Below are positions 1 through 64,000 of a stretch of 64,000 nt of DNA, in pieces. How positions within the stretch are numbered: the stretch's first letter is position 1; each line of letters begins with the position of its first letter. A program made the position numbers and the translations under genes. This stretch comes from Cliona cf. orientalis (lineage: Eukaryota > Porifera > Demospongiae > Clionaida > Clionaidae): assembly GCA_963930775.1 (NCBI GenBank), contig OZ005695.1, positions 5,890,001 through 5,954,000 on the forward strand, written 5' to 3'. The notes beneath the pieces were generated by a model. It was not told where the DNA came from, made no database searches, and saw only the letters and a program-made list of their open reading frames with translations.

Positions 1-464
1 TATCGGGAATCACTTCCCACTGAAAACCTTTCTTTCCTTGAAATCCAGCAACTTGAGTTTTGCGGAAGTAGGGCCCAAGGGAAAGACTATGTCGAATTGA
101 ATTCTAATAGAGGTATATAGAGTACCCAGGGTAAGGTTTATTTTACAAAACGTTCCGAGTACCACAGCTCACCTTCCAACCATCTGGGGCACTGTTTCTG
201 AAATAGGGGAACTCGTTTCTAAGCAAGATATGCAAGTATTAAAATAGGGTCAGTGGATCTGGTAATTAATACTTACAAAAAAAACGTGTAAATTTCATTA
301 ACAGGTAAGCTTTTTCGTTTGCTGTTCTTCAAGGCCAACCCAATTAAACAATTGTAGGAACAATTTGGTTTACTGTGTACTCCAGGAAGCCAGGTAGGTA
401 ATCTCTTCAGCGCTCTTTGTTTAGAAGAGATACTGTTACTGGCAGTCTCAAGAATCGCAGCCAT
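1..464 (-). CDS. Forkhead transcription factor, FoxN1/4-like (5' part, runs off left edge)
   Basis: A DNA-binding transcription factor, read leftwards from the ATG at 464. Three exons join in phase: 277-464 (62 codons plus two bases, donor GTAAGT), 173-218 (donor GTGAGC) and 1-103, which leaves the window. The forkhead domain starts near residue 32 with KPNCSYNCLIGLALKNSK, then LPVNEIYTFF, then FPYFRNSAPDGWK in exon 2, and the recognition helix NSIRHSLSL opens exon 3, followed by GPYFRKTQ and GKKGFQWEVIPD. LALKNSK, LPVNEIY and FPYF..APDGWK resemble the FoxN1/FoxN4 subfamily most; FoxJ or FoxK is possible. The recognition helix has HS where nearly all family members have HN. An upstream in-frame GTG exists, but the ATG at 464 is the first true ATG. 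Introns are 58 and 69 bp. The start lies only about 30 bases from the domain, so the N-terminus is short. I am sure of the domain and less sure of the subfamily. Confidence 0.9.
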
Positions 465-1252
465 AGCTATACCTCGTCTAGTAACAATCGAGTGACTGGA
501 CGCGCACCGCACGCATGCGCATACACTTTGCCGGACGCGACAATCGTAAATCGCGAATATTTCGTGCGATAAAATTAAAATTCGCGCAAAATGAATTTTC
601 GCATACCCCGCGCCTAGTCTCGCGAGGTGGTAAAGTGCTATACATCGAGTTCTCCCAGCATCTGGTACGAGGCTCGATCAATCAGATTGGCATTACATAG
701 TTTGCGGTGGCGTATCCGACTGTAAACGGACGAGATACTATTGCGCACGTGTATTTATTTTCCGTTCACAATTGGATATGCCACCGCAAACTAAAGATGC
801 AATCTGATTGCTCGTACGAGGCGCTGGGACAACTCGATGCACTTTACCAGACTCTCTCCCGGTGTAAGAGTCTGGCTGCGCGAGACTACAGAGGTCCTAC
901 GAGAATTTAGGAAATTTTCGACAAGTGAAAAAAAAAATCAAAGCATAAAGCGACACAAGAGCCCTATGCTGTTGTCGTCGCTGCCAATCGTCTTTCATAG
1001 AGGGGGGAACTCATCCCCTACCCCCAGCCCCACCCATCCATACCGCGTATATTACACTATACGCGCGCGTAATTGCGTCATAACCATGCGCCAATAATGT
1101 ACAGACATCCTAGGAGAACTTAGAAAAAGTAAAAAGAAAAAAAATGAGCATAAAGCGAGATTTGAATCCGCTACATTCATTTCTGTACACGTACGTACAT
1201 ATTTCGCTATTTCTATCACGTGATATTTTGACCTGGACCCCCGATTGATCCC
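465..1252. other. Region upstream of the forkhead gene; no gene seen
   Basis: CpG-containing sequence that should include the forkhead promoter, though no motif can be assigned. It contains a small hairpin element at 698-793 whose ends are TAGTTTGCGGTGGCGTATCC and its near-perfect inverse. The segment around 950-1090 is a diverged copy of sequence also found near 61510-61640. The short ORFs here match nothing I know. Confidence 0.5.
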
Positions 1253-1998
1253 TAGTCTCGCGGAGCCAGACCCTTAATTCTTACGCGGGGGGAGAGGGTC
1301 TGGTGACTTGCTATACACGGAGTTGTTCCGGCGCTCTGTACCGCTGTACAGAGCGGCACCAATCAGATTGCAGCTTCACTGTACTGCGTTACCGCCTCCA
1401 CAATAAATTGCGCACTGTCATTAACATCGCGCGCCCTTTGAAATGATAGGCAAGTGCGCAATATAAACTTGACGTCACGTAAAATGGCCAATTATTGGTG
1501 TAGCGATAAAAAGGATGAGGAAATGGGGAACGGAGAAACGTGGAAATGAACTGGAAATGGTCGTCATTTGATTTAAAATTAAAAACTAATGGGAGGGCTA
1601 TATATTACTGACTCTAGATGGATATGATTGTCCCTACAAATCTGCTATAATTCTAGTGTACCGCAATCCCTGCTTCATCCTTTGATACCCAAGGAGGAAA
1701 CCGGGCCTAAATGACTTGACTCTTCAAATTATTCTACTCTCTCGCTGGCCTGCGAGATACTTGCTTGTACTAACTGCAGGCGGCCCTACATACACTCTGG
1801 AGCTTTAAATTTAGCATGACAGTGTTTTGACGACCATTTCCAGTTCATTCCTTCATTTCCACGTTTCTCCGTTTCGCATTTCCTCATTTTCCGTTCCCCT
1901 TTTATAACTACCCCAATTGTTGCATTCCAGCAGTAGTCACCAGACCCCGCCCCCCCTCCCCCCCCCCGGTGCATGTAAGGGTCTGGCTCCGTGAGACT
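1253..1998. mobile_element. TIR element with TAGTCTCG ends
   Basis: The left end (TAGTCTCGCGGAGCCAGACC at 1253) is inverted at the right end (GGTCTGGCTCCGTGAGACT, ending 1998). Inner segments also pair: 1505-1585 matches 1801-1920 in inverted orientation, with GAAACGTGGAAATGAACTGG as the clearest shared string. No coding capacity is visible, so it is a non-autonomous DNA element. The TAGTCTCG...CCAGACCC ends recur at 59883 and, as TAGTCTCG...CCAGCC, at 49381. Confidence 0.55.
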
Positions 1999-2693
1999 GC
2001 CATGAAGACCCGGACCCTGAAGACTGGGTAGCGACAAAAGGGGAACGGGAAATGAGGACTCACAAACTGTCCTGATATGCGGAGCCAACTATAGACTACA
2101 CCCATGTATTATCCAGGCACGCCATTTGAGGTCAACTTGATCTGGTATTAGTAAAGGATTTTGATAGCTCTACCTGCACACCGTGGTACCCTCCACTATC
2201 TATGGTGGTACTGATAGTAGTACACCACCAATGATGATCCGTGCCTCTCCATTGATGGTACTTAGCTAGAATCCTATTTATGGGCAAGTGGGCCTATAGA
2301 CAGGGCCTGTACACACCTAGTATCACAAACCAGTCCCTCCTTCACCGCGTCAGCGGGTTTATCCTCAGAAAGAACTTCTGGTAAACCCTGCAGAATGTGA
2401 GGGTCTGGCCCAGGCTTGTGGGGAGACTCCGACATAAGTGCACACCTAGAACTTGAAGCCAGCCAGCTAACTTCAGTAGTATTAAGTTAATTATATTACA
2501 TGTATAGATAGATGACACACATAACATTATTATACTTGTACTACAGACAGTGCGTGGGTGTATCAAAGGCACCGCCACTTGCCTATGTAGCATACAGCAC
2601 AGGGAGTATTTTAAGTACCAATTTAGAGTAGTTAGAAGCCATTGTGTAACTGCCAATTAGGGTAGTTAGACTACAGCTGTACAACTTGTCATT

Positions 2694-2725
<32 letters not shown>

Positions 2726-2766
2726 CCATTATACACAAGCCTGAAGGAAGTACATACATACACATT
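1999..2766. other. Non-coding stretch with CA microsatellite
   Basis: No gene recognised. It contains a CA dinucleotide run at about 2694-2722. The remainder is unannotated sequence next to the 3' end of the Crypton remnant. Confidence 0.5.
2694..2722. repeat. (CA)n microsatellite
   Basis: Uninterrupted CA repeat of about 14 units, just beyond the 3' end of the Crypton remnant. Confidence 0.9.
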
Positions 2767-4265
2767 CAAATATATAAATGTCAATAAGACTCGGCTCCCT
2801 TTCAACTTCTGGAGGGAAGTCAATCTTGTCATAAGTAGGAGCTTGGTGCTGGGTATTAATTATGCTAGTTCCATAGCTCACATTGATTGTACAATTCTGC
2901 AACATTCCAAATGCTGGAAAAGGTGGCATGGAATGAGTAGAGGATCCCTGATTCTGTAGAGTAAATACGGATCGCTGCTGCATTTGGGTAGACAAGATGT
3001 GAGAAACCTGCTAATGTTGCTCGCCAGTTGTACGCTCGTATAGCCTAAGGGCCTCTACAAATCTGTGCCCTGTACGCTCTTGTATTATTTTTTCAGGAAC
3101 ATTAGCTTGAAACAGAATGCTTGCTGTGGTTAGACTTTCCAGATATTCCAATTTCGGTGAACATATCTTTCACCATACCTCCAAGCTTGTGCTCTCCCAC
3201 TGGTGAAGCATAGGTCACTAGGTATGCATTCCAGCGGTCGTAGATACAAATAATCCAACTCCTTTGCCTTCTCGGGCATCTTGCTAATATACATGTCCAA
3301 GATATACACATGACAACACTCACCAACCTGCTCGTTTGTAGAAACTATTGGGACACGTTTGTTCACAACACTTCATTCTAAGTTTCCTTTGAACCATTTT
3401 CAGTATATACATACTATTCTGGATTTGAAGACCATTGTAGCTGAGACAGCTTTAAATTTCGATGCTCAGATCCCCCACGAAGACAAAAAATTTTATCATT
3501 GAGGTAAAATGCAGCACATAATAGGCTCTTTGGATTATCACAGCCTAGTATCCCCTGTTCCCATAGAGCTTCTTCCTCCTTAGTGGATATACTTGCATGT
3601 TTCACCTCTGCACCAACCCCTTCACTACATAGCTGGTGACCCATATTATCAAGAGCAGCATGAAGCTATTTAAATATGTAGAGTTAGTAGCGTCAAGAAA
3701 ATTTGGGCACTCTGGATCAATAGACCTCATATGGCGCAAAATTCTAGATAAAAGAACATACAGGGTACTTCTTCCCATCACTGCGCCTAGTCTCCAGGAT
3801 ATACAAGCACAGCCAATGAGTTAGTTCAGCGATGTCCCAAGGCGGAGAATCTAACAAATCAGATCGACATTTCTCAGCAGAAAAGAGTTTTTCTCGCCAC
3901 TCACAGAAGTTATAAAGAGCCCAACCAGTATTCTTTTGCGTATTTTTAGGAACAAGAGGCTTGGTCACAGTACTAGTAACACATTCACCAAAGTGATTCT
4001 TATTCGTACATGATTTGGTAAGTGACAGTGACTGTTTGCTGAGTCGTGTCTTCTTTGCAGTAGGTTGCTTAAAGTCATCATGCATCGCAACTAGTAGATG
4101 CGCAGTGGATTGTGTGCATGGATTTGTGCAACCAGAGACAGACACAACGTCGCGAGAATATTCCTTAGGAGCAGGTTTTTCTTGCAAGCGTTGGCCATAG
4201 CCATATTGTAGCACTGTGACCTCGAATACAGCTCTGCACACGATCGATACAAGCGCAATGAGCAA
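2767..4265 (-). pseudogene. Crypton-type tyrosine recombinase (DUF3504/KIAA1958-like) remnant
   Basis: A broken tyrosine-recombinase gene related to the DUF3504 family (KIAA1958, QRICH1, ZMYM and KCTD1 relatives in animals, thought to derive from Crypton transposons). In order on the minus strand: a segment with VPKNTQKNTGWALYNFCEWR (about 3930), RILRHMRSIDPECPNFLD (about 3720), ALWEQGILGCDNPKSLLCAA and FCLRGGSEHRNLKLSQL (3640-3440), CHVYILDMYISKMPEKA (about 3290), VGEHKLGGMVKDMFTEIGIS (about 3170), and the catalytic C-terminal segment VPEKIIQERTGHR with a following Tyr in LRLYERT (about 3090-3020). A tail with NCTINVSYG lies near 2860. At least two frameshifts (near 3760 and 3660) and several in-frame stops break it, so it is not functional as it stands. 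Confidence 0.8.
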
Positions 4266-4309
4266 CTAGCTATAGTGTTGAATAGAGCGTGTTTTTGCAA
4301 GTTAAATCC

Positions 4310-5404
4310 GGTGTGATAGGTGGAAATAACTCCCCCTCAAAATGACTCCCCAGTCATTCTAGCCTAGGCTCAAATGACCCCCCTTCATTTTTAACCTAGG
4401 TACAAATGAATCCTCAGTCATTTCCACCTAAGGAATAAATGACTCCCTCCAGGATAAAATGACTCCCCTACAAAATCGATGTAACCTAATGTCATGTAGC
4501 TACCACTGGCATAGGAACCGAGGGAGGGGGGGCTGTACTGCAACCCCCCCCTCCCCCCCCCCCCCAATATTCGGGGGCTTTTGTTCTCTAGCCCAGTATT
4601 GTTACAACTCAGATTTCTAAATATTTACCAGGCCTGATTATGAGTACGTGTGCCTCAATAGCTGCCAAGTCTATTCCACTTGAGTTACAGTTCTTTTTTC
4701 ATGTGATAGCTGCCTCGATCATGAAAAATAGGCGTGGTTGACACAAAGTACGCGTGGTCATAAAATTTTCAACATCTTCCTACGACTATGCAATCACCCT
4801 GTGCTGCACGTTGACACATGCAAGGTAGCCATGGAACCATGCAATGATCACAACCATTACATGCCACCATGTATTTCAGAGTGTCTGGACACTCATATGT
4901 GCACACTTTACGACGAAAGTTTGCTTATTCTCTGATGTAGCTAAACGCTCTCTGGGTACCTTGCATTCTTGACTGAGATGATTTTTTTTACTTCTTCCAT
5001 AGTTAGCTATATTAAAGTTTTGATAGTGAGGTGTTATTCTGAATTAGCTAGAGCTAGACAGAGATGGCATTGACCTTTGCACATTATAACAAAAAAATTC
5101 CAGGGATGGATGCTCAGTGAGTGAGGAGCTCAGGCTTTAGAGGCAAAGGCCAATGGCAACTTATTTAGGGGAGTCTGACACTTTTTTGTATCATGTACGG
5201 ACATCATTATTTTTTGCATGCACAGGGGCCTCTAGATTGTCCAGAGCAGCTGCTCTGCCTCAGCTGCAGGGATGCACATGAAGATAACTACAACATACCA
5301 ATTATTAGGGGGAGTCATTTCCTCCTGGAGGGAGTCATTTCATCCTTAGGTTTGAATGACTGGGGAGTCACTCTAGCCTGGGAGTCATTCTAGCCTGTGA
5401 CACC
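4310..5404. mobile_element. TIR element with arrays of AATGACTCC
   Basis: The ends GGTGTGATAGG (4310) and CCTGTGACACC (ending 5404) are inverted. About 150 bp inside each end holds repeated short motifs of the form AATGACTCC with CCTAGG or CCTAAG spacers, in opposite orientation at the two ends (4327-4480 and 5305-5395). The middle has a C-rich tract (4545-4565) and no recognisable protein. Subterminal motif arrays of this kind are typical of transposase-binding repeats in non-autonomous DNA transposons. Confidence 0.6.
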
Positions 5405-6171
5405 AGTTTGAACAAGTCTGGGTCACCTGCATGTCTACAGCTAACTAATTTGTGGGCTCCTATCACATCTCAGGTGTGCATCTCCATACAATTGTGCTAT
5501 GACCAGATTCTGATAAATTACACTGTAGCGGGGTTACAGGATATGGATATACACGAGGCAGTTATGCTATAGACGCCAAGGCGAACTATAACCTATCGGT
5601 CACCTTCAACTATTAATGATGATTCCAGTCTGTCTATATATGTAGCATAGATCAACGTTTCTCTGTTTCGCATTTCCTCAGGTCCCATACTCTACTCTAG
5701 ATCGTATGGCTTCAATGGCTACTTTTCACGTGCCCTCTAAAATTTTATTTTTGCTCGCCACAGTGCTCCATTGCTGGCTCAAGTAAGGATGTCAAACATG
5801 GTCAGACAGCCACATTCATGAAGCACCATGATAGTCACAGCTCCACAATTTTGTGATTTCGTTCATGTTGTTGCATAAAATTGTGCATCGACTCACCTTT
5901 CTATGTAAAATTCGACACTGATTCCTTTTCAGTAGCAGTAAATGTCAAACATGGATTTCTACCTTGTGAAAGTCACAGAATCAATGTATATAGCTACAGC
6001 ACCACTGAACTAAATCACTCCCAAAAGTTGTTTTTCGCAGTTCAAAATGATCCATGGATCGTCTTCTCTCGGTTACCATTGGAGACCTCGGTGTCATTTG
6101 CTTGCATCAGTATCGTGATATTAGACAACTTGTTCGCTAACAATGCTGTCACTTGCATCTTTCAATTGTCA
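5405..6171. other. No gene recognised
   Basis: One ORF of 104 codons (5881-6195, plus) ends inside the neighbouring MITE and resembles nothing I know. Nothing else supportable was seen. Confidence 0.4.
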
Positions 6172-6174
6172 TTA

Positions 6175-6794
6175 AGGTGCAGTATTGGCTTTTAGCAAAT
6201 AATATTGACAGTGCTATTAATTTTGTGCTATTCAAAACCATGCTATTAGCATAAATAAGAAATAAAGGTTTACTGATGCTATTTTATGCTAATGGTTAAG
6301 GTCAAAGGTTACTGGTTACAAGTTACAGGGTTTAGGGTTAGGTATTACGCTGTTATTGCTATTTTGCTATTGACACCATTTCGCCAATCTAGTGTGCTAT
6401 TTTGCTATTCTTGCTATTAGGTATTATAATAAGGTTTTGAGTGGTGCTATTTTGCTATTGAAAATAGCAAAATAGCAAAAATTAAAAAGCATGCCAGACA
6501 AAATTAATCAAAATAGCAAAATAGTATGGCTTCTAAGACTAACTAAATATTAATAAATAGCAAAATAGCATAGCACGACTTCCAAGACCATAAGTACAAA
6601 ACAGCATAAATAGCAAAATAGCACGCCTCCTTAGACCAATTACAAAAATTAGTAGCAAACTACCAAAAGGTGGTGTGTATTAGCATAAATAGCACAGCTG
6701 TGCTAATAGCATAAAATTACTATAGAAATATAATATGGTAATAGCAAGGTGCTATTATTATAGTAGTATTATGCTAAAAGCCAATACTGCACCT
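6175..6794. mobile_element. MITE with AGGTGCAGTATTGGCTTTTAGCA ends and TGCTATT repeats
   Basis: A 23-bp terminal inverted repeat (6175-6197 and 6772-6794) encloses about 570 bp built largely from TGCTATT/AATAGCA motifs, in one orientation to the left and the other to the right. No coding capacity. Left flank is ATTA and right flank AAAT, so no clear target duplication was found. Confidence 0.7.
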
Positions 6795-6947
6795 AAATTG
6801 TAATCCCAATACTTAACTATGAAGTATCTAGCCATAGAATATATAATCTATGATCTAGCAAGCATACGTGCATAATTTTATTATACATAATATACTTGCA
6901 TGCACAGCTTCTATTCATGCATGTGTGCACAAAAGTTAATAAATAAT

Positions 6948-7472
6948 AGTTAGACACCAAGGCCAAGGGATCTACAGTATTTAGCATCCCGACGGCCCCG
7001 AGCTGTGACACCTGAGCATAGCGAGGGTGTTACTAAGGGGACAGAGGGATGCTAAATACTGTGGATCCCATTGGCTGAGGTGAGCTAAGTTATTTAGAGT
7101 TTTACAACTGTTGCTACAGTAGTACAGCAATTTGCCTTGGACCTTTCATAATACCATGGATCCTACTGACCAATCAGATTATAGGGAAGTGGCAGTAAAA
7201 TTCTAATAATAGTTAGACACCAAGGTCACAGGATCTACAGTATTTAGCATCCCAATGTCCCCGAGCATAGCGAGGGTGTTACTAAGGGGACAGAGAGATG
7301 CTAAATACTGTGGATCCCATTGTGCTAAGTTATTTAGAGTTTTACAACTGTTGCTATGCATAGCTACTTGCCTTGGAGCGCAAAACCTACAAGTAGGTAA
7401 GCTACTTTACTTAGTTACCTCCTATTGACCAATCAGATTACAGCATAGGGAAGTGGCAGTAAAATTCTAATG
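6948..7472. repeat. Two tandem copies of a 263-bp unit with internal hairpin
   Basis: The unit beginning AGTTAGACACC at 6948 restarts at 7211. Each copy contains an inverted pair, GGATCTACAGTATTTAGCAT and ATGCTAAATACTGTGGATCC, and ends in CCAATCAGATTA...GTGGCAGTAAAATTCTAA. The copies differ by small indels, so the duplication is not very recent. Confidence 0.75.
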
Positions 7473-8244
7473 CATATGTATTAATATGCTGCAGCATTAG
7501 CAACAAAAGGAGATCCATTATGTCGTCAATCTTGGAACAAAGGAAGCCAAGAATAGGCCAAGGGTAGCAACATCTTTACCATCAACGACAGGACAAACAA
7601 TTTTGGGCCAAGAAGATGTGATCATTTTTGGCCGTGTGAACATTGATTTACCCGGTGAGCACAGTCTTAAACAATCATCTTAAAGGAAACCCACAACTTT
7701 TGACATAGTAGCACCTGGCAATGTGGCCTGAATCGCTGAACATAATATTATATAGTAAGAAAGATAATTTAGATGCATGTGAGATATCATGCCCAGAAGC
7801 CATACTACGACTCTTGAGCCCGAGTAGAGACCAGTCTCGCTTTGATCAGAATTATGTGAATTACCTCATAATACATCTAGTCTAGAACCCAGACCCCTCC
7901 CTTTTCCGCAGCACTGACATCACCTGCATTATATTAATATCCCAACCTGAAGTTCGAAAGCTGCACTGCACTATCGAGTTCGTCTCCATGGTTGAAGCAT
8001 CGAAACCTGTCACTATCGAGGTTAGAGTCGGCTCAGCATTTATCTATCGTTTCAGACTCTATTTCCATGATGTTCACGATTGTGTATGCACTATATTGAC
8101 AACCTTTTATCACATGCACCATTACAACCATGAGTGTTTCATTATTTTAGCTAATTTGTACGTATTCTGTGAAGAGATACCCCAGGCAACTAATGTACAA
8201 GTTACAACTGATACACTATTATAAAAATTACAGGTAACTATAAT
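7473..8244. other. Region downstream of the hydrolase stop codon; coding-like repeat at 7944-8040
   Basis: The minus-strand 3' UTR of the hydrolase should lie here, but no clear polyadenylation signal was found. On the plus strand, 7944-8040 reads QPEVRKLHCTIEFVS then VEASKPVTIEVRVGS without a stop. A diverged copy in the same frame lies on the minus strand at about 46765-46880, so this is a repeated coding-like segment of unknown origin. Confidence 0.4.
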
Positions 8245-8376
8245 CTAGAGTTTACTCTGGTCATGAAAATCAGGATGCACTTCATTGTGAAGTAAAAAGT
8301 AATCCACCACTTTGTACATTCCTTTAGGCCGAATAAGATGCATGTGATGATTTCCCGGGACTGTTATCACTTTAAC
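8245..8376 (-). CDS. SERHL-like gene, terminal exon
   Basis: Acceptor AATGCAG then VKVITVPGNHHMHLIRPKG, a helix segment VVDYFLLHNE and a TAG stop, 43 residues in all. VPGNHHMHL matches the SERHL2 segment with the catalytic histidine. Phase 0 at the acceptor fits the donor at 20707. Confidence 0.85.
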   Translation of the reverse strand, partial: VKVITVPGNHHMHLIRPKGMYKVVDYFLLHNEVHPDFHDQSKL

Positions 8377-11300
8377 CTGCATTACACCATACAAGTACCA
8401 GGTGTTTAATAATAACTTGTAAAATTATGTATGTAGGTAGAATTAATATATATGGCCAGGAAAATAAAATTATAGTTTCTCGGGCTTTTTCAGCTAAGAA
8501 ATGATGAGTGGCTTTTATTATTTTCTTTGGGCGTGGTCCATCACTAACCATGCCCATTTACCGATGACCTCGCGCAAAAAAGTGACTGGTCTTAGTTAAT
8601 CTATAGTGTCTTGTAGCTTAGCCATCAAAGAAGCGGTTTGAGAAGTCAGATGTCTGCCAGAGAGTGGCAAGGCTGATGCTCAAACACAGCCAGCCAACGA
8701 GATCAAGCAGTATAAGCTTGACATTTTAAGCCGTTAATTTAATTACCACAATCACTTAATTAAAAGGACCCAGCAGCCAAAAACTGATGCGGCGGGCCTG
8801 AGAAACTATTTTTTTTTGCCTGGTCTAATATGATACGGTACATGTACTACAATGGGTGCATAGAAAATACCCTGATGAACACCACTGGGCAAGATTTCAG
8901 TGGGGGGGGGGGGGGGGGGGGGGAGGAAAGGAAAGGAGAGAGAGATGTGGTGGGGGAGAGGGGAGCGTGTATTTCCCTTGGTGCTGCGGTGCAAATGATC
9001 AGTGATCCCAACGACTAGCTAGTTAATATACGGGACAGTATTCGACGCGCAATTTATAAATGACTGCGCACAGACACAATTCACGTATGTTTTACATAGG
9101 CTCCAACTGTCCCTGAATCTCCGGGACAGTCCCGGATTTTTAGCAATTGTCCCGCGTCCCGGAAGGTTCTTCTATAATTGTATTATTGGTCCCGGAAGAG
9201 GTCCAGACACTAGCATAAACACTGTAGTAGTAGTACAACTAATCACTTATTGGTGGTAAAATGAACAAGCTGCTTGTGGTAGTGCCTTACAAACTTTGCA
9301 TGCAGCTGGTTTTTACAGTAGCAACACTACAGGAGGTCTACTAGGCTTGCAAATTCATGCTCTAGAAAATATATTCTGGGCTTTGTGGTCATCAAATTCA
9401 ATCATATTGGGTGTGGTGTGGGCGGAGTTTTAATTAATGATGGACAGATCTAGTGGGTGTGGTCCATGTCCCTGGAGCTGTTCAGGAAAGGTTGGAGCCT
9501 ATGGTTTTAATGCAGTTCAGCTGGAAATGCGAATGAACTGTCGATCATTTCCAGATGTAAACAAAGTCCAAATTTCCGCGTCAAATTTTGAAGACCAGAG
9601 ACTCGTACGAAACGACTCCACTGTCGTTAACGATAGTCCATCAATCGGAGCAGGGCAAAGTATAGTGCTTTTTCAAAAACTCGAAGATGAGACAAGGTTT
9701 TGTCCTGGAGGGCCGCCATCAAGCGAGTCACATGGCAGCTGATCAGTAAGTTTTTATGTTTATTTTCTATTCGTATAACTCAACGAAGTTCAAACACTAT
9801 ACTTGGCCCTGTAGAGACTTGTAAGCTATTGTTTTGTTCGTATGTCATTACATACAGGCTGTTTGCCTTGGCAAAAACTGACGCAGAAAATAGCAATACT
9901 TACCCGCGCGTGTAGACGGACAGTGGTAGGTTTGCTTATTGGTTTTGTGATCCATGGGGCAGGTATCAGGAGAGCTACTTACCTGTGTCTTGACTGTGCA
10001 AAGAACTTGGACAAAAACTGAAATATAACTGTTATTCATGTGAACTATGACCATGCATGGGCGGAACACTATCCCGTAACCTCAATCACTTCAAGTTATT
10101 CGATAAAAACATATACCAGAAAGCGACATTTTTCTACACGAGTTTTATTTATGCGAATTATGCGAGTCAAGCAGCAGTCGCATAAATCAACTGTTAATTG
10201 GGGGGAGGGGGGACACATTGCAAGAAACTGCCATGTCCACTTTCACCCCAAAATTTTTTCTGGATAAAATCCTGCTGAATATCATTATGCAATTAATGTA
10301 GAATGGCAGGGAGTTCTAAATAGCTGCACTGCTGTACAATGGTGATTGCTTTATAGTCCCTATTCTACAGGGCTGCCATAATCTTACAATTAATCCTAAG
10401 GAACATACCCCAAATCCTGAGATAATCATGGAAAACACCAGTACTGTACCTTATGGGAGTAGAAGGATAAAAAATCCCAATATTTGAATATGTGACCAGA
10501 TTTTGGAAAACCCTCCATATGGGATTTTTTCTGAAAACTGAGTTTGATGTATGGTTGATAAGCTCTACCATAGAGCTAACCCGCATTCACGTTTTAGGCT
10601 GATCGCACGCTTCGTGGTGAAGATACAGCACTTTGTTTGCGATCCCAATATTTGAGAAATTACAGTCTAAAGGCGTTGCTATGCACACGTATGGCGTTTC
10701 CGCATACTATGTGTGAACCGAAACTCAATTAAATGGCCCTGGGTGGGGCCATTCGATATGAACGTAAAGATCAAGCAAGGGTCGAATTTCATCGTCCAAA
10801 ACGACAGCCAATTGTTCTTCGATGCCCAGGAAGCTCAAAAGGTGAGCAAACTTCAGTAGTTCGATGAATCTAGATAACCCGCTGGCGGGAATTCTAATTA
10901 GCACCCATAGTAAAGGGCTCCGGGTACAGCAGCTGTGCCAAATAGGTGGGTCAAATGAAGGCTTATTTCACCTTTGTATAGCACAATTAGCCTCCGTAGA
11001 CAACGGTAACAGTTAGAAGAAGGGTTGTTCGACTTCAGGAGTAGATTAGATAGGAGTGTTGAACTACAGTACAAACGTAGTAAAAGCGTTCCGGTAGGAT
11101 GACGTAGACAAATTGTAATCAAGGCTGACATGCGCTATCAACATCTTGCATTCTAAGTGGGTGTTATGTAAACGCAGACTGCAGCTGTACTACTGTATAG
11201 TGCAGCTGGTACTATGGTAGGCCGGGGTGGGACACACGCTGTACTCACCTACATGACCTCAGATTCATTTACGCGCATATTATCTACATCATCCTCCCGG

Positions 11301-14300
11301 AACACGTTTGCATGTAGTTCAACACTCCTATCTAATCTACTCCTGTCGACATGTATACAGCCGTTAAGCAAGTGGTCCAATTGTTGCAGATCCAGGAAGT
11401 GCATCCGGTGGCACATTCCAGTGCATGCAATTTTGCCGTTTTTTATCTATTTTTCTTACCTGTTCTATCTAGGCCATCTTTCACTTCTAGGACTCCAAAC
11501 AAAGACCAGAAGACAGAGGAACTCTTCTACTTTCTGCTCATTAAAGTCACATAACCTGGAGACATTCATGAGCTCCACGGCAACCGCTTTTGTGCATGCT
11601 ACTCTCAAGCGCTCACAAAAAGTACCTCGCGTAAAAAGTGGCACGTTTTGGTTCCCTAGGATGGATTCCCATGATTCAAGTACCATTCCTGTAGCTCTTG
11701 TATTGCTCTACAATATAAGACTGGAATGAAGTTTTTCCATCGAGCGGTTCCAAAGTTACACACTGTTAAAAATAGTATAAATTTTTGTTAATTCACCATA
11801 GAAACATTGAATAAAATACATATAAATCAATGACAACGCTTTCTAGGTGGTACAAAGATATTGTGCAGCCATCAAAGGCCTTCTTGAAGGTTTGCAGAAG
11901 GTTGTTAAAGCTTTCACAATCAGTCTCCTATGCCATCATCACACACTGACAACTGCAGTTGATAGAGAAAGTGCTCAAGCAGCCACAGCGATGGTGCGAG
12001 GACCTAGATCGAGTAGCTAGTTCTCTCTGCAGCACCTCAGAAGATAGCTTCAAAACGTCTGAGGAGGCCTAGGCAGCACCTTCTCTTTGGCAGTGAAACT
12101 CCAGTGCTCCCCCTCTCACCATATCATACTCATCGATAGCTGATCATCACCTAAGAGATTGCGTACGTGCACATACATGGGGTAGGGGTGTGTGTGTGAG
12201 AGAGTGAAAGAAAAAGAGGGAGAGAGAGTGTGACAGGTGGGACAAGTGCTAGCATATTTAACCGCCATGGATGTGAACTTGTGCTTTTCAGCTTCAATGT
12301 CGGCTGATTTACACAAATTATGGCGCAGGTGCATTAAAACTACCTATTCTTTTGCCATTTCAGCTGGCAAGGCTCATCCCTGGACTTCATTATTTACCTG
12401 ATACAGAAGTTAGGTATACTTGCCTCACACTAGCCTCGAATCCCAAGTGAGCCTGGGTTCGAGGCTAGCCTCACACACGCTAGACTATACCATCCAGATT
12501 CGTTCTTGAAAGTTTGAATATAGAAAGAAACTAACCATTTGAATGATGATGTCTGGTCCCTAGAAACTTGGAGAGCACTCCCCTCCTTGGTATTTACTGG
12601 ATAAAATTAATCATCAGACACTCGACAAAACTTTGAGAAGACATGGAGAATACCACGCGGTTGTACTGAAAATTTCCGATTTTTGATGCCGTGTAACTCT
12701 GGAACCGCTCGATGGAAAAACTTTTTTTTAGTCTTATATTGTAGAGCAACACAAGAGCTATGGAATGGTACTTGAATCATGGGAATCCATCCTAGGGAAC
12801 CAAAACGTGCCACTTTTTGCGCGAGGCACTTTTTGTGAGCGCTTGAGAGTAGCATGCACAAAAGCGGTCGCCGCGGAGCTCATGAATGTCTCCGGGTTAT
12901 GGGACTTGAACGAGAAGAAAGTAGAAGAGTTGCTCTATCTTCTGGTCTTTGTTTGGAGTCCTAGAAGTGAAGGATGACCTAGATAGGACAGGTATGAAAA
13001 AATAGATAAAAACGGCCAAAATTTGCATGCTCTGGAATGTGCCACCGGATGTACTTCCTGGATCTGCAACGGTTCTATATGTTTTGGACCGCTTGCTTAA
13101 CGGCTGTATATGACAAAATCTGGATTTTGACAAATTCCAACCTGAGCTACTAAAAACGCGCATTGCGTGAATTGCGTGCGGATCCGTTACAGATGGTTTT
13201 CCCAAATCCGGTCACATATGCTAATGAAGCAAAATTAATGCTCAAAAATCCTAATAATAGGATGAAATCCTAATCTTTGGCAGCACTGAGTCTACTATTA
13301 ATAATAATATCATACGTACTACTGTAAGATCAACAGTTGCAATCTCAAGTATAGGTTAAGTAGCATCGATCCTTCCCCATAATCAGTGACCACAGAGAAA
13401 GGGTCTGGTATACTGTACGTGTTCATACATAATACTCTGAGGGATCAGATTCTGCCATATCCCTGCAGATCTCTTTACTAAGGTTACGGGATAGTGTTCC
13501 ACCCACGCATGGTCAAAGTTCACAATGACAGTTGTATTCCAGTTTTTGTCCACATTCTTTGCACAGTCAAGGCACAGATAAGTAGCTCTCCTGATGCCTG
13601 CCCGGGCCCCCATGGTCCACAAAAACGAAAAGCAAATCTTCCACTGTCTGTCTGCAAGTGCGGGTAAGTATTACAATTTTCTGCGTCAGTTTTTGCCTCG
13701 GTAAACAGCCACTATGTAATGATATACAATGAAACGATAGCTTACGAGTCTCTATAGGGCCAAGTGTAGAGTTTGAACTCTGTTGAGTTACACAAACAGA
13801 AAGCGAACATAAAAACTTACTGCTCAGCTGCCACGTGACTCGCTTAATGGCGGCCCTCCAGGACAAAACCTTGTCTGACAATTCACCATCTTAGAGTTTT
13901 CGAAAAAGTGCTATACTTGGCCCTGCTCCGATCGATGGACTATCGTGAACGACAGCAAAATCAGTTCGTTCGGATCTCTGGTCTTCAAAAGTTGACGCAG
14001 AAATTTGGACTTTATTTATATCTGGAAATGATCGACGTTTGTTCGTGTTTCCGAATAAACCGCATTAAAACATACGTGAATTGTGTCCATGCACAATCAT
14101 TTATAAATTGCGCGTCAAATACTATCCCGTAACCTTAAATGTTCTGTACCATATCCAATTGAAGCAGATTTGAAGTCCAATTATAAAATTTTAGCAGTAT
14201 AGTCGGTTACCGTAGGTTGGGTTTTGAATGCGAGATTCTTTTTATTGCGAGTTGAAAGTTCTTATACAAGACGCAATCAAAAGAATCACAGGAAAAAGAA

Positions 14301-17300
14301 TATGCAACAAATAATTTTACACGTGCTTGCGATCCCAAACATGCATGCGTTCTCACTCTCATACATGTTCGATCTACTTGCATGCATATATGTGCTTACA
14401 GCTGTCGATCGTCGAGAATGAGTTTTCTATGATTCTTCAAGCTAACTGCAGTCAATCTGCCAATACTCAGCCAAGCGCAATTAACTGTTGCTTAATGTGA
14501 CGAAGTGGAGCCACAGGGCGGAGCACATGCACCTGTTTCAGACAGCCCTTACAGGAATATGCGAGACTGAATAGACTGTTATGAGAACAGCACTTGTGTT
14601 AATTGTTTTTGTCTTCCCACACCCCCTAGTTATCGATATAAAGCTGGCTTGTATGATGGTCTATTCTGTTCCTGATCTCTATCTTTAATAATCCTATCGA
14701 ATCTTAATGTGACAAGTTGGAGGCAGCAGTGAGATGTATTAGACCTGAGTACCTGATAGCAAATACGGTCTACCCACACCAATTAGCCCAAGATGGATGA
14801 AAAGAGATAGGAGCTGCAATGTTTCACCATTGACCGCATCAAGGAGCTTTGCGGTGCCAAGCACAGCAAGGTCTATGGAAAGATAAAAGATGCTCTGATT
14901 GAACAGCTTTTGGGAGCAGGACGTCCTGAGAGAGCTGAAGATGGTATGGCAGATGAAGAGAAGCTGCCGACACCCATCCACCTAATGGAAATGGTGATGC
15001 GTATCTGCAAGATCAGAGAGCTTGATTAGAGGCTCAACAGAAGAGACAGGAAGAGATCATGGAAAGGAATTGGAGGGCTTAAAAGGAGCTGCTGGATGCG
15101 GTCCTGACTGTCAGCAGGGCAAGTGAGGAATCTATGCCTCTTGTTGCTCCAGGAAGCTCAAGAGAGAGGGTCAAACCCCCAAGGCCCACTTTGCAGAAAC
15201 TCTCCAAGGAGGATGATATTGAGAGCTTCCTAGATATGTTTGAGAGGGTTGCTGGACAGCAAGGATGGCCAAAGGAGACCTGGGCAACACAGCTGGCAGG
15301 GCTACTCTCAGGAGAAGCCCTAGATGCATTCACTTCAGTCCCCATGAAATCGGCTTGCAACTATGACACAGTGAAAGAAGCTATCTTGGCGAGGTTCCTA
15401 GTGAATGCTGTCACCTACTGTCTGTGGTTCAGAAGCTCTCAGTGGGGGACAGGAGAGTCCTACAAGCTGCTGCTGAGTCAGCAGACTGACCTATTTAACC
15501 GTTGGACACAGTCTGCAGGGAGTGAGCTAAAAGAGATTTGTTTTGCTTGAGCAGTTTTTATCTCTCCCCACAGAGTTGTCAGAAAGCCCTCCACAGCAAA
15601 AGAAGCAGGAAACCCACCTATGCATTCTGCAGTGGTACAGCCTCCAGGAAAGGAATAGATTGAGGGGAGTTTCAAGCCTCCACCAAAGGGCAACTCCGCA
15701 GACTGGGCACCACATTTCGGGGAAGAAGGGAGGAGGCCAGGGAAGCCCCTTGCGCATCATGACCAACCACAAGGGGGAGCTACAGTGCTTCTCTTGTGAG
15801 GAATGGGGCATATCGCTGTCTTCTGCCCCAGTAAGAAATCTACTGGTGTAAAGCCAAGAGAAAACCTCTCTTCAACCAGTCTGGAGAGGAGCAACAGAAA
15901 CCAGCTATCTCCTATCCAACTGTAAGTGTCGCTTTAGAGATTGATGGCTGGTCAAAAGAACTGTCTACTGCAGTGGTGCCAAAGCTTCCAGTTGATGTTC
16001 TGATTAGTTGGACAGACTATATGTCGGTTGATAGACATCGGGCACCACCAGTGGGGCGGTTATGACGAGGTCAGAGAAAAGGAAACGCATGCAAGGCTGT
16101 GAGAGCATGAACAATGGAATTGCTGGGCAATGGGAGGGAAACGGTCCAGCCACAAGGGTGACTAGAGGGCCTGTGGGTCAATACTTCCCCCAGCACCCAC
16201 GGTCTGGCCCTACACAGGCCCCTGACAGACAGCTAGATGAGCAGACCAAGGACCAGAAGGAAAATGCTTCCCCACAAGTGCACACACACACTCCCGCAGG
16301 TGATGTCTTCCAAGCTTCTTTACAACAGTTGGCAGACTGTCAGCATACCGATCCTACACTGAGCAAAATTCGGGAGCTGGCCAGTGGCGGAGAGCAAGCC
16401 CCAGGAAGAGCTTAGTTCTGCTACCAGAACTAGAATGGTCTCCTCTACAGGAAGTGGTCACCTGATGGCACGGCAATCATGTGAAGGCATGTGAGCAGTT
16501 GGTCTTCCCAAAGCAGTGCCAGTCGGCAGCCTTGCTGCTAGTTCATGATGTACCTGCCGCTGGACATTTGGGCGTCAACAAGACTAGAACCCGGACCCTG
16601 CACAGGTTCTACTGGCCTGGAGTATTTAAGGATGTGGCTGACCATTGCAGACAATGTGAGGTCTGTCAGAAAAGTACTGGTAGACGGGACCGGATCAGAG
16701 CTGAGATGATTCCGATGCCTCTCATTAAGAAGGAGCTGGTGAAGTCGTTTGCATGTGTGGGATGAAATTTTTAAGCGATCAGTGCACATCAAAAGGATCT
16801 GCTTCGATGGGATGTTGAAGAGCATATGCTTTGCAAGTTGACTTCCAAGAATCAGAAGGACTGGCATGAGCTCCTGCCCTATATCCTGTTTGCTTACAGG
16901 GAAGTCCCACAGGAGTAGACGGGGTTTTCCCCCTTTGAGCTGCTCTATGGGTACTGTATCAGGGGACCTCCAGACGTTCTCAAGGAAGTTTGGTCTGGGA
17001 AAGAAATGGATAACACCACAGTGGCATCCCATGTGATCACAACGAGGAGGCGGCTCCAGCACCACTATGATGAAAAGGCAAGACCCCAGATGCTTAACCC
17101 TGGAGACAAAGTGCTGGTGTTGGTTCCTGCTAGACGCAGCAAGCTGCAGCTAGAGTGGGCGGGGCCATACAAGGTCACCAGACAGGTTACGCCTGTGGAT
17201 TACGAAGTGGAGACCCCGGGGAGGCGTAAGGAAAAGAAAATTTACCACATTAACCTTTTAAAGAAATGGCATTTTCCCCCTAATCACAGTGCTCTGTTAG

Positions 17301-20300
17301 TTGTCTTGCAGGATACTGACACACCTGAGCATGAGACTGAGGAGGTGGATGCTCTCCTACCTCCTACAGGGCTACAACAGATCATGACCAAGGGTCTTAC
17401 TCCTAGCCAGCAGGAGGATCTGAAGCAACTCCTTAATTGATGAGTTCCCTGATGTGGTAGGGGAGAAGCTGGGCCGCACAGCAATGATCCAGCATGAGGT
17501 CCGTGTGAGGGACTCTTGAGCCAATTCACCAACAGCCTTACAGAGTACCAGTAGCCCACAAAGAGGTGATAAAGAAAGAGATTGTCAAGATGCTAGACAT
17601 AGGCATCATCCAGCTGTCTACGAGCCCCTGGGCTTCTCCCACAGTGTTGGTTGAGAAAAAGGACGGAGATGTTCACTTCTACGTTGACTACTGGAAGCTA
17701 AACAGGGCATCCAAATTCGATGCTTACTCCATGCCAAGAGTGGAGGAAGTTCTTGATAACGTCGGTGCTGCCAAGTACACATCTACCCTGGATCTTGCTA
17801 AAGGATACTGGCGAATTCCAATGGCTAGAGATTCAAAGGAGAAGACGGCCTTCACCACCCCCTTCGGCCTCTTTGAGTTCCAGGTGATGCTGTTTGGGCT
17901 ACATAACACCCCGGCCACATTCCGGAGATTGATGAATGACGTACATCCTCCATGAGCCTTGCGATCAGCTGGGTGTCAGGGGCGTAGCCAGGATTTATTG
18001 AAAGGGGGGCTGAGTACAAAAGAAGAGTGACCGCAAAGCGTGCTAAAAATTTCGGTTGACCATGCCCACTAATTATGTCACGTGACCATAGTTAATTGAT
18101 AGTTATTAATGTTACTACAGTCAACCACGCCCATCGTTTGATCTTTCAAACTCTCGTATCTTTATTGGAGTGGTGGCTAGCTGTCTAGCCTAAGCGCTTA
18201 AGCAGCTGCGTGTCTAAACGAGCTTAAAATATTAAATATAGTAACTTATCCTTATTTTTTTATATCAATTTATTATATTATTATATAGTTTGTCATGCAG
18301 CTTCAGCTTGTCGATCAGGTCAAGCTATTGTACCTCCATAGACAGTGGGCCCAACCACTGAGCCCACTTGGGAAAGACAAAAGGGGGGCTTGAGCCCGCT
18401 GAGCCCTATGCTAGCTACGCCCCTGGGTGTTGGGCTTCATCTCTATATTGACAGCACTTTGTTACTGAGATGGATCATCAATCCGAGGTGGCTGCACCAA
18501 ATGAAGAACAAGAATCAGAGGTTGACACGCTGGGCTCTATCACTTCAACCCATCAAAACACTGATGGACTGTCACCAGGACCCCTAGACACAACCATGGC
18601 GATGGGAGAAGTGTGATGAAGCAGAGCCACAGCTAGGGCGGAGCACATGCACCTGTTTGAGACAGCCCTTGCAGGAATATGCAAGACTGAATAGACCGTT
18701 TGAGAACAGCACTTGTTATGTTAATTGTTTTTGTCTTCCCACACCCCCTATAGTTATCTATATAAAGCTGGCTTGGGTGATGCTCTATGGTCTATTCTGT
18801 TCCTGATCTCTATCTTTAATAATCTTATCTATACGTGACACTCAAGTAGTATGGTATTATATTAAGAGCCCACCCCACCCGAGAAAGCCACACCCTCAAT
18901 CGTAATCTGGCTTGTATAGCACCATTCGCAATCGTTTAACTACGCATTCAAACCCGACCAACGGTATGTGATGTAATTAATTTCTACTTCTGAAAGCCTA
19001 GGAATTCGGACTTTGGTGCTTATGGGCAGCAATGCAAGAAAATGTTGATAAATTGACACATATATAGTGCTACAGAGCAAGAGAGCAAAACTTCTCAATT
19101 TTAACTTTATGTGTAAGCCAAAATATATACAGTGCTACAGAGCAAGAGAGCAAAACTTTTAATTTTCCTTTGTAAGAGATTTATTGTCACAAAATTAGTC
19201 AAATGTTGCTATTATAGATATAAAAAGTCATTTCAGGCCAAAAATTTTTTCACGATTTTCCCCATAGAGTTCAATATAGAAACCATACAAGTGCAGCTAG
19301 CTTTTCAGCAAAAATCTTGCAAATTTTGACTTCAACTGCGAATATCTCGAGAATGCAAGCTCATATAGACTTCTTATTTGGTACCATAGTATGTCACTAC
19401 AGTCTCTATATGTACCTAAAATATGGACTCTTAATAGAAAGTGGAAGTAGTGATTCTTATCCCAAACGTTTTTTGACTGTTTTTGCTTAAAATTTAGCAT
19501 ATTTTTGCAAGTTTCTCAGTAATTCCTTGGAGTTCACAGTTCTAGCTCAGGACTAAGTTCTTACCTTGCAGTACCTACGACTGTGTCAAGTCGGCGTTCT
19601 TAACTCAAAGCGGTTTGTCTAAACTGATCCCAAACATTTTCTCAGTACCTCGGTACAGAAATATGGCCACGCCTCCTTATTAAAACCACATGGGAACTCC
19701 TCCCATTCACTGAAGCTCAACAAGGACTAACTATTTAAGAATCTGTTGTCAATTAGTATCCAGTTACTATATGTTTTGACTTAGACATAATAAAGTACAA
19801 ATTGAAAAGTTTTGCTCTCTTGCTCTGTAGCACTGTAGTAATTGGGTACTAATTGACAGCAGATTCTTAAATAGCTAGTCCTTATTGAGCTTCAGTCAGT
19901 GAGTGGGAGGAGTTCCCATGTGGTTTTAATAAGGAGGCGTGGCCATATTTCTATACTGAGGTACTGAGAAAATGTTTGGGATCACTTGAGACAAACCGCT
20001 TTGCGTTAAGAATGCCGACTTGACACAGTGGTAGGTACTGCAAGGGAAGAACTTAGTCCTGAGCTAGAGCTGTGAACTCCAAGGAATTACTGAGAAACTT
20101 GCAAAAATATGCTAAATTTTAAGCAAAAACAATCAAAAAACATTTGGGATAAGAATCGCTACTTCCACTTCCTGTTAAGAGTCCATATTTTAGGTACATG
20201 TAGAGACTGTAGTGACATACTAAGGTACCAGATAAGAAGTCCGTATGAGCTTGCATTCTCGAGATATTCGCAGTTGAAGTCAAAATTTGCAAGATTTTTG

Positions 20301-23300
20301 CTGAAAAGCTACCTGCACTTGTATGGTTTCTATATTGAACTCTATGGTGAAAATCGTGAAAATGTTTTGGCCTGAAATGACTTTTTATTGCTAAAATAGC
20401 AACGTTTGACTAATTTTGTGAAAATCTGCTTACAAAGGAAGATTTGCTCTCTTGCACTGTACCTTTCCTCAAAACATCTAGCTGAGAACTTTGCAGGGCA
20501 TGAAAGCAAGCTAGGACATATACAACATTTTTGTAACAAAGACTATACATGCACAACTGACTACCAAGACCTACATCAGACGAACGTATGCACATGCATG
20601 TAGCCGTGTAACACTGAAAATGTGGGAGTGGCGTGGGGATGAGGCTACATGAACACATATGTACTAACTTTCACAAGATTGCTGCACTGAATATGACAGT
20701 AGTCACCTTTTGGTGGTTAACAGCAGCTAGCTTTTCACGGAAGTATGGAGAAGAGAGCAAAGTAGATTCACCACTGCAAAGTATATTGCGGTATTGTCAA
20801 AAATGTGTGAAAAATAATCCACAGTTGCAGAGAACCACAAACAGCATTCATCCGGCCATCGTGGAATCTAACATGTACTCTATTGGTGGGTAGTACATGC
20901 ACATACATGTATATGCACAAAGCTATAGGTAATTTAAAATAAAGATCAAAACTTACATAATCACTAGTAGAGGACACTGGATTGCCTTTAAAAATACGGC
21001 ATCCATTTCATACGCCACCTTGAGCAAGGATGGCTGCAATGACAATTAATAAACAATTAATTAATACCGTATATGTGGAAATTTTTGCCAGGAGAAAAAT
21101 TTGCCACCTGCTCTCATTGGCGAAAATTTTATCACGATATTTTTGTCCTGTGTACCGTTTTGTGGGGAAACTTCCATAGATCGATATAGGAAGGAATATT
21201 TCACGGAGAAAACCTTCGCAGAATGTTAAACTTACTGCATAGATGGGTGTGGCATGCCTAAAATTTCGTGGAGAAAAAATTTTCAAGGGTGGCTGTAAAA
21301 TTGCGAAATTTGCGAAGATTTTCTCCCTCAAAAGAGGAGTTTGCCACTATATGGTAATTTATTGCAGAGGATATGGTGATCTTTACTGCAGTTTTTCTGC
21401 AATACAAAGGTAGATGGACTTGGCAAATTTCTTATTCAGAGAAAATTTCCACACATACATTAGTTACCATACATTGTATAAAGATAGATTTTGTTGTATA
21501 AACACTTATACCGTGCATGCAGTGACATTAGAAAGTGCATGAAAAAATTATGTGAATCAATTAAAAATGGCCACTTGAAAATTTTGTGATTTTTGTGCAT
21601 GCATTTAAACGTTTCATGCATGGCGCGATAAAAAGCTATGTACGTGATACAAGTACCATAGAAACTTGTGATTATGCTCCCCTACCTTGTGCATATACTA
21701 AAGTGGGGAGGGGATCTATCGTTATATTGCCATGTGACGATCACTACTGACCATCAAATGCCACGTGGGCAAACAATCTCTGTACCATGCTTTCTCTGGC
21801 TGTTTGATGGCCGGCAAAACTCGATAAAAACAACTAAATAATTAAGGCCCAATATGACACAAATAGCTACTTTGCTAGCTGTGGCTACTGTTTTTATTGG
21901 CTTATGGATTCTATAATATCCATACATTTTAGTGTCAAAAGGGGGGGGGCCCTACACACGAGACAAAACTACCTATGCAGGAACTTGAGCTAAACGTGCA
22001 AGGGGGTTATGCACAAGGGGGGTGATAATTGCAAGACTACGTACGGTACCGCATGTATACCCTCATGAAAGTGGGCCTATGGGCAGTACACCTTACATTG
22101 GGCCAAGACTGGGGGTGGGCCGATATTCGAGGTATCAGTGTCGTATTTAGACATGACAGAGCACCCAGGTAAGTTACCCATGCTATCTTCATAATTTGAA
22201 TAGTAGCAGCAGCTACTATATTGATTTCAGCCTCACTCAAGCACGGTAATACCAATTGAGAACCAGGATGGCTGGCTATTGGGCCGTGTGTCGTTGACAG
22301 CAGCCGTATTAAATCATAGATAATATAGACTATGTAACCGTGATTGGAAGTGAGGTCATGTGACAGTGTACGTTGCCTTGTGCATAAACGGGCAACGCAG
22401 ATTTCGGTGCGCGCGCAGTGGCGAAGAAGATCGAGGCAGTTCTTTGCAGAGAAGTAGGTACACTTTACTTACCCTGGTCATTGTGTAAGAGATTAAAACC
22501 TAGCGATGAATATCATTAGCTACATTATGTAAGCGTTAGCAACTCAGAACTTGCTGTAAATGTAGCTACTTACTTGCTTTCAATATGCAAATGCCTTCTG
22601 TACCTGTATCTTAGCCTACTCCGCAGGAAACCATGCACATTTAATGCCTCTTAATAGAATAGCGACTACTGTTGTCTTCTCATATCAGTGCATCAAATAT
22701 AGTACTGAGTCAGCGGTGCATGTAATAATTAATTATTTCCTATTGATAGCATAGGTCTCAAATTTCAACTATCTCACAGAAAAAAAAATACTATTGTGTC
22801 ACTGTTTCCTCACTTACTGTGTCAATCCCTCTGGATGTGATCTATATTGACACAGAATCTATTCCTCGCCCGCAGTTCTCATTATGTGTTTCATGGCTAC
22901 GTGCAGTTTTTGAGTCAACTCCAGTTGAAACTGTTCACTCACTTCATCAGAATTTTAAGAGCTAAATTTATCCCAGTTGATAAATACCGTATAAACCGGT
23001 TGTTAAGCGCATGCGCTTATAACATGCGGCAGCAAGAAAATATGCGCTTAACAAAAAGTATGCACTTAACAGGAAGCATGCGCTTAATTCATTAAAAGTG
23101 CTAAAACACGGTAGGTGGGGCGTGCGTAAAGAAGCGCATGCGCTTATAACACGCGGCAGCAAGAAAATATGCGCTTAACAGGAAGAATGCGCTTCATTAA
23201 AAGTGCTATAAAACACGGTAGGTGGGGCATGTGTAAAGAACGTGTCGAGGGTAGATAGGCCTACAACGGTGGCCAAGAAGCGACCAGTAAGCATAATTCT

Positions 23301-26300
23301 CGACGTTTTCTTCTCCAGCCTACTTCTAGCCTTCTTTCTGGGCTCATGAAACTGATCGCTCGTCATTCAGGTGGCTTACTGGGCATATGCGCCTAACAAA
23401 AAGTGGTAAAGCTCGCACAAAACTATGCGCTTAATAAAAGTATGCGCTTAACAGCGAGCAGCACTTAACAACTAGTTTCTACGGTAAATATTAAGAATAA
23501 AATTAATAATGCATGGATGCATGGTGTTTTGACGGTGGGAGTGTAAATTTAAAGAAAGGCCTAATAAATTTGTGTACTACAATTTTGCTGAAGAAAGTGC
23601 AGTGCCCACTGTTAACTTCAGTTTGCATGTTGCAAGCTAGTAGTCTACCCAGGAAATTTTTTTATCACGGTGTGGAGCTAGGTGTCAAAGATAATTAAGT
23701 GTCCACTGCTCTCTGATAACTTCACTTGCTTTCTTATATGCGTCCGCAATGAAACGTTACATCTTTAATTACTGAACCACTATACTACACAATATGCATT
23801 GTATATATAGGGAGGTCAGTTGTTGCACACATTCTTTCCACTCCTACAACCCAGGGGGTTGGACAACACCACGTGCAGTACATATATGCTTGAGTCAGCA
23901 ATATTATTGCTCTAGTGTAGCAAAACAAATTTCAAAGTGCTGCAGCTGGCTAACTCTAACACGGATCCAACCAACACTCAAGCTCAAGGCTTTTTAGGTG
24001 ATTTGTAGTGACTTCAGTTATCAAACCCCGTCGAACCTCATACAAGCTAGATCGTGATAATCGAGGAAAACAGTCTTTGTAAAATTACACGATGATAAAA
24101 TGGATCTAAATTTCCCGTGTTGAGCTGGAAGTAGAAAAACCTTTCTAGAACCCATCGCTAAACAGTTGTACATTGAATTGGTACCTTTCAGCAGGAGTAA
24201 CTACAGTACTGCATGAGTCGAATACGGCACTTAACTGCATGCTGAGTCGGCACATTTCTCATGCGTTAATCACATTCCTGAGCGATTGCGCACGCATCTT
24301 GTCCAACCCCCCTGCCTACGACCAAGTGTGAGTTGCTCTGTACTACCTCAAATGAGCGTTGTGCTGGGTGCACCTCATATCGCGACATGTTGCGTGCAAC
24401 TTCAAGTAAACAGGCTAAGAGGACGGTAGTTGCTTCCCGCAGTGATCCAAGCGGTAGCACCAATTACCAGTTTTTATCCAAAAGCAAGCTAAAGGATAGA
24501 CTACGTGCAATACACACCTTACAATGCAATACTCACAAGAAGCTGGAGCGATTAAAGGAGAAATTTGTTGAATCTCGTGAGAAGAATGGTGTGGATGTCG
24601 ATGAGGAAACACATGATGATCTCCTCAACGTTATGGAGAAATGTTCTAAAGAGGGACTCGTTAAGCATTTCCGCTATATGGCAGATGGTGCCTCACCTAA
24701 TCAAATTTTTTTTTGATTGCACACAGTCACAAAATCATGAGTACAAGATCCTGAATCTGTTCACTCAAGATAAGTGGTTTATCTACCTTTCTCTGAACCC
24801 CCCCCCTCATATTTGAAGACAATAAGCATTGTTTAGCAAGAAACATGATCTATGGGTAAGTCTCGTTTGCATAGGACGAGCCTCGTCCTCAGACCATTAA
24901 AAATGAATAGTGAATGTATCATCACTACATTTTGCCACAGATATCACTACCAAGTATTGACCTTTTTACAGTGTTAATTCTCGAAGGGCCTGGGTGTGAG
25001 GCTAGTGTACAATTATGAACACAAGTATAGCTAGTAATTGTTCCTTTCCTTATTTTAGTCATGTAGAGAACCAGGGCAGATCCCTCTCATGGAGCCACAT
25101 CGTAAATCGATCTCTACTCAAGGTCCAGTGGTAGTGGAATATGGATCGTGCCAAAGCTGAAGTATGAACATGTGTACTTAACATCATTCTCAAAGATGAG
25201 AGTAGACTTGGCTGCCCATGCAGGTATATGTAATACCTTAAAGGTACATTTTTCTGTGCGTGAAAACATTTTGCAAATTGGTCAAAACGGGCCTTTTGAT
25301 TTATGTGTTGAACGTTTCATGCATTACAAACATATAGCGTGATAATCATACTATGTACAACGAAAAATATTTTTCAGAGCAACAATTTTCTTATATATAT
25401 AGTCTGTGTCATTACACGAGGGCATGGATACGCGTCTTGGATGCGCCCGGTTGCTGGTGCAGGCGGAGAGAAAGTCCGCACTACAAGGCTCAGGATTGAT
25501 CAGAACTGTAGGGCCGTGTGCACAAAGATGAGTGCCTCGGGCCATAGCTATAGCTAGAGATGCATTGTCGAACGATCGGCGCGAAAGCGCCATGCGTTTC
25601 GAGAGGCCTGCTAAGCAGGCGCTGGCGCTAGCCACCAAGCCTCGAGCAAAGCGAGAGACGAGGTCTGTTCTTTGTCATACCTATCAGTAGTCCTGTAGCA
25701 ACGTTCGAGCTGAGCGAGAACGTCGCCATTGCACACATAGTGGAGCCAGAGCAGTTGCTTGCTATGAGGGGTGTGGCCCCTGCAATCGCTTCAATCTGCG
25801 CATGCACACGGTACTAATGGCAATCTTGCTCAGGCAGGATAGTGTTTGTGCATGAACTACGTCTCTATGTTTTGTAAGCATGTGCTTTTAATAGATAATC
25901 GTGCATGCTAGCCACATTATCCCACGATTGTGACATTAAACGTACTTGTAATATGCGATACAAATTTGTGACCACCGCTTGACTGGCATAATTTGCATAA
26001 ATAAAACTCGTGCAGAAAAATGTCACTTTACGGTACTATGATTATAAATATTGTGATTCTTAGGTGCTGAGTGCCACAGTGATGGACGCTTTAAAGTTGA
26101 CAGGAGAAGAGGCCAAGCAGACTGCTCATTTCATTGAACTCATGGACAAGTTTTTTGATTAATTTCCTCAATGTCTGGGAAATATAGCAGGTAAGTATTT
26201 CAGGATCCATTCCACTCAAATGATTTCAGATTGAAGGTACTGAAGGTGTTAATTGGGGCGAGCCCCACATAAACGGGAATGAACTGCGTGAATGAGATAT

Positions 26301-29300
26301 ATATATGGTATGTCGGTCTCTTCCTTAGTTACCCCCCCCCCCCCCCCCCCCCCGCCCAATGTCGGTCATTCCAGATTCCGTATTATAATATGCTGTTCTA
26401 ATTCAGCAACTTGCAAATTTACACTCGGGTCTTTACATGTAAGAGGCGATCAAGAGCTAGAGCAAAATCTTGTCCAGTATCAATCGGAGTCAGCTCAACA
26501 GCGCAAGCAACAGCTAAGAAGGCAAAGAGCAGAGTATTGAGCAGTGCCAGCTATCCATGCAGCGAAAATATGGACTCAGAGAGGCTACATGTAGGCTATT
26601 TGAAATGAGCAGCATTTGCCTTAGCCACAGAGTCGGCAGAGAGAGAGGCCCAGGCTATGAGACTTGAGTGCACATCAACACAACTGGCCGAATTAGAAGA
26701 GAGGCCAGGCTAAGTAATGAGTGCACGTTGACATGAGAGAGTCAGCTAGCTTGGTCACCCGATCATATCAAACGGAACACTATACTTAGCACAAATGCAT
26801 AAGTGTGAATCCTGCTCAGCCAATAAATTATAGCTAGCCTTTTGGGGGCCACAAAAACATCTGTCGCTTGCTCACAATGCTGTGCATTTCCCTAGTGTTT
26901 ACGCTCATGCTTATATATGTCAATTACACTGTTTTGGGCTACTTTGAAGACTGGGCGAGGTCTGTTGAAGCGAGAGAAGGTTTTTCAAAGACAGAAAAGA
27001 ACAAGATGTTGTTAATTAAGTGATGCTACCAGAAATGGTATTAAGTTCACAGGTTATTGTGCTATATTATGTCTATAGTTGTATACCATTTATATGCACT
27101 ATTTAATATGCAGTGAAGTCCTTTGTAGACATGGTGAAGTATCTGTTCACGTTAAAGGGAGTGAATTTTTTGAGTAAGAAGATCAGTTAGGATCCATTGG
27201 AGAATTTTTTCGGAAACCAAAGGCAATGCGGAGGTGTTAATTAATGAGAATACCACAGTCCAAGAATTTTGCAAAAACACTTAATTAAGCACTGAGGGTC
27301 ATTAACTATAATGTGTGTGGGTATACGTGCGTCGCAACTGCCGTGGAAGGAAAAGAGTTAGATGATGACTCGCTTGAGGAGAACACTCCTTTCGGGAAAA
27401 GGAAAGTGGATAGGAAAATAATTTCATAATAACAATGACACTGTAACTAAAACATTGTTATGATAGTATTAGTTTTACTTTTTGGCTTCATCGTATGTCT
27501 TCTTTCTTAGTGTTTTAGATTTCTGTGTAGATTTTTTTGTTGACTGCTCCGGCCATAAATGATTTAGCAAATGAGAAACCTCTGTTATTACAAAAAGTTC
27601 CATAATCATTTTCAGTTGGCTATATCGCACTGTGTCACATGATAATCATGTGCAAGCCACATGGCGTGAATCTGATTGGTGCAATAGAATTCAGAAATGC
27701 CACGTCAGCAAGCCCCAGAGAGCACTTGATGTGTACCAGACCCTTTCCTCCTTTTGGGGGTGGGGTCTGGGATCAGATTACCGTAAGTAGAACTAGAATG
27801 ATCTACCGTACTTAATCTAATACTACGCATGGAAAAAAAAAACTTCAATTCCGAAAAACGCACGTTTTTCTGGTAGGTCATCAATCGCTCCATATATAAA
27901 CGTGATGAGAATTCGTAAAATGCTAATTTATTGTGTTAAATCGGATCATGCGTTGTATTCAATTAACTACGGTATTACATTTCCAATCCCAGTTACGTAA
28001 TCCATGCATATTATCTATGATTAAGTAGGCGTGGTTACAATCGCTGGCTGTGCATCATTCAAACGTGGCATAAAGCTAGCTAGGCTTACTTTTACAGCTA
28101 CTTGGCAGGTTATCGTCTTACATAGACCATTCAAAGGTCAGTCCTCACAAACTAGCCATTTGAGCTGCATTATTCAAGGCAGCTACACGTATTCGAATAA
28201 ACATTAGACCTTAGCAGGAGACTGAGCCCAAAGTGGGGGGTGGGCCAATATTCCATAGTGGGCCCTCTTTCGCGAGGGTATGGTAGTTTTTTTATGCAAC
28301 TGCTCCTTGACTCGCATAATTCACATAAATAAAACTCTCACATAAAAATGTTACTTTAGGAAAAAAACAACTTACTTGTTTCTCATCCATGCCTGTCCCT
28401 ATTTTTACAGGCCACCTCTACAAATTTTATTCCTATTGTGCATGGGCAAGCGCTGTAGCGTTCTTTACCAACTAGAGCTCAAAAGAGCACATACCTCACG
28501 TGCTGCAGCGTACATGTCAGAGAGCAAAACTAAGTATTTGCGACACTTGTGGGCCTTGCCAAACCATTTGAAGCATACTGAAGCCAGGTTTTCAACGATA
28601 TTGACAGATACATTGTACTCATAAGTCACTCAGATGTCTAGATATCTATATCTTCAAACAAGTTGTTTTATGTGGCCTTGTGGTAATATTATTTTGACAT
28701 TAAACAATAATACGCACAACATGCAACAAATAACCTTGAAATTGAAAAGGGTTACAAAATAGTTAAAGATCAATATGCAGTGCTATCTTAATGCACGTTG
28801 CAGACTGAAACTGAACTGAGGTCTGGTAGCTCCATTGCATGAAATTAACATAATAATTTATTCTATGGGCCTGGGCTTTATTATGTTATATATCCTACTT
28901 AGCCTTGTATCCTGGGGTGGTTTATAAGTGATGAATCCCTGCTTGTATAATAGTTAGACACTGTTTAGGAGGTTTCTATGTGATTTAGAAGTATATAGGT
29001 TACATCACGAGGTGGAGGTCTCTACGGGATTTACACACCAAGGGCCGGAGGCCCGAGGCTGTGTAAATCGCGTAACAGTCTGCACGAAGGGGTCACGTTT
29101 TCCATACATTTTCTTATTTGTATAGGAAGTACTTTGTTTACTTTGGTTGCCAGGCGCATGCGCCTAAGGCTAGCGCATTGCGCGAGCGCCAAACGTATGC
29201 GCATTCATGATAATATATTGCGCACACGTTGTATGAACGTGATTGTATACGGTTGCACGCGTTTTTACGATTAATATTAGCGCCACCGCCAAAAAGGTCA

Positions 29301-32300
29301 GCGGGCCAGGCAGGGGTCAAGGGAGCCAAGTGCACCATATTACAAAAATCAGGATTTGATACCAAAATATCTCTTACAAATAGAAACAATCAAGATTCAG
29401 CTATAACATATGTTAAACTACTGGTTGTAATGTATCTACACTGGTGTTTTTGAAGGATTGGCTGCTTGTCTTCACCATGTTCAAAAATTCTGAAAATGCT
29501 CCAGACACAAAAATCTCCAAATGTGTTGTACAAAATAGACCATCACTCGAAAACTGTAGTGAATGGGTTGGTTCTACTGTAGAGTGTTAGGACAGAATCT
29601 TAAGACCATCCCAAATGTGTTGTACAAAATAGACCATCACTCGAAAACTGTAGTGAATGGGTTGGTTCTACTGTAGAGTGTTAGGACAGAATCTTAAGAC
29701 CATCCATTTAATCCAGCCATCAGCGTTGGGTAGGCTCTGACTGGGGGCCTTGAGTATGTATAGTGGAATTTTTCGGTTTTATGCACCTCACAGATCCCAA
29801 CTAGGGTCAACCTGTATCTCTTGAAGAAAGTATGTTCTACATATTATGGTATTGAAGTCCTGTACCAAGTTTTAGGTCCATCGCAGGCGTGCAAGTATAT
29901 GTTCAAAAATTCTGAAATATGTTGAAATGAGGATCCCTGCAGATAGTGGCAGCAGCAGGAGAGCTGTTTTACACAACCTACCTCAGGACAACTCTTGAAA
30001 CGACTGCGTGTAGCTCATAATATAGTTGTTTCAACCAGTGCTTGGCTCAAAACCCTTCGCACCGACGTTGCTGACACGTACCGTCGGCTCGAGTTGACCG
30101 CCTGTTCTGTCAGCCATGTTGGAATTTGCCCATACAAAATCCCCATAGTGTAAATTAACTTCCGGGTGCTTGATTCACTTCCGCGCGAATAAGAAATTTG
30201 ACCCCTTCGTGCAGACTGCATGTAGAGACCGAACCATAGATCATATAGACTACGTAACCGGGATTGGAAACTGCTCACGTGAGCAATAGAGTCCATTGGT
30301 GCAATCCGTGTCGCACAAAAATGCACAAAAATTGTGAAAAACACACAAAAAATGGCCAAAAATCACACATTTTTCCAATACTTTTGACAATAGCTACTAA
30401 ACAGAAATACTTACAACCTTATAATTTAGCTATCCTCGTGGACAAGGCCTTCTTCTAACTATTTATAGTGACGAGAAGTTCCTTAGTTCAGTATCTGAGG
30501 TGTTCTAGTCCCAACAACGAGGCGACTTCAAGATGGCGTCGGTTTTTTGTGCTTCTGGCGGTTTCTGGCTCAGCCGCAGCAGTATATCCTCCAAATAGTG
30601 GCTATCCTAGTGCAGAGGCACCATATTTTGACTTTGAGCTTCGGTTTTTGGTAGCTGCCGCCACGCGAATCGAGATACAGTCCCGAAAGTGGTTTGTACA
30701 GTATCCTATGGGGCAAGTATGGACGAAGACGATTGAAATAGCAGTGAACAACTTAGTACCCCGAAAAGACTGCCGTAGATAGTTGCGCTCTTCAAAAACT
30801 TTTGCTAGTAGTATTTTTCCATCATTGAGCTTTACTTTCGTTACCTCCACTTAGCTACAGCACCAACACAGGCTGCAGTACAGCCATGTTCAGCTGCCTC
30901 GGTCTAGGGACACGGAGTGCCCGCCATGGCTTGCATTAACTCTATTGCTCACGTGAGCAGTTTCCAATCCCGGTTACGTAGTCTATAAGATCTATGACCG
31001 AACCGAGTGATGTAACCGACTTGTACCATGGGCTACGTGGTCGTATCTACGGCCTAGCAAGTACAGCGCCGGCCATAAAAGGCTCGAGCGCATACCTAGC
31101 AACAGTTCAAACTATCGTCGTCGATCGAGTCGACGCTGGACATCGATGCATAGTGAGCCGACGCCGTTTTCTGTCCAACTCGAGCTTCTTCCTTGACATT
31201 CAGAACCACAATACTATCGTCGCTGCGTACAAAAGGCCGGCCATGTCATCGCTGTCTTGATTTCAACTCGAGGTAGTCAGAGTGCAGCTCAGTTTTTACT
31301 ACTGCTGACTTGACAATTCTATTGCTCCACCCATTCAATTAATTAACACAGTAAGACCTAGCTGCCTACTAACATCTGCATACAGTACTCTGCATAGCAC
31401 TAGAGCTCTGTACTTTGTCTCTTTCACTAACAAAAGATGCTGTAACTACCCTAGCAGGCATGATCATGTAAAATTTCATAGCCTCAGAGGTAGGTGTCTA
31501 TCTAGATAGACACCTCCTAGGAGGTGTCTATTTTATTTAGACACCTCCTATAAATCAATCTGATTGGTTAGAATGTTACAACCATGGTACAAGACTGAAG
31601 GGCTCTGTGTAGAGAATCCCGAGTGAAGCGAGGTTTTTACTGAGTGAGATATTGTAAATCACATAGAAATCGACTAAACAGTGTCTAACTACTTTAGAGC
31701 CTAGCAACAATTAATGCCCAAAAGCCTTGTATGTAAACAAATGCCTAGCAACAAACTATAGAGCCATATAGGCAAACAAATTTACCAGGTTTTTTTATGG
31801 AGCTTACAAGGTTTTTTTATGGGGCATATATACAAGGTTTTTATGAATGATAGATACTGCAGTATAACCAATCAGATCATTGTATTTGTTACAAGTACAA
31901 GTAGGACCTAAGGTCTGATAAATTCCTCTATTTGTAAACTTGTAATTGGCAATTACATGTACAAGATGTTTACTTTGTCATGTCAATTGTGCAGACTGAC
32001 CAATAGGAAGTAGGATATATATATCAGTTGAACCATAGGATTTATCTTGGAAAACCACCCCCATAACAAGGGCGGAGTTTAGGCATATTGTATACATTAC
32101 TGTGGTACATGTTTAGCTATGGCTCGTAGCTTTTATGAGGTGATTGATGGCAGGGAGGACACTTTGATCTTATACATCTACAACTTTGGGCTCATATATA
32201 CTCCTGTTAATACATATAGTGCTTTATACATTGATATAATATGTAAGCTAATGCAATGCACCTTGGGTGCAGTTCATGTGTTTTGTGGCACATTCCAATG

Positions 32301-35300
32301 GGCAATTCAGTTAAAACTTAAGTGTCATCACAGAATGACTCGAATAAGATCGAATTACAACAAAGTGTCTGACTAATTGACTCACAATCTTAGCTCGTAA
32401 ATCCCTGGTGAACTTATATCCACCAGTGTCTACTTTTTCAACTCCTCTGTTGCATAATGTGATTGCTGCTTCTTTGTCAAATTCAGTATCCAATCGAATA
32501 TGCCCTTCAATCATTCTAAGTATTACATGTATACATAATATTAAACATTTTGGTTGTTATATTAACAAATACCTGTCAATTGTTGCATCTAATGTAGGAT
32601 AAATTTTATTATCTTGATCATTAAGTGATTGCAGATTGTTCAGAGAGCGTCCCATCAACTTAGGTATATCTTTCTATTATAGAATTAAGACCATAATATA
32701 TAATCCACAGATGCATCTATAGAGCGACTGTATAAGATGTCATCACAACATGTCATTTAGTGTACTGATCATAAACCTAAAAAAAGAGCTTGCAGCCTTG
32801 TAATATACAGAAGCCTAGCCTACTTCTTTATCTTTACACAGACTCTTACGGCACACGGTAAAAAAGTCGCTTGCACCATACAAGTTAACTGCACTTAGAA
32901 AATTAAAACTTTCGGATATCCACTATACATCCCTATGCCTGCTTTTTGAGTAGCTGTATGCATGCATGAGGTGCAAAAGTAATGCAACTGAATCAAAACT
33001 GACTATCCTGAACCATCAGTAGCAGGGACAACATTTTCTCCCACACGCAAGTCAAGAACACTCAAACAATATAATAATATTATAGCACGAACAAGTTGAC
33101 ATCAATAGGTGCATAATAATCAAGAAAAGCAAGCGTAGGGATGTATAGCGGATGTGATTATCCCTACAAATCTTGTTTGTGTACTTCAGTTTTGTTCAAT
33201 TGTTTTATACTTGTTCTATATAGATTAGTGTATCATACCATAGGTTCTGCCCAGAAGCCATAGCTCTCAATGAGTAACACGGCCTCAACACGATCAGGAA
33301 GAGCTCCAGCAAACTAATTCAGATATCATACTATGTATGGTCAAAATGAAGTCACCACGTAGTAACCATACTCACTTACCCAACTAGCTGCACCACCACC
33401 TACCAAAATAAAATACAAGAGTACAGCTTGTGGTATTTATATATTTTTTGCACATACCCATTGAATGAGCAAGAAAAGAACATTTTTCCCATTTCAGAGC
33501 TGCACGAATGCACAGGATACACGTACATACAGTCAGGTACCTGTTTCAGAGCTTGAAATTTATATACACACTCACCATCAATTACATACTTGACATCTGC
33601 AATATAATTGTATGCATCGTAATGCACACCACTGGGCCTGTGAGAAGATTTTCCATGGCCAGGCCAGTCAATGGCAACAATGTAGAGCTCTACAGATAGT
33701 ACATGTTGAACATCTACAAGTCTTAAGCAGGACCCAATCTCTCTGTTGTTATCGTTGTTACTCATGTTGTCATTATCCGTACAAAAATTGATGGATCTCA
33801 AGATTTACGCATCATAACAAGTGATATAATTATTAATCCTCAGCACATGCACGAGGTCCGTCTGTCTGTCTGTCTATCTGCTACCACGCTAGCTGCTACA
33901 TACCTCGTTTGCAAGTCCAACTTGCAGTGTTGTAAGGTTCCTTGTGGCATTCCAAACGCATGATTCGTGTGGACTTCACCAAAACACTTCATTTGCCAGT
34001 TTTGGAGTCATTTGCTGTTTCTAAGCTTCTCGACTTTGCCCGAGCTAGCGACAACATGACTTAACGTATAACTACAACGTTGTGTGTTGCGCGCTATATA
34101 CGGTATGTACGTCTATTAACCCTCAACGCATGCGTGGTTGCATCAATCCCGCCGCTCAGTCCACTGGCGAGCTTTTGACGATCGTGGGATGACAGTGGCT
34201 TCTTTTCAAATCTAAGGCTTAGCTGCCAATTGCCATGTGTATTCTTGTGGTACCCTTTGACTCTCTGGCTTGTATGTATGCACAGCATTCCAGTGCTTGA
34301 ACCCAAGATAATATTGGACATGCAATATTGCTCAGTGTACTTCAGTCTTGTGCCAAGGCTTTGCATCATAGTTAGCTAAGTCCCAAAGAATTGGAGGTTA
34401 GGCTACAGTGAAGGAAGTTAAGTTGATGTCGACACCACAGTGTGGAGTTCGATATTACACATCAGGGTTGTTGCTGCTGTGAGCCGTTGATTCTTGAACA
34501 ACACTGCTGTGCAAGTATAACATTAGCCTCGCGATCGTCCCCAATCCTTAATATTATAGTAGCCTCGCCCCGGCCCCGGCCCTTTAGCTACCCCCTCTTC
34601 TGCATGCAACTGTTGAAGCATGTAGCTAATGCCATGCAACATGCCAAGGGTTTTGTACTCAAGAGAGCTCTAGTTACATGATTTATATAGGCATCACAGA
34701 GAACTTTTTTCATAAAATGGCAAAGAGGTGACTCCTTTCCGGAGTTCATTCACATCCATTGCCCACTCCTAATAACGTTACATGCCACTGATTTTAAGTT
34801 CATTGTAGAGCAATACCACTTACTGTACATATCTGCTAGTGGCAAAAATTGCATAGTATGCACACAGGGTATGTGCTCCAGCAAACTGAACAGTTTGCTT
34901 ATGGATATTAGACATACGTACCCATTGGCTTTTTCATGCCAAACCACAAAAAGGTGCTTGAAACTTTTAGAGGACTGTAGGAAACTAGGCACATGTGAGG
35001 TATTATTTTGTTGTTGAGCTAGGAGACTTACATGCATGCACGCACACACCTCTACACCATAGTAAATTGGGATACATGTAGGTGGTCGAAAGTCCTGCCA
35101 CAAAATCAAGAGAACTGTAGTTGATGCATTTTTGTTATTTCGTGAGTTCACTTCTGCCCAATACGGCTAGACTCCCACAAGGGCTAAGCCACCTGTTTCC
35201 CAGGATCATGATGAGTTGATATAACACTGGGGGGCACTTCGTTATCTTGGATGCGGATGAAACTGATACCACTTCCCCTTGGTATTATGAATCCCAAGCC

Positions 35301-38300
35301 TTCATCTGAAGATTATCTCTGCTGTGTGATTGGTACTGAGGGGGTTCCAGGAAGATCCCTAAATCCCTACTCTTGTCAGGAGATAGATATTATAGACTAC
35401 ATGTATATAGTCCTCGGCAAGAGTAGATAATAAACTCTCTCTTTATTATCTACTCTTGGTCCTCAGCAATAGAAAGCGGCTGATGTCTGTTATTTAGTGG
35501 TGCATATCTCTGTGAACGAGTTGCTTCCTCTTGTCATCTTGTGTTCTATCTGGGGAATGTCAGAAAAGCACATTCAACGTATGAATGATAATGCTGCAGT
35601 AGTGACAATGGTCAGCAAAATGTACCAGAACTCACCCTCTAGCTATGCATCTGCTAAGAAGTATGTATTTCATTTGTGCTAAGGTTTAGCATTTCGTTGT
35701 CAGCTCAGTACCTATACAGCTGGTACAAAGAATAAAGCATTAAGATGCTCTGTAAAGAGGCAATGTGGAATCTTTCTTCCAAGAAGTTTCACATGCTGTT
35801 AACAATCCTTCACCAGTCTCCTCTGATCTGATAAACGTTCTGGTGAGCAATATATAGACCTAACTGGCTATCAACAGAGTGGTCAAGAGTGTTTCAAGAC
35901 TATCTCTGAATAAATCATGTGACCTTGTAGTGAATAGATGATTACTGAACTAGACTTAGAGTTCAGTTACTACTGAGACTTAGAGTGGCGGAGACTTTAG
36001 GCTGTGGCAGATACATGAAATTGGCATGGTCCACAGTGAAATTCTATGCAACAGGTGTCAAACAGTACATCATTTGTTCAAGGTCTGGTCGATCTCCTCT
36101 CCCAATAGTGAGGAATGTGATGTTCAGCTTCATGGCTATGCTTGCACAGCAGTTCATCACTTCCAGATTACCAGTGGTCTGGGTGATCCAGGCATCTCTG
36201 TGATGGCCAATCTGAAGTTTGGTCAGGGCTTACAAATCAGCTGAGCCTCATAATGAGAGACAGCCAATTATGCCAGCGATTCTCAAGAAATCATTTTTAA
36301 TGCTTGGCGCACATGCGCACGAGGGTTACGGTAGTCTGTTAGTTTGTTTGTTACTAGTCTACTGCCTGCGTAAGACATTTGTGCAACAAAATAAACATAC
36401 CAGCCAATTTTGCGCCAAACTCCAAATGTTATCAACTAAGGAATTTCGCTAAAAAGCTTTCTCTCACGAGTTATAGCTTATTCTTCATTTTTAGCATAGC
36501 AAAGGCAGCCATTTTTCAGTCCCCAATACCGCAAACTAGGATTAAATCCCCTCCGTATACTACTTGTGGTAATGCCTATATCCATATATGGCTACAGAAT
36601 ACAATTCATAGGCTATAGGGCAAACTCAATTGTGCAATCCATAGTTGCCACGTGGCAGTATCTAGTAAGTGCTCACCGTTCATCCTGATCACATGTACAC
36701 CTGGGTTCGAGATTAGATCATAGCTCATCTTAGAACTGAGTGAGTTACATACATATAGTCACCATCCTGTCATAGCTTTATAGTGCATGAGGCCAAGCTT
36801 GGTTGTACGCGTATCTTTAGATGAACCTGAGTACTGCTGTTTTAAATTATTGTGTCAGCTGGTTAGTATTTCTGAGCCACACACTGCATCAGCCCAATTA
36901 TTATAGCACTACAAGAACAGCCAAAACGTCGTCTTCATCACAAAACAACTAGTATATTTACCACTAACCCTGACTTGTAATACTAGTGCCATATCAACCA
37001 TCAACATTTACTGTTAAATGCTGCATTTGCAGCAAGCATTCTGCATTTTAGTGCTCTAGTTTGAGTGGAAACACAGCTCACCAAGATGTTGTGGGCAGCT
37101 GCTTATCTAGCTTTGTGGGCTTCCTGCAAGTCGTAAGTTCATATCTGTATACCCTAAAATATTTTCGAGGTTGAAAATTTTCACTAGTCAGAGATTGACC
37201 ACGAAAATTTTATCCCGTGAAGTATAAATTCTGTACATAGCACAATCTATGATTTGTGGGCCTGGCCAAGCGAGTGCTCGGCGAGTCTAGTCTACTTGGC
37301 TAGATTGCTTAACGTGATTTACATGTATAGCGTTCATGTCTCTTCTGAAGTGCTTCAAGCGAGCTGATAGTAGGCTGCTTCCATGTCCTACTGGCCAGGG
37401 CGATGCTGTCGATAGTGATATCATCTGCAAATAGGCTAGCCTGAGCATTTAAACCTAAACAGCATAGGGATCAATTGCATTTTCTACTCCCTATTTCTCA
37501 AGGTAAGGTCTGTCCAATGACAGCATTGCATGGACATGTCCTGTTGAGTGATCGTCTCAAACGAGTCCAACCATTATCAAACTCAAATGCCATTGCACAC
37601 CATTGCCTATAATTCACCAATACTGCACATGTGCTGGTATTGGCTGGGTGTGCCACGAAACTTTCGTTTCCTTGGCCACGCCACGAAATATTTAATCCTT
37701 GGCTGTACGGTATTCATTCGTTGATGAGAAAGTCCACCTCTCAGTTTCAGGTACATGTAACTCAGTGGATTGTCCTGAGTATCTCAGTACGATATCATTA
37801 TGTGTATCTAAAGCAGTCCAAAACCTATCAGTTGAGGAATTAAGGGTGTCTCAGGAAAGACTGACAAGCCTCCATGTGCCCAGTCACTGCAATGCTGAGC
37901 TTTCTTGTGATGAGAGGGAAGGTAGGGGTCCATGGGAAAATGGTTGGAATATCGTTACTAGATGCTTTCTTATCATCTTTAAAATGTAAGCTTCTGTTGC
38001 TGCATGTGATGCCAAGAAATTGTTCTATTCCTGGATGTACCAGTAGAAGTGATAAAAAAGAGTGTGAACACCTTTCATTCCACAAACTTCCGACAGATAG
38101 TGACAGAAGACATCAGTGGTTAGTAAGCATCAAGAGACCCATTAGAGTATCACCTTATACGTACATATGTAATCCTACTTTATACACACCTTCGCTTCAA
38201 TTTTTGCTCGAACTAAGTAACAACCCAGCACAAATTTCGCAGCACACTTACACAGGACATTCACACTTTTACAACTACTCAAATACATAGACAGCTGCTA

Positions 38301-41300
38301 CAACCAGGATTCCCGCTTTTTGTACAGAACAGCAATCAGCTGGAGCTTACAAGCAGTCGTCTCCTCTTCTTGTTTTACACGCGGCTATATGGCGTTGCTC
38401 TAATTAATGTGCACCTTTGACCTCCCTCTGCGCGTGACATCATGGTGGAATAGGGTCTATTGTAGCTCACTTTAAATCTGGCCAGTGCCTTGGCACAGAC
38501 TCTACAGTGCTTTCTTAGGACCTCTTTGTGAAAGTCAGCCATCCTGAAGACATTTATTTCATTAATATTTACTATTGCAGAGTGTGAATGTGTGTGTGTA
38601 TTCATTGGGAAACAGTACACAGCAAAAAAAGGGGAAACTGCATTCTAGTTGCACTTATGTGTAGTGCAACTCTTTCTGGTAATTTTAAGCACTTAGTTGT
38701 TTACAGGAAAACTCCCCAGTAGGGTTACAGCGGTTACAACTCGGGTGTCTCTTGAGGTTTCTGGTGTCTCCCCACACGTAGTAATAGCAGTGTGCATGTG
38801 CATTGTGTGTGGGATGCAGCTGCAGCTGCGCAGTAAGTTGCCAAGGCCATAGCCATGTTGGAAGAGGTTGCTGGGATACCTGGAATCTATGAATAACCCT
38901 TGGAAGTCGCGCCATGCCCAGCACGAAATTTGAACCTCACCGCATCTCTCAGAATGCGGTTGCTAAGGCAGTTGCTAGGCGTGTGACGCATTTCGTTTCA
39001 CTCATGCGCGGTAACTTAATTTGGCAATGAAACGCCCGTGTGATGTTGTTGGCAGTAATTATTATAATTATGCATCTGTTACATCAATTACCGTATAGCA
39101 CAAAATTTTCGCTGGATAAAACTTTCGCTCAATGCTCATACTTTGTATTGGCACAAAAATTTCGCCGAATTTAAGTTCGCCCACAGCGTGGGTTGCTCAC
39201 CAGGAAGTAGTGGGTGGAGCTCTCGAATAAACACGCCACGCACGGGCCCGAATATCGCGTACAGTGCGTACGATCCTCGGCACGATCGATCTCTCGCTTC
39301 TTTGTTTCCTTGGTCTTAGCTTGCTACACACCGTTCACAGCAGTGTTGGCCTCTGCGATGGCGGAAGGCTATAGCTTCGACGATAGGGGTCCCGCAGGAT
39401 CGGACAAACCCGAGGTGTACTGTGGAAGTACGACAGTAGCGACATCAAGCTAGGCTGCAGATCGAGAAAGAAGTCTCAAGAGGTTTTGAATACCAGGTAA
39501 AACAGCTGATTGATGATCATGAGGCACTGCTAGTACTGCTTGGCAGCCACGTGTAAAAAATTTTAGTGTGACAAAATTTTCACTGGGTAAAATAATTCGC
39601 CGAAAAAATTTTCGCCCACGACGCGCCTGGGCGAAAAAGGCAAAAATTTTCTCCAGGCGAAAATTTCCGGCTATACGGTATCATGATTTTATCAACTCAT
39701 TATTAAATCAACAATCTGGTATATGATATTGAATTTTTAGTGAATTATTATGCCTGCATGTTGAAATCCATACTTGATAATGTCTGGCTTTAACTTCATA
39801 TAGTCATACCAGCGGATCAACTTAGCACCCAGGGGTTTGACGATACTCATTCGTACTTCAACAGGCTGTGGTGCGTTCTTGTTCCCCTCTTGAAGATGAT
39901 GGCAGATTTTTTCCGAGTACCATTCCTGAAACTGGCCGCAAAGGAATTCTTTGGCTGACGTCTAATGGCTAGAGTCGGTCTGTGCAGTTGGCATGAACAA
40001 TAGCACATGGTTGCTTCAAGCAAGGCAAAAAATATTGTCGGTACATTGTCCCCGAAATTGGTCAAAAATGACTAAAGCTGGGTAAGTAAAACGAAGATTC
40101 TTTTCGGACAACTTAAGTGTTCGCTAAAACTTGCCGACGTTTCGACTAGATGCTGTAGTCATCCTCAGGACAAAAGTGAAGCGAGGTGCGAAAAGCTGGT
40201 GCTCTTATAGGCGTGGTTACTGCGCTCGCGCGCCCATGCGGCCGAGTGCAGAGAGTGGAGCGCCGGCGCGATTAGCGCTAGCGCGGTTGCCCCTGCCCCC
40301 TAGTTTCTTCATCGTTGCAATCCAACGTTTCTGCGTTTCCCCAACGTACACCTTACCGCACTGGTAGGGAATCTGGTAGACCACACCTGCAGAGGCGCCT
40401 AGAGACGCGAGTCAAAGAGCACCGAGATGCATGCAACAAGGGGGACACGTGGAAGTCTGCCATAGCCGAGCATCAGTGGGACCAGCAACACCAAGTGGAT
40501 TGGGATGCAACTAGAGTGCTGGATAGGGCCGCCAGACCTGTCCAGCTAAAGGTAAAGGAAGCCTTGCACATCGAGAGGACCCCAGCAAACAACAGGCTTA
40601 ATCGGGATGGGGGCTACAAGCTACCAGGCTGTTGGATCGCGACGATAAAGAAACTAGGGGGCGGGGGCAACTGCGCTAGCGCTAATCGCACTGGCGCTCC
40701 ACCCTCTGCACCCGGCCACATGGGCGCGCGAGCGCAGTAGCCACACCTATAAGAGCACCAGCTTTTCGCACCTCGCTTCACTTTTGCCCTGAGGATGACT
40801 AGAGCATCTAGTCAAAACGTCGGCAAGTTTTATCGAACAGTTTAGTTGTCCGAAAAGATTCTTCGTTTTACTCATGCAGATTGCAACTGAGAACGATGTC
40901 ACTTCCTAAAGCTGGGTAGTTTGAGTCAAGCTTGAGTTCTTGTCTTTTCTTCTTAATATAGGGGAAAGAATCTTCACCAGGTAGACAATCATTGCTTTTT
41001 CATTCGCTCCATTAGGTATTTCGTCCAGTATTTGGTCAGAGAAATGTGACCCCCATTGCAATCTAGAAGGTTGCTGTTGAAACTCCTTTTGCACAGGCAA
41101 TGGTTGTAGCAGTGTTGCATTTTCCCGAAGTGCTGCTAAGTATGCTCGTACCTAGACAAAGCTGACAAGCCTGAAGAGAATTCGAAGCGTGGAGTGTAAG
41201 AACACTTTACTCCTAAGGTGAAGGTTCAATGGTGCAAATAGGAAAACGGGCAGCCGAGTATGGTGTGACAGCTTCACTGCGCTACTTCTACAAAGCGTTT

Positions 41301-44300
41301 ACTGGCCGAATGTGGAAGTTGAAGTACAATCAATTAGTCACGGTGAGAAGAAGAGCTGGCGGAGATATGACCATGAAGGAGCTAGCCAGCAAGAAGCCCA
41401 GTCGTCCACTTATATTGGGTGAAGACTTAGATAAGCAGTGAACTTGTTTCACCTATTTGTTGGCTGCAGCAATACTGGAAGACGATACAACAGTAGACAG
41501 ATGATCTTCAGGATTAGGTAGCATTGAGCTCGGCTGAAAGTACTTCAATAGGGACATCGTAATCAATGGCTGACACCTAGCTTAGCTAGCCATGTAGCTA
41601 GACACATGATGTATGCCATGCCCCAAATTTTGCGGAGAAAACTTTCGCTGATGGTCGAAAATCCATGAAATTCGTGAAGATTATCTCCCTTGAAAGTTTC
41701 CCACCATATGTAATGCTTCTGAGTTCAACAGGCACAGTTTCAGGAACGGGGCAGCTTTTGCAGCAGCAGCAAGACAGTCTGACTAAAACGTTAGCCAGGT
41801 GGGAGGAGTGATGCCTACCAGAGTCACATTTGGATGAACTAGCTAGCTATGCAAATCATGTTCAATAGTCTAAATATTATCATGTACATCAGAATTTCAT
41901 TTGGGGGGGGGGCACTCGCCACCCCCCTCCCCCCCCCCCCTTGGAAGCTGGCTGCCCCTCCTTGTGAGTAGCCACCATCCATACATGCAATATACATGTA
42001 TGTATAAGTAAAAACTTTGAATGGTGAAAGTGTCCAAAGCAGCACTCTTGCTCAATTTTAACCCATAAACTAGCTAAAGCTTCGTGCTACAGTGCTACTG
42101 AGCAAGAGAGTAAATAATTACCAGTGTATGGTTATTGCAAACTATTCGGGTGAAACTTGCATGTACATATATTCTGTTCTCACTTACCCAGTTAGGTCAA
42201 TGAATGGACTATCTACACCTCAAGTGGCAGGCTGAACTCACCTTTCATAGGGCTTCAGTATGCAAAAATGTCCAAAAAATTATTTCGTTAGGCACTCCAT
42301 CACAACACTCGATTATAGTTAAGAACACAAATTTGAGATGAAGATAGGCACCAATAGGACACACCTTTGTGCCAAATAGGACTACAAATAGTCTTGGAGA
42401 TATTTACAAAAAACAGTACAAAATATGGCAAACTCAAGTTAGGCACTCATGAAATTTTTAGTTAAGAGCTGATATTACACTTCATGCATTCTCATGCATT
42501 AACAATCCTAGTGCGTGAATGGAACTACGAATATTTTGCAGGAAACATCGAATCCGGAAGCAAGCATTTCCACCAGTTGCTCCAGACGGGTCAGGGTCCT
42601 CATTGATGATGTTCCCCTGAACACGTGCATTAAAATGACATTTTAATCGACTATGCCCCCTGGCGATCTGAAACAAGACGATAGCGAGAATGGCGTTGTC
42701 AACATGAAACGTTGAGAAGCTCAACGCTCCTTATCGATCTAAAGAAGGTAAGATACTAGCAATAGTCGGGTCAATAACGTTTTTTTCTTCCAAAGCCTCA
42801 AAAGAAGTGTGATAGGGTAGACACTTCATGCTTTACTAGACGGCTGCTCGTAACAGCCTTATAATATGTTAATATTGTACAGAAATAGGCATATGCTAGG
42901 TATTTTCTACTTGCTAAGTCTTGCCTTACATGTATGCTCTCCAAATCTTCCAATGGCTGATTTTTTCTCGATTTACATTGCTATAATATATTGTGCATGT
43001 GATATTATATCGACGTCATTACACATCATGCCTTCTGTTACGGAATGGTCTTCTTTTGGAGCCTTGTACACTACTACTGCAGCTAAAATCACTATTTCTG
43101 TTCATTACTGATCAAAATAAGTGCACATGCAAAGATATAAAAAAAACAAAAAACTAGAGCTCTGTAGAGCACATACCCCGCGCGCTCTGTAGCCACTGTA
43201 GTATTGCATCACCCTGAGGCATAGCCGTTTCATGACGTGACGACCCTTTCCAACACTGAGCTTGAGCATGCACAGTCGCATCAGTATACTATTAAGCTAA
43301 GAGTGGGTGTGGTCGATAAACCACAGGCATGCTGAACAGAAAATGCACAGTTAGTAGCACTAGTAAGCCTTTTTGAGCAATTTGAAGAGCGTGCAAACCA
43401 GTTTTTCACCAACATCTACCGATTGTGCTTACAGCACACATAGACGTCTAGAACACGAGATCTGGCAATTTTTGTGCCGACGACAACGACAATGACAACG
43501 ACAGACAGACAAACCGATTGCTTTACCACTTGTACATGCGCGTGGGGTAATAATTAATGTACTCTTTTGCTCAGTATAGCACTGTACGCACGGTAGGAGA
43601 CACATCCCACATCCTTGCAACATTTGACTTAAAATGGTGGGGAACCAGTGGATATTACTGACAGGCTTTTCCCCATCCGGGTGCTCAGTAGCCACCAGAA
43701 ACAGTCTTAGAGGTTGAAACATTTTCCTGGGGGAGCATACCCCCAGACTCCCTAATACAATCAAGTTAATGAGCACTACGTCATTCTTTGCTGATGGAAA
43801 AAACACCTGAAACATTGCTATGGTCTTTGCCGCTGCAATTGTTGGGTTTGCCCCCCGCCCTTGATGAAAATCCTAAATGAAAATCCTATACATGTACAGG
43901 GGTGTAGCCAGGATTTTAGAAAAGAGGGGGCAAGACTGCGTGCAAAGCACGTGAAAATTTTTAGATTGGAAGCCACACCCACTATTTAAATCACGCACTC
44001 TGGAGTATTCCCGTTTTTGTGCCCTTTGAACTCCTCAAACTCTTGAAACTCGAGATCAGACGCCAATCAATCAAAGCATAGCTCAAAAATTTGTTTAGAA
44101 ATAGCTTTATAGTCAGCCGTTCTGTGATCATTTTCGACCCTAAAGACTAGCTACTATAACAACTTGGTGCTGGTATTTATAATAACGGTAAGAAGTGATA
44201 AATATTACAAGACTCTGGGAAAAAGGGGGGGGGGGGCAAATGCTCCCTGTGCTCCCCCTGGCTACACCCCTGAATACAGCTACATGTAAAGGAGAAAAAA

Positions 44301-47300
44301 ATGATTAATTTTGGCTTGGGGGAGGGCACATTACCATACCCTCATACCCACACCCTTCAAGAGAAGTAAGACGAAGGGCCTGGTACACACTGCACATGCA
44401 TGTGCAGGGGTACCCCAGAAAAAGTGGGGTAATCAGATACTATCGTATACTCTTGGTTTTCTGTCCATAGAATTGCACGTCATGCAAAACCCACGAACGG
44501 ATCGCTATGGAGACGCCAGTGCATGCATGTACAGTGTGTACCAGGCTCTTTATCCTCCCCTTGAAGGGCCTGGGAACGAGGCTAGTAGTGATTACCAATA
44601 CCCCCATTCCAGGTATCCAGAATGTAGCACACCAGGAGAGGTCAGCTCGAAACTCCATATACATATATATATATCTATCTTTAGAGTCACAGATGACCAT
44701 CCAAATGAACTTGCTGTTAGGATAGGTCAATCATTCACTGTAGAAATGAACAACCAGGCTTGACTACCAATTAAGGATAAGAGCTGCACTTGATGTAAGA
44801 TTTTCTTGGCCTCCATGCTTGAATCAGCTGCTGCAATTGACTCAACTTGTCCTCAGGCAGCCTATATCTCCATAGCCGCTAAATCAATCAAGAATCCCTC
44901 ACAGGGCTGGGGCCCACAACCTTCTCTGCCATGACTAGGAAACCCACTTCACTGCATACACAAAGAGCGAGATCCAAGGTTTTCCCACAGGAATCTGATC
45001 CTGGGTTATCATCTGCAAGAAATCATCCAGGTAATGCGGAATGATTCTAGGAAAAGCTCCAATGATCCACTCCAGAGCATCTACGATAGCATTAAGGATT
45101 TTAGGGGCTGCTCACAAGCTGAGAGGCAGATAGGTAGCGACCATGCCACTGATGTACTGGGACATTGCAGGACACACTGCTTCGATATCCAGCTTTGCTA
45201 GCATGGCTCCACGACCTGCCTTCAACACAAAGGCTGCCACATCCTCCACAGAGGCATAGGAGAGGGAGAGGGAGCACAGAGTAGATAGGATCAATGAAGT
45301 CATCTGGGGATGACAAATCTACAATTAGCCACCACTTTCCAGGCTGGAGCTTCTTGGGAATAATTCCAAATCTTGATGCATGCACCAAAGCAGATGGAGG
45401 TTCTACCAATCAATTACGGCTTGGTTCATTACTGAGATATTTCTCAAAGACTATAGGGTGGAGATCTGCTGCCAGAATGTTTCTTGTTACTGATCGAAGG
45501 GTACCATCATTTGCACAGCAGCCAACACAAAAGCCACACCGTATGCCATCCACTACAAATAGCCTATCTAGATGAGCAGACAGATAGGATTCCCAGATAT
45601 CTGGCGTAAGTGGAGATGAATACTCTGGAGGCAAGATGACTGCTGGAGACACTGCTGCTCTTAATAATTGCTGCATAATTTGCGTATGGACTTCTACAGT
45701 ATATTATTTTGTGAACATGAAATGTTCAATTTTAAAATATCTTTCGCATTATCAGAATTAACGTAGTGACACTATTTGTGCCATCAGAGACTATACCATT
45801 ACCTTGCAGTGCATGAAGTTCTCACAGGGTTCTACACATCATGAGTAGTAAGCCCCAGTCTTACTTAGTATTCTTTTGAGCTGGAATGTACTCTAGGAGC
45901 ATAAGACCCACAGAGTGTAAAATTTGACTTGATGATGATGAGATGGACACTTTTTGTGCTGGATAATCTCACAATTTAAAACATGCAGACATGAACATTA
46001 TTCAAAATAATCGGAGGCAAGCTTGAGCGAGCCCCACATCTGATCGTTCAACGGAAGTTCATCTGTCCGTGTGTCCAGTTTGGCTGACTGAGCATGTGCG
46101 CGAAAATAACACGTGCTCTCTATTGTACCACGTCTCTTTGCCAATTATTTGCGCATGCTCAAATCAAATGACCAGTGTCAAAGGAGATCGAGAAGTTGGG
46201 AAGAAAGGTCCAAGAACGAGGATGTCGGATCCAACATTAGCTAGAGAGAACGAAATAGACAGAGAAGACAGCAACAGAGAGCGAGCGCGGTAAAAGGGTT
46301 CTCGGGATTGAAGCAACGAACGAACGGATCAGTATGTCACAGTAGCTTTGTCAGTACATTCCAGCTTGTGGCATGCTAACAAATTCATATTTACAAATCC
46401 ATTGCTAAGTAGTTGAGTCTTGAAAAAGAATAAAAGGACAACCAGAACCATACAACCCGAGACGCGCATGTGCTGATATCGCGATGTCACTTGCATGATT
46501 TGTGCATAGCTACGTGTGTCATGCACATGCAAACTCGCAAATGCTCACCCCGACGATGAAATACATCACACTAGTATATTAGTAGGAAGATGATATCATC
46601 AGGCAGGGCGAGCCTTTGCTCATGGAATCAGCCTGTTCTCTACGGTTTTTATTTTATGTTATAATGAACACTTGACCATCTCCCCAGTAGCTGCACAGTG
46701 TAATGGTGCATGTGGTAAAAGGTCGTCAATAGAATGCGTACACATCGATTGATGCTGGCCCCAGAAACCATGGAGATGGTGTCTAAGATCGACTCTCAAC
46801 CTTGATAGCGACAAGTTTTGATGCTTCAATCACAGAGACGAACTCGACAGTACAGTATTCCTTCCGAATTTCAGGTTGGTCACGCTGCTGCAGTCGTGCG
46901 TGGGCCAGCCCCTTGTGACAATGATGCGTGCTACAGTGTATATAGCGCAAGGCTAGCTTTATTTATCCATGGCATTACGTAAGCCAAGAAAACACGTGAA
47001 GCTCAACCAACAGTACTTCTCAGAGAAAGTAGCGCTCAGCTTGTAATGTATTCGCTGGATACACACATAAGATACTCTACATATTTACTGATTTTCAAGT
47101 CCCAGAAAGGCTCCAGCAAGGCCCTGGATTTTCCATAATTACCTCATACATGTAGGTTGCATCATAATCTCATCATAATTTCACCATAGGTTACACCACA
47201 ATTACCTCATAACCACAGAAAAGTAAATTGCTACTGGGGAGATAATGATATAAATTCCTTCGTTTTGAGTCACTATTAAAGTCCACTACCACAGCATGGC

Positions 47301-50300
47301 AGGTAAATGTATGTCACCAGTTGCAGTAGTGCCAAGCACACAAGTAATCCAAACTGGCTCTCAGTTTGGCCATGGCATGATTCTTGACATCTTTAAGTAT
47401 GGTACTAAAGCTTTATGTATCTCTTACAATGAGCTGGAGAATGGTGCAATCATTCTGATATGGCATACCACTGAATATCATGCTAACGTGAAGGATTGCC
47501 ACTGCCATGGCTCCAACTCGAACAGAATAAGTAACTCTTGTCGAAAAGTTACCCAATAGGACACTCCACAACACAGATTTTTATCGTCCTTGAGCTCGAG
47601 CCACACTGCACTGCTGCGATTGATCGATCTACTGCATTGATGACGACCTTTACCAGTCACAGAGCTGTCAAACATGTGGTGTTTGAGCGTGCGCATTGTA
47701 TCGTTGCTATGCAAGATCACACACAAATAAATATATATATACACCACTAGCAGTACTATCAGACATTTCTGGGTACACTTCCAGGCATAACTATGGTTGC
47801 AAAAATTCACGAGCATAAAAACGTAACATTGAAAATGTCGATACTACACTCTATTAGCGAGATACACATGTAGCTAGCTAGTCACGCTGAAGGGAAGCAT
47901 CTTATGGAGCCTTTCAACTTTCGCAAAAGCATAATCTCTGGACCTCACTGTGCTTGAGTACAATGTAGCTCAGCTATCAGAATACATAGAGAGTGGCTTC
48001 TGGTTTCTAAATTTGGACTCACCTGAGTGAATGAATTCTGCAGACTTCTGTCAATAATTCCTGCGGAATTGCTTCCTTATAGGTTCAGCCACTCTTCCAG
48101 AGTCAGAAGAACAACTTCTCTGATATTCCTGCTGCGATTCCAGGGATGCCAAAGCAAAATTGGCCTTCCTATCGTCAGGATCCATGCACCTTGGGCAAGT
48201 CATGGCCTCCACACAATGGCTGAGAAATGTTAGGCTGTAGACCATGGGATGGCTAAATGAAGGCTCCTTTTCTCAATCAGTGTGCTCTCAAAACATTTTT
48301 ATTGTAACTCAGCCAGCCCTTGCATCCAAATCGAAGATCTTCCATTAGGATGGTAGCATGATAGGCTAGTATCTCCTAGACCTTTGAAGGGTGGTCTGTG
48401 AGCTTCAATGCATTTGTGGCCATTGCATTTAGGAGGCACCTGTTACCAATTTTCCGTGAAATCTCTCTTCTTGGGAGATTTTGAGGAGCAAGAGGAGCCT
48501 CAACTGATCGCCAATCCAACTCCAAATTGTCTGGTAAGAGCTCAAACACCAATCTGAGAATCTTATGAACCAGCTTGGGTGGAATTAGAGGGAATCCGTG
48601 GCTGAAAGAAAATCTGCAGAGCTGTCATCAGACCCAGTTGATTTGCTGCATTTGCAGCACCAGAGGCAACCACTGAATAGATCTCCTTCCCACTGATTGA
48701 AGAGCCAGCTATAGAGGTAACTCCCGAGAATACAAGATGGTACTCAGCACCTGTAGCTGCCGACACCACTGGCAGTTCCAGAGAGACAACCTGTAGCTGC
48801 CGACACCACTGGCAGTCCCAGAGAGACAACCTCCCTCGAGGAGGGCGTATCCCCAGCGGGGATGCTCCTGCAGCCAGAAGAGTGTACATAAATTTTAAAA
48901 GCTACTGGCCCATGCCAAAATAAAGGAAAAACAGACTATGCAGATTTGTAACAGCACTACAAGATTTGGGAATATCTACTCCCCATTGAATCCGACTGAG
49001 ATTGAGGTTGAGGTCAAGGACTGGCTCCCGACACGTGTTCATCCCTGTCTGCAGAAGCACTTCTATCTGGAGTGGAATTGTCTCCCAGAACTTCGTAACT
49101 CCCGTGGTCATGCTCTACAGAAGTTCTTGCAGTGCTCACTTGGCTTCTCCTTGAGGATATCTTATGTAACACAGCTCGTGCAAACACAGCTCTTTCCTCT
49201 CCCTCTCTATTGAGTAGCTTCGCTGCTTAACTTGCCCGCAGCTTGCTTTAAATATGAACAAGCTGCAACCAGCTCTAGCCAGGGTGGATATGGCACTGGT
49301 GGGAAAACACTTCCTGTCGCTGTCGTCTGGCTGCAACCAGTTTATAGATGCAAATCATCTTGTGCAACCCTTACTCGCACTAGTCTCGTACCCAGCCTCT
49401 TTATCGCACGCAGAAAAAGAGTCTGGTGAAACGCGTATTCAATTTTGGTTCCATACGTACGTGACGTATTCTGACACGGGCACGATGAATGTCATTATAA
49501 GCGATGGCGCAATCACTGTTTAATATTATTATTCGCGCAAAGTGTTTGAAAAGCACCTACCGTAGGCTATGGCGCCAGCGGGATCCTTGGATAGTGGAGT
49601 CCGAGTGCTATGCTTGTCTCGTTGCCTGATTTGTACCCAAAAGGACGGCGGTAAGCTTTCAAAAACAGGAAAAAAATTCTCCTGGTAGACTAAGAGAGAT
49701 AAACACATTCTTGCTGGCTAAAATGTAGCTTACCACTTTCGCCTAAACTTCATAGACACTAGCATGATTCAAACGTGGGATAGTTTCGATGATCGCTTGT
49801 TGAATGTCAGTTTCGCTGTCCAACAACTACATGTAGCCATCTCCTACAAGTAAAGTGCAAAGTACACGGTGAAGCATCGCAATCTTTTATTGATGACGTG
49901 GCACCGTTCTGCAATCTGATTGGACGCGGCCAATCTCACCGCGCGGAACCAAAATTGAATACACGTTTCACCAGACTCTTTTTCCGCGTGTGATAAAGAG
50001 GCTGGGCACGAGACTATACTCGCACAAGGGTACATACATAAACGCGCTTAGAAGGAGGCATGGCACACTGCGTGTGCACGGCCCACAGTCACAATTCGAT
50101 GCTGCGCTGTGTTGCATTACCTGTATGTCAATGCTCATTGCAATATTCCAGTTCTGACCACTTGCAAAGATGCCTATACATCTCAAGATTTTGGCAATGT
50201 TTACAGATGACAACAATGATAGACGAGCAGCATCTTATGAAAAAATATCTATTTTGGTTTCAAATAGCTGCAGCCAATGGCTATAGTGGACAAAAATATG

Positions 50301-51204
50301 ATTTGTTACAGTATAGCATTCATGTCCCTTGTCAATTAGCCAAAAAAGGAATAATTATGGGTCACTATGAGCTACAGCTCTGTGCTTCATGCATGTGTGG
50401 AGGAGTACCATATAGCGGGAATTTTTGTACAGTGCAAAATTTTGCATTTTTGGCAGATAGGTTGGGTGCAACAAAAATAAGAACCCCGAAATTTTAAGAA
50501 AATATGATGTTTACAGCTGTACTGCACTAAAGTACAATTGATCGACATGGAAAATGTGCAAAAATTAAAACTATGAAAATTTCTTCTGAAGGGTTAACAT
50601 GGAATTCCATGAACTTTTACACCAGCAAAAATTTCCCACTATATTATGGTACAATAGTGCTTTGGATCCCTGTGATCTAGGAGAATCAGTGAATACTGAA
50701 ATGGCTGAAACTATACTAACTACAGCAAATGTCCATAACTTTTGCTAGTACATTACTAGTTCACTTTAGAGCCATGCACGTACAAAGAGTTTCATACAAT
50801 AGTGCTGGCCACTCGGAAGATGCGTAGATGTCGAGATCTCGTGATTTTGTATAAACAACAACAGCAACAACATGAACGGCCTTTATGTATGAGCGAGACG
50901 TAATAATATTCCTAGAGCACTCAACATTACTACTCTTAATAACACACACATACATGTAGTCACCTTTGGAGAGTAAAGGGATCAACTTGTCAAAGCTTCC
51001 AGAATTATCAAGCCAACCTAAGTCAAAATACGTACTATGCACAATTATAAAATGTTACTACTATAATAATATCATGCATATGTGTACACGGTTGCTTTAA
51101 TGTTCCCATAATGAAATACTTACCATGCAATGCAAGCACAGGTTTTCCCGTTGGGTTTCCCCATGCCTTGGCTGCAATATGACCCCACGGAACTGGAAAG
51201 GTGG
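8245..51204 (-). CDS. Serine hydrolase-like protein (SERHL/SERHL2 family), alpha/beta hydrolase; eleven exons over 43 kb
   Basis: Exons in transcript order: 51124-51204, 50964-51017, 33576-33689, 33458-33499, 33380-33399, 33239-33313, 32573-32658, 32386-32515, 20957-21018, 20707-20773, 8245-8376 (TAG stop). The protein follows vertebrate SERHL2 along its length: VPWGHIAAKAWG, GWLDNSGSFDKLIPLL, VAIDWPGHGKSSHRPSGV, ALKWEKCSFLAHSMG (nucleophile elbow), FAGALPDRVEAVLLIESYG, LCNRGVEKVDTGGYKFTRD, FLKAIQCPLLVI, GESTLLSSPYFREKL, VPGNHHMHL (catalytic His). About 287 residues are recovered; SERHL2 has 314, and the first exon with the ATG was not found. Every splice phase matches its neighbour, including across the 17.3, 11.4 and 12.3 kb introns, which argues for one gene. 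SERHL proteins are predicted hydrolases whose substrate I do not know. Confidence 0.85.
8377..9030. other. Intronic sequence with poly-G tract
   Basis: No gene. Contains a run of 22 G residues at 8902-8923 followed by a purine-rich stretch; the ORFs over it are compositional artefacts. Confidence 0.6.
9031..10076 (+). mobile_element. CGGGAYAGT-ended TIR element, copy A (holds a nested insertion)
   Basis: Begins CGGGACAGTATTCGACGCGCA after a TA and ends ACACTATCCCG before a TA, consistent with a TA target duplication. Apart from the 415 bp added by the insertion it is about 630 bp and is homologous to the inverted copy at 13487-14129. Near the 3' end both copies can be read as AGIRRATYLCLDCAKN and DHAWxEHYPVT, a Cys-containing peptide resembling a transposase tail, broken by stops here. 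Confidence 0.65.
9095..9503. mobile_element. 409-bp TIR element nested in copy A
   Basis: Ends CATAGGCTCCAAC (9095) and GTTGGAGCCTATG (ending 9503) are perfect inverse complements, flanked by direct copies of GTTTTA (9089-9094 and 9504-9509). The sister copy at 13487-14129 has the uninterrupted sequence TATGTTTTAATG at the same place, so insertion and duplication are confirmed inside the window. Confidence 0.8.
10551..10912. repeat. Dispersed repeat, also present inverted at 60850-61108
   Basis: Shares ATAAGCTCTACCAT, GATCGC, TATGGCGTTTCCGCATACTA and TAGCACCCATAG-type strings with the inverted copy at the right of the window. No coding capacity recognised. Confidence 0.55.
10913..11350. repeat. 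Inverted block within the hydrolase intron
   Basis: About 11030-11130 matches 11280-11345 in inverted orientation (GGAGTAGATTAGATAGGAGTGTTGAACTA and its inverse, with CTACATCATCCT...GGAACACGTTT). Probably parts of a rearranged element; no protein recognised. Confidence 0.45.
11351..11761 (-). mobile_element. Repeat block with 70-codon ORF, left copy
   Basis: The minus strand carries an open frame starting MVLESWESILGNQNVPLF, with RGTFCERLRVACTKAV and LLVFVWSPRSE further on (11686-11465). The block is repeated in inverted orientation at 12691-13112, where most codons are conserved. Family not recognised. Confidence 0.5.
11762..12690. other. Spacer between inverted blocks; no gene recognised
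   Basis: Contains a coding-like stretch on the plus strand at about 11844-12010 (VVQRYCAAIKGLLEGLQKVV) that I cannot place, a TC-rich tract near 12190-12235 and a hairpin at 12429-12468 (CTAGCCTCGAATCCCA pairing with TGGGTTCGAGGCTAG). Confidence 0.35.
12691..13112 (+). mobile_element. Repeat block with 70-codon ORF, right copy
   Basis: Inverted copy of 11351-11761. Its plus-strand frame (12765-12977) starts MVLESWESILGNQNVPLF and stays open to WSPRSEG. Upstream, VTLEPLDGKT and SYIVEQHKSYG read in the same frame after a stop, so the frame was once longer. Confidence 0.5.
13487..14129 (-). mobile_element. CGGGAYAGT-ended TIR element, copy B
   Basis: A 643-bp copy in inverted orientation to 9031-10076, lacking the 409-bp insertion. 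Minus-strand reading near 13600-13490 gives RRATYLCLDCAKNVDKNWN and DHAWVEHYPVT, uninterrupted, ending at the TIR. Flanked by TA on both sides. Confidence 0.7.
14130..14495. other. No gene seen
   Basis: Short intronic stretch between copy B and the LTR retrotransposon; nothing supportable. Confidence 0.5.
14496..14714 (+). repeat. 5' LTR
   Basis: 219 bp beginning TGTGACGAAG and ending AATGTGACA. It shares GGCGGAGCACATGCACCTGT, CTTCCCACACCCCCTA and a TATAAAGC box with the 3' LTR. Confidence 0.85.
14793..15540 (+). pseudogene. Gag region of the LTR element
   Basis: Starts at an ATG at 14793 that is soon interrupted by a stop, with IKELCGAKHSKVYGKIKDAL then, after a frameshift, an open frame 15134-15540 with IESFLDMFERVAGQQGW and LLSGEALDAF, a capsid-like segment similar to SCAN/Gag domains of Gmr1-type elements. 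Confidence 0.7.
15543..16415 (+). pseudogene. Zinc knuckle, protease region and linker of the LTR element
   Basis: A CCHC-type knuckle is recognisable near 15783-15830 (CFSCEEWG and, one frame over, HIAVFCP), broken by a frameshift. About 15895-16010 reads YPTVSVALEIDGWSKELST and PKLPVDVLISWTDY, resembling the protease segment, but the catalytic DSG/DTG is not intact. The linker 16062-16415 begins MTRSEKRKR. Confidence 0.55.
16441..17440 (+). pseudogene. Integrase region of the LTR element
   Basis: The HHCC zinc-binding domain is intact at 16540-16680 (HDVPAAGHLGVNKTR, then CRQCEVCQKS). The catalytic core is largely missing or broken: only FLSDQCTSKG-like and YREVPQ-like remnants at 16770-16920. 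The C-terminal SH3-like part is clear at 17060-17270 (LNPGDKVLVLVP, WAGPYKVTRQV, YHINLLKKW). This entire block lies upstream of reverse transcriptase. Confidence 0.8.
17566..17976 (+). pseudogene. Reverse transcriptase region (truncated)
   Basis: Fingers and palm motifs of a Gypsy-type reverse transcriptase: PWASPTVLVEKKDG, YRKLN-like DYWKLN, LDLAKGYWRIPM with the first catalytic Asp, KTAFTTPFGLFEF, and MLFGLHNTPATFRRLM. The YxDD motif and thumb are absent: the frame ends at a stop and the MITE follows. Confidence 0.85.
17977..18425. mobile_element. hAT-like MITE inserted in the LTR element
   Basis: Ends CAGGGGCGTAGCCAGGAT and GCTAGCTACGCCCCTG are inverse complements. The 8-bp sequence CTGGGTGT stands on both sides (17969-17976 and 18423-18430, overlapping the terminal CTG), consistent with the 8-bp duplication of hAT elements. 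A related copy is at 43897-44272. Confidence 0.75.
18431..18600 (+). pseudogene. RNase H tail of the LTR element
   Basis: Reads GLHLYIDSTLLLRWI and KNKNQRLTRWALSLQP, the end of a Gypsy-type RNase H (DHxxLxW...R..RWxLxLQ). The sequence expected between the reverse transcriptase and this point is mostly deleted, independent of the MITE. Confidence 0.65.
18612..18840 (+). repeat. 3' LTR
   Basis: 229 bp beginning TGTGATGAAGC and ending ACGTGACA. It differs from the 5' LTR by substitutions and several short indels, so insertion is not recent. Confidence 0.85.
18841..19129. other. No gene seen
   Basis: Short intronic stretch; an extra copy of GTGCTACAGAGCAAGAGAGCAAAACTT at about 19068-19094 precedes the palindrome. 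Confidence 0.5.
19130..20461. repeat. 1.3-kb palindrome (fold-back element)
   Basis: Left arm 19130-19770 and right arm 19833-20461 are inverse complements over about 640 bp, with scattered mismatches and a spacer of about 60 bp. Outer ends carry AGTGCTACAGAGCAAGAGAG or its diverged form. ORFs of 65-90 codons on opposite strands are mirror images and not evidence for a gene. A single end sequence recurs near 42090. Confidence 0.85.
20707..21018 (-). CDS. SERHL-like gene, two exons between giant introns
   Basis: Exon 20957-21018 starts in phase 0 with VAYEMDAVFLKAIQCPLLVI and ends two bases into a codon at donor GTAAGT. Exon 20707-20773 (acceptor TTTGCAG) completes Ile and continues GESTLLSSPYFREKLAAVNH, ending in phase 0 at donor GTGACT. 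The strand CPLLVI and the segment after it match the place of the catalytic acid in the family. The two are 183 bp apart and more than 11 kb from exons on either side. Confidence 0.85.
21064..21357. mobile_element. MITE, TACCGTATA family
   Basis: Ends TACCGTATATGTGGAAATTTT and CACTATATGGTAA inverted; interior rich in GGAGAAAA/TTTTCTCC and shares GGGTGTGGCATGCCTA with 61636-61826. It lies 46 bp upstream of a hydrolase splice acceptor. Confidence 0.6.
21358..22307. other. Intronic sequence, no gene recognised
   Basis: Contains a fragment (21940-22030) related in inverted orientation to 58600-58690 (CCTATGCAGGAACTTGAGCTAAA). Nothing else supportable. Confidence 0.45.
22985..23486. mobile_element. 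MITE with ATGCGCTTAAC arrays, nested in the P-like element
   Basis: Ends TACCGTATAAACCGGTTGTTAAG and CTTAACAACTAGTTTCTACGGTA are inverted. The interior holds two tandem units of about 120 bp (from about 23009 and 23133) and more than a dozen TGCGCTTAAC-type motifs. Confidence 0.65.
24333..24716 (+). pseudogene. P-like transposase, coiled-coil region
   Basis: Frame with a CAGCTSYRDMLR Cys-x2-Cys segment, NYQFLSKSKLKDRLRAIH, a predicted coiled coil, and GVDVDEETHDDLLNVMEK. This order (CxxC, YL/FL-S, coiled coil, DLxxIM) is typical of P/THAP9-like transposases of invertebrates. Confidence 0.65.
25148..25222 (+). pseudogene. P-like transposase fragment
   Basis: Reads YEHVYLTSFSKMRVDLAAH, a conserved block of P/THAP9-like transposases, followed by GTATAT at a decayed splice donor. 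Confidence 0.7.
26064..26190 (+). pseudogene. P-like transposase fragment
   Basis: After acceptor TTCTTAG it reads VLSATVMDALKLTGEEAKQT and FIELMDKFFD, then a TAA in frame; a GTAAGT donor follows. It continues the family's conserved block from the previous fragment. Confidence 0.7.
26332..26353. repeat. poly-C tract
   Basis: 22 consecutive C residues inside the P-like element; ORFs reading proline runs here are spurious. Confidence 0.9.
26936..27429 (+). pseudogene. P-like transposase C-terminal fragments
   Basis: YFEDWARSVEAREGFSKTEK (26938-27012) and, after acceptor ATGCAG, VKSFVDMVKYLFTLKGVNFF, then DPLENFFGNQRQCGGVN (27114-27250), an acidic tail LDDDSLEENTPFGKRK and TAA at 27427. FFGxQRQxGGxN is diagnostic of the family. 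At least three in-frame stops are present. Confidence 0.75.
28027..28950. other. Intronic sequence with one exon-like stretch
   Basis: The minus strand from about 28635 to 28500 is open (NIVENLASVCFKWFG, then KYLVLLSDMYAAARE) and ends at a perfect GAG/GTATGT donor. I do not recognise it. The plus strand is also open for 82 codons (28376-28624), so one of the two is a shadow. Confidence 0.3.
28951..29110. repeat. Repeat with AGTTAGACACTGTTTAG end
   Basis: Begins AGTTAGACACTGTTTAG with TTTCTATGTGATTTAGAAG following. Inverted or related ends occur at 31674-31690, 55483 and 56530-56550. CAGTCTGCACGAAGGGGT (29077) is inverted at about 30202-30220, so a larger element 28951-31690 interrupted by others is possible. 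Confidence 0.5.
29517..29704. repeat. Exact tandem duplication, 94 bp x 2
   Basis: CCAAATGTGTTGTACAAAAT starts at 29517 and again at 29611; the units appear identical over 94 bp. Either a very recent event or an assembly effect. Confidence 0.9.
30236..30995. mobile_element. 760-bp non-autonomous element with 57-bp TIRs, related to the P-like element
   Basis: The left end ATAGATCATATAGACTACGT... continues to AATAGAGT at about 30292 and is repeated inverted from 30939 to 30995 with one visible mismatch. Both sides carry GACCGAACC (30227-30235 and 30996-31004). The TIR matches that of the 5.7-kb P-like element (CATAGATNATATAGACTA, GTAACCGGGATTGGAA). An internal plus-strand ORF (30468-30782) and a minus-strand ORF are unrecognised. 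Confidence 0.85.
31490..31910. repeat. GGTGTCTA hairpins and CCTAGCAAC repeat block
   Basis: About 31495-31555 holds nested inverted copies of GGTGTCTA/TAGACACC. The rest (GACTGAAGGGCTCTGTGTAGA, CTAAACAGTGTCTAAC, CCTAGCAACA, CCAATCAGAT) is homologous to 56460-56735. Confidence 0.6.
32386..33689 (-). CDS. SERHL-like gene, central cluster of six exons
   Basis: Six compact exons separated by introns of 76, 58, 66, 580 and 57 bp. They encode the strand-turn IDWPGHGKSSH (33576-33689), the nucleophile elbow FLAHSMG (33458-33499), a 20-bp microexon giving GGAASW (33380-33399), the following helix and strand (33239-33313), a cap segment LMGRSLNNLQSLND (32573-32658, with a weak AAG acceptor) and IRLDTEFDKEAAITLCNRG...FTRDLRAKI (32386-32515, donor GTGAGT). 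The usual GxSxG reads AHSMG. Confidence 0.9.
33830..35460. other. Intronic sequence, no gene recognised; hairpin at 35419-35459
   Basis: No protein family recognised in ORFs of up to 133 codons. A 17-bp perfect hairpin, CAAGAGTAGATAATAAA with its inverse and a 7-base loop, lies at about 35419-35459, just before the DIRS-like fragment. Confidence 0.45.
35490..36390 (+). pseudogene. DIRS-like retroelement remnant: RNase H end and tyrosine recombinase start
   Basis: ELLPLVILCSIWGMSEKHI and NDNAAVV (35510-35620) match the RNase H of DIRS-type elements (ELLPIVLAxxxWG...CDNxAVV). A degraded YTAGTKNKA segment follows. From 36026, VWSISSPNSEECDVQLHG, then FQITSGLGDPGISVMANL in another frame, is the N-terminal core-binding part of the tyrosine recombinase, and MPAILKKSF...CLLLVYCLRKTF the start of its catalytic part. 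Frameshifts and stops throughout. Confidence 0.7.
36391..38008. other. Intronic sequence, no gene recognised
   Basis: 37140-37235 carries an AATTTTCRWGG/CGAAAATTTTATCCC inverted pair resembling the TACCGTATA family. ORFs of 70-96 codons near 37630-37990 match nothing known to me. Confidence 0.4.
38009..38168 (+). CDS. THAP-domain exon (zinc-dependent DNA binding)
   Basis: From the ATG at 38009: MPRNCSIPGCTSRSDKKE, then LSFHKLPTDSDRRHQWLVSI and a YTYIC end. This is the start of a THAP C2CH finger: C-x4-C near the N-terminus, FHKLP, and the invariant Trp. The third Cys codon is split by a possible donor (ATAT/GTAATC), so the C-x2-H end would be in another exon, which I did not find. It lies antisense within the hydrolase intron. 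It could be a host THAP gene or another transposase N-terminus. Confidence 0.6.
38471..38542 (-). CDS. Short first exon with CxxC zinc motif
   Basis: 24 codons, MADFHKEVLRKHCRVCAKAL then ARFK, ending at a GTGAGC donor. The KHCRVC start resembles the N-terminal zinc exon of mobile-element-associated gene families in sponges and cnidarians. No following exon was identified, so the assignment is weak. Confidence 0.4.
39088..39684. mobile_element. MITE, TACCGTATAGC family
   Basis: Starts TTACCGTATAGCACAAAATTTTCGC and ends GCGAAAATTTCCGGCTATACGGTA. TTTTCGC motifs recur within both ends. A 79-codon ORF inside (39214-39453) is not recognised. Confidence 0.7.
39847..41100 (-). pseudogene. Unrecognised coding region split by a Penelope-like insertion
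   Basis: Minus strand 41100-40906 is open (PSRLQWGSHFSDQI, KAMIVYLVKILSPILRRKD). It continues in the same frame at 40071-39847 (NFGDNVPTIFFALLEATM, NSFAASFRNG) once the intervening 834 bp is removed, apart from a single TAG at the junction. It looks like part of a mobile-element or domesticated ORF, but I cannot name the family. Confidence 0.45.
40085..40905 (+). mobile_element. Penelope-like element remnant (GIY-YIG endonuclease), head-to-head
   Basis: The plus strand encodes the C-terminal half of the GIY-YIG domain (RVKEHRDACNKGDTWKSAIA, KEALHIERTPANNRLNRDGG, CWIATIKKL). The minus strand of the left part encodes its start (GVVYQIPYQCGKVYVGET) fused to a second copy of the tail (RWIATMKKL). 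Inverted arms of about 230 bp (40085-40320 and 40637-40873) result. CTAAAGCTGGGTA stands at both borders (40072-40084 and 40906-40918), a 13-bp target duplication. No reverse transcriptase remains. Confidence 0.8.
41200..41441 (+). pseudogene. Pogo/Tigger-like transposase N-terminal fragment
   Basis: Reads GKRAAEYGVTASLRYFYKAF, WKLKYNQLV and KKPSRPLILGEDLDKQ. This resembles the helix-turn-helix start of pogo/CENP-B-type transposases (KRAAExG...W...Y...GRPLxLGxxLD). No DDE core follows. Confidence 0.55.
41442..43153. other. Intronic sequence, no gene recognised
   Basis: 41634-41712 is a partial TACCGTATA-family end (GCGGAGAAAACTTTCGC...CTCCCTTGAAAGTTTCCCACCATATG). G/C runs at 41902-41940 cause spurious ORFs. 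42085-42110 carries one end of the palindrome family at 19130. The minus strand near 42720-42500 is open but unrecognised. Confidence 0.45.
43154..43550 (+). mobile_element. CCCCGCGCGC repeat family, copy 1
   Basis: Starts CTAGAGCTCTGTAGAGCACATACCCCGCGCGC and ends GCGCGTGGGGTAA, with AAACCGATTGCTTTACC near the end. Copies of about 390 bp occur at 54404-54794 (inverted) and 58713-59099, a partial one at the right edge. No coding capacity. Confidence 0.75.
43897..44272. mobile_element. hAT-like MITE, second copy
   Basis: Ends CAGGGGTGTAGCCAGGATTTT and CCTGGCTACACCCCTG, same family as 17977-18425. The flanks do not show an exact 8-bp duplication. Confidence 0.65.
44376..44592. repeat. Small inverted-repeat element
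   Basis: GGCCTGGTACACACTGCACATGCATG (44379) pairs with CATGCATGTACAGTGTGTACCAGGC (44521-44546); GAAGGGCCTGG is present at both ends. Probably a short MITE. Confidence 0.45.
44750..45676 (-). pseudogene. DIRS-like reverse transcriptase remnant
   Basis: In order on the minus strand: LTPDIWESYLSAHLDRLFV, ASRFGIIPKKLQPGKWWLIV then DLSSP, SYASVEDVAAFVLKAGRGAM then LAKLDIE, and, after about 150 bp, LEWIIGAFPRIIPHYLDDFL with the HYLDDF catalytic motif. These are the motifs of DIRS-type reverse transcriptases. Stops and frameshifts interrupt it. The DIRS-like ORF1 at 48000-48890 is on the same strand upstream and may be from the same element. Confidence 0.75.
45677..47999. other. Stretch between two DIRS-like parts
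   Basis: No clear retroelement domain. The minus strand at about 46880-46765 repeats the coding-like segment of 7944 (QPEIRKEYCTVEFVS). A plus ORF at 47296-47559 (MAGKCMSPVAVV) is unrecognised. Either this 2.3 kb is inserted in the DIRS-like element or the two parts are separate fragments. Confidence 0.4.
48000..48890 (-). pseudogene. DIRS-like ORF1 (Gag-like) remnant
   Basis: Minus-strand readings FSHGFPLIPPKLVHKILRLV, FELLPDNLELDWRSVEA and PRREISRKIGNRCLLNAMAT fit ORF1 proteins of DIRS-type elements (PxIPxKLVxxI...LLPDNLEL). Upstream is a Gly/Ala/Ser-rich stretch containing a 40-bp tandem duplication at about 48750-48832 (CCTGTAGCTGCCGACACCAC twice). Stops and frameshifts present. Confidence 0.6.
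49381..50016. mobile_element. TIR element with 9-bp target duplication
   Basis: Ends TAGTCTCGTACCCAGCCTCT... and their inverse pair for about 70 bp (49381-49452 and 49948-50016). TACTCGCAC flanks both sides (49372-49380, 50017-50025). TIR length and 9-bp duplication suggest a Mutator-like derivative; no transposase. Confidence 0.8.
50017..50404. other. No gene recognised
   Basis: Intronic stretch; a 145-codon plus ORF (50060-50497) runs into the next MITE and resembles nothing known to me. Confidence 0.4.
50405..50652. mobile_element. MITE, TACCGTATAGC family
   Basis: Ends TACCATATAGCGGGAATTTTTG and CAAAAATTTCCCACTATATTATGGTA. Confidence 0.65.
50964..51204 (-). CDS. SERHL-like gene, first two recognised exons
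   Basis: Exon 51124-51204 (acceptor TTGCAG, donor GTAAGT) encodes TFPVPWGHIAAKAWGNPTGK and the strand ending VLALHG. Exon 50964-51017 (acceptor TTAG, donor GTGACT) completes the Gly codon and encodes GWLDNSGSFDKLIPLLSK. HGWLDN corresponds to the oxyanion-hole HG motif of alpha/beta hydrolases. The 106-bp intron between them is clean. An upstream exon supplying the ATG and ending with one codon base is needed and not seen. Confidence 0.9.
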
Positions 51205-52904
51205 CTGCAAGCAAAGAAAATGATTAGTAATACCATAATCTCACAACGGATTGGAGAGCCTGTGGGTGGTGCATCCTACCTAAGGATCAGATAGGAGGGG
51301 ACAGGGGGTAGGCAAACACGTAACCCAGTATCAATATTATATCCACTGCACATGCTGAATGATCAAAACACATAATGTGGCATCTCTAATCCCTCACTAA
51401 ACTATTACAGTGTTCTATCCAGAACTTTTTTATAGAGCGGGGGGGGGGGGGGGGGGGGGGGGAGACTAAGAGGCTAAGACTCTTACTTTTGACTATTATT
51501 ATAAATTAAGTACATATAGTTAAAAATTATACTGTCTGCAGCTTGGCTAGAGGGAGCAGCTCACATGTAGTGGGCAGCTAGTTTACACAAGCCGACTACT
51601 CGTGGTTTGTACAGCTAGGTATTTGTGGTTGTTGTGCTCCAGTACTATTGCTACATGTGCATAGGTTGTATATATGCATGGAGGATCATGACATTAGAGC
51701 CCCACCCCTTTCTGCGTTGCTCAACTGCGCTTTAGCGAGAAGACTGTATTATTACATATATGTCAAGAAATCTCTCAGTTTTTGATCACATGTACACTGT
51801 ACACCATTAATGGTCAACACACAATGGAGTAAGGGGAGGCTCTATTATATCTTGGTAACACTATGGGAGTATGGGTTATAATTATAAGCACCTTGTGCTA
51901 GTTTAGTCCGTCAGAGATACCGGGTTTAACTGCATATATACAGCCCAGCAGGGTGTGCTCCTCGAAGAAAGATTACAGGAAGTTAAAAGAGAATTTATTA
52001 CATGTAGACAAACAATCTAGTTTCTATTTCATGACCTGGACTATGCAATCATGGTCTACAGTATATTTCTCCTGAAGTGTTGATAAGGTCGCTATTTGGA
52101 ACACTAGTATTAATTTATAGCTTGGTGCACATCTCCCTCCTACACCCACCCGAGGTGTACCCCTTGTACTATCTCTCCTCCCCACCTCCCCCCCCCCTCC
52201 GGAATTTTTTTGCCCAGATAAAACCCTGTCTGTACCTTGCAGTGTGTACCACCACCACACCCTCAAGCTTATACTATGGAACTTCCCTCTTTACATTAAT
52301 TTTCACTCTAAATGGGCACTCCTTCAAGAGTAGCAAGAGTTAGACCTCAGCATAAACTGAGGCAAAACTATGTGAGGTACGCATGGCGAAATTTTTATTG
52401 CAATTTGTGAAAAATTGTTCCAAAAAATATCTGAATTTGTACTGCTTCCCTATTAGCTGTAAGGCTACTACAAATTGGATCATGGTTTCCTGTCCACTTT
52501 CCATATGCCTTTCAAGTCACTGCAAGTTTTTTTCATTGCACTTATTGAAACAAGTTTAATATTGATGACGAACATGGTTTATTCCATGTGCACTCAAGTT
52601 GCAAGTGAGTTTATGATCTTGATGGCTCATTTTAGTACTTGCTCATGAATGCAACGTATACCTAACCACAGTTTCTCACTCTGCATAATGATCGCCACTC
52701 ATGAGTAGCTTCATTCATAGTTCTAAGATTGTGCTTTTATAGCCTCGCCATATGCCAGCTAAAGATGACAAAATTAGCTTGAGTCATGTATCATTTGTAG
52801 TTTGGTAATGCACGCCCACACTCAGTGGCCAGGACTGGAAACAGCTACATGTATGCAATTTGTAGTGGCCTAATATATGGGCCAAAGAGTTATGCAAACA
52901 AATT
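51205..52904. other. Upstream region of the hydrolase; first exon expected but not found
   Basis: Contains a run of 24 G residues at 51439-51462 and a C-rich tract near 52180-52200. The missing hydrolase first exon should lie here or beyond; no convincing ATG exon ending in phase 1 was seen. Confidence 0.5.
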
Positions 52905-53645
52905 ATCGTATAGCGGGAAACTTTCGGTGGTGCTAATTTTCATATGATTGACCAAAGCACCCTTAGAATAAATTTTCGCATTTTTTAATTTCGTATGCTT
53001 GCTGTGGGAGATTGCGCGCATGCGCAGCTGATAGCGCTCACACTTACGTGCAATATATGGTTTTGACGCCTTGACAAAGAACCGATATATAAGAGACAGT
53101 GATGTCGCTATAGCGCGGTAGAGCGGCGCCGCGCCGCTCTATCCTGCCGAGAATTGGACGGGGCCATATGTATTCTACAATGGGAAGCTGTACTGGGCAT
53201 GCCTATAGTTACTAGAACTACATACACCTACTGATTACTACCAGCCAGCCAGTTGTTATTACAAGTACACACCACAGGAGCCTTTGCATACAACCACAAG
53301 TATGGAGCACTGTAAACACTGCTGTGGTCACTGCCCCCTCTGCATGCAGTGATAACTGTTTTTATGGTACATATGTCAGATGTTGCTGCCATGCTTCCAC
53401 CGCTCTCTAAGTTTTCTAGCTACAACCCTGAGAGACATCGTTCAGTGAGCTAGCCTTGCATTTAGCACCTGCCACTAGCGACCGCGTGTGGCCATGGTAG
53501 GCATATAGGTCATAGGTCATGCGTGAAAGGGAAAAAATTTTTCTTACGTTCAAATTTTCGCAGTTTTTATTTTCATATAAGGGATGGAGCATACGAAATA
53601 TACGAAAATTAGCACCATACGAAAATTTCCCACTATACGGTATTA
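52905..53645. mobile_element. MITE, TACCGTATAGC family, long-TIR copy
   Basis: TATCGTATAGCGGGAAACTTTCG...GGTGCTAATTTTCATATG at the left is inverted at the right (CGAAAATTAGCACCATACGAAAATTTCCCACTATACGGTA), TIR about 42 bp. Interior holds GC-rich hairpin GAGCGGCGCCGCGCCGCTC near 53124. Confidence 0.75.
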
Positions 53646-54235
53646 CCCTACGAACATCCACAAGGGATAAAATAATCGATTGTGTCATTGTGAGTACAAA
53701 AATCGCCATATTAAGATCTATAGGCACCTGAGTGACTCATAAATCAAATTTGACAAAAATTAGCTTCAGTACGCCTCAAATTAAGGGAAACAGTCCATGA
53801 ACATCACAAATAGTACCTTTTCATTGGCTACTGTACTGTAGCCACGCCTATTGACAGTGCCTACTCAATGCATTATGCATGCAGGCCATGCTTGACTGAC
53901 ATCACCAGTATCCCTACAACTACATGTATACCTCACATGTAACATTTCCACTATTTTTACCCCGTGCAGATAAAGTAATTGGTTGTATTGTCATTGTTGT
54001 TAGCACAAAAATAGCCATATCTCAAGATGTAGGCATCTAAGCAACTCATAAGCACAACAAAGTAATAGAATTTGGTGAAACTGGCTTTAGTGTGTGTCAA
54101 ATCGAGGGACACAGAAAAACTCCAAGTTCCTGGCAGCACCATAATGGACATCTGGCACTCCAGTAGGTCAAGGATAGTCTCACCCTTTAATACACAGGGC
54201 CGGACCACACCTTGAACTCAATTAAGTAGGCGTGG
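53646..54235. repeat. Two diverged copies of the GATAAARTAATYGRTTGT repeat
   Basis: 53646-53870 and 53955-54235 share the series: AAGTAATTGGTTGTATTGTCATTGT, AGCACAAAAATAGCCATAT, AGGCATCTAAG, then CTCAAATTAAGG or CAAATCGAGG. A third copy is at 63492-63740. Distantly related to the CCCCGCGCGC family. Confidence 0.6.
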
Positions 54236-54403
54236 ATATCACTTTCAGCACTATCGCGGCTATGATTATTATGGTAATGTTATACTGCACCTCTCACACA
54301 CAATCAATACACGATGGGTGTGGCACACCGGGAAGTATAGATACCACATGGGTGCCACACCCTTCAGCTCACCGTGCATGCATGCATGTGCACCAAAGAG
54401 TTA

Positions 54404-54794
54404 TTACCCCGCGTGCATGCGCAAGGGGTAAAGCAATCGGTTTGTCCGTCTGTTGTCGTCGTCGTCGGCACGAAAATCGCCAGATCTCGCGTTCTAGGCA
54501 TCTGTGCGTGCTGTAAGCACAACCAATCGGTAGATATCGGTGAAAAACTGGTTTGTAAGCGCTTCAAATTGCTCAAAAAGGCTTAGTAGTGCTATAAATC
54601 GTGCATTTTCTGTTCAGCATGCCTGTGGTTTATCGACCACACCCACTCTTTTAATATGCTGATGCGACTGCGCATGCTCAAATTCAGTGTTGGAAAGGGT
54701 CATCAAGTCATGAAACAGCTATGCCTCAGAGTGTTGCAATACTACGCTACAGTGGCTACACAGCGCGCGGGGTATGTGCTCTATAGAGCTCTAG
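54404..54794 (-). mobile_element. CCCCGCGCGC repeat family, copy 2
   Basis: Inverted relative to copies 1 and 3: TTACCCCGCGTGCATGCGCA at the left, GCGCGCGGGGTATGTGCTCTATAGAGCTCTAG at the right. Confidence 0.75.
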
Positions 54795-55145
54795 TTTAAT
54801 AATGTAATTTTCAATGAAATTCAAGTGTATAGAATTTAATAGCATAGTAATAAAATTTTAGTATAATACAATCATAACACATAAACACTAAAATTGATAC
54901 AAAATACAACTTGCAATACTCGAATTTCCAAAGCTTCCGCCTTCAGCGGGAGGCCCTCCCACACCCTCCCCCTATGGACAGCAAGCTGGCCATATGCGGC
55001 TATGGCCTGACCACTGTAAATTTGCTAGCTCCGGCCAGCCCTGATACATGTACGTGTATTAAGGGTCTGGCTCCGCAAGACTAGGTAAGGATGGCCTTAG
55101 AGGACATGTACTCAAAATGCATACTTAACCAAGACACCATGGCAC

Positions 55146-55385
55146 CTACTCTCTTTGGATTGGAATGAAGTCGATGTGTATGGCTGTGACATCACCTGAA
55201 TTAATAATTATATTAAATGTCGGTTGTGTGATCACAAAATTACTTCCATAGTATTTATACTTATACTCACTGAAAGTATTTTGCTTGCAGCAGTAAACGT
55301 AAGCTTGCTGTCCCGCAAAACTCGGAATGCAATCTTGTAAGACGAGAACAGCATGGTGACAGTAGTATAGTTGGGCGGAGTCCAC
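55146..55385 (-). CDS. Putative C-terminal two exons of an unrecognised gene
   Basis: The minus strand is open from at least 55385 to a donor after 55271 (TTTCA/GTGAGT), reading YYCHHAVLVLQDCIPSFAGQ then QAYVYCCKQNTF. The next segment 55195-55146 (acceptor AATTCAG) continues in phase as SDVTAIHIDFIPIQRE and TAG. The 75-bp intron is of normal size for this genome. No upstream exon was identified and I do not recognise the protein. A frame with ATG (MLFSSYKIAFRVLRDSK) also reaches the same donor. Confidence 0.4.
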   Translation of the reverse strand: MDSAQLYYCHHAVLVLQDCIPSFAGQQAYVYCCKQNTFSEYKYKYYGSNFVITQPTFNIIINSGDVTAIHIDFIPIQRE

Positions 55386-55481
55386 GTGGTCGTTAACGCG
55401 TTCTTGGGTGGGGTTAGTCTCGATACCAGACCGCGCCGCTCAATGTTTCTACCTGCGGCATGTACTATAGTACTATATAAT

Positions 55482-56735
55482 AGTTAGACACTGTTTAGAA
55501 GACCTCAGGGCTCACAGTCTGCACGCAGGGGTATAGATTTGGCCTGATTTCTTTACATGCACGCGCGCCGCAGCGCCCACGCTCAATTATGATGTCAGCA
55601 GGAGTGGTTAATTAAGTTCAATTAGTATTCCCATTGACTGTGTACGGAGCGCTCTTACCGCACGCGCGATAACTAATTGTTTTGCCGGGAATGGGCACTG
55701 TACCCGCCAGAATCCAGTCCAAAGTGAACAAAATCCAATCTTCAAGTTGATTTTTCTTCCTTTCTGTACGGAGTTATACTACCCCAGGGCCACATACTGT
55801 AGTACTGGTGGTATGGTAAGTATACGGAGAGTAAGAAGGGTGGGAGTGGCTTTGCCCAAAAACGAGCAAAAATCAAAGTTGGCAGTAAACATAAATTATC
55901 AAAAATAGGGGTATAAACTTTATTACACAACAACAAAACTATACAGGGTATGAAACTGAGAAATGTTTTGTATCTTCATGGGGTCCAGTAGTCTTCATCT
56001 GTCCTGTGTTGGAGCTCCAGGCCTCTGTTTAGCAAGAGTAGCGTGGCCGCGAAAAATCGCCGATTTTTCGATAATCGAGGGTGCTGTATCTCACTATCTG
56101 TAAGAAGTCAAGGTTATTCAGTCATACACACACTTCTTTACATGCTTAACTAAAGTTATATCCAGCTAAAACAGCTTCAGCTACCTTTGCCCAAAAACGA
56201 GCAAAAATCAAAGTTGGCCAAATTGCTAATTCAGCGTTTCCCGTGAAAAATCGGGGAAAGAATAAAAATTTACAGAAATACTGAACATCATACGAAAATA
56301 TAATCTTACTTCTTACCTCGAAGCACTTATCCACCCTTCAGAGCCGTTCTTGTGAAGAAAAAACATGCTGATACTGTAGCTACTCCATTTCTTGCACACT
56401 CGCATGGTCAATTTATGATGACGTAATCGGGTAAAGAAATATTGACCCCTGCGTGCAGACTGTCAGTAGAACCCTCGCTTCGCTCGGGATTCTACACAGA
56501 GCCCTTCGGTCTTCTAAATCACGTAGAAACCAACTAAACAGTGTCTAACCTGTTTAGATCCTAGCAACAATGCCCAAAAGCTTGATACATAAACTGCTGC
56601 CTAGCAACATAGCAACAACCCTAACCATAGGCAAGAAAATTTACATGATTTTCTATGAAGGATAGATACTTCAGTTTAACCAATCAGATTACAGTATTTG
56701 TTACAAGTAGGATCTAAGACATTGTATTATCATAG
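55482..56735. repeat. AGTTAGACACTGTTTAG repeat element
   Basis: TAGTTAGACACTGTTTAG at 55482 is inverted at about 56532-56549, and CAGTCTGCACGCAGGGGT (55518) is inverted at 56448-56466. The following CCTAGCAACA block (56555-56735) is homologous to 31690-31910. AAAAACGAGCAAAAATCAAAGTTGGC occurs twice inside (55857 and 56193). No protein recognised. Confidence 0.6.
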
Positions 56736-57603
56736 ATATTACGTAGTCTATAATATCCATTATTGGCCATCACCTAGCAACCAAAGTTTTTATAGGCAAA
56801 TTGCCGGCCACCACAGGGGTATGGGTGATCGTAGGGTAGGCCAATGATGAGAGGGGGTCATGGGCCAATAAGATAGTTATAAGATCTTAATTGGGGTGCA
56901 TTCGATCATGCATCTCATGCACCCCAATTAAGGTCTTGTAACTATAACTTGTAAAGATGTATAGGTATAGGCATACCGCACCGGTACTCGACTGATGTCG
57001 TCTGTCACGTGATATTTGGACCCCCATATATATATGGCCATATCCCCATAGACCCTGAAGCCCATAGATAAAACGTAGTCTATCTATGCCCTGCCATACA
57101 GACACTGGAAACTAACCCTGTTAACCATTATACCCAGAACCCAGCCCCTGACCCTTCTGAATCTCTGCTATAGTCGATAACATGCATGGGGTCCAGAATA
57201 TATGGGCCCGGGGGTCCAAATATTTCGAAATAATATTATATGGACCGGGGGGAAACAAAAAAGGGGGTCCAAATTTGTCGTGATAAGTCCGATGATGGGA
57301 ATTGGCCGGAAAGCGAGACTAGGGTGGGGTCTGATCTGGAACGAGATTAGACCCGGGGCCGGGCCAGACCTGCGCCCGGACGCCGGACGGACCCCGCCTG
57401 GTTAGTCTCAATCCAGAGCCCCAAATCCCCGCGCGAGGGTGGGGTCTGTGGACGAGACAGTGCAAGTGTATGCCCACTATCGATTTATCTATGGTCTCAG
57501 ACTCCGCCCTTCAAAATGCGCAAATCACATGTACCGTAAAAGTTCTAATTACAGCGCCAAAAAAAATAATTCTAATCTTCGTACTAATTTGCTGAGATCG
57601 AGA
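56736..57603. other. Region upstream of the B-box gene
   Basis: Includes GGGGTGCATTCGATCATGCATCTCATGCACCCC (inverted repeat around 56893-56930) and a GC-rich stretch of short repeats (GGGTCTG, GTCTCAATCC) at 57300-57460. The B-box frame is open back to 57439, but the ATG at 57604 is preferred. Confidence 0.45.
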
Positions 57604-58506
57604 ATGTCTAAAGAAAGTGAAGTGGCCGGTAGCATGAAGGCTGTTCAAGGACAGCAGTTGGACGAGTTTCTGAGCTTAAAATCACCCCCTGACGGCCTTA
57701 CCATCGATGGACGCGCCCAGTGGGAGCGAATAGGAGCGCTATGTGACGAACATTTAGGTGAAGAGTTACTCTTCTTTTGTTTGGATTGCTCAAGAGCAGC
57801 CTGTACTGTTTGCTGCATGAAGCACCACTACAAACATAGGAAAAAGTTTGTGGAAACTCATGGCATTGATGATGGTATGTTTGGACATACTGGAATTTTC
57901 TTTCCACCTGAGTTTACTGTAGAGGGACTATTTAGAAGTGCCAACAAAGAGTTACAGGACATTGACCTTTATTCATCCGATGCTGGTGAGAAGATCAAGG
58001 CATGTATTAGCCACCATAAAGGGATAGTGGAAAAGAAGAAAAAAATGCTAATTGAACACGTAAATGCTGTGAAGAAGGCCAAGCTGAAGTACCTTCAAGA
58101 TCAGCAAAAGCAGCTAAGGAAGACACTTGATGAGCTGAATGGTAGTATGATATATGCACGGCGTTACCTAGAAACTGATGATCACTTTAGTTTGCTCTTG
58201 GCTGAAAAAGAGATCACTCGTAGACTAGCGGAGCTTAATGAAAAATGCTCGAAAATAACACTTCCCACTGAGCAGGATTGGAACCTGGACAAAATCAAAG
58301 TGATACGTGATGGAAGGTATGTTCGAGTCAACCATTCACGACATCTTCCATCTCCACCAAAACCAGGCATGAAAACAATTCATGATTCTGGGTTTAAAGC
58401 TACTTCTGCCAAACTGTCTTTCACCATGGAATCGGACATGTTTGATGCCTTTGTTAGAACGTGTTGCCAGGAACTTGGAGAGAAATATTGGCTTCGTGTA
58501 CGATAA
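57604..58506 (+). CDS. B-box zinc finger / coiled-coil protein (TRIM-like, no RING)
   Basis: A single exon of 300 codons. One B-box type zinc finger at about residues 47-78 (CDEHLGEELLFFCLDCSRAA, then CTVC and HHYKH). A long Lys/Glu-rich coiled coil follows, roughly residues 130-225 (KKKKMLIEHVNAVKKAKLKY and onward). The C-terminal 60 residues are unrecognised. Unlike most TRIM proteins it has no N-terminal RING and no NHL, B30.2 or filamin repeats, so ubiquitin ligase activity is not expected; a role in protein assembly via the coiled coil is inference. The frame is open 55 codons upstream to 57439; I chose 57604 because the upstream part is repeat-derived and low in coding character, with MSKESEVAGS a natural start. 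Intronless structure may indicate a retrocopy. Confidence 0.85.
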   Translation: MSKESEVAGSMKAVQGQQLDEFLSLKSPPDGLTIDGRAQWERIGALCDEHLGEELLFFCLDCSRAACTVCCMKHHYKHRKKFVETHGIDDGMFGHTGIFFPPEFTVEGLFRSANKELQDIDLYSSDAGEKIKACISHHKGIVEKKKKMLIEHVNAVKKAKLKYLQDQQKQLRKTLDELNGSMIYARRYLETDDHFSLLLAEKEITRRLAELNEKCSKITLPTEQDWNLDKIKVIRDGRYVRVNHSRHLPSPPKPGMKTIHDSGFKATSAKLSFTMESDMFDAFVRTCCQELGEKYWLRVR

Positions 58507-58712
58507 TGTCATGTGACCTAGAGTGGGATCTGAAGCTAGCGTTAAGTGATTATGTACATGTATTAAATCTTTCATGAGATTTTCCAGATACCGTAGAATC
58601 CCGCAAATACACCCCCCTCACGCATAAGCCCCCCTGCAATTTTAGCTCAAGTTCCTGCATAGGTACTTTTATCTTGCGTATAAGCCTCCTCCCTGACTGT
58701 AAAATGTAAATA
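58507..58712. repeat. Repeat fragment downstream of the B-box gene
   Basis: CGTAGAATCCCGCAAATACACCCCCCTC...TTAGCTCAAGTTCCTGCATAGG, inverse-related to 21940-22030. Confidence 0.45.
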
Positions 58713-59099
58713 CTAGAGCTCTGTAGAGCACATACCCCACGCGCTCTGTAGCCACTGTAGGGTAGTGTCTGAGGCATAGCTGTTTCATGACTTGACGACC
58801 TTTTCCAACACTGAGCTTGAGCATGCGCAGTCGCATCAACATTATGCTAAAGAAGTGTGGGTGTGGTCGATAAACCACAGGCATGCTGAACACAAAATGC
58901 ACGATTTGTAGCACTATTAACCCTTTTTGAGCAATTTGAAGCACGTATAAACCAGTTTTTCACCGATATTTACCGATTGGTTGTGCTTACAGCTCGCATA
59001 AATGCCTAGAACGCGAGATTTGGCGATTTTCGTGCCGACAACGACGACGACAGACAGACAAACCGATTGCTTTACCCCTTGCGCATGCGCGCGGGGTAA
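58713..59099 (+). mobile_element. CCCCGCGCGC repeat family, copy 3
   Basis: CTAGAGCTCTGTAGAGCACATACCCCACGCGC at the left and GCGCATGCGCGCGGGGTAA at the right; same orientation as copy 1. Confidence 0.75.
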
Positions 59100-59217
59100 C
59101 TAGTGGTGGTGAAAATTATCTGTGCAGGGCGAGCCTTCGCAAAAGTCACAAGATTGGTACCCCAAAAGTATCACAGATTCCTAGTATAGTGGCTATAGTC
59201 CAATAATGTTGATCACC

Positions 59218-59557
59218 TATAGAGGGATTCCGTAAATCGATTATCCCGCGGCGCTAATTAGCTAAGCGGCAGAAGTCGACGTACCACGCCTACTGCCACA
59301 CCCTTTGTGGGCAAAAAGGCCAACTGCTGCATGTTGTTGTATTGAAACGTGTCAAGTTTTTTTTCGAAAACGAGCGACTATTTCGAAGGTCTGAGCAATA
59401 AAGCGAAGAGTCGATACAAAGAGAAGCTCCAAGCAGTCGGTCTTGGTATCCAAGACGATCCTTACAAGCCTGAGAACGGCAGTAGGCGTAAAACGTCGAC
59501 TTCGGCCGCTTAGCTAATTAGCGCCACGGGATAATCGATTTGCGGAATCCCTCTATA
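59218..59557 (+). mobile_element. 340-bp TIR element carrying a coding-like segment
   Basis: TATAGAGGGATTCCG...GTCGACGT (59218-59282) is inverted at 59493-59557; flanking TA suggests a TA target. Between the TIRs the plus strand reads FEGLSNKAKSRYKEKLQAVG then LGIQDDPYKPENGSRRK (59380-59490) without stops, resembling the first exon of sponge mobile-element-associated genes. Confidence 0.7.
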
Positions 59558-59882
59558 CTATAATTAAATCAATTACAATGTAGTAGCTTCTCGAGCTCAA
59601 AATTGATGCGGGCGGGCGGTGGTAATGGTCGTCAATATATTATTGATGGAAATGGTCGTCAAAATCGCTTGCAAAAAAGGAGGTGGTATACTTTTGCATT
59701 GTGCTCCTAATCACAAAATGCATGCGGGCGGAAATTAAGGGGGATGAGAAACTACTAATTGATTTGGAGTGGCCTTAGTAGTCTACATGCCACGAGTCCA
59801 AGTACCTGTAGCCAGGCCCCGAGAGAATAAGCCTCCATGCAGTCATCTTCATGTTCAGGAAAGTGAAGTCTATCAGTGGTCG
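59558..59882. other. No gene seen
   Basis: Short repeats GATGCGGGCGG and AATGGTCGTCAA recur; nothing else. Confidence 0.45.
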
Positions 59883-60264
59883 TAGTCTCGTCCCCAGACC
59901 CTCCAGTGGGCGCGCGAGAAGAGAGGGGGAGGGTCTGGAACATAACCCCGGGCGGAAGTGTCCCGAAGGAATGCTGCGCGCGCACGAGTAATCATGACGC
60001 GAAATCTGGCCTTTGTGGTTTCGCGCGCGTACAAAGAATGCAAATTACGTAGTATCTTACTGAAGTGCGCACGCGCACGAGCGGTGCATGCAGCACGTTT
60101 GGGCACGTTTTGTCGTCCGTTCGAGCATAGTGGTGTAACATGCTGTATTGTGGCCAATCAACACCTGTCGCGGAATTTCTACCTTCGGGACACTTCCGCC
60201 CGGGGTTATGTTCCAGACCCTCCCCCTCTCTTCTCGCGCACTGGAGGGTCTAGGGAAGAGACTA
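59883..60264. mobile_element. 382-bp MITE with 85-bp TIRs
   Basis: TAGTCTCGTCCCCAGACCCT...GTCCCGAAGG (59883-59969) pairs almost perfectly with 60181-60264. TIRs make up nearly half the element. No clear target duplication. Confidence 0.8.
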
Positions 60265-60849
60265 TTAGTAGTACAGCACTCGGTTTTGCCTACACTCGAG
60301 TTGTCTCTCAGATCGATATGGTGCAGTGTGGGCGTTTGCGCATGCGCATGACGACCTGTACAGTGCGTACTGTATACTGTAACAATTAGGAATATAACGT
60401 TTGTGCATACACACAGGTACGTACCAACAGACCACACTACAGACTTGGTTTATACGCGCAATAATTGATACCACACAGGATAAAATTTAGCAATCATTCA
60501 ATTGATACTTACCACGTGAAAGAACTAGCTAGCTAGTTCGTACAGCTTCTCTCACTAAAGGATGTCACTATTGTCGACCAAACTGACGCTGGACAGATAG
60601 ATAGCTATTCAAAACCCTCGTAGCTAGCTAATAGCTAACTTCCCTCAGTCACTGAATTCAAGTTGATGGACTGGCTTGTTTCCATGGAGAGGAGCCATTG
60701 ACCAATCGCCGGTGAGTTCATTGGGATATAAATTGCATATTGCACTCGAATATATCGCATAGATCTCTCGCGCGCTGCTTTATCAGGGCGCTCATCATCC
60801 ACTCCATTTGTGCCTCCGTATGGGATCCGCTATAATTTTGACCCACCTA
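60265..60849. other. No gene recognised
   Basis: CTAGCTAGCTAG-type short repeats and unassigned sequence. Confidence 0.45.
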
Positions 60850-61108
60850 GTCGGCCCAGCTGCCCGTTGCTATGGGCACTAATTAAAAGCTATGGGCACT
60901 AATTAAAATTCTCCACCGAATTGGGCATTTGTCAACAACTTGCCGTTCATTCGCCCAGGTCCACGCGTAGTATGCGGAAACGCCATACGCGTAATTTCTC
61001 GATTATTGGCGATTGTAAACAAAACGCTGTATCCACAATTTACAACGAAGCGCGCGATCGGCCTAAGACTTGAGCGAGGGTTAGCTATATGGTAGAGCTT
61101 ATCAACCT
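60850..61108. repeat. Dispersed repeat, inverted relative to 10551-10912
   Basis: Shares TAGTATGCGGAAACGCCATA, GATCG, ATGGTAGAGCTTATCA and GGGCACTAATTA-type strings. TATGGGCACTAATTAAAA is locally duplicated (60870-60908). Confidence 0.55.
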
Positions 61109-61635
61109 GCATCAAATTCATACTGTAGCGCGCAGGTCCATGACACGCTAGTTTCGCGTTATCGCTATGGTGTATAGGTAAACCGGGGTAATTTCGTATG
61201 CGGGACAATTTCGTATCGTCGTGATTTCTGCGCGTACTTTCAGCGCTACTATAATAGGTGTACCGCTGGCTCGCTCCTTAAACGAGCATGCGCCGTATAG
61301 AACTGGGAACGGAATTGCCCCGCATACACCCCGGTTTACCTTACCTCGTGTATTCGGGGCTCGCTCAGGCTTAGCTATTTGTGCCATCAACAGGCTAAGA
61401 GATCGCGCGCCCACAAGGCATTCAATGGTCGGTCGTTACATAGAAATGTAAGGATCCCGCGTTTAACCCCCCTCCGGCTCCCCACTGGATCTCGTTACTT
61501 TGAACCCGCTACATTCTGTTCCACACAAGAGCCCCACCACCGGTGCTGCCAATCACTATTTCTCCCATAAAGACTAACCCTGCTAACTATTGGCAACCCA
61601 TCCCAAAACCCCCAGCTCCTCCCATCCACACCGCG
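61109..61635. repeat. GC-rich repeat sequence
   Basis: Includes GTAAACCGGGGTAATTTCGTATGCGGG and its partial inverse CGCATACACCCCGGTTTACC (61179-61345), and a copy of the sequence at 950-1090. Confidence 0.45.
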
Positions 61636-61826
61636 TATAATATTATTACGAAATTTTCAAGGAAAGGAGCACTTCGCGGAGAAAACTTTCGCGGAATGTT
61701 AAAATTAATTGGTCGCATAATGGGTGTGGCATGCCTAGAATTTCGTGGATAAAACGTTCGCGGATGGCGGAAAAAAATCGCGAAATTCGTAAAAGTTTTC
61801 TCCCTCGAAAATTTCCCGCTATACGC
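61636..61826. mobile_element. TACCGTATAGC-family element in a dispersed repeat
   Basis: CGTATAATATTATTACGAAATTTTC...GAAAATTTCCCGCTATACG. The host repeat is seen without it at about 1040-1085 (CCGCGTATATTACACTATACGCG, then GCGTCATAACC on both). Confidence 0.55.
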
Positions 61827-61845
61827 GTGATGCGTCATAACCACT

Positions 61846-62440
61846 GAGAATGGACCCCCTCTGCGGCCATACACAGCCCACCATCCACCATATCCTTTCC
61901 AGTTGCCCTGAGGCACTTCAGCAAGGAAGGTGTGCTTGGCGGCATGACTCTGCTCTCCAGATTCTAGTGAAATCCATCAAGGAGCACCTCGACTGTAACA
62001 CAACTCTCTACGCTAACCTACCAGGCATGCGAGCGAGTGAAAACCCAGGCTATCCCTGACGATTCCCTGGTAACCTCAGCTCGACCTGATATCGTTTTGG
62101 TAGGAGAGGAAGAGGTAACACTCATTGAGCTCACCATCCCTCACAACTCTCTGGAGAGTCTGTCTAAAGCTAGAGACCGCATGTCATTTATCTGCACGCT
62201 CTTAGTGACCTGGAAGCAAAAGGTCTTGTTTCAAACCCCTACACCATCGAGATTGGGTCACTCGGTCACTGGCTTCCAACTTCCCAGAGAGCTCTACTGA
62301 AACCAACTCCATTACTAACGAAACAACTGGCAAGGAAGACTATGGATGAGGCAGCTCGCAAAGTTGTTGGTGCCTCAGGCACGACTAGAGAAAGTATGGA
62401 CACTGTCGCGTACACTACTCCATTTTTTTGAAACATTCAT
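61846..62440 (+). pseudogene. Non-LTR-type retroelement C-terminal fragment (PD-(D/E)xK-like)
   Basis: LCGHTQPTIHHILSSCPEAL, CAWRHDSALQ, YANLPGMRASENPG, then after a frameshift SARPDIVLVGEEEVTLIELT, SLSKARDRM, and KTMDEAARKVVGAS. This C-x-H-C zinc segment followed by RPD...ELT is the conserved 3' end of invertebrate reverse-transcriptase genes with restriction-like endonuclease character. Reverse transcriptase itself is absent. Confidence 0.65.
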
Positions 62441-63111
62441 TTACAATGATTTAGACCGCATACCTTATATGTTCTACATTTTCTATTTACTAAGATCATG
62501 CTACTTCTGTAGTCATGTAACCTTGAGTTCTGGGGTATTCCATGTACAATGTTTTTATCGCTAAGAAACTTTTGCTGGGAAATTAACACACGAAGTAGAA
62601 AAAAAAGAAAAAAGGAATAGGGAAGAAGAGGGGATTATAAAGCATATTATGCCACAATTTTTATACGGGCATGCAGAATGGGTCGAAATTAAGGATTTGA
62701 CCTTGGGGGTTCTATATATATGTTTTATAGGAAGCCATGCATTTGCAATGCTTTCCGTCCACGCGGTACATCAAAGTGACGACCATTACCCATTTAGGTC
62801 AAAATTGATATACAGGCTGCTTGCTTGCATTGTATGGCTCTACTATGCATCCAGCTCAACTATGTGGTGGTTTTCGGACAATTTTTTTTCTGCTTAGCGT
62901 GTGATGTCCTTAAAAATTAAAAATTAGGCCATAGGACGTCTGTACATACACGATGATGTACATAACGATCATGACGATTTCGCTCCCCACTTTTTGCGCC
63001 AATTGCCATGCCCAATGCCGAGTCTAATCTCGCAAGCCACACCCCCAATCCGCGACCAGGGATCTTGGATTGTGCATGTCATCCGTAATAAAGCATATGA
63101 TAATCAATGAT
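62441..63111. other. Upstream region of the COQ7-like gene
   Basis: No other gene recognised; the 82-codon ORF at 62649 matches nothing known to me. The COQ7 promoter should lie here. Confidence 0.45.
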
Positions 63112-63380
63112 ATGATGAGGCCGATTTTCAGAAAACCTCGTATGATAGAGCTCGTGAAATCTTGGAGAAGAAGAATTTCGTCCTCTGGGAAGGACCCAGA
63201 AGTGTATGACAGGCTGGCTAACTCTAAATCGCTGCTGTACAGGCAAGAACCTCACCCGGCTCTTCACAGAATGATCCGTGTGAACCAGGCTGGAGAACGT
63301 GCAGCTGTTATGATATGTGCTGGTCAAATTGCAGTTCTTGGGAAGACAGCACTTGGCAACTGCATTGAGGTCATGAAGTG
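63112..63380 (+). CDS. COQ7-like 5-demethoxyubiquinone hydroxylase, first exon (runs off right edge)
   Basis: COQ7 is a mitochondrial di-iron hydroxylase in ubiquinone synthesis. From the ATG at 63112 the frame starts MMRPIFRKPRMIELVKSWRR, basic and without acidic residues for most of its length, as expected for a mitochondrial presequence. HRMIRVNQAGERAAVMICAG then QIAVLGKTALGNCIEVM aligns with RIIRVDHAGEYGA..IYAGQMAVLGRT of animal COQ7. The Glu of AGE, the first iron ligand, is kept. The exon probably ends at GTCATGAA/GTGAAA; the remaining exons with the other iron ligands are not in the window. The start could also be an ATG at 63115 or further upstream at 63070. Confidence 0.75.
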
Positions 63381-63491
63381 AAATAACATTAGCTTAAAGT
63401 GTCCTGACTGAGGAGGTGTCTGATAGTTTTATAAACTGTTCTGTATAGCTGGGACTGTGCATAGTGTCCTGATTAAAAGAGATGTCCTCAT

Positions 63492-63740
63492 TATCCCACG
63501 TGCATGTGCAAGGGGTAAAGTAATTGATTGTATCATAGTTGTCATTGTGAGCACAAAAATCACCATATCCAGAAATCTAGGCACCTAAGTGATTAGTAGG
63601 CATCTCTAATCGATCAAATTCAGCAAAAACTGGCTCAGTGTATTTCAAATCGAGGAATACAATCCACGAGCATCAGAAATAGTGCTTTTTGTTAGCCATG
63701 GTAGCCACGTACGCCTATTGACAGTACTAGCCATGCTATC
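63492..63740. repeat. GATAAARTAATYGRTTGT repeat, third copy
   Basis: GGGGTAAAGTAATTGATTGTAT, AGCACAAAAATCACCATAT, AGGCACCTAAGTGA, TTTCAAATCGAGGAA. It lies in the first COQ7 intron. Confidence 0.6.
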
Positions 63741-63900
63741 AAGAGTGGGGTGAGCCTGAGCAAGCCCCACACTAATGGAGTCCTAAGTTTCTGTTACAAT
63801 GTAGAGTGCATTGGCACCCATTCTCAAAGAGAGAATTAGGTTATAGCTAGTGATAGTCAAATAATCTTAAGGCACTAGGTGGGCACTCTTTCACAATAAG

Positions 63901-64000
63901 TTATCCTGCGCATGCATGCGCAGCAAGAGGTAAAGCAATCGGTTCTGTCTGTCTGCCTGTATGTTTATCATCGCCAGATCTCGAGATCTAGGCACCTGAG
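63901..64000. repeat. CCCCGCGCGC-family copy cut by the window edge
   Basis: GCGCATGCATGCGCAG, AGGTAAAGCAATCGGTT, CTGTCTGTCTGC, CGCCAGATCTCGAGATCTAGG. Confidence 0.5.

Follow-up and report, generated by a model that had tools for sequence, protein, structure and literature searches.

A SERHL-type hydrolase gene with giant introns rich in mobile DNA in the sponge Cliona cf. orientalis

SERHL and SERHL2 (serine hydrolase-like; Kraken in the fly; PF00561) are the closest described relatives of the protein reported here, with which they share homology from end to end and the HGWLDN, GHG and HSMGG-type motifs. Several of the aligned relatives have an SKL-, GKL-, AKL- or ARL-type C-terminus, as does the sponge protein. 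The nearest solved structures by sequence, 7al5 and 7al6 (probable hydrolase), align with residues 38-322 (E 1.1e-48) and have the same catalytic serine, but they comprise 286 residues and their aligned part lacks the SKL end. Zebrafish Serhl is counted among the PTS1 proteins in the available portion of PMC8919083, and the fly homologue Kraken is tabulated as not localising to peroxisomes in that of PMC7477296.

In the compact genome of the sponge Amphimedon the median intron measures 71 bp (PMC5429095, available text), and intron retention accounts for most of the alternative splicing (PMC4432959, available text). A gene for 340 residues whose introns add up to 46 kb, in a genome of 217 Mb, makes a useful test case for the stretching of genes by insertions, and prediction programs that allow for short introns may break up such genes or miss them. 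We present a locus that very probably represents an intact, single-copy SERHL-type alpha/beta-hydrolase gene of 13 exons, with introns grown by insertion and one ~47-kb pre-mRNA spliced to a 340-residue message ending in SKL.

Gene model and predicted protein

The window, the whole stretch of DNA analysed (64 kb, C7:5890001-5954000), belongs to a genome of 216.8 Mb in 149 contigs. Splicing 11 minus-strand exons from the window, a chain proposed in the sequence-only reading on its agreeing phases, gave a single open frame, with 296 full codons before the stop at 8245, and all ten introns have GT..AG ends. Their lengths are 106, 17274, 76, 58, 66, 565, 57, 11352, 183 and 12330 bp, which agrees with the giant introns of 17.3, 11.4 and 12.3 kb first described; the seven short introns were also found, over a range of 57-565 bp and not 57-580 bp. 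That reading described a 43-kb gene of 11 exons and about 300 residues, and its exons were retained but not its extent. An upstream exon pair (55354-55271 and 55195-55150), which has a start codon and correct phases and keeps the frame, extends the minus-strand model to 13 exons and 12 introns between 55354 and 8245 (span 47110 bp). The full model encodes 340 residues (1023 coding bases with the stop codon), and its introns add up to 46.1 kb. The exons are of 20-132 bases, eight of the introns are of 57-565 bp, and neither stops nor frameshifts nor broken splice dinucleotides occur in the 13 exons.

Candidate exon 1 (55271..55354), with the start codon and the sequence MLFSSYKIAF..., is in frame and has a GTGAGT donor; its sequence is not conserved, and as an exon placed by frame and splice signals it is the least certain of the model. 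Candidate exon 2 (55150..55195), which ends in SKE, is in frame between an AG acceptor and a GTAGGT donor, and its last full codon encodes a Glu found at the same place in at least eight of the 11 aligned relatives. If both are right, intron 2 (51205..55149) measures 3945 bp. Exon 3 (51124..51204) is identified by splicing and an own-genome match of 90%, and exon 4 (50964..51017) by splicing, with a GTGACT donor into the 17274-bp intron 4 (33690..50963). The next group comprises exon 5 (33576..33689), exon 6 (33458..33499), which carries the nucleophile-elbow serine in AHSMG and is also recognised from the solved-structure relative, the 20-nt exon 7 (33380..33399), exon 8 (33239..33313), exon 9 (32573..32673) and exon 10 (32386..32515); all six rest on splicing, and exons 5, 8, 9 and 10 on own-genome matches as well. 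Beyond the 11352-bp intron 10 (21034..32385) are exon 11 (20957..21033) and exon 12 (20707..20773), the latter with a GTGACT donor into the 12330-bp intron 12 (8377..20706), and finally exon 13 (8245..8376), which contains the stop and encodes a C-terminal SKL, a PTS1-type signal. Exons 11 to 13 are supported by splicing and own-genome matches, and exons 11 and 13 also by the protein alignment; the three giant introns were delimited by splicing and characterised by repeat search. All these features are on the minus strand. The same weak donor, GTGACTAC, follows AAG at both 50964 and 20707.

The acceptor of exon 11 was originally placed at 21018, which also keeps the frame but drops 15 bases encoding PSLLK. 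It was corrected to 21033 because the relatives carry residues of this kind there.

The protein search returned 528 database matches at E<=1e-3, the best at 7.5e-100. The top five (P0001-P0005) cover 94-100% of the query at 47-53% identity; they include P0003 from Halichondria panicea and P0005 from Dysidea avara, and P0004 is labelled Em0020g668a, a label that we take to denote Ephydatia muelleri. Among the 120 listed of the 528 matches, SERHL-type names are given to P0003 (Halichondria), P0005 and P0007 (Dysidea) and most of the species-named rows, and the closest species-named relatives are demosponges. The PF00561 alpha/beta-hydrolase domain scored 87.5 bits, against a curated cut-off of 25.8. 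In an alignment that took in 11 of the 120 listed relatives, the protein aligned from end to end with no missing residues at the giant-intron junctions, and the residues invariant across the 11 relatives are kept. The nucleophile serine S139 aligns with 7al5, and the histidines H307 and H310 hardly vary in the alignment. The earlier claim of an intact coding frame was thus borne out, with the catalytic serine and the histidine region conserved.

SKL is a PTS1 peroxisomal signal; it is also the C-terminus of P0001 and P0002, and the sponge P0003 ends in GKL. Judged by its C-terminal letters, the protein is probably peroxisomal, and its import is probable; the negative entry for fly Kraken counts against this.

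Mobile DNA in the long introns

The repeat searches scored the best 39 candidates each, and the copy numbers and covered lengths given here are lower bounds. Each of the three giant introns has parts that occur elsewhere in the genome, at 89-98% identity, and their total share is likewise a lower bound. Intron 12 contains an element of 1.75 kb whose inverted ends measure ~350-430 nt (11358..13106), recognised by its genome copies, 19 of them near full length (89-95%) among the 39 candidates scored, and enclosed in a larger inverted structure (9029-14131). The intron also holds an LTR retroelement on the plus strand, antisense to the gene (14496..18829), with LTRs (14496-14698 and 18612-18829) that are 88% identical. 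Two ORFs were identified in it with Pfam, an Integrase_p58_C ORF (16919-17440) upstream of an RVT_1 ORF (17509-17955). The order of integrase before reverse transcriptase is a mark of Gmr1-type elements, and from this ORF order the element is a candidate Gmr1-like LTR retrotransposon. The Gmr1 clade is named, without the ORF order, in the available portions of PMC8556966 and PMC11117352. The LTR element is older than the recent repeats in the giant introns. A palindrome (19125..20461), also recognised by genome copies, is built from one ~715-bp element that is present twice, head against head or tail against tail, and each half matches at least 11 places elsewhere in the genome (at 97-98% and 92-93%, respectively). 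A transcript of the palindrome could form a hairpin with arms of ~470 bases that are 95% complementary. These three stretches (9029-14131, the LTR element and the palindrome) make up ~10.8 of the 12.3 kb of intron 12; since just parts of 9029-14131 matched other places, it is by extension from those parts that the whole of it would be mobile DNA.

Intron 10 contains a 760-bp terminal-inverted-repeat element (30236..30995) with at least 39 genome copies at 92-97%, one of them interrupted. Intron 4 has a 636-bp element of the same structure (49381..50016), with 36 or more copies (95-98%), as well as a 593-bp repeat (39089..39681) with at least three copies that are 98% identical. Perfect 9-bp target duplications, the mark of insertion, flank the 760-bp and 636-bp elements. 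Pfam, run on 20 of the 49 ORFs of at least 100 residues, identified a THAP domain in a plus-strand ORF (37865..38290), and gave no match for the ORFs at 24282, 45101 and 40282, which we took to be the P-like, DIRS-like and Penelope-like pieces, respectively, that the sequence-only reading names with no coordinates. Of the mobile DNA originally described, the LTR element, the palindrome and the THAP coding piece were all recovered. Scans of the window for RNA families and tRNAs found none with the thresholds applied.

Most of the mobile elements of the window lie within the gene, as had been stated, at least partly because the gene takes up 74% of the window; repeats are abundant in the tested flanks as well (1-8244 and 58600-62900), and a concentration within the gene is not shown.

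In this reading, the gene owes its extent of 47 kb to mobile DNA that lengthened three or four of the twelve introns. DNA transposons, retroelements and short elements with inverted repeats would have been inserted time and again into what are now the 17.3-, 11.4- and 12.3-kb introns, and a fourth, the 3.9-kb intron, may have grown likewise to a lesser degree. The eight introns that stayed at 57-565 bp could be recognised as introns, and the short exons that lie far apart would need recognition as exons. One ~47-kb pre-mRNA would be made, the giant introns spliced out and the protein imported into peroxisomes. To judge from its sequence, the full-length gene would be expressed and correctly spliced; we infer also its enzyme activity and peroxisomal location, the order in which the insertions occurred and the reason why the 3.9-kb intron grew.

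Neighbouring genes and long introns elsewhere in the genome

A GRB2 gene of 210 residues lies at window positions -20391 to -2656 (L019-L021; C7:5869609-5887344); its four introns measure 3747, 8031, 73 and 5252 bp. The best match to its protein is Em0020g666a (89% identity), and P0121-P0124 are at 84-89%. On the other side of the SERHL gene is COQ7, in which the first gap between matches is ~3.3 kb; GRB2 was named from its named relatives and COQ7 from Pfam. The long gaps in both genes indicate that the neighbourhood of SERHL has long introns. The labels of the SERHL match (Em0020g668a) and of the GRB2 match (Em0020g666a) suggest by themselves an old conserved linkage, with the two genes near neighbours in Ephydatia too. 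If such labels follow consecutive places, the linkage supports SERHL as an old resident and not a set of stray exons. The linkage is drawn from GRB2 alone, since the search for relatives of COQ7 gave 16 proteins and no named sponge protein among them. In the window, a 366-residue ORF with a B-box zinc finger (TRIM-like; 57406-58506) lies ~2 kb upstream of the SERHL gene on the opposite strand. On another contig, an 85-kb stretch (C15:5027570-5113004) has seven or more related abhydrolase matches, and the read-through frame of each contains one or two stops.

Proteasome and TCP1/HSP60 genes were used as a control, with 58 gaps in 17 loci, of which the 39 that adjoin in the profile served as an intron proxy. 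These 39 gaps have a median of 347 bp, and 38 of them are shorter than 3.3 kb. The exception is a 16318-bp gap between adjoining exons at C13:3614454-3631017, where the exons continue as ...FTQSG / GVRPFG...; we take this locus to be PSMA2, and a locus on C8 to be PSMB6 (L025-L028 for the two together), both of them essential proteasome genes. The halves of PSMB6 (C8:5408331-5464832) are 56 kb apart on one strand, a gap that is among the 19 outside the profile-adjoining filter. It probably spans 56 kb as one gene, and is no more than probable because 41 profile positions between the halves were not found. The SERHL architecture is therefore unusual in this genome but not unique. The suggestion that the gene is exceptional was overstated in view of GRB2, PSMA2 and probably PSMB6, and of the repeat-rich flanks, and it holds in part, as the gene still stands out from most of the proteasome and TCP1 genes in the comparison.

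The position of genes along chromosomes was also considered. Contigs C1-C19 are of 7.2 to 37.5 Mb each, and were treated as chromosome-sized because C20 and C21 are of 12 and 37 kb. For the proteasome and TCP1 genes (17 of 21 loci, those with at least two matches, with the halves of PSMA2 and those of PSMB6 joined), bases per residue rise with distance from the chromosome ends (rho 0.73, p 0.0009), as does the largest gap (rho 0.61, p 0.009); the idea arose from this same data set. Among mitochondrial carriers (27 of 37 clusters with at least two matches, or 28 with wider joining), the span (rho 0.11 and 0.19) and the largest gap (0.09 and 0.16) showed no significant correlation, in a set whose many intronless genes and partial matches make it a weak test either way. 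A position effect is not claimed, because this second gene set did not reproduce it. Low recombination has been linked with long introns in other organisms (PMC3342960, available text). We put forward, as a tentative and rather doubtful idea, that a subset of ordinary housekeeping genes (SERHL with 47 kb, GRB2 with 18 kb, PSMA2 with a 16-kb intron and PSMB6 with probably 56 kb) lies in chromosome interiors with introns swollen by mobile DNA, and that the introns of most other genes have stayed at a few hundred bases. If this is true, the splicing machinery, in a genome whose introns are mostly short, would need to recognise exons that lie more than 10 kb apart.

Alternative explanations and comparison with known systems

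A gene in decay, with its exons intact but its transcripts ending in the giant introns and the full protein rarely or never made, is unlikely. Two of the three giant introns open with the weak donor GTGACT (versus GTAAGT), and partial retention or early termination is therefore plausible; the lower conservation of SERHL, whose best relatives are at 47-53% (P0001-P0005) against 84-89% for GRB2 (P0121-P0124), is also consistent with decay. Sense AATAAA was counted 6, 7 and 10 times in introns 4, 10 and 12, against 7.8, 6.7 and 5.0 expected, and four times in intron 2, against 2.1 (for a stretch 16 bases too long), and termination signals are thus not depleted. The counts for introns 12 and 2 are above expectation and speak for decay, but those for introns 4 and 10 do not, and decay is argued against by the 13 exons free of stops, frameshifts and broken splice dinucleotides, with their invariant residues kept. 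It is somewhat less probable still that the long introns are kept by selection for regulatory DNA, with the mobile elements as passengers. In Amphimedon, introns that bear enhancer marks exceed the average length (mean 332 versus 256 bp; PMC5429095, available text), but this difference is below 100 bp and not of 10 kb, and the identifiable content of the introns at this locus is mobile DNA.

Long repeats and a palindrome inside introns could also point to an assembly artefact or to two joined haplotypes. This explanation is very improbable given that there is no N in the 64-kb window or in a 124-kb region, that the locus is single in the genome, that clean 9-bp duplications surround the elements at 30236 and 49381, and that the neighbouring GRB2 gene is built alike. 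Two tandem paralogues with mistakenly chained exons can be practically dismissed. A search of the sponge's own genome gave 17 matches, of which eight are exons at the SERHL locus (68-96% identity, ordered on one strand) and the other nine have at most 35% identity; exons 4, 6 and 7 are too short to match alone, and exons 1-2 were outside the query. No second set of the eight exons visible to this genome-wide search was found, and the exons are colinear and do not overlap, in agreement with the sequence-only reading of one gene and not two paralogues. An intact gene with introns expanded by insertion is therefore the explanation that we prefer.

In comparison with SERHL and SERHL2, the gene described here extends over 47 kb, in a genome whose compared genes mostly carry short introns, and its protein has a longer N-terminal extension than the aligned vertebrate and bacterial relatives. 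Heterochromatic and Y-linked genes of Drosophila likewise have short, distant exons and introns filled with mobile DNA, and keep their frame. The sponge gene differs from these in that its introns are of tens of kb and not megabases, and a heterochromatic or sex-linked location is not indicated. Transposon-expanded introns are a known kind of change, of which the SERHL gene is a further example.
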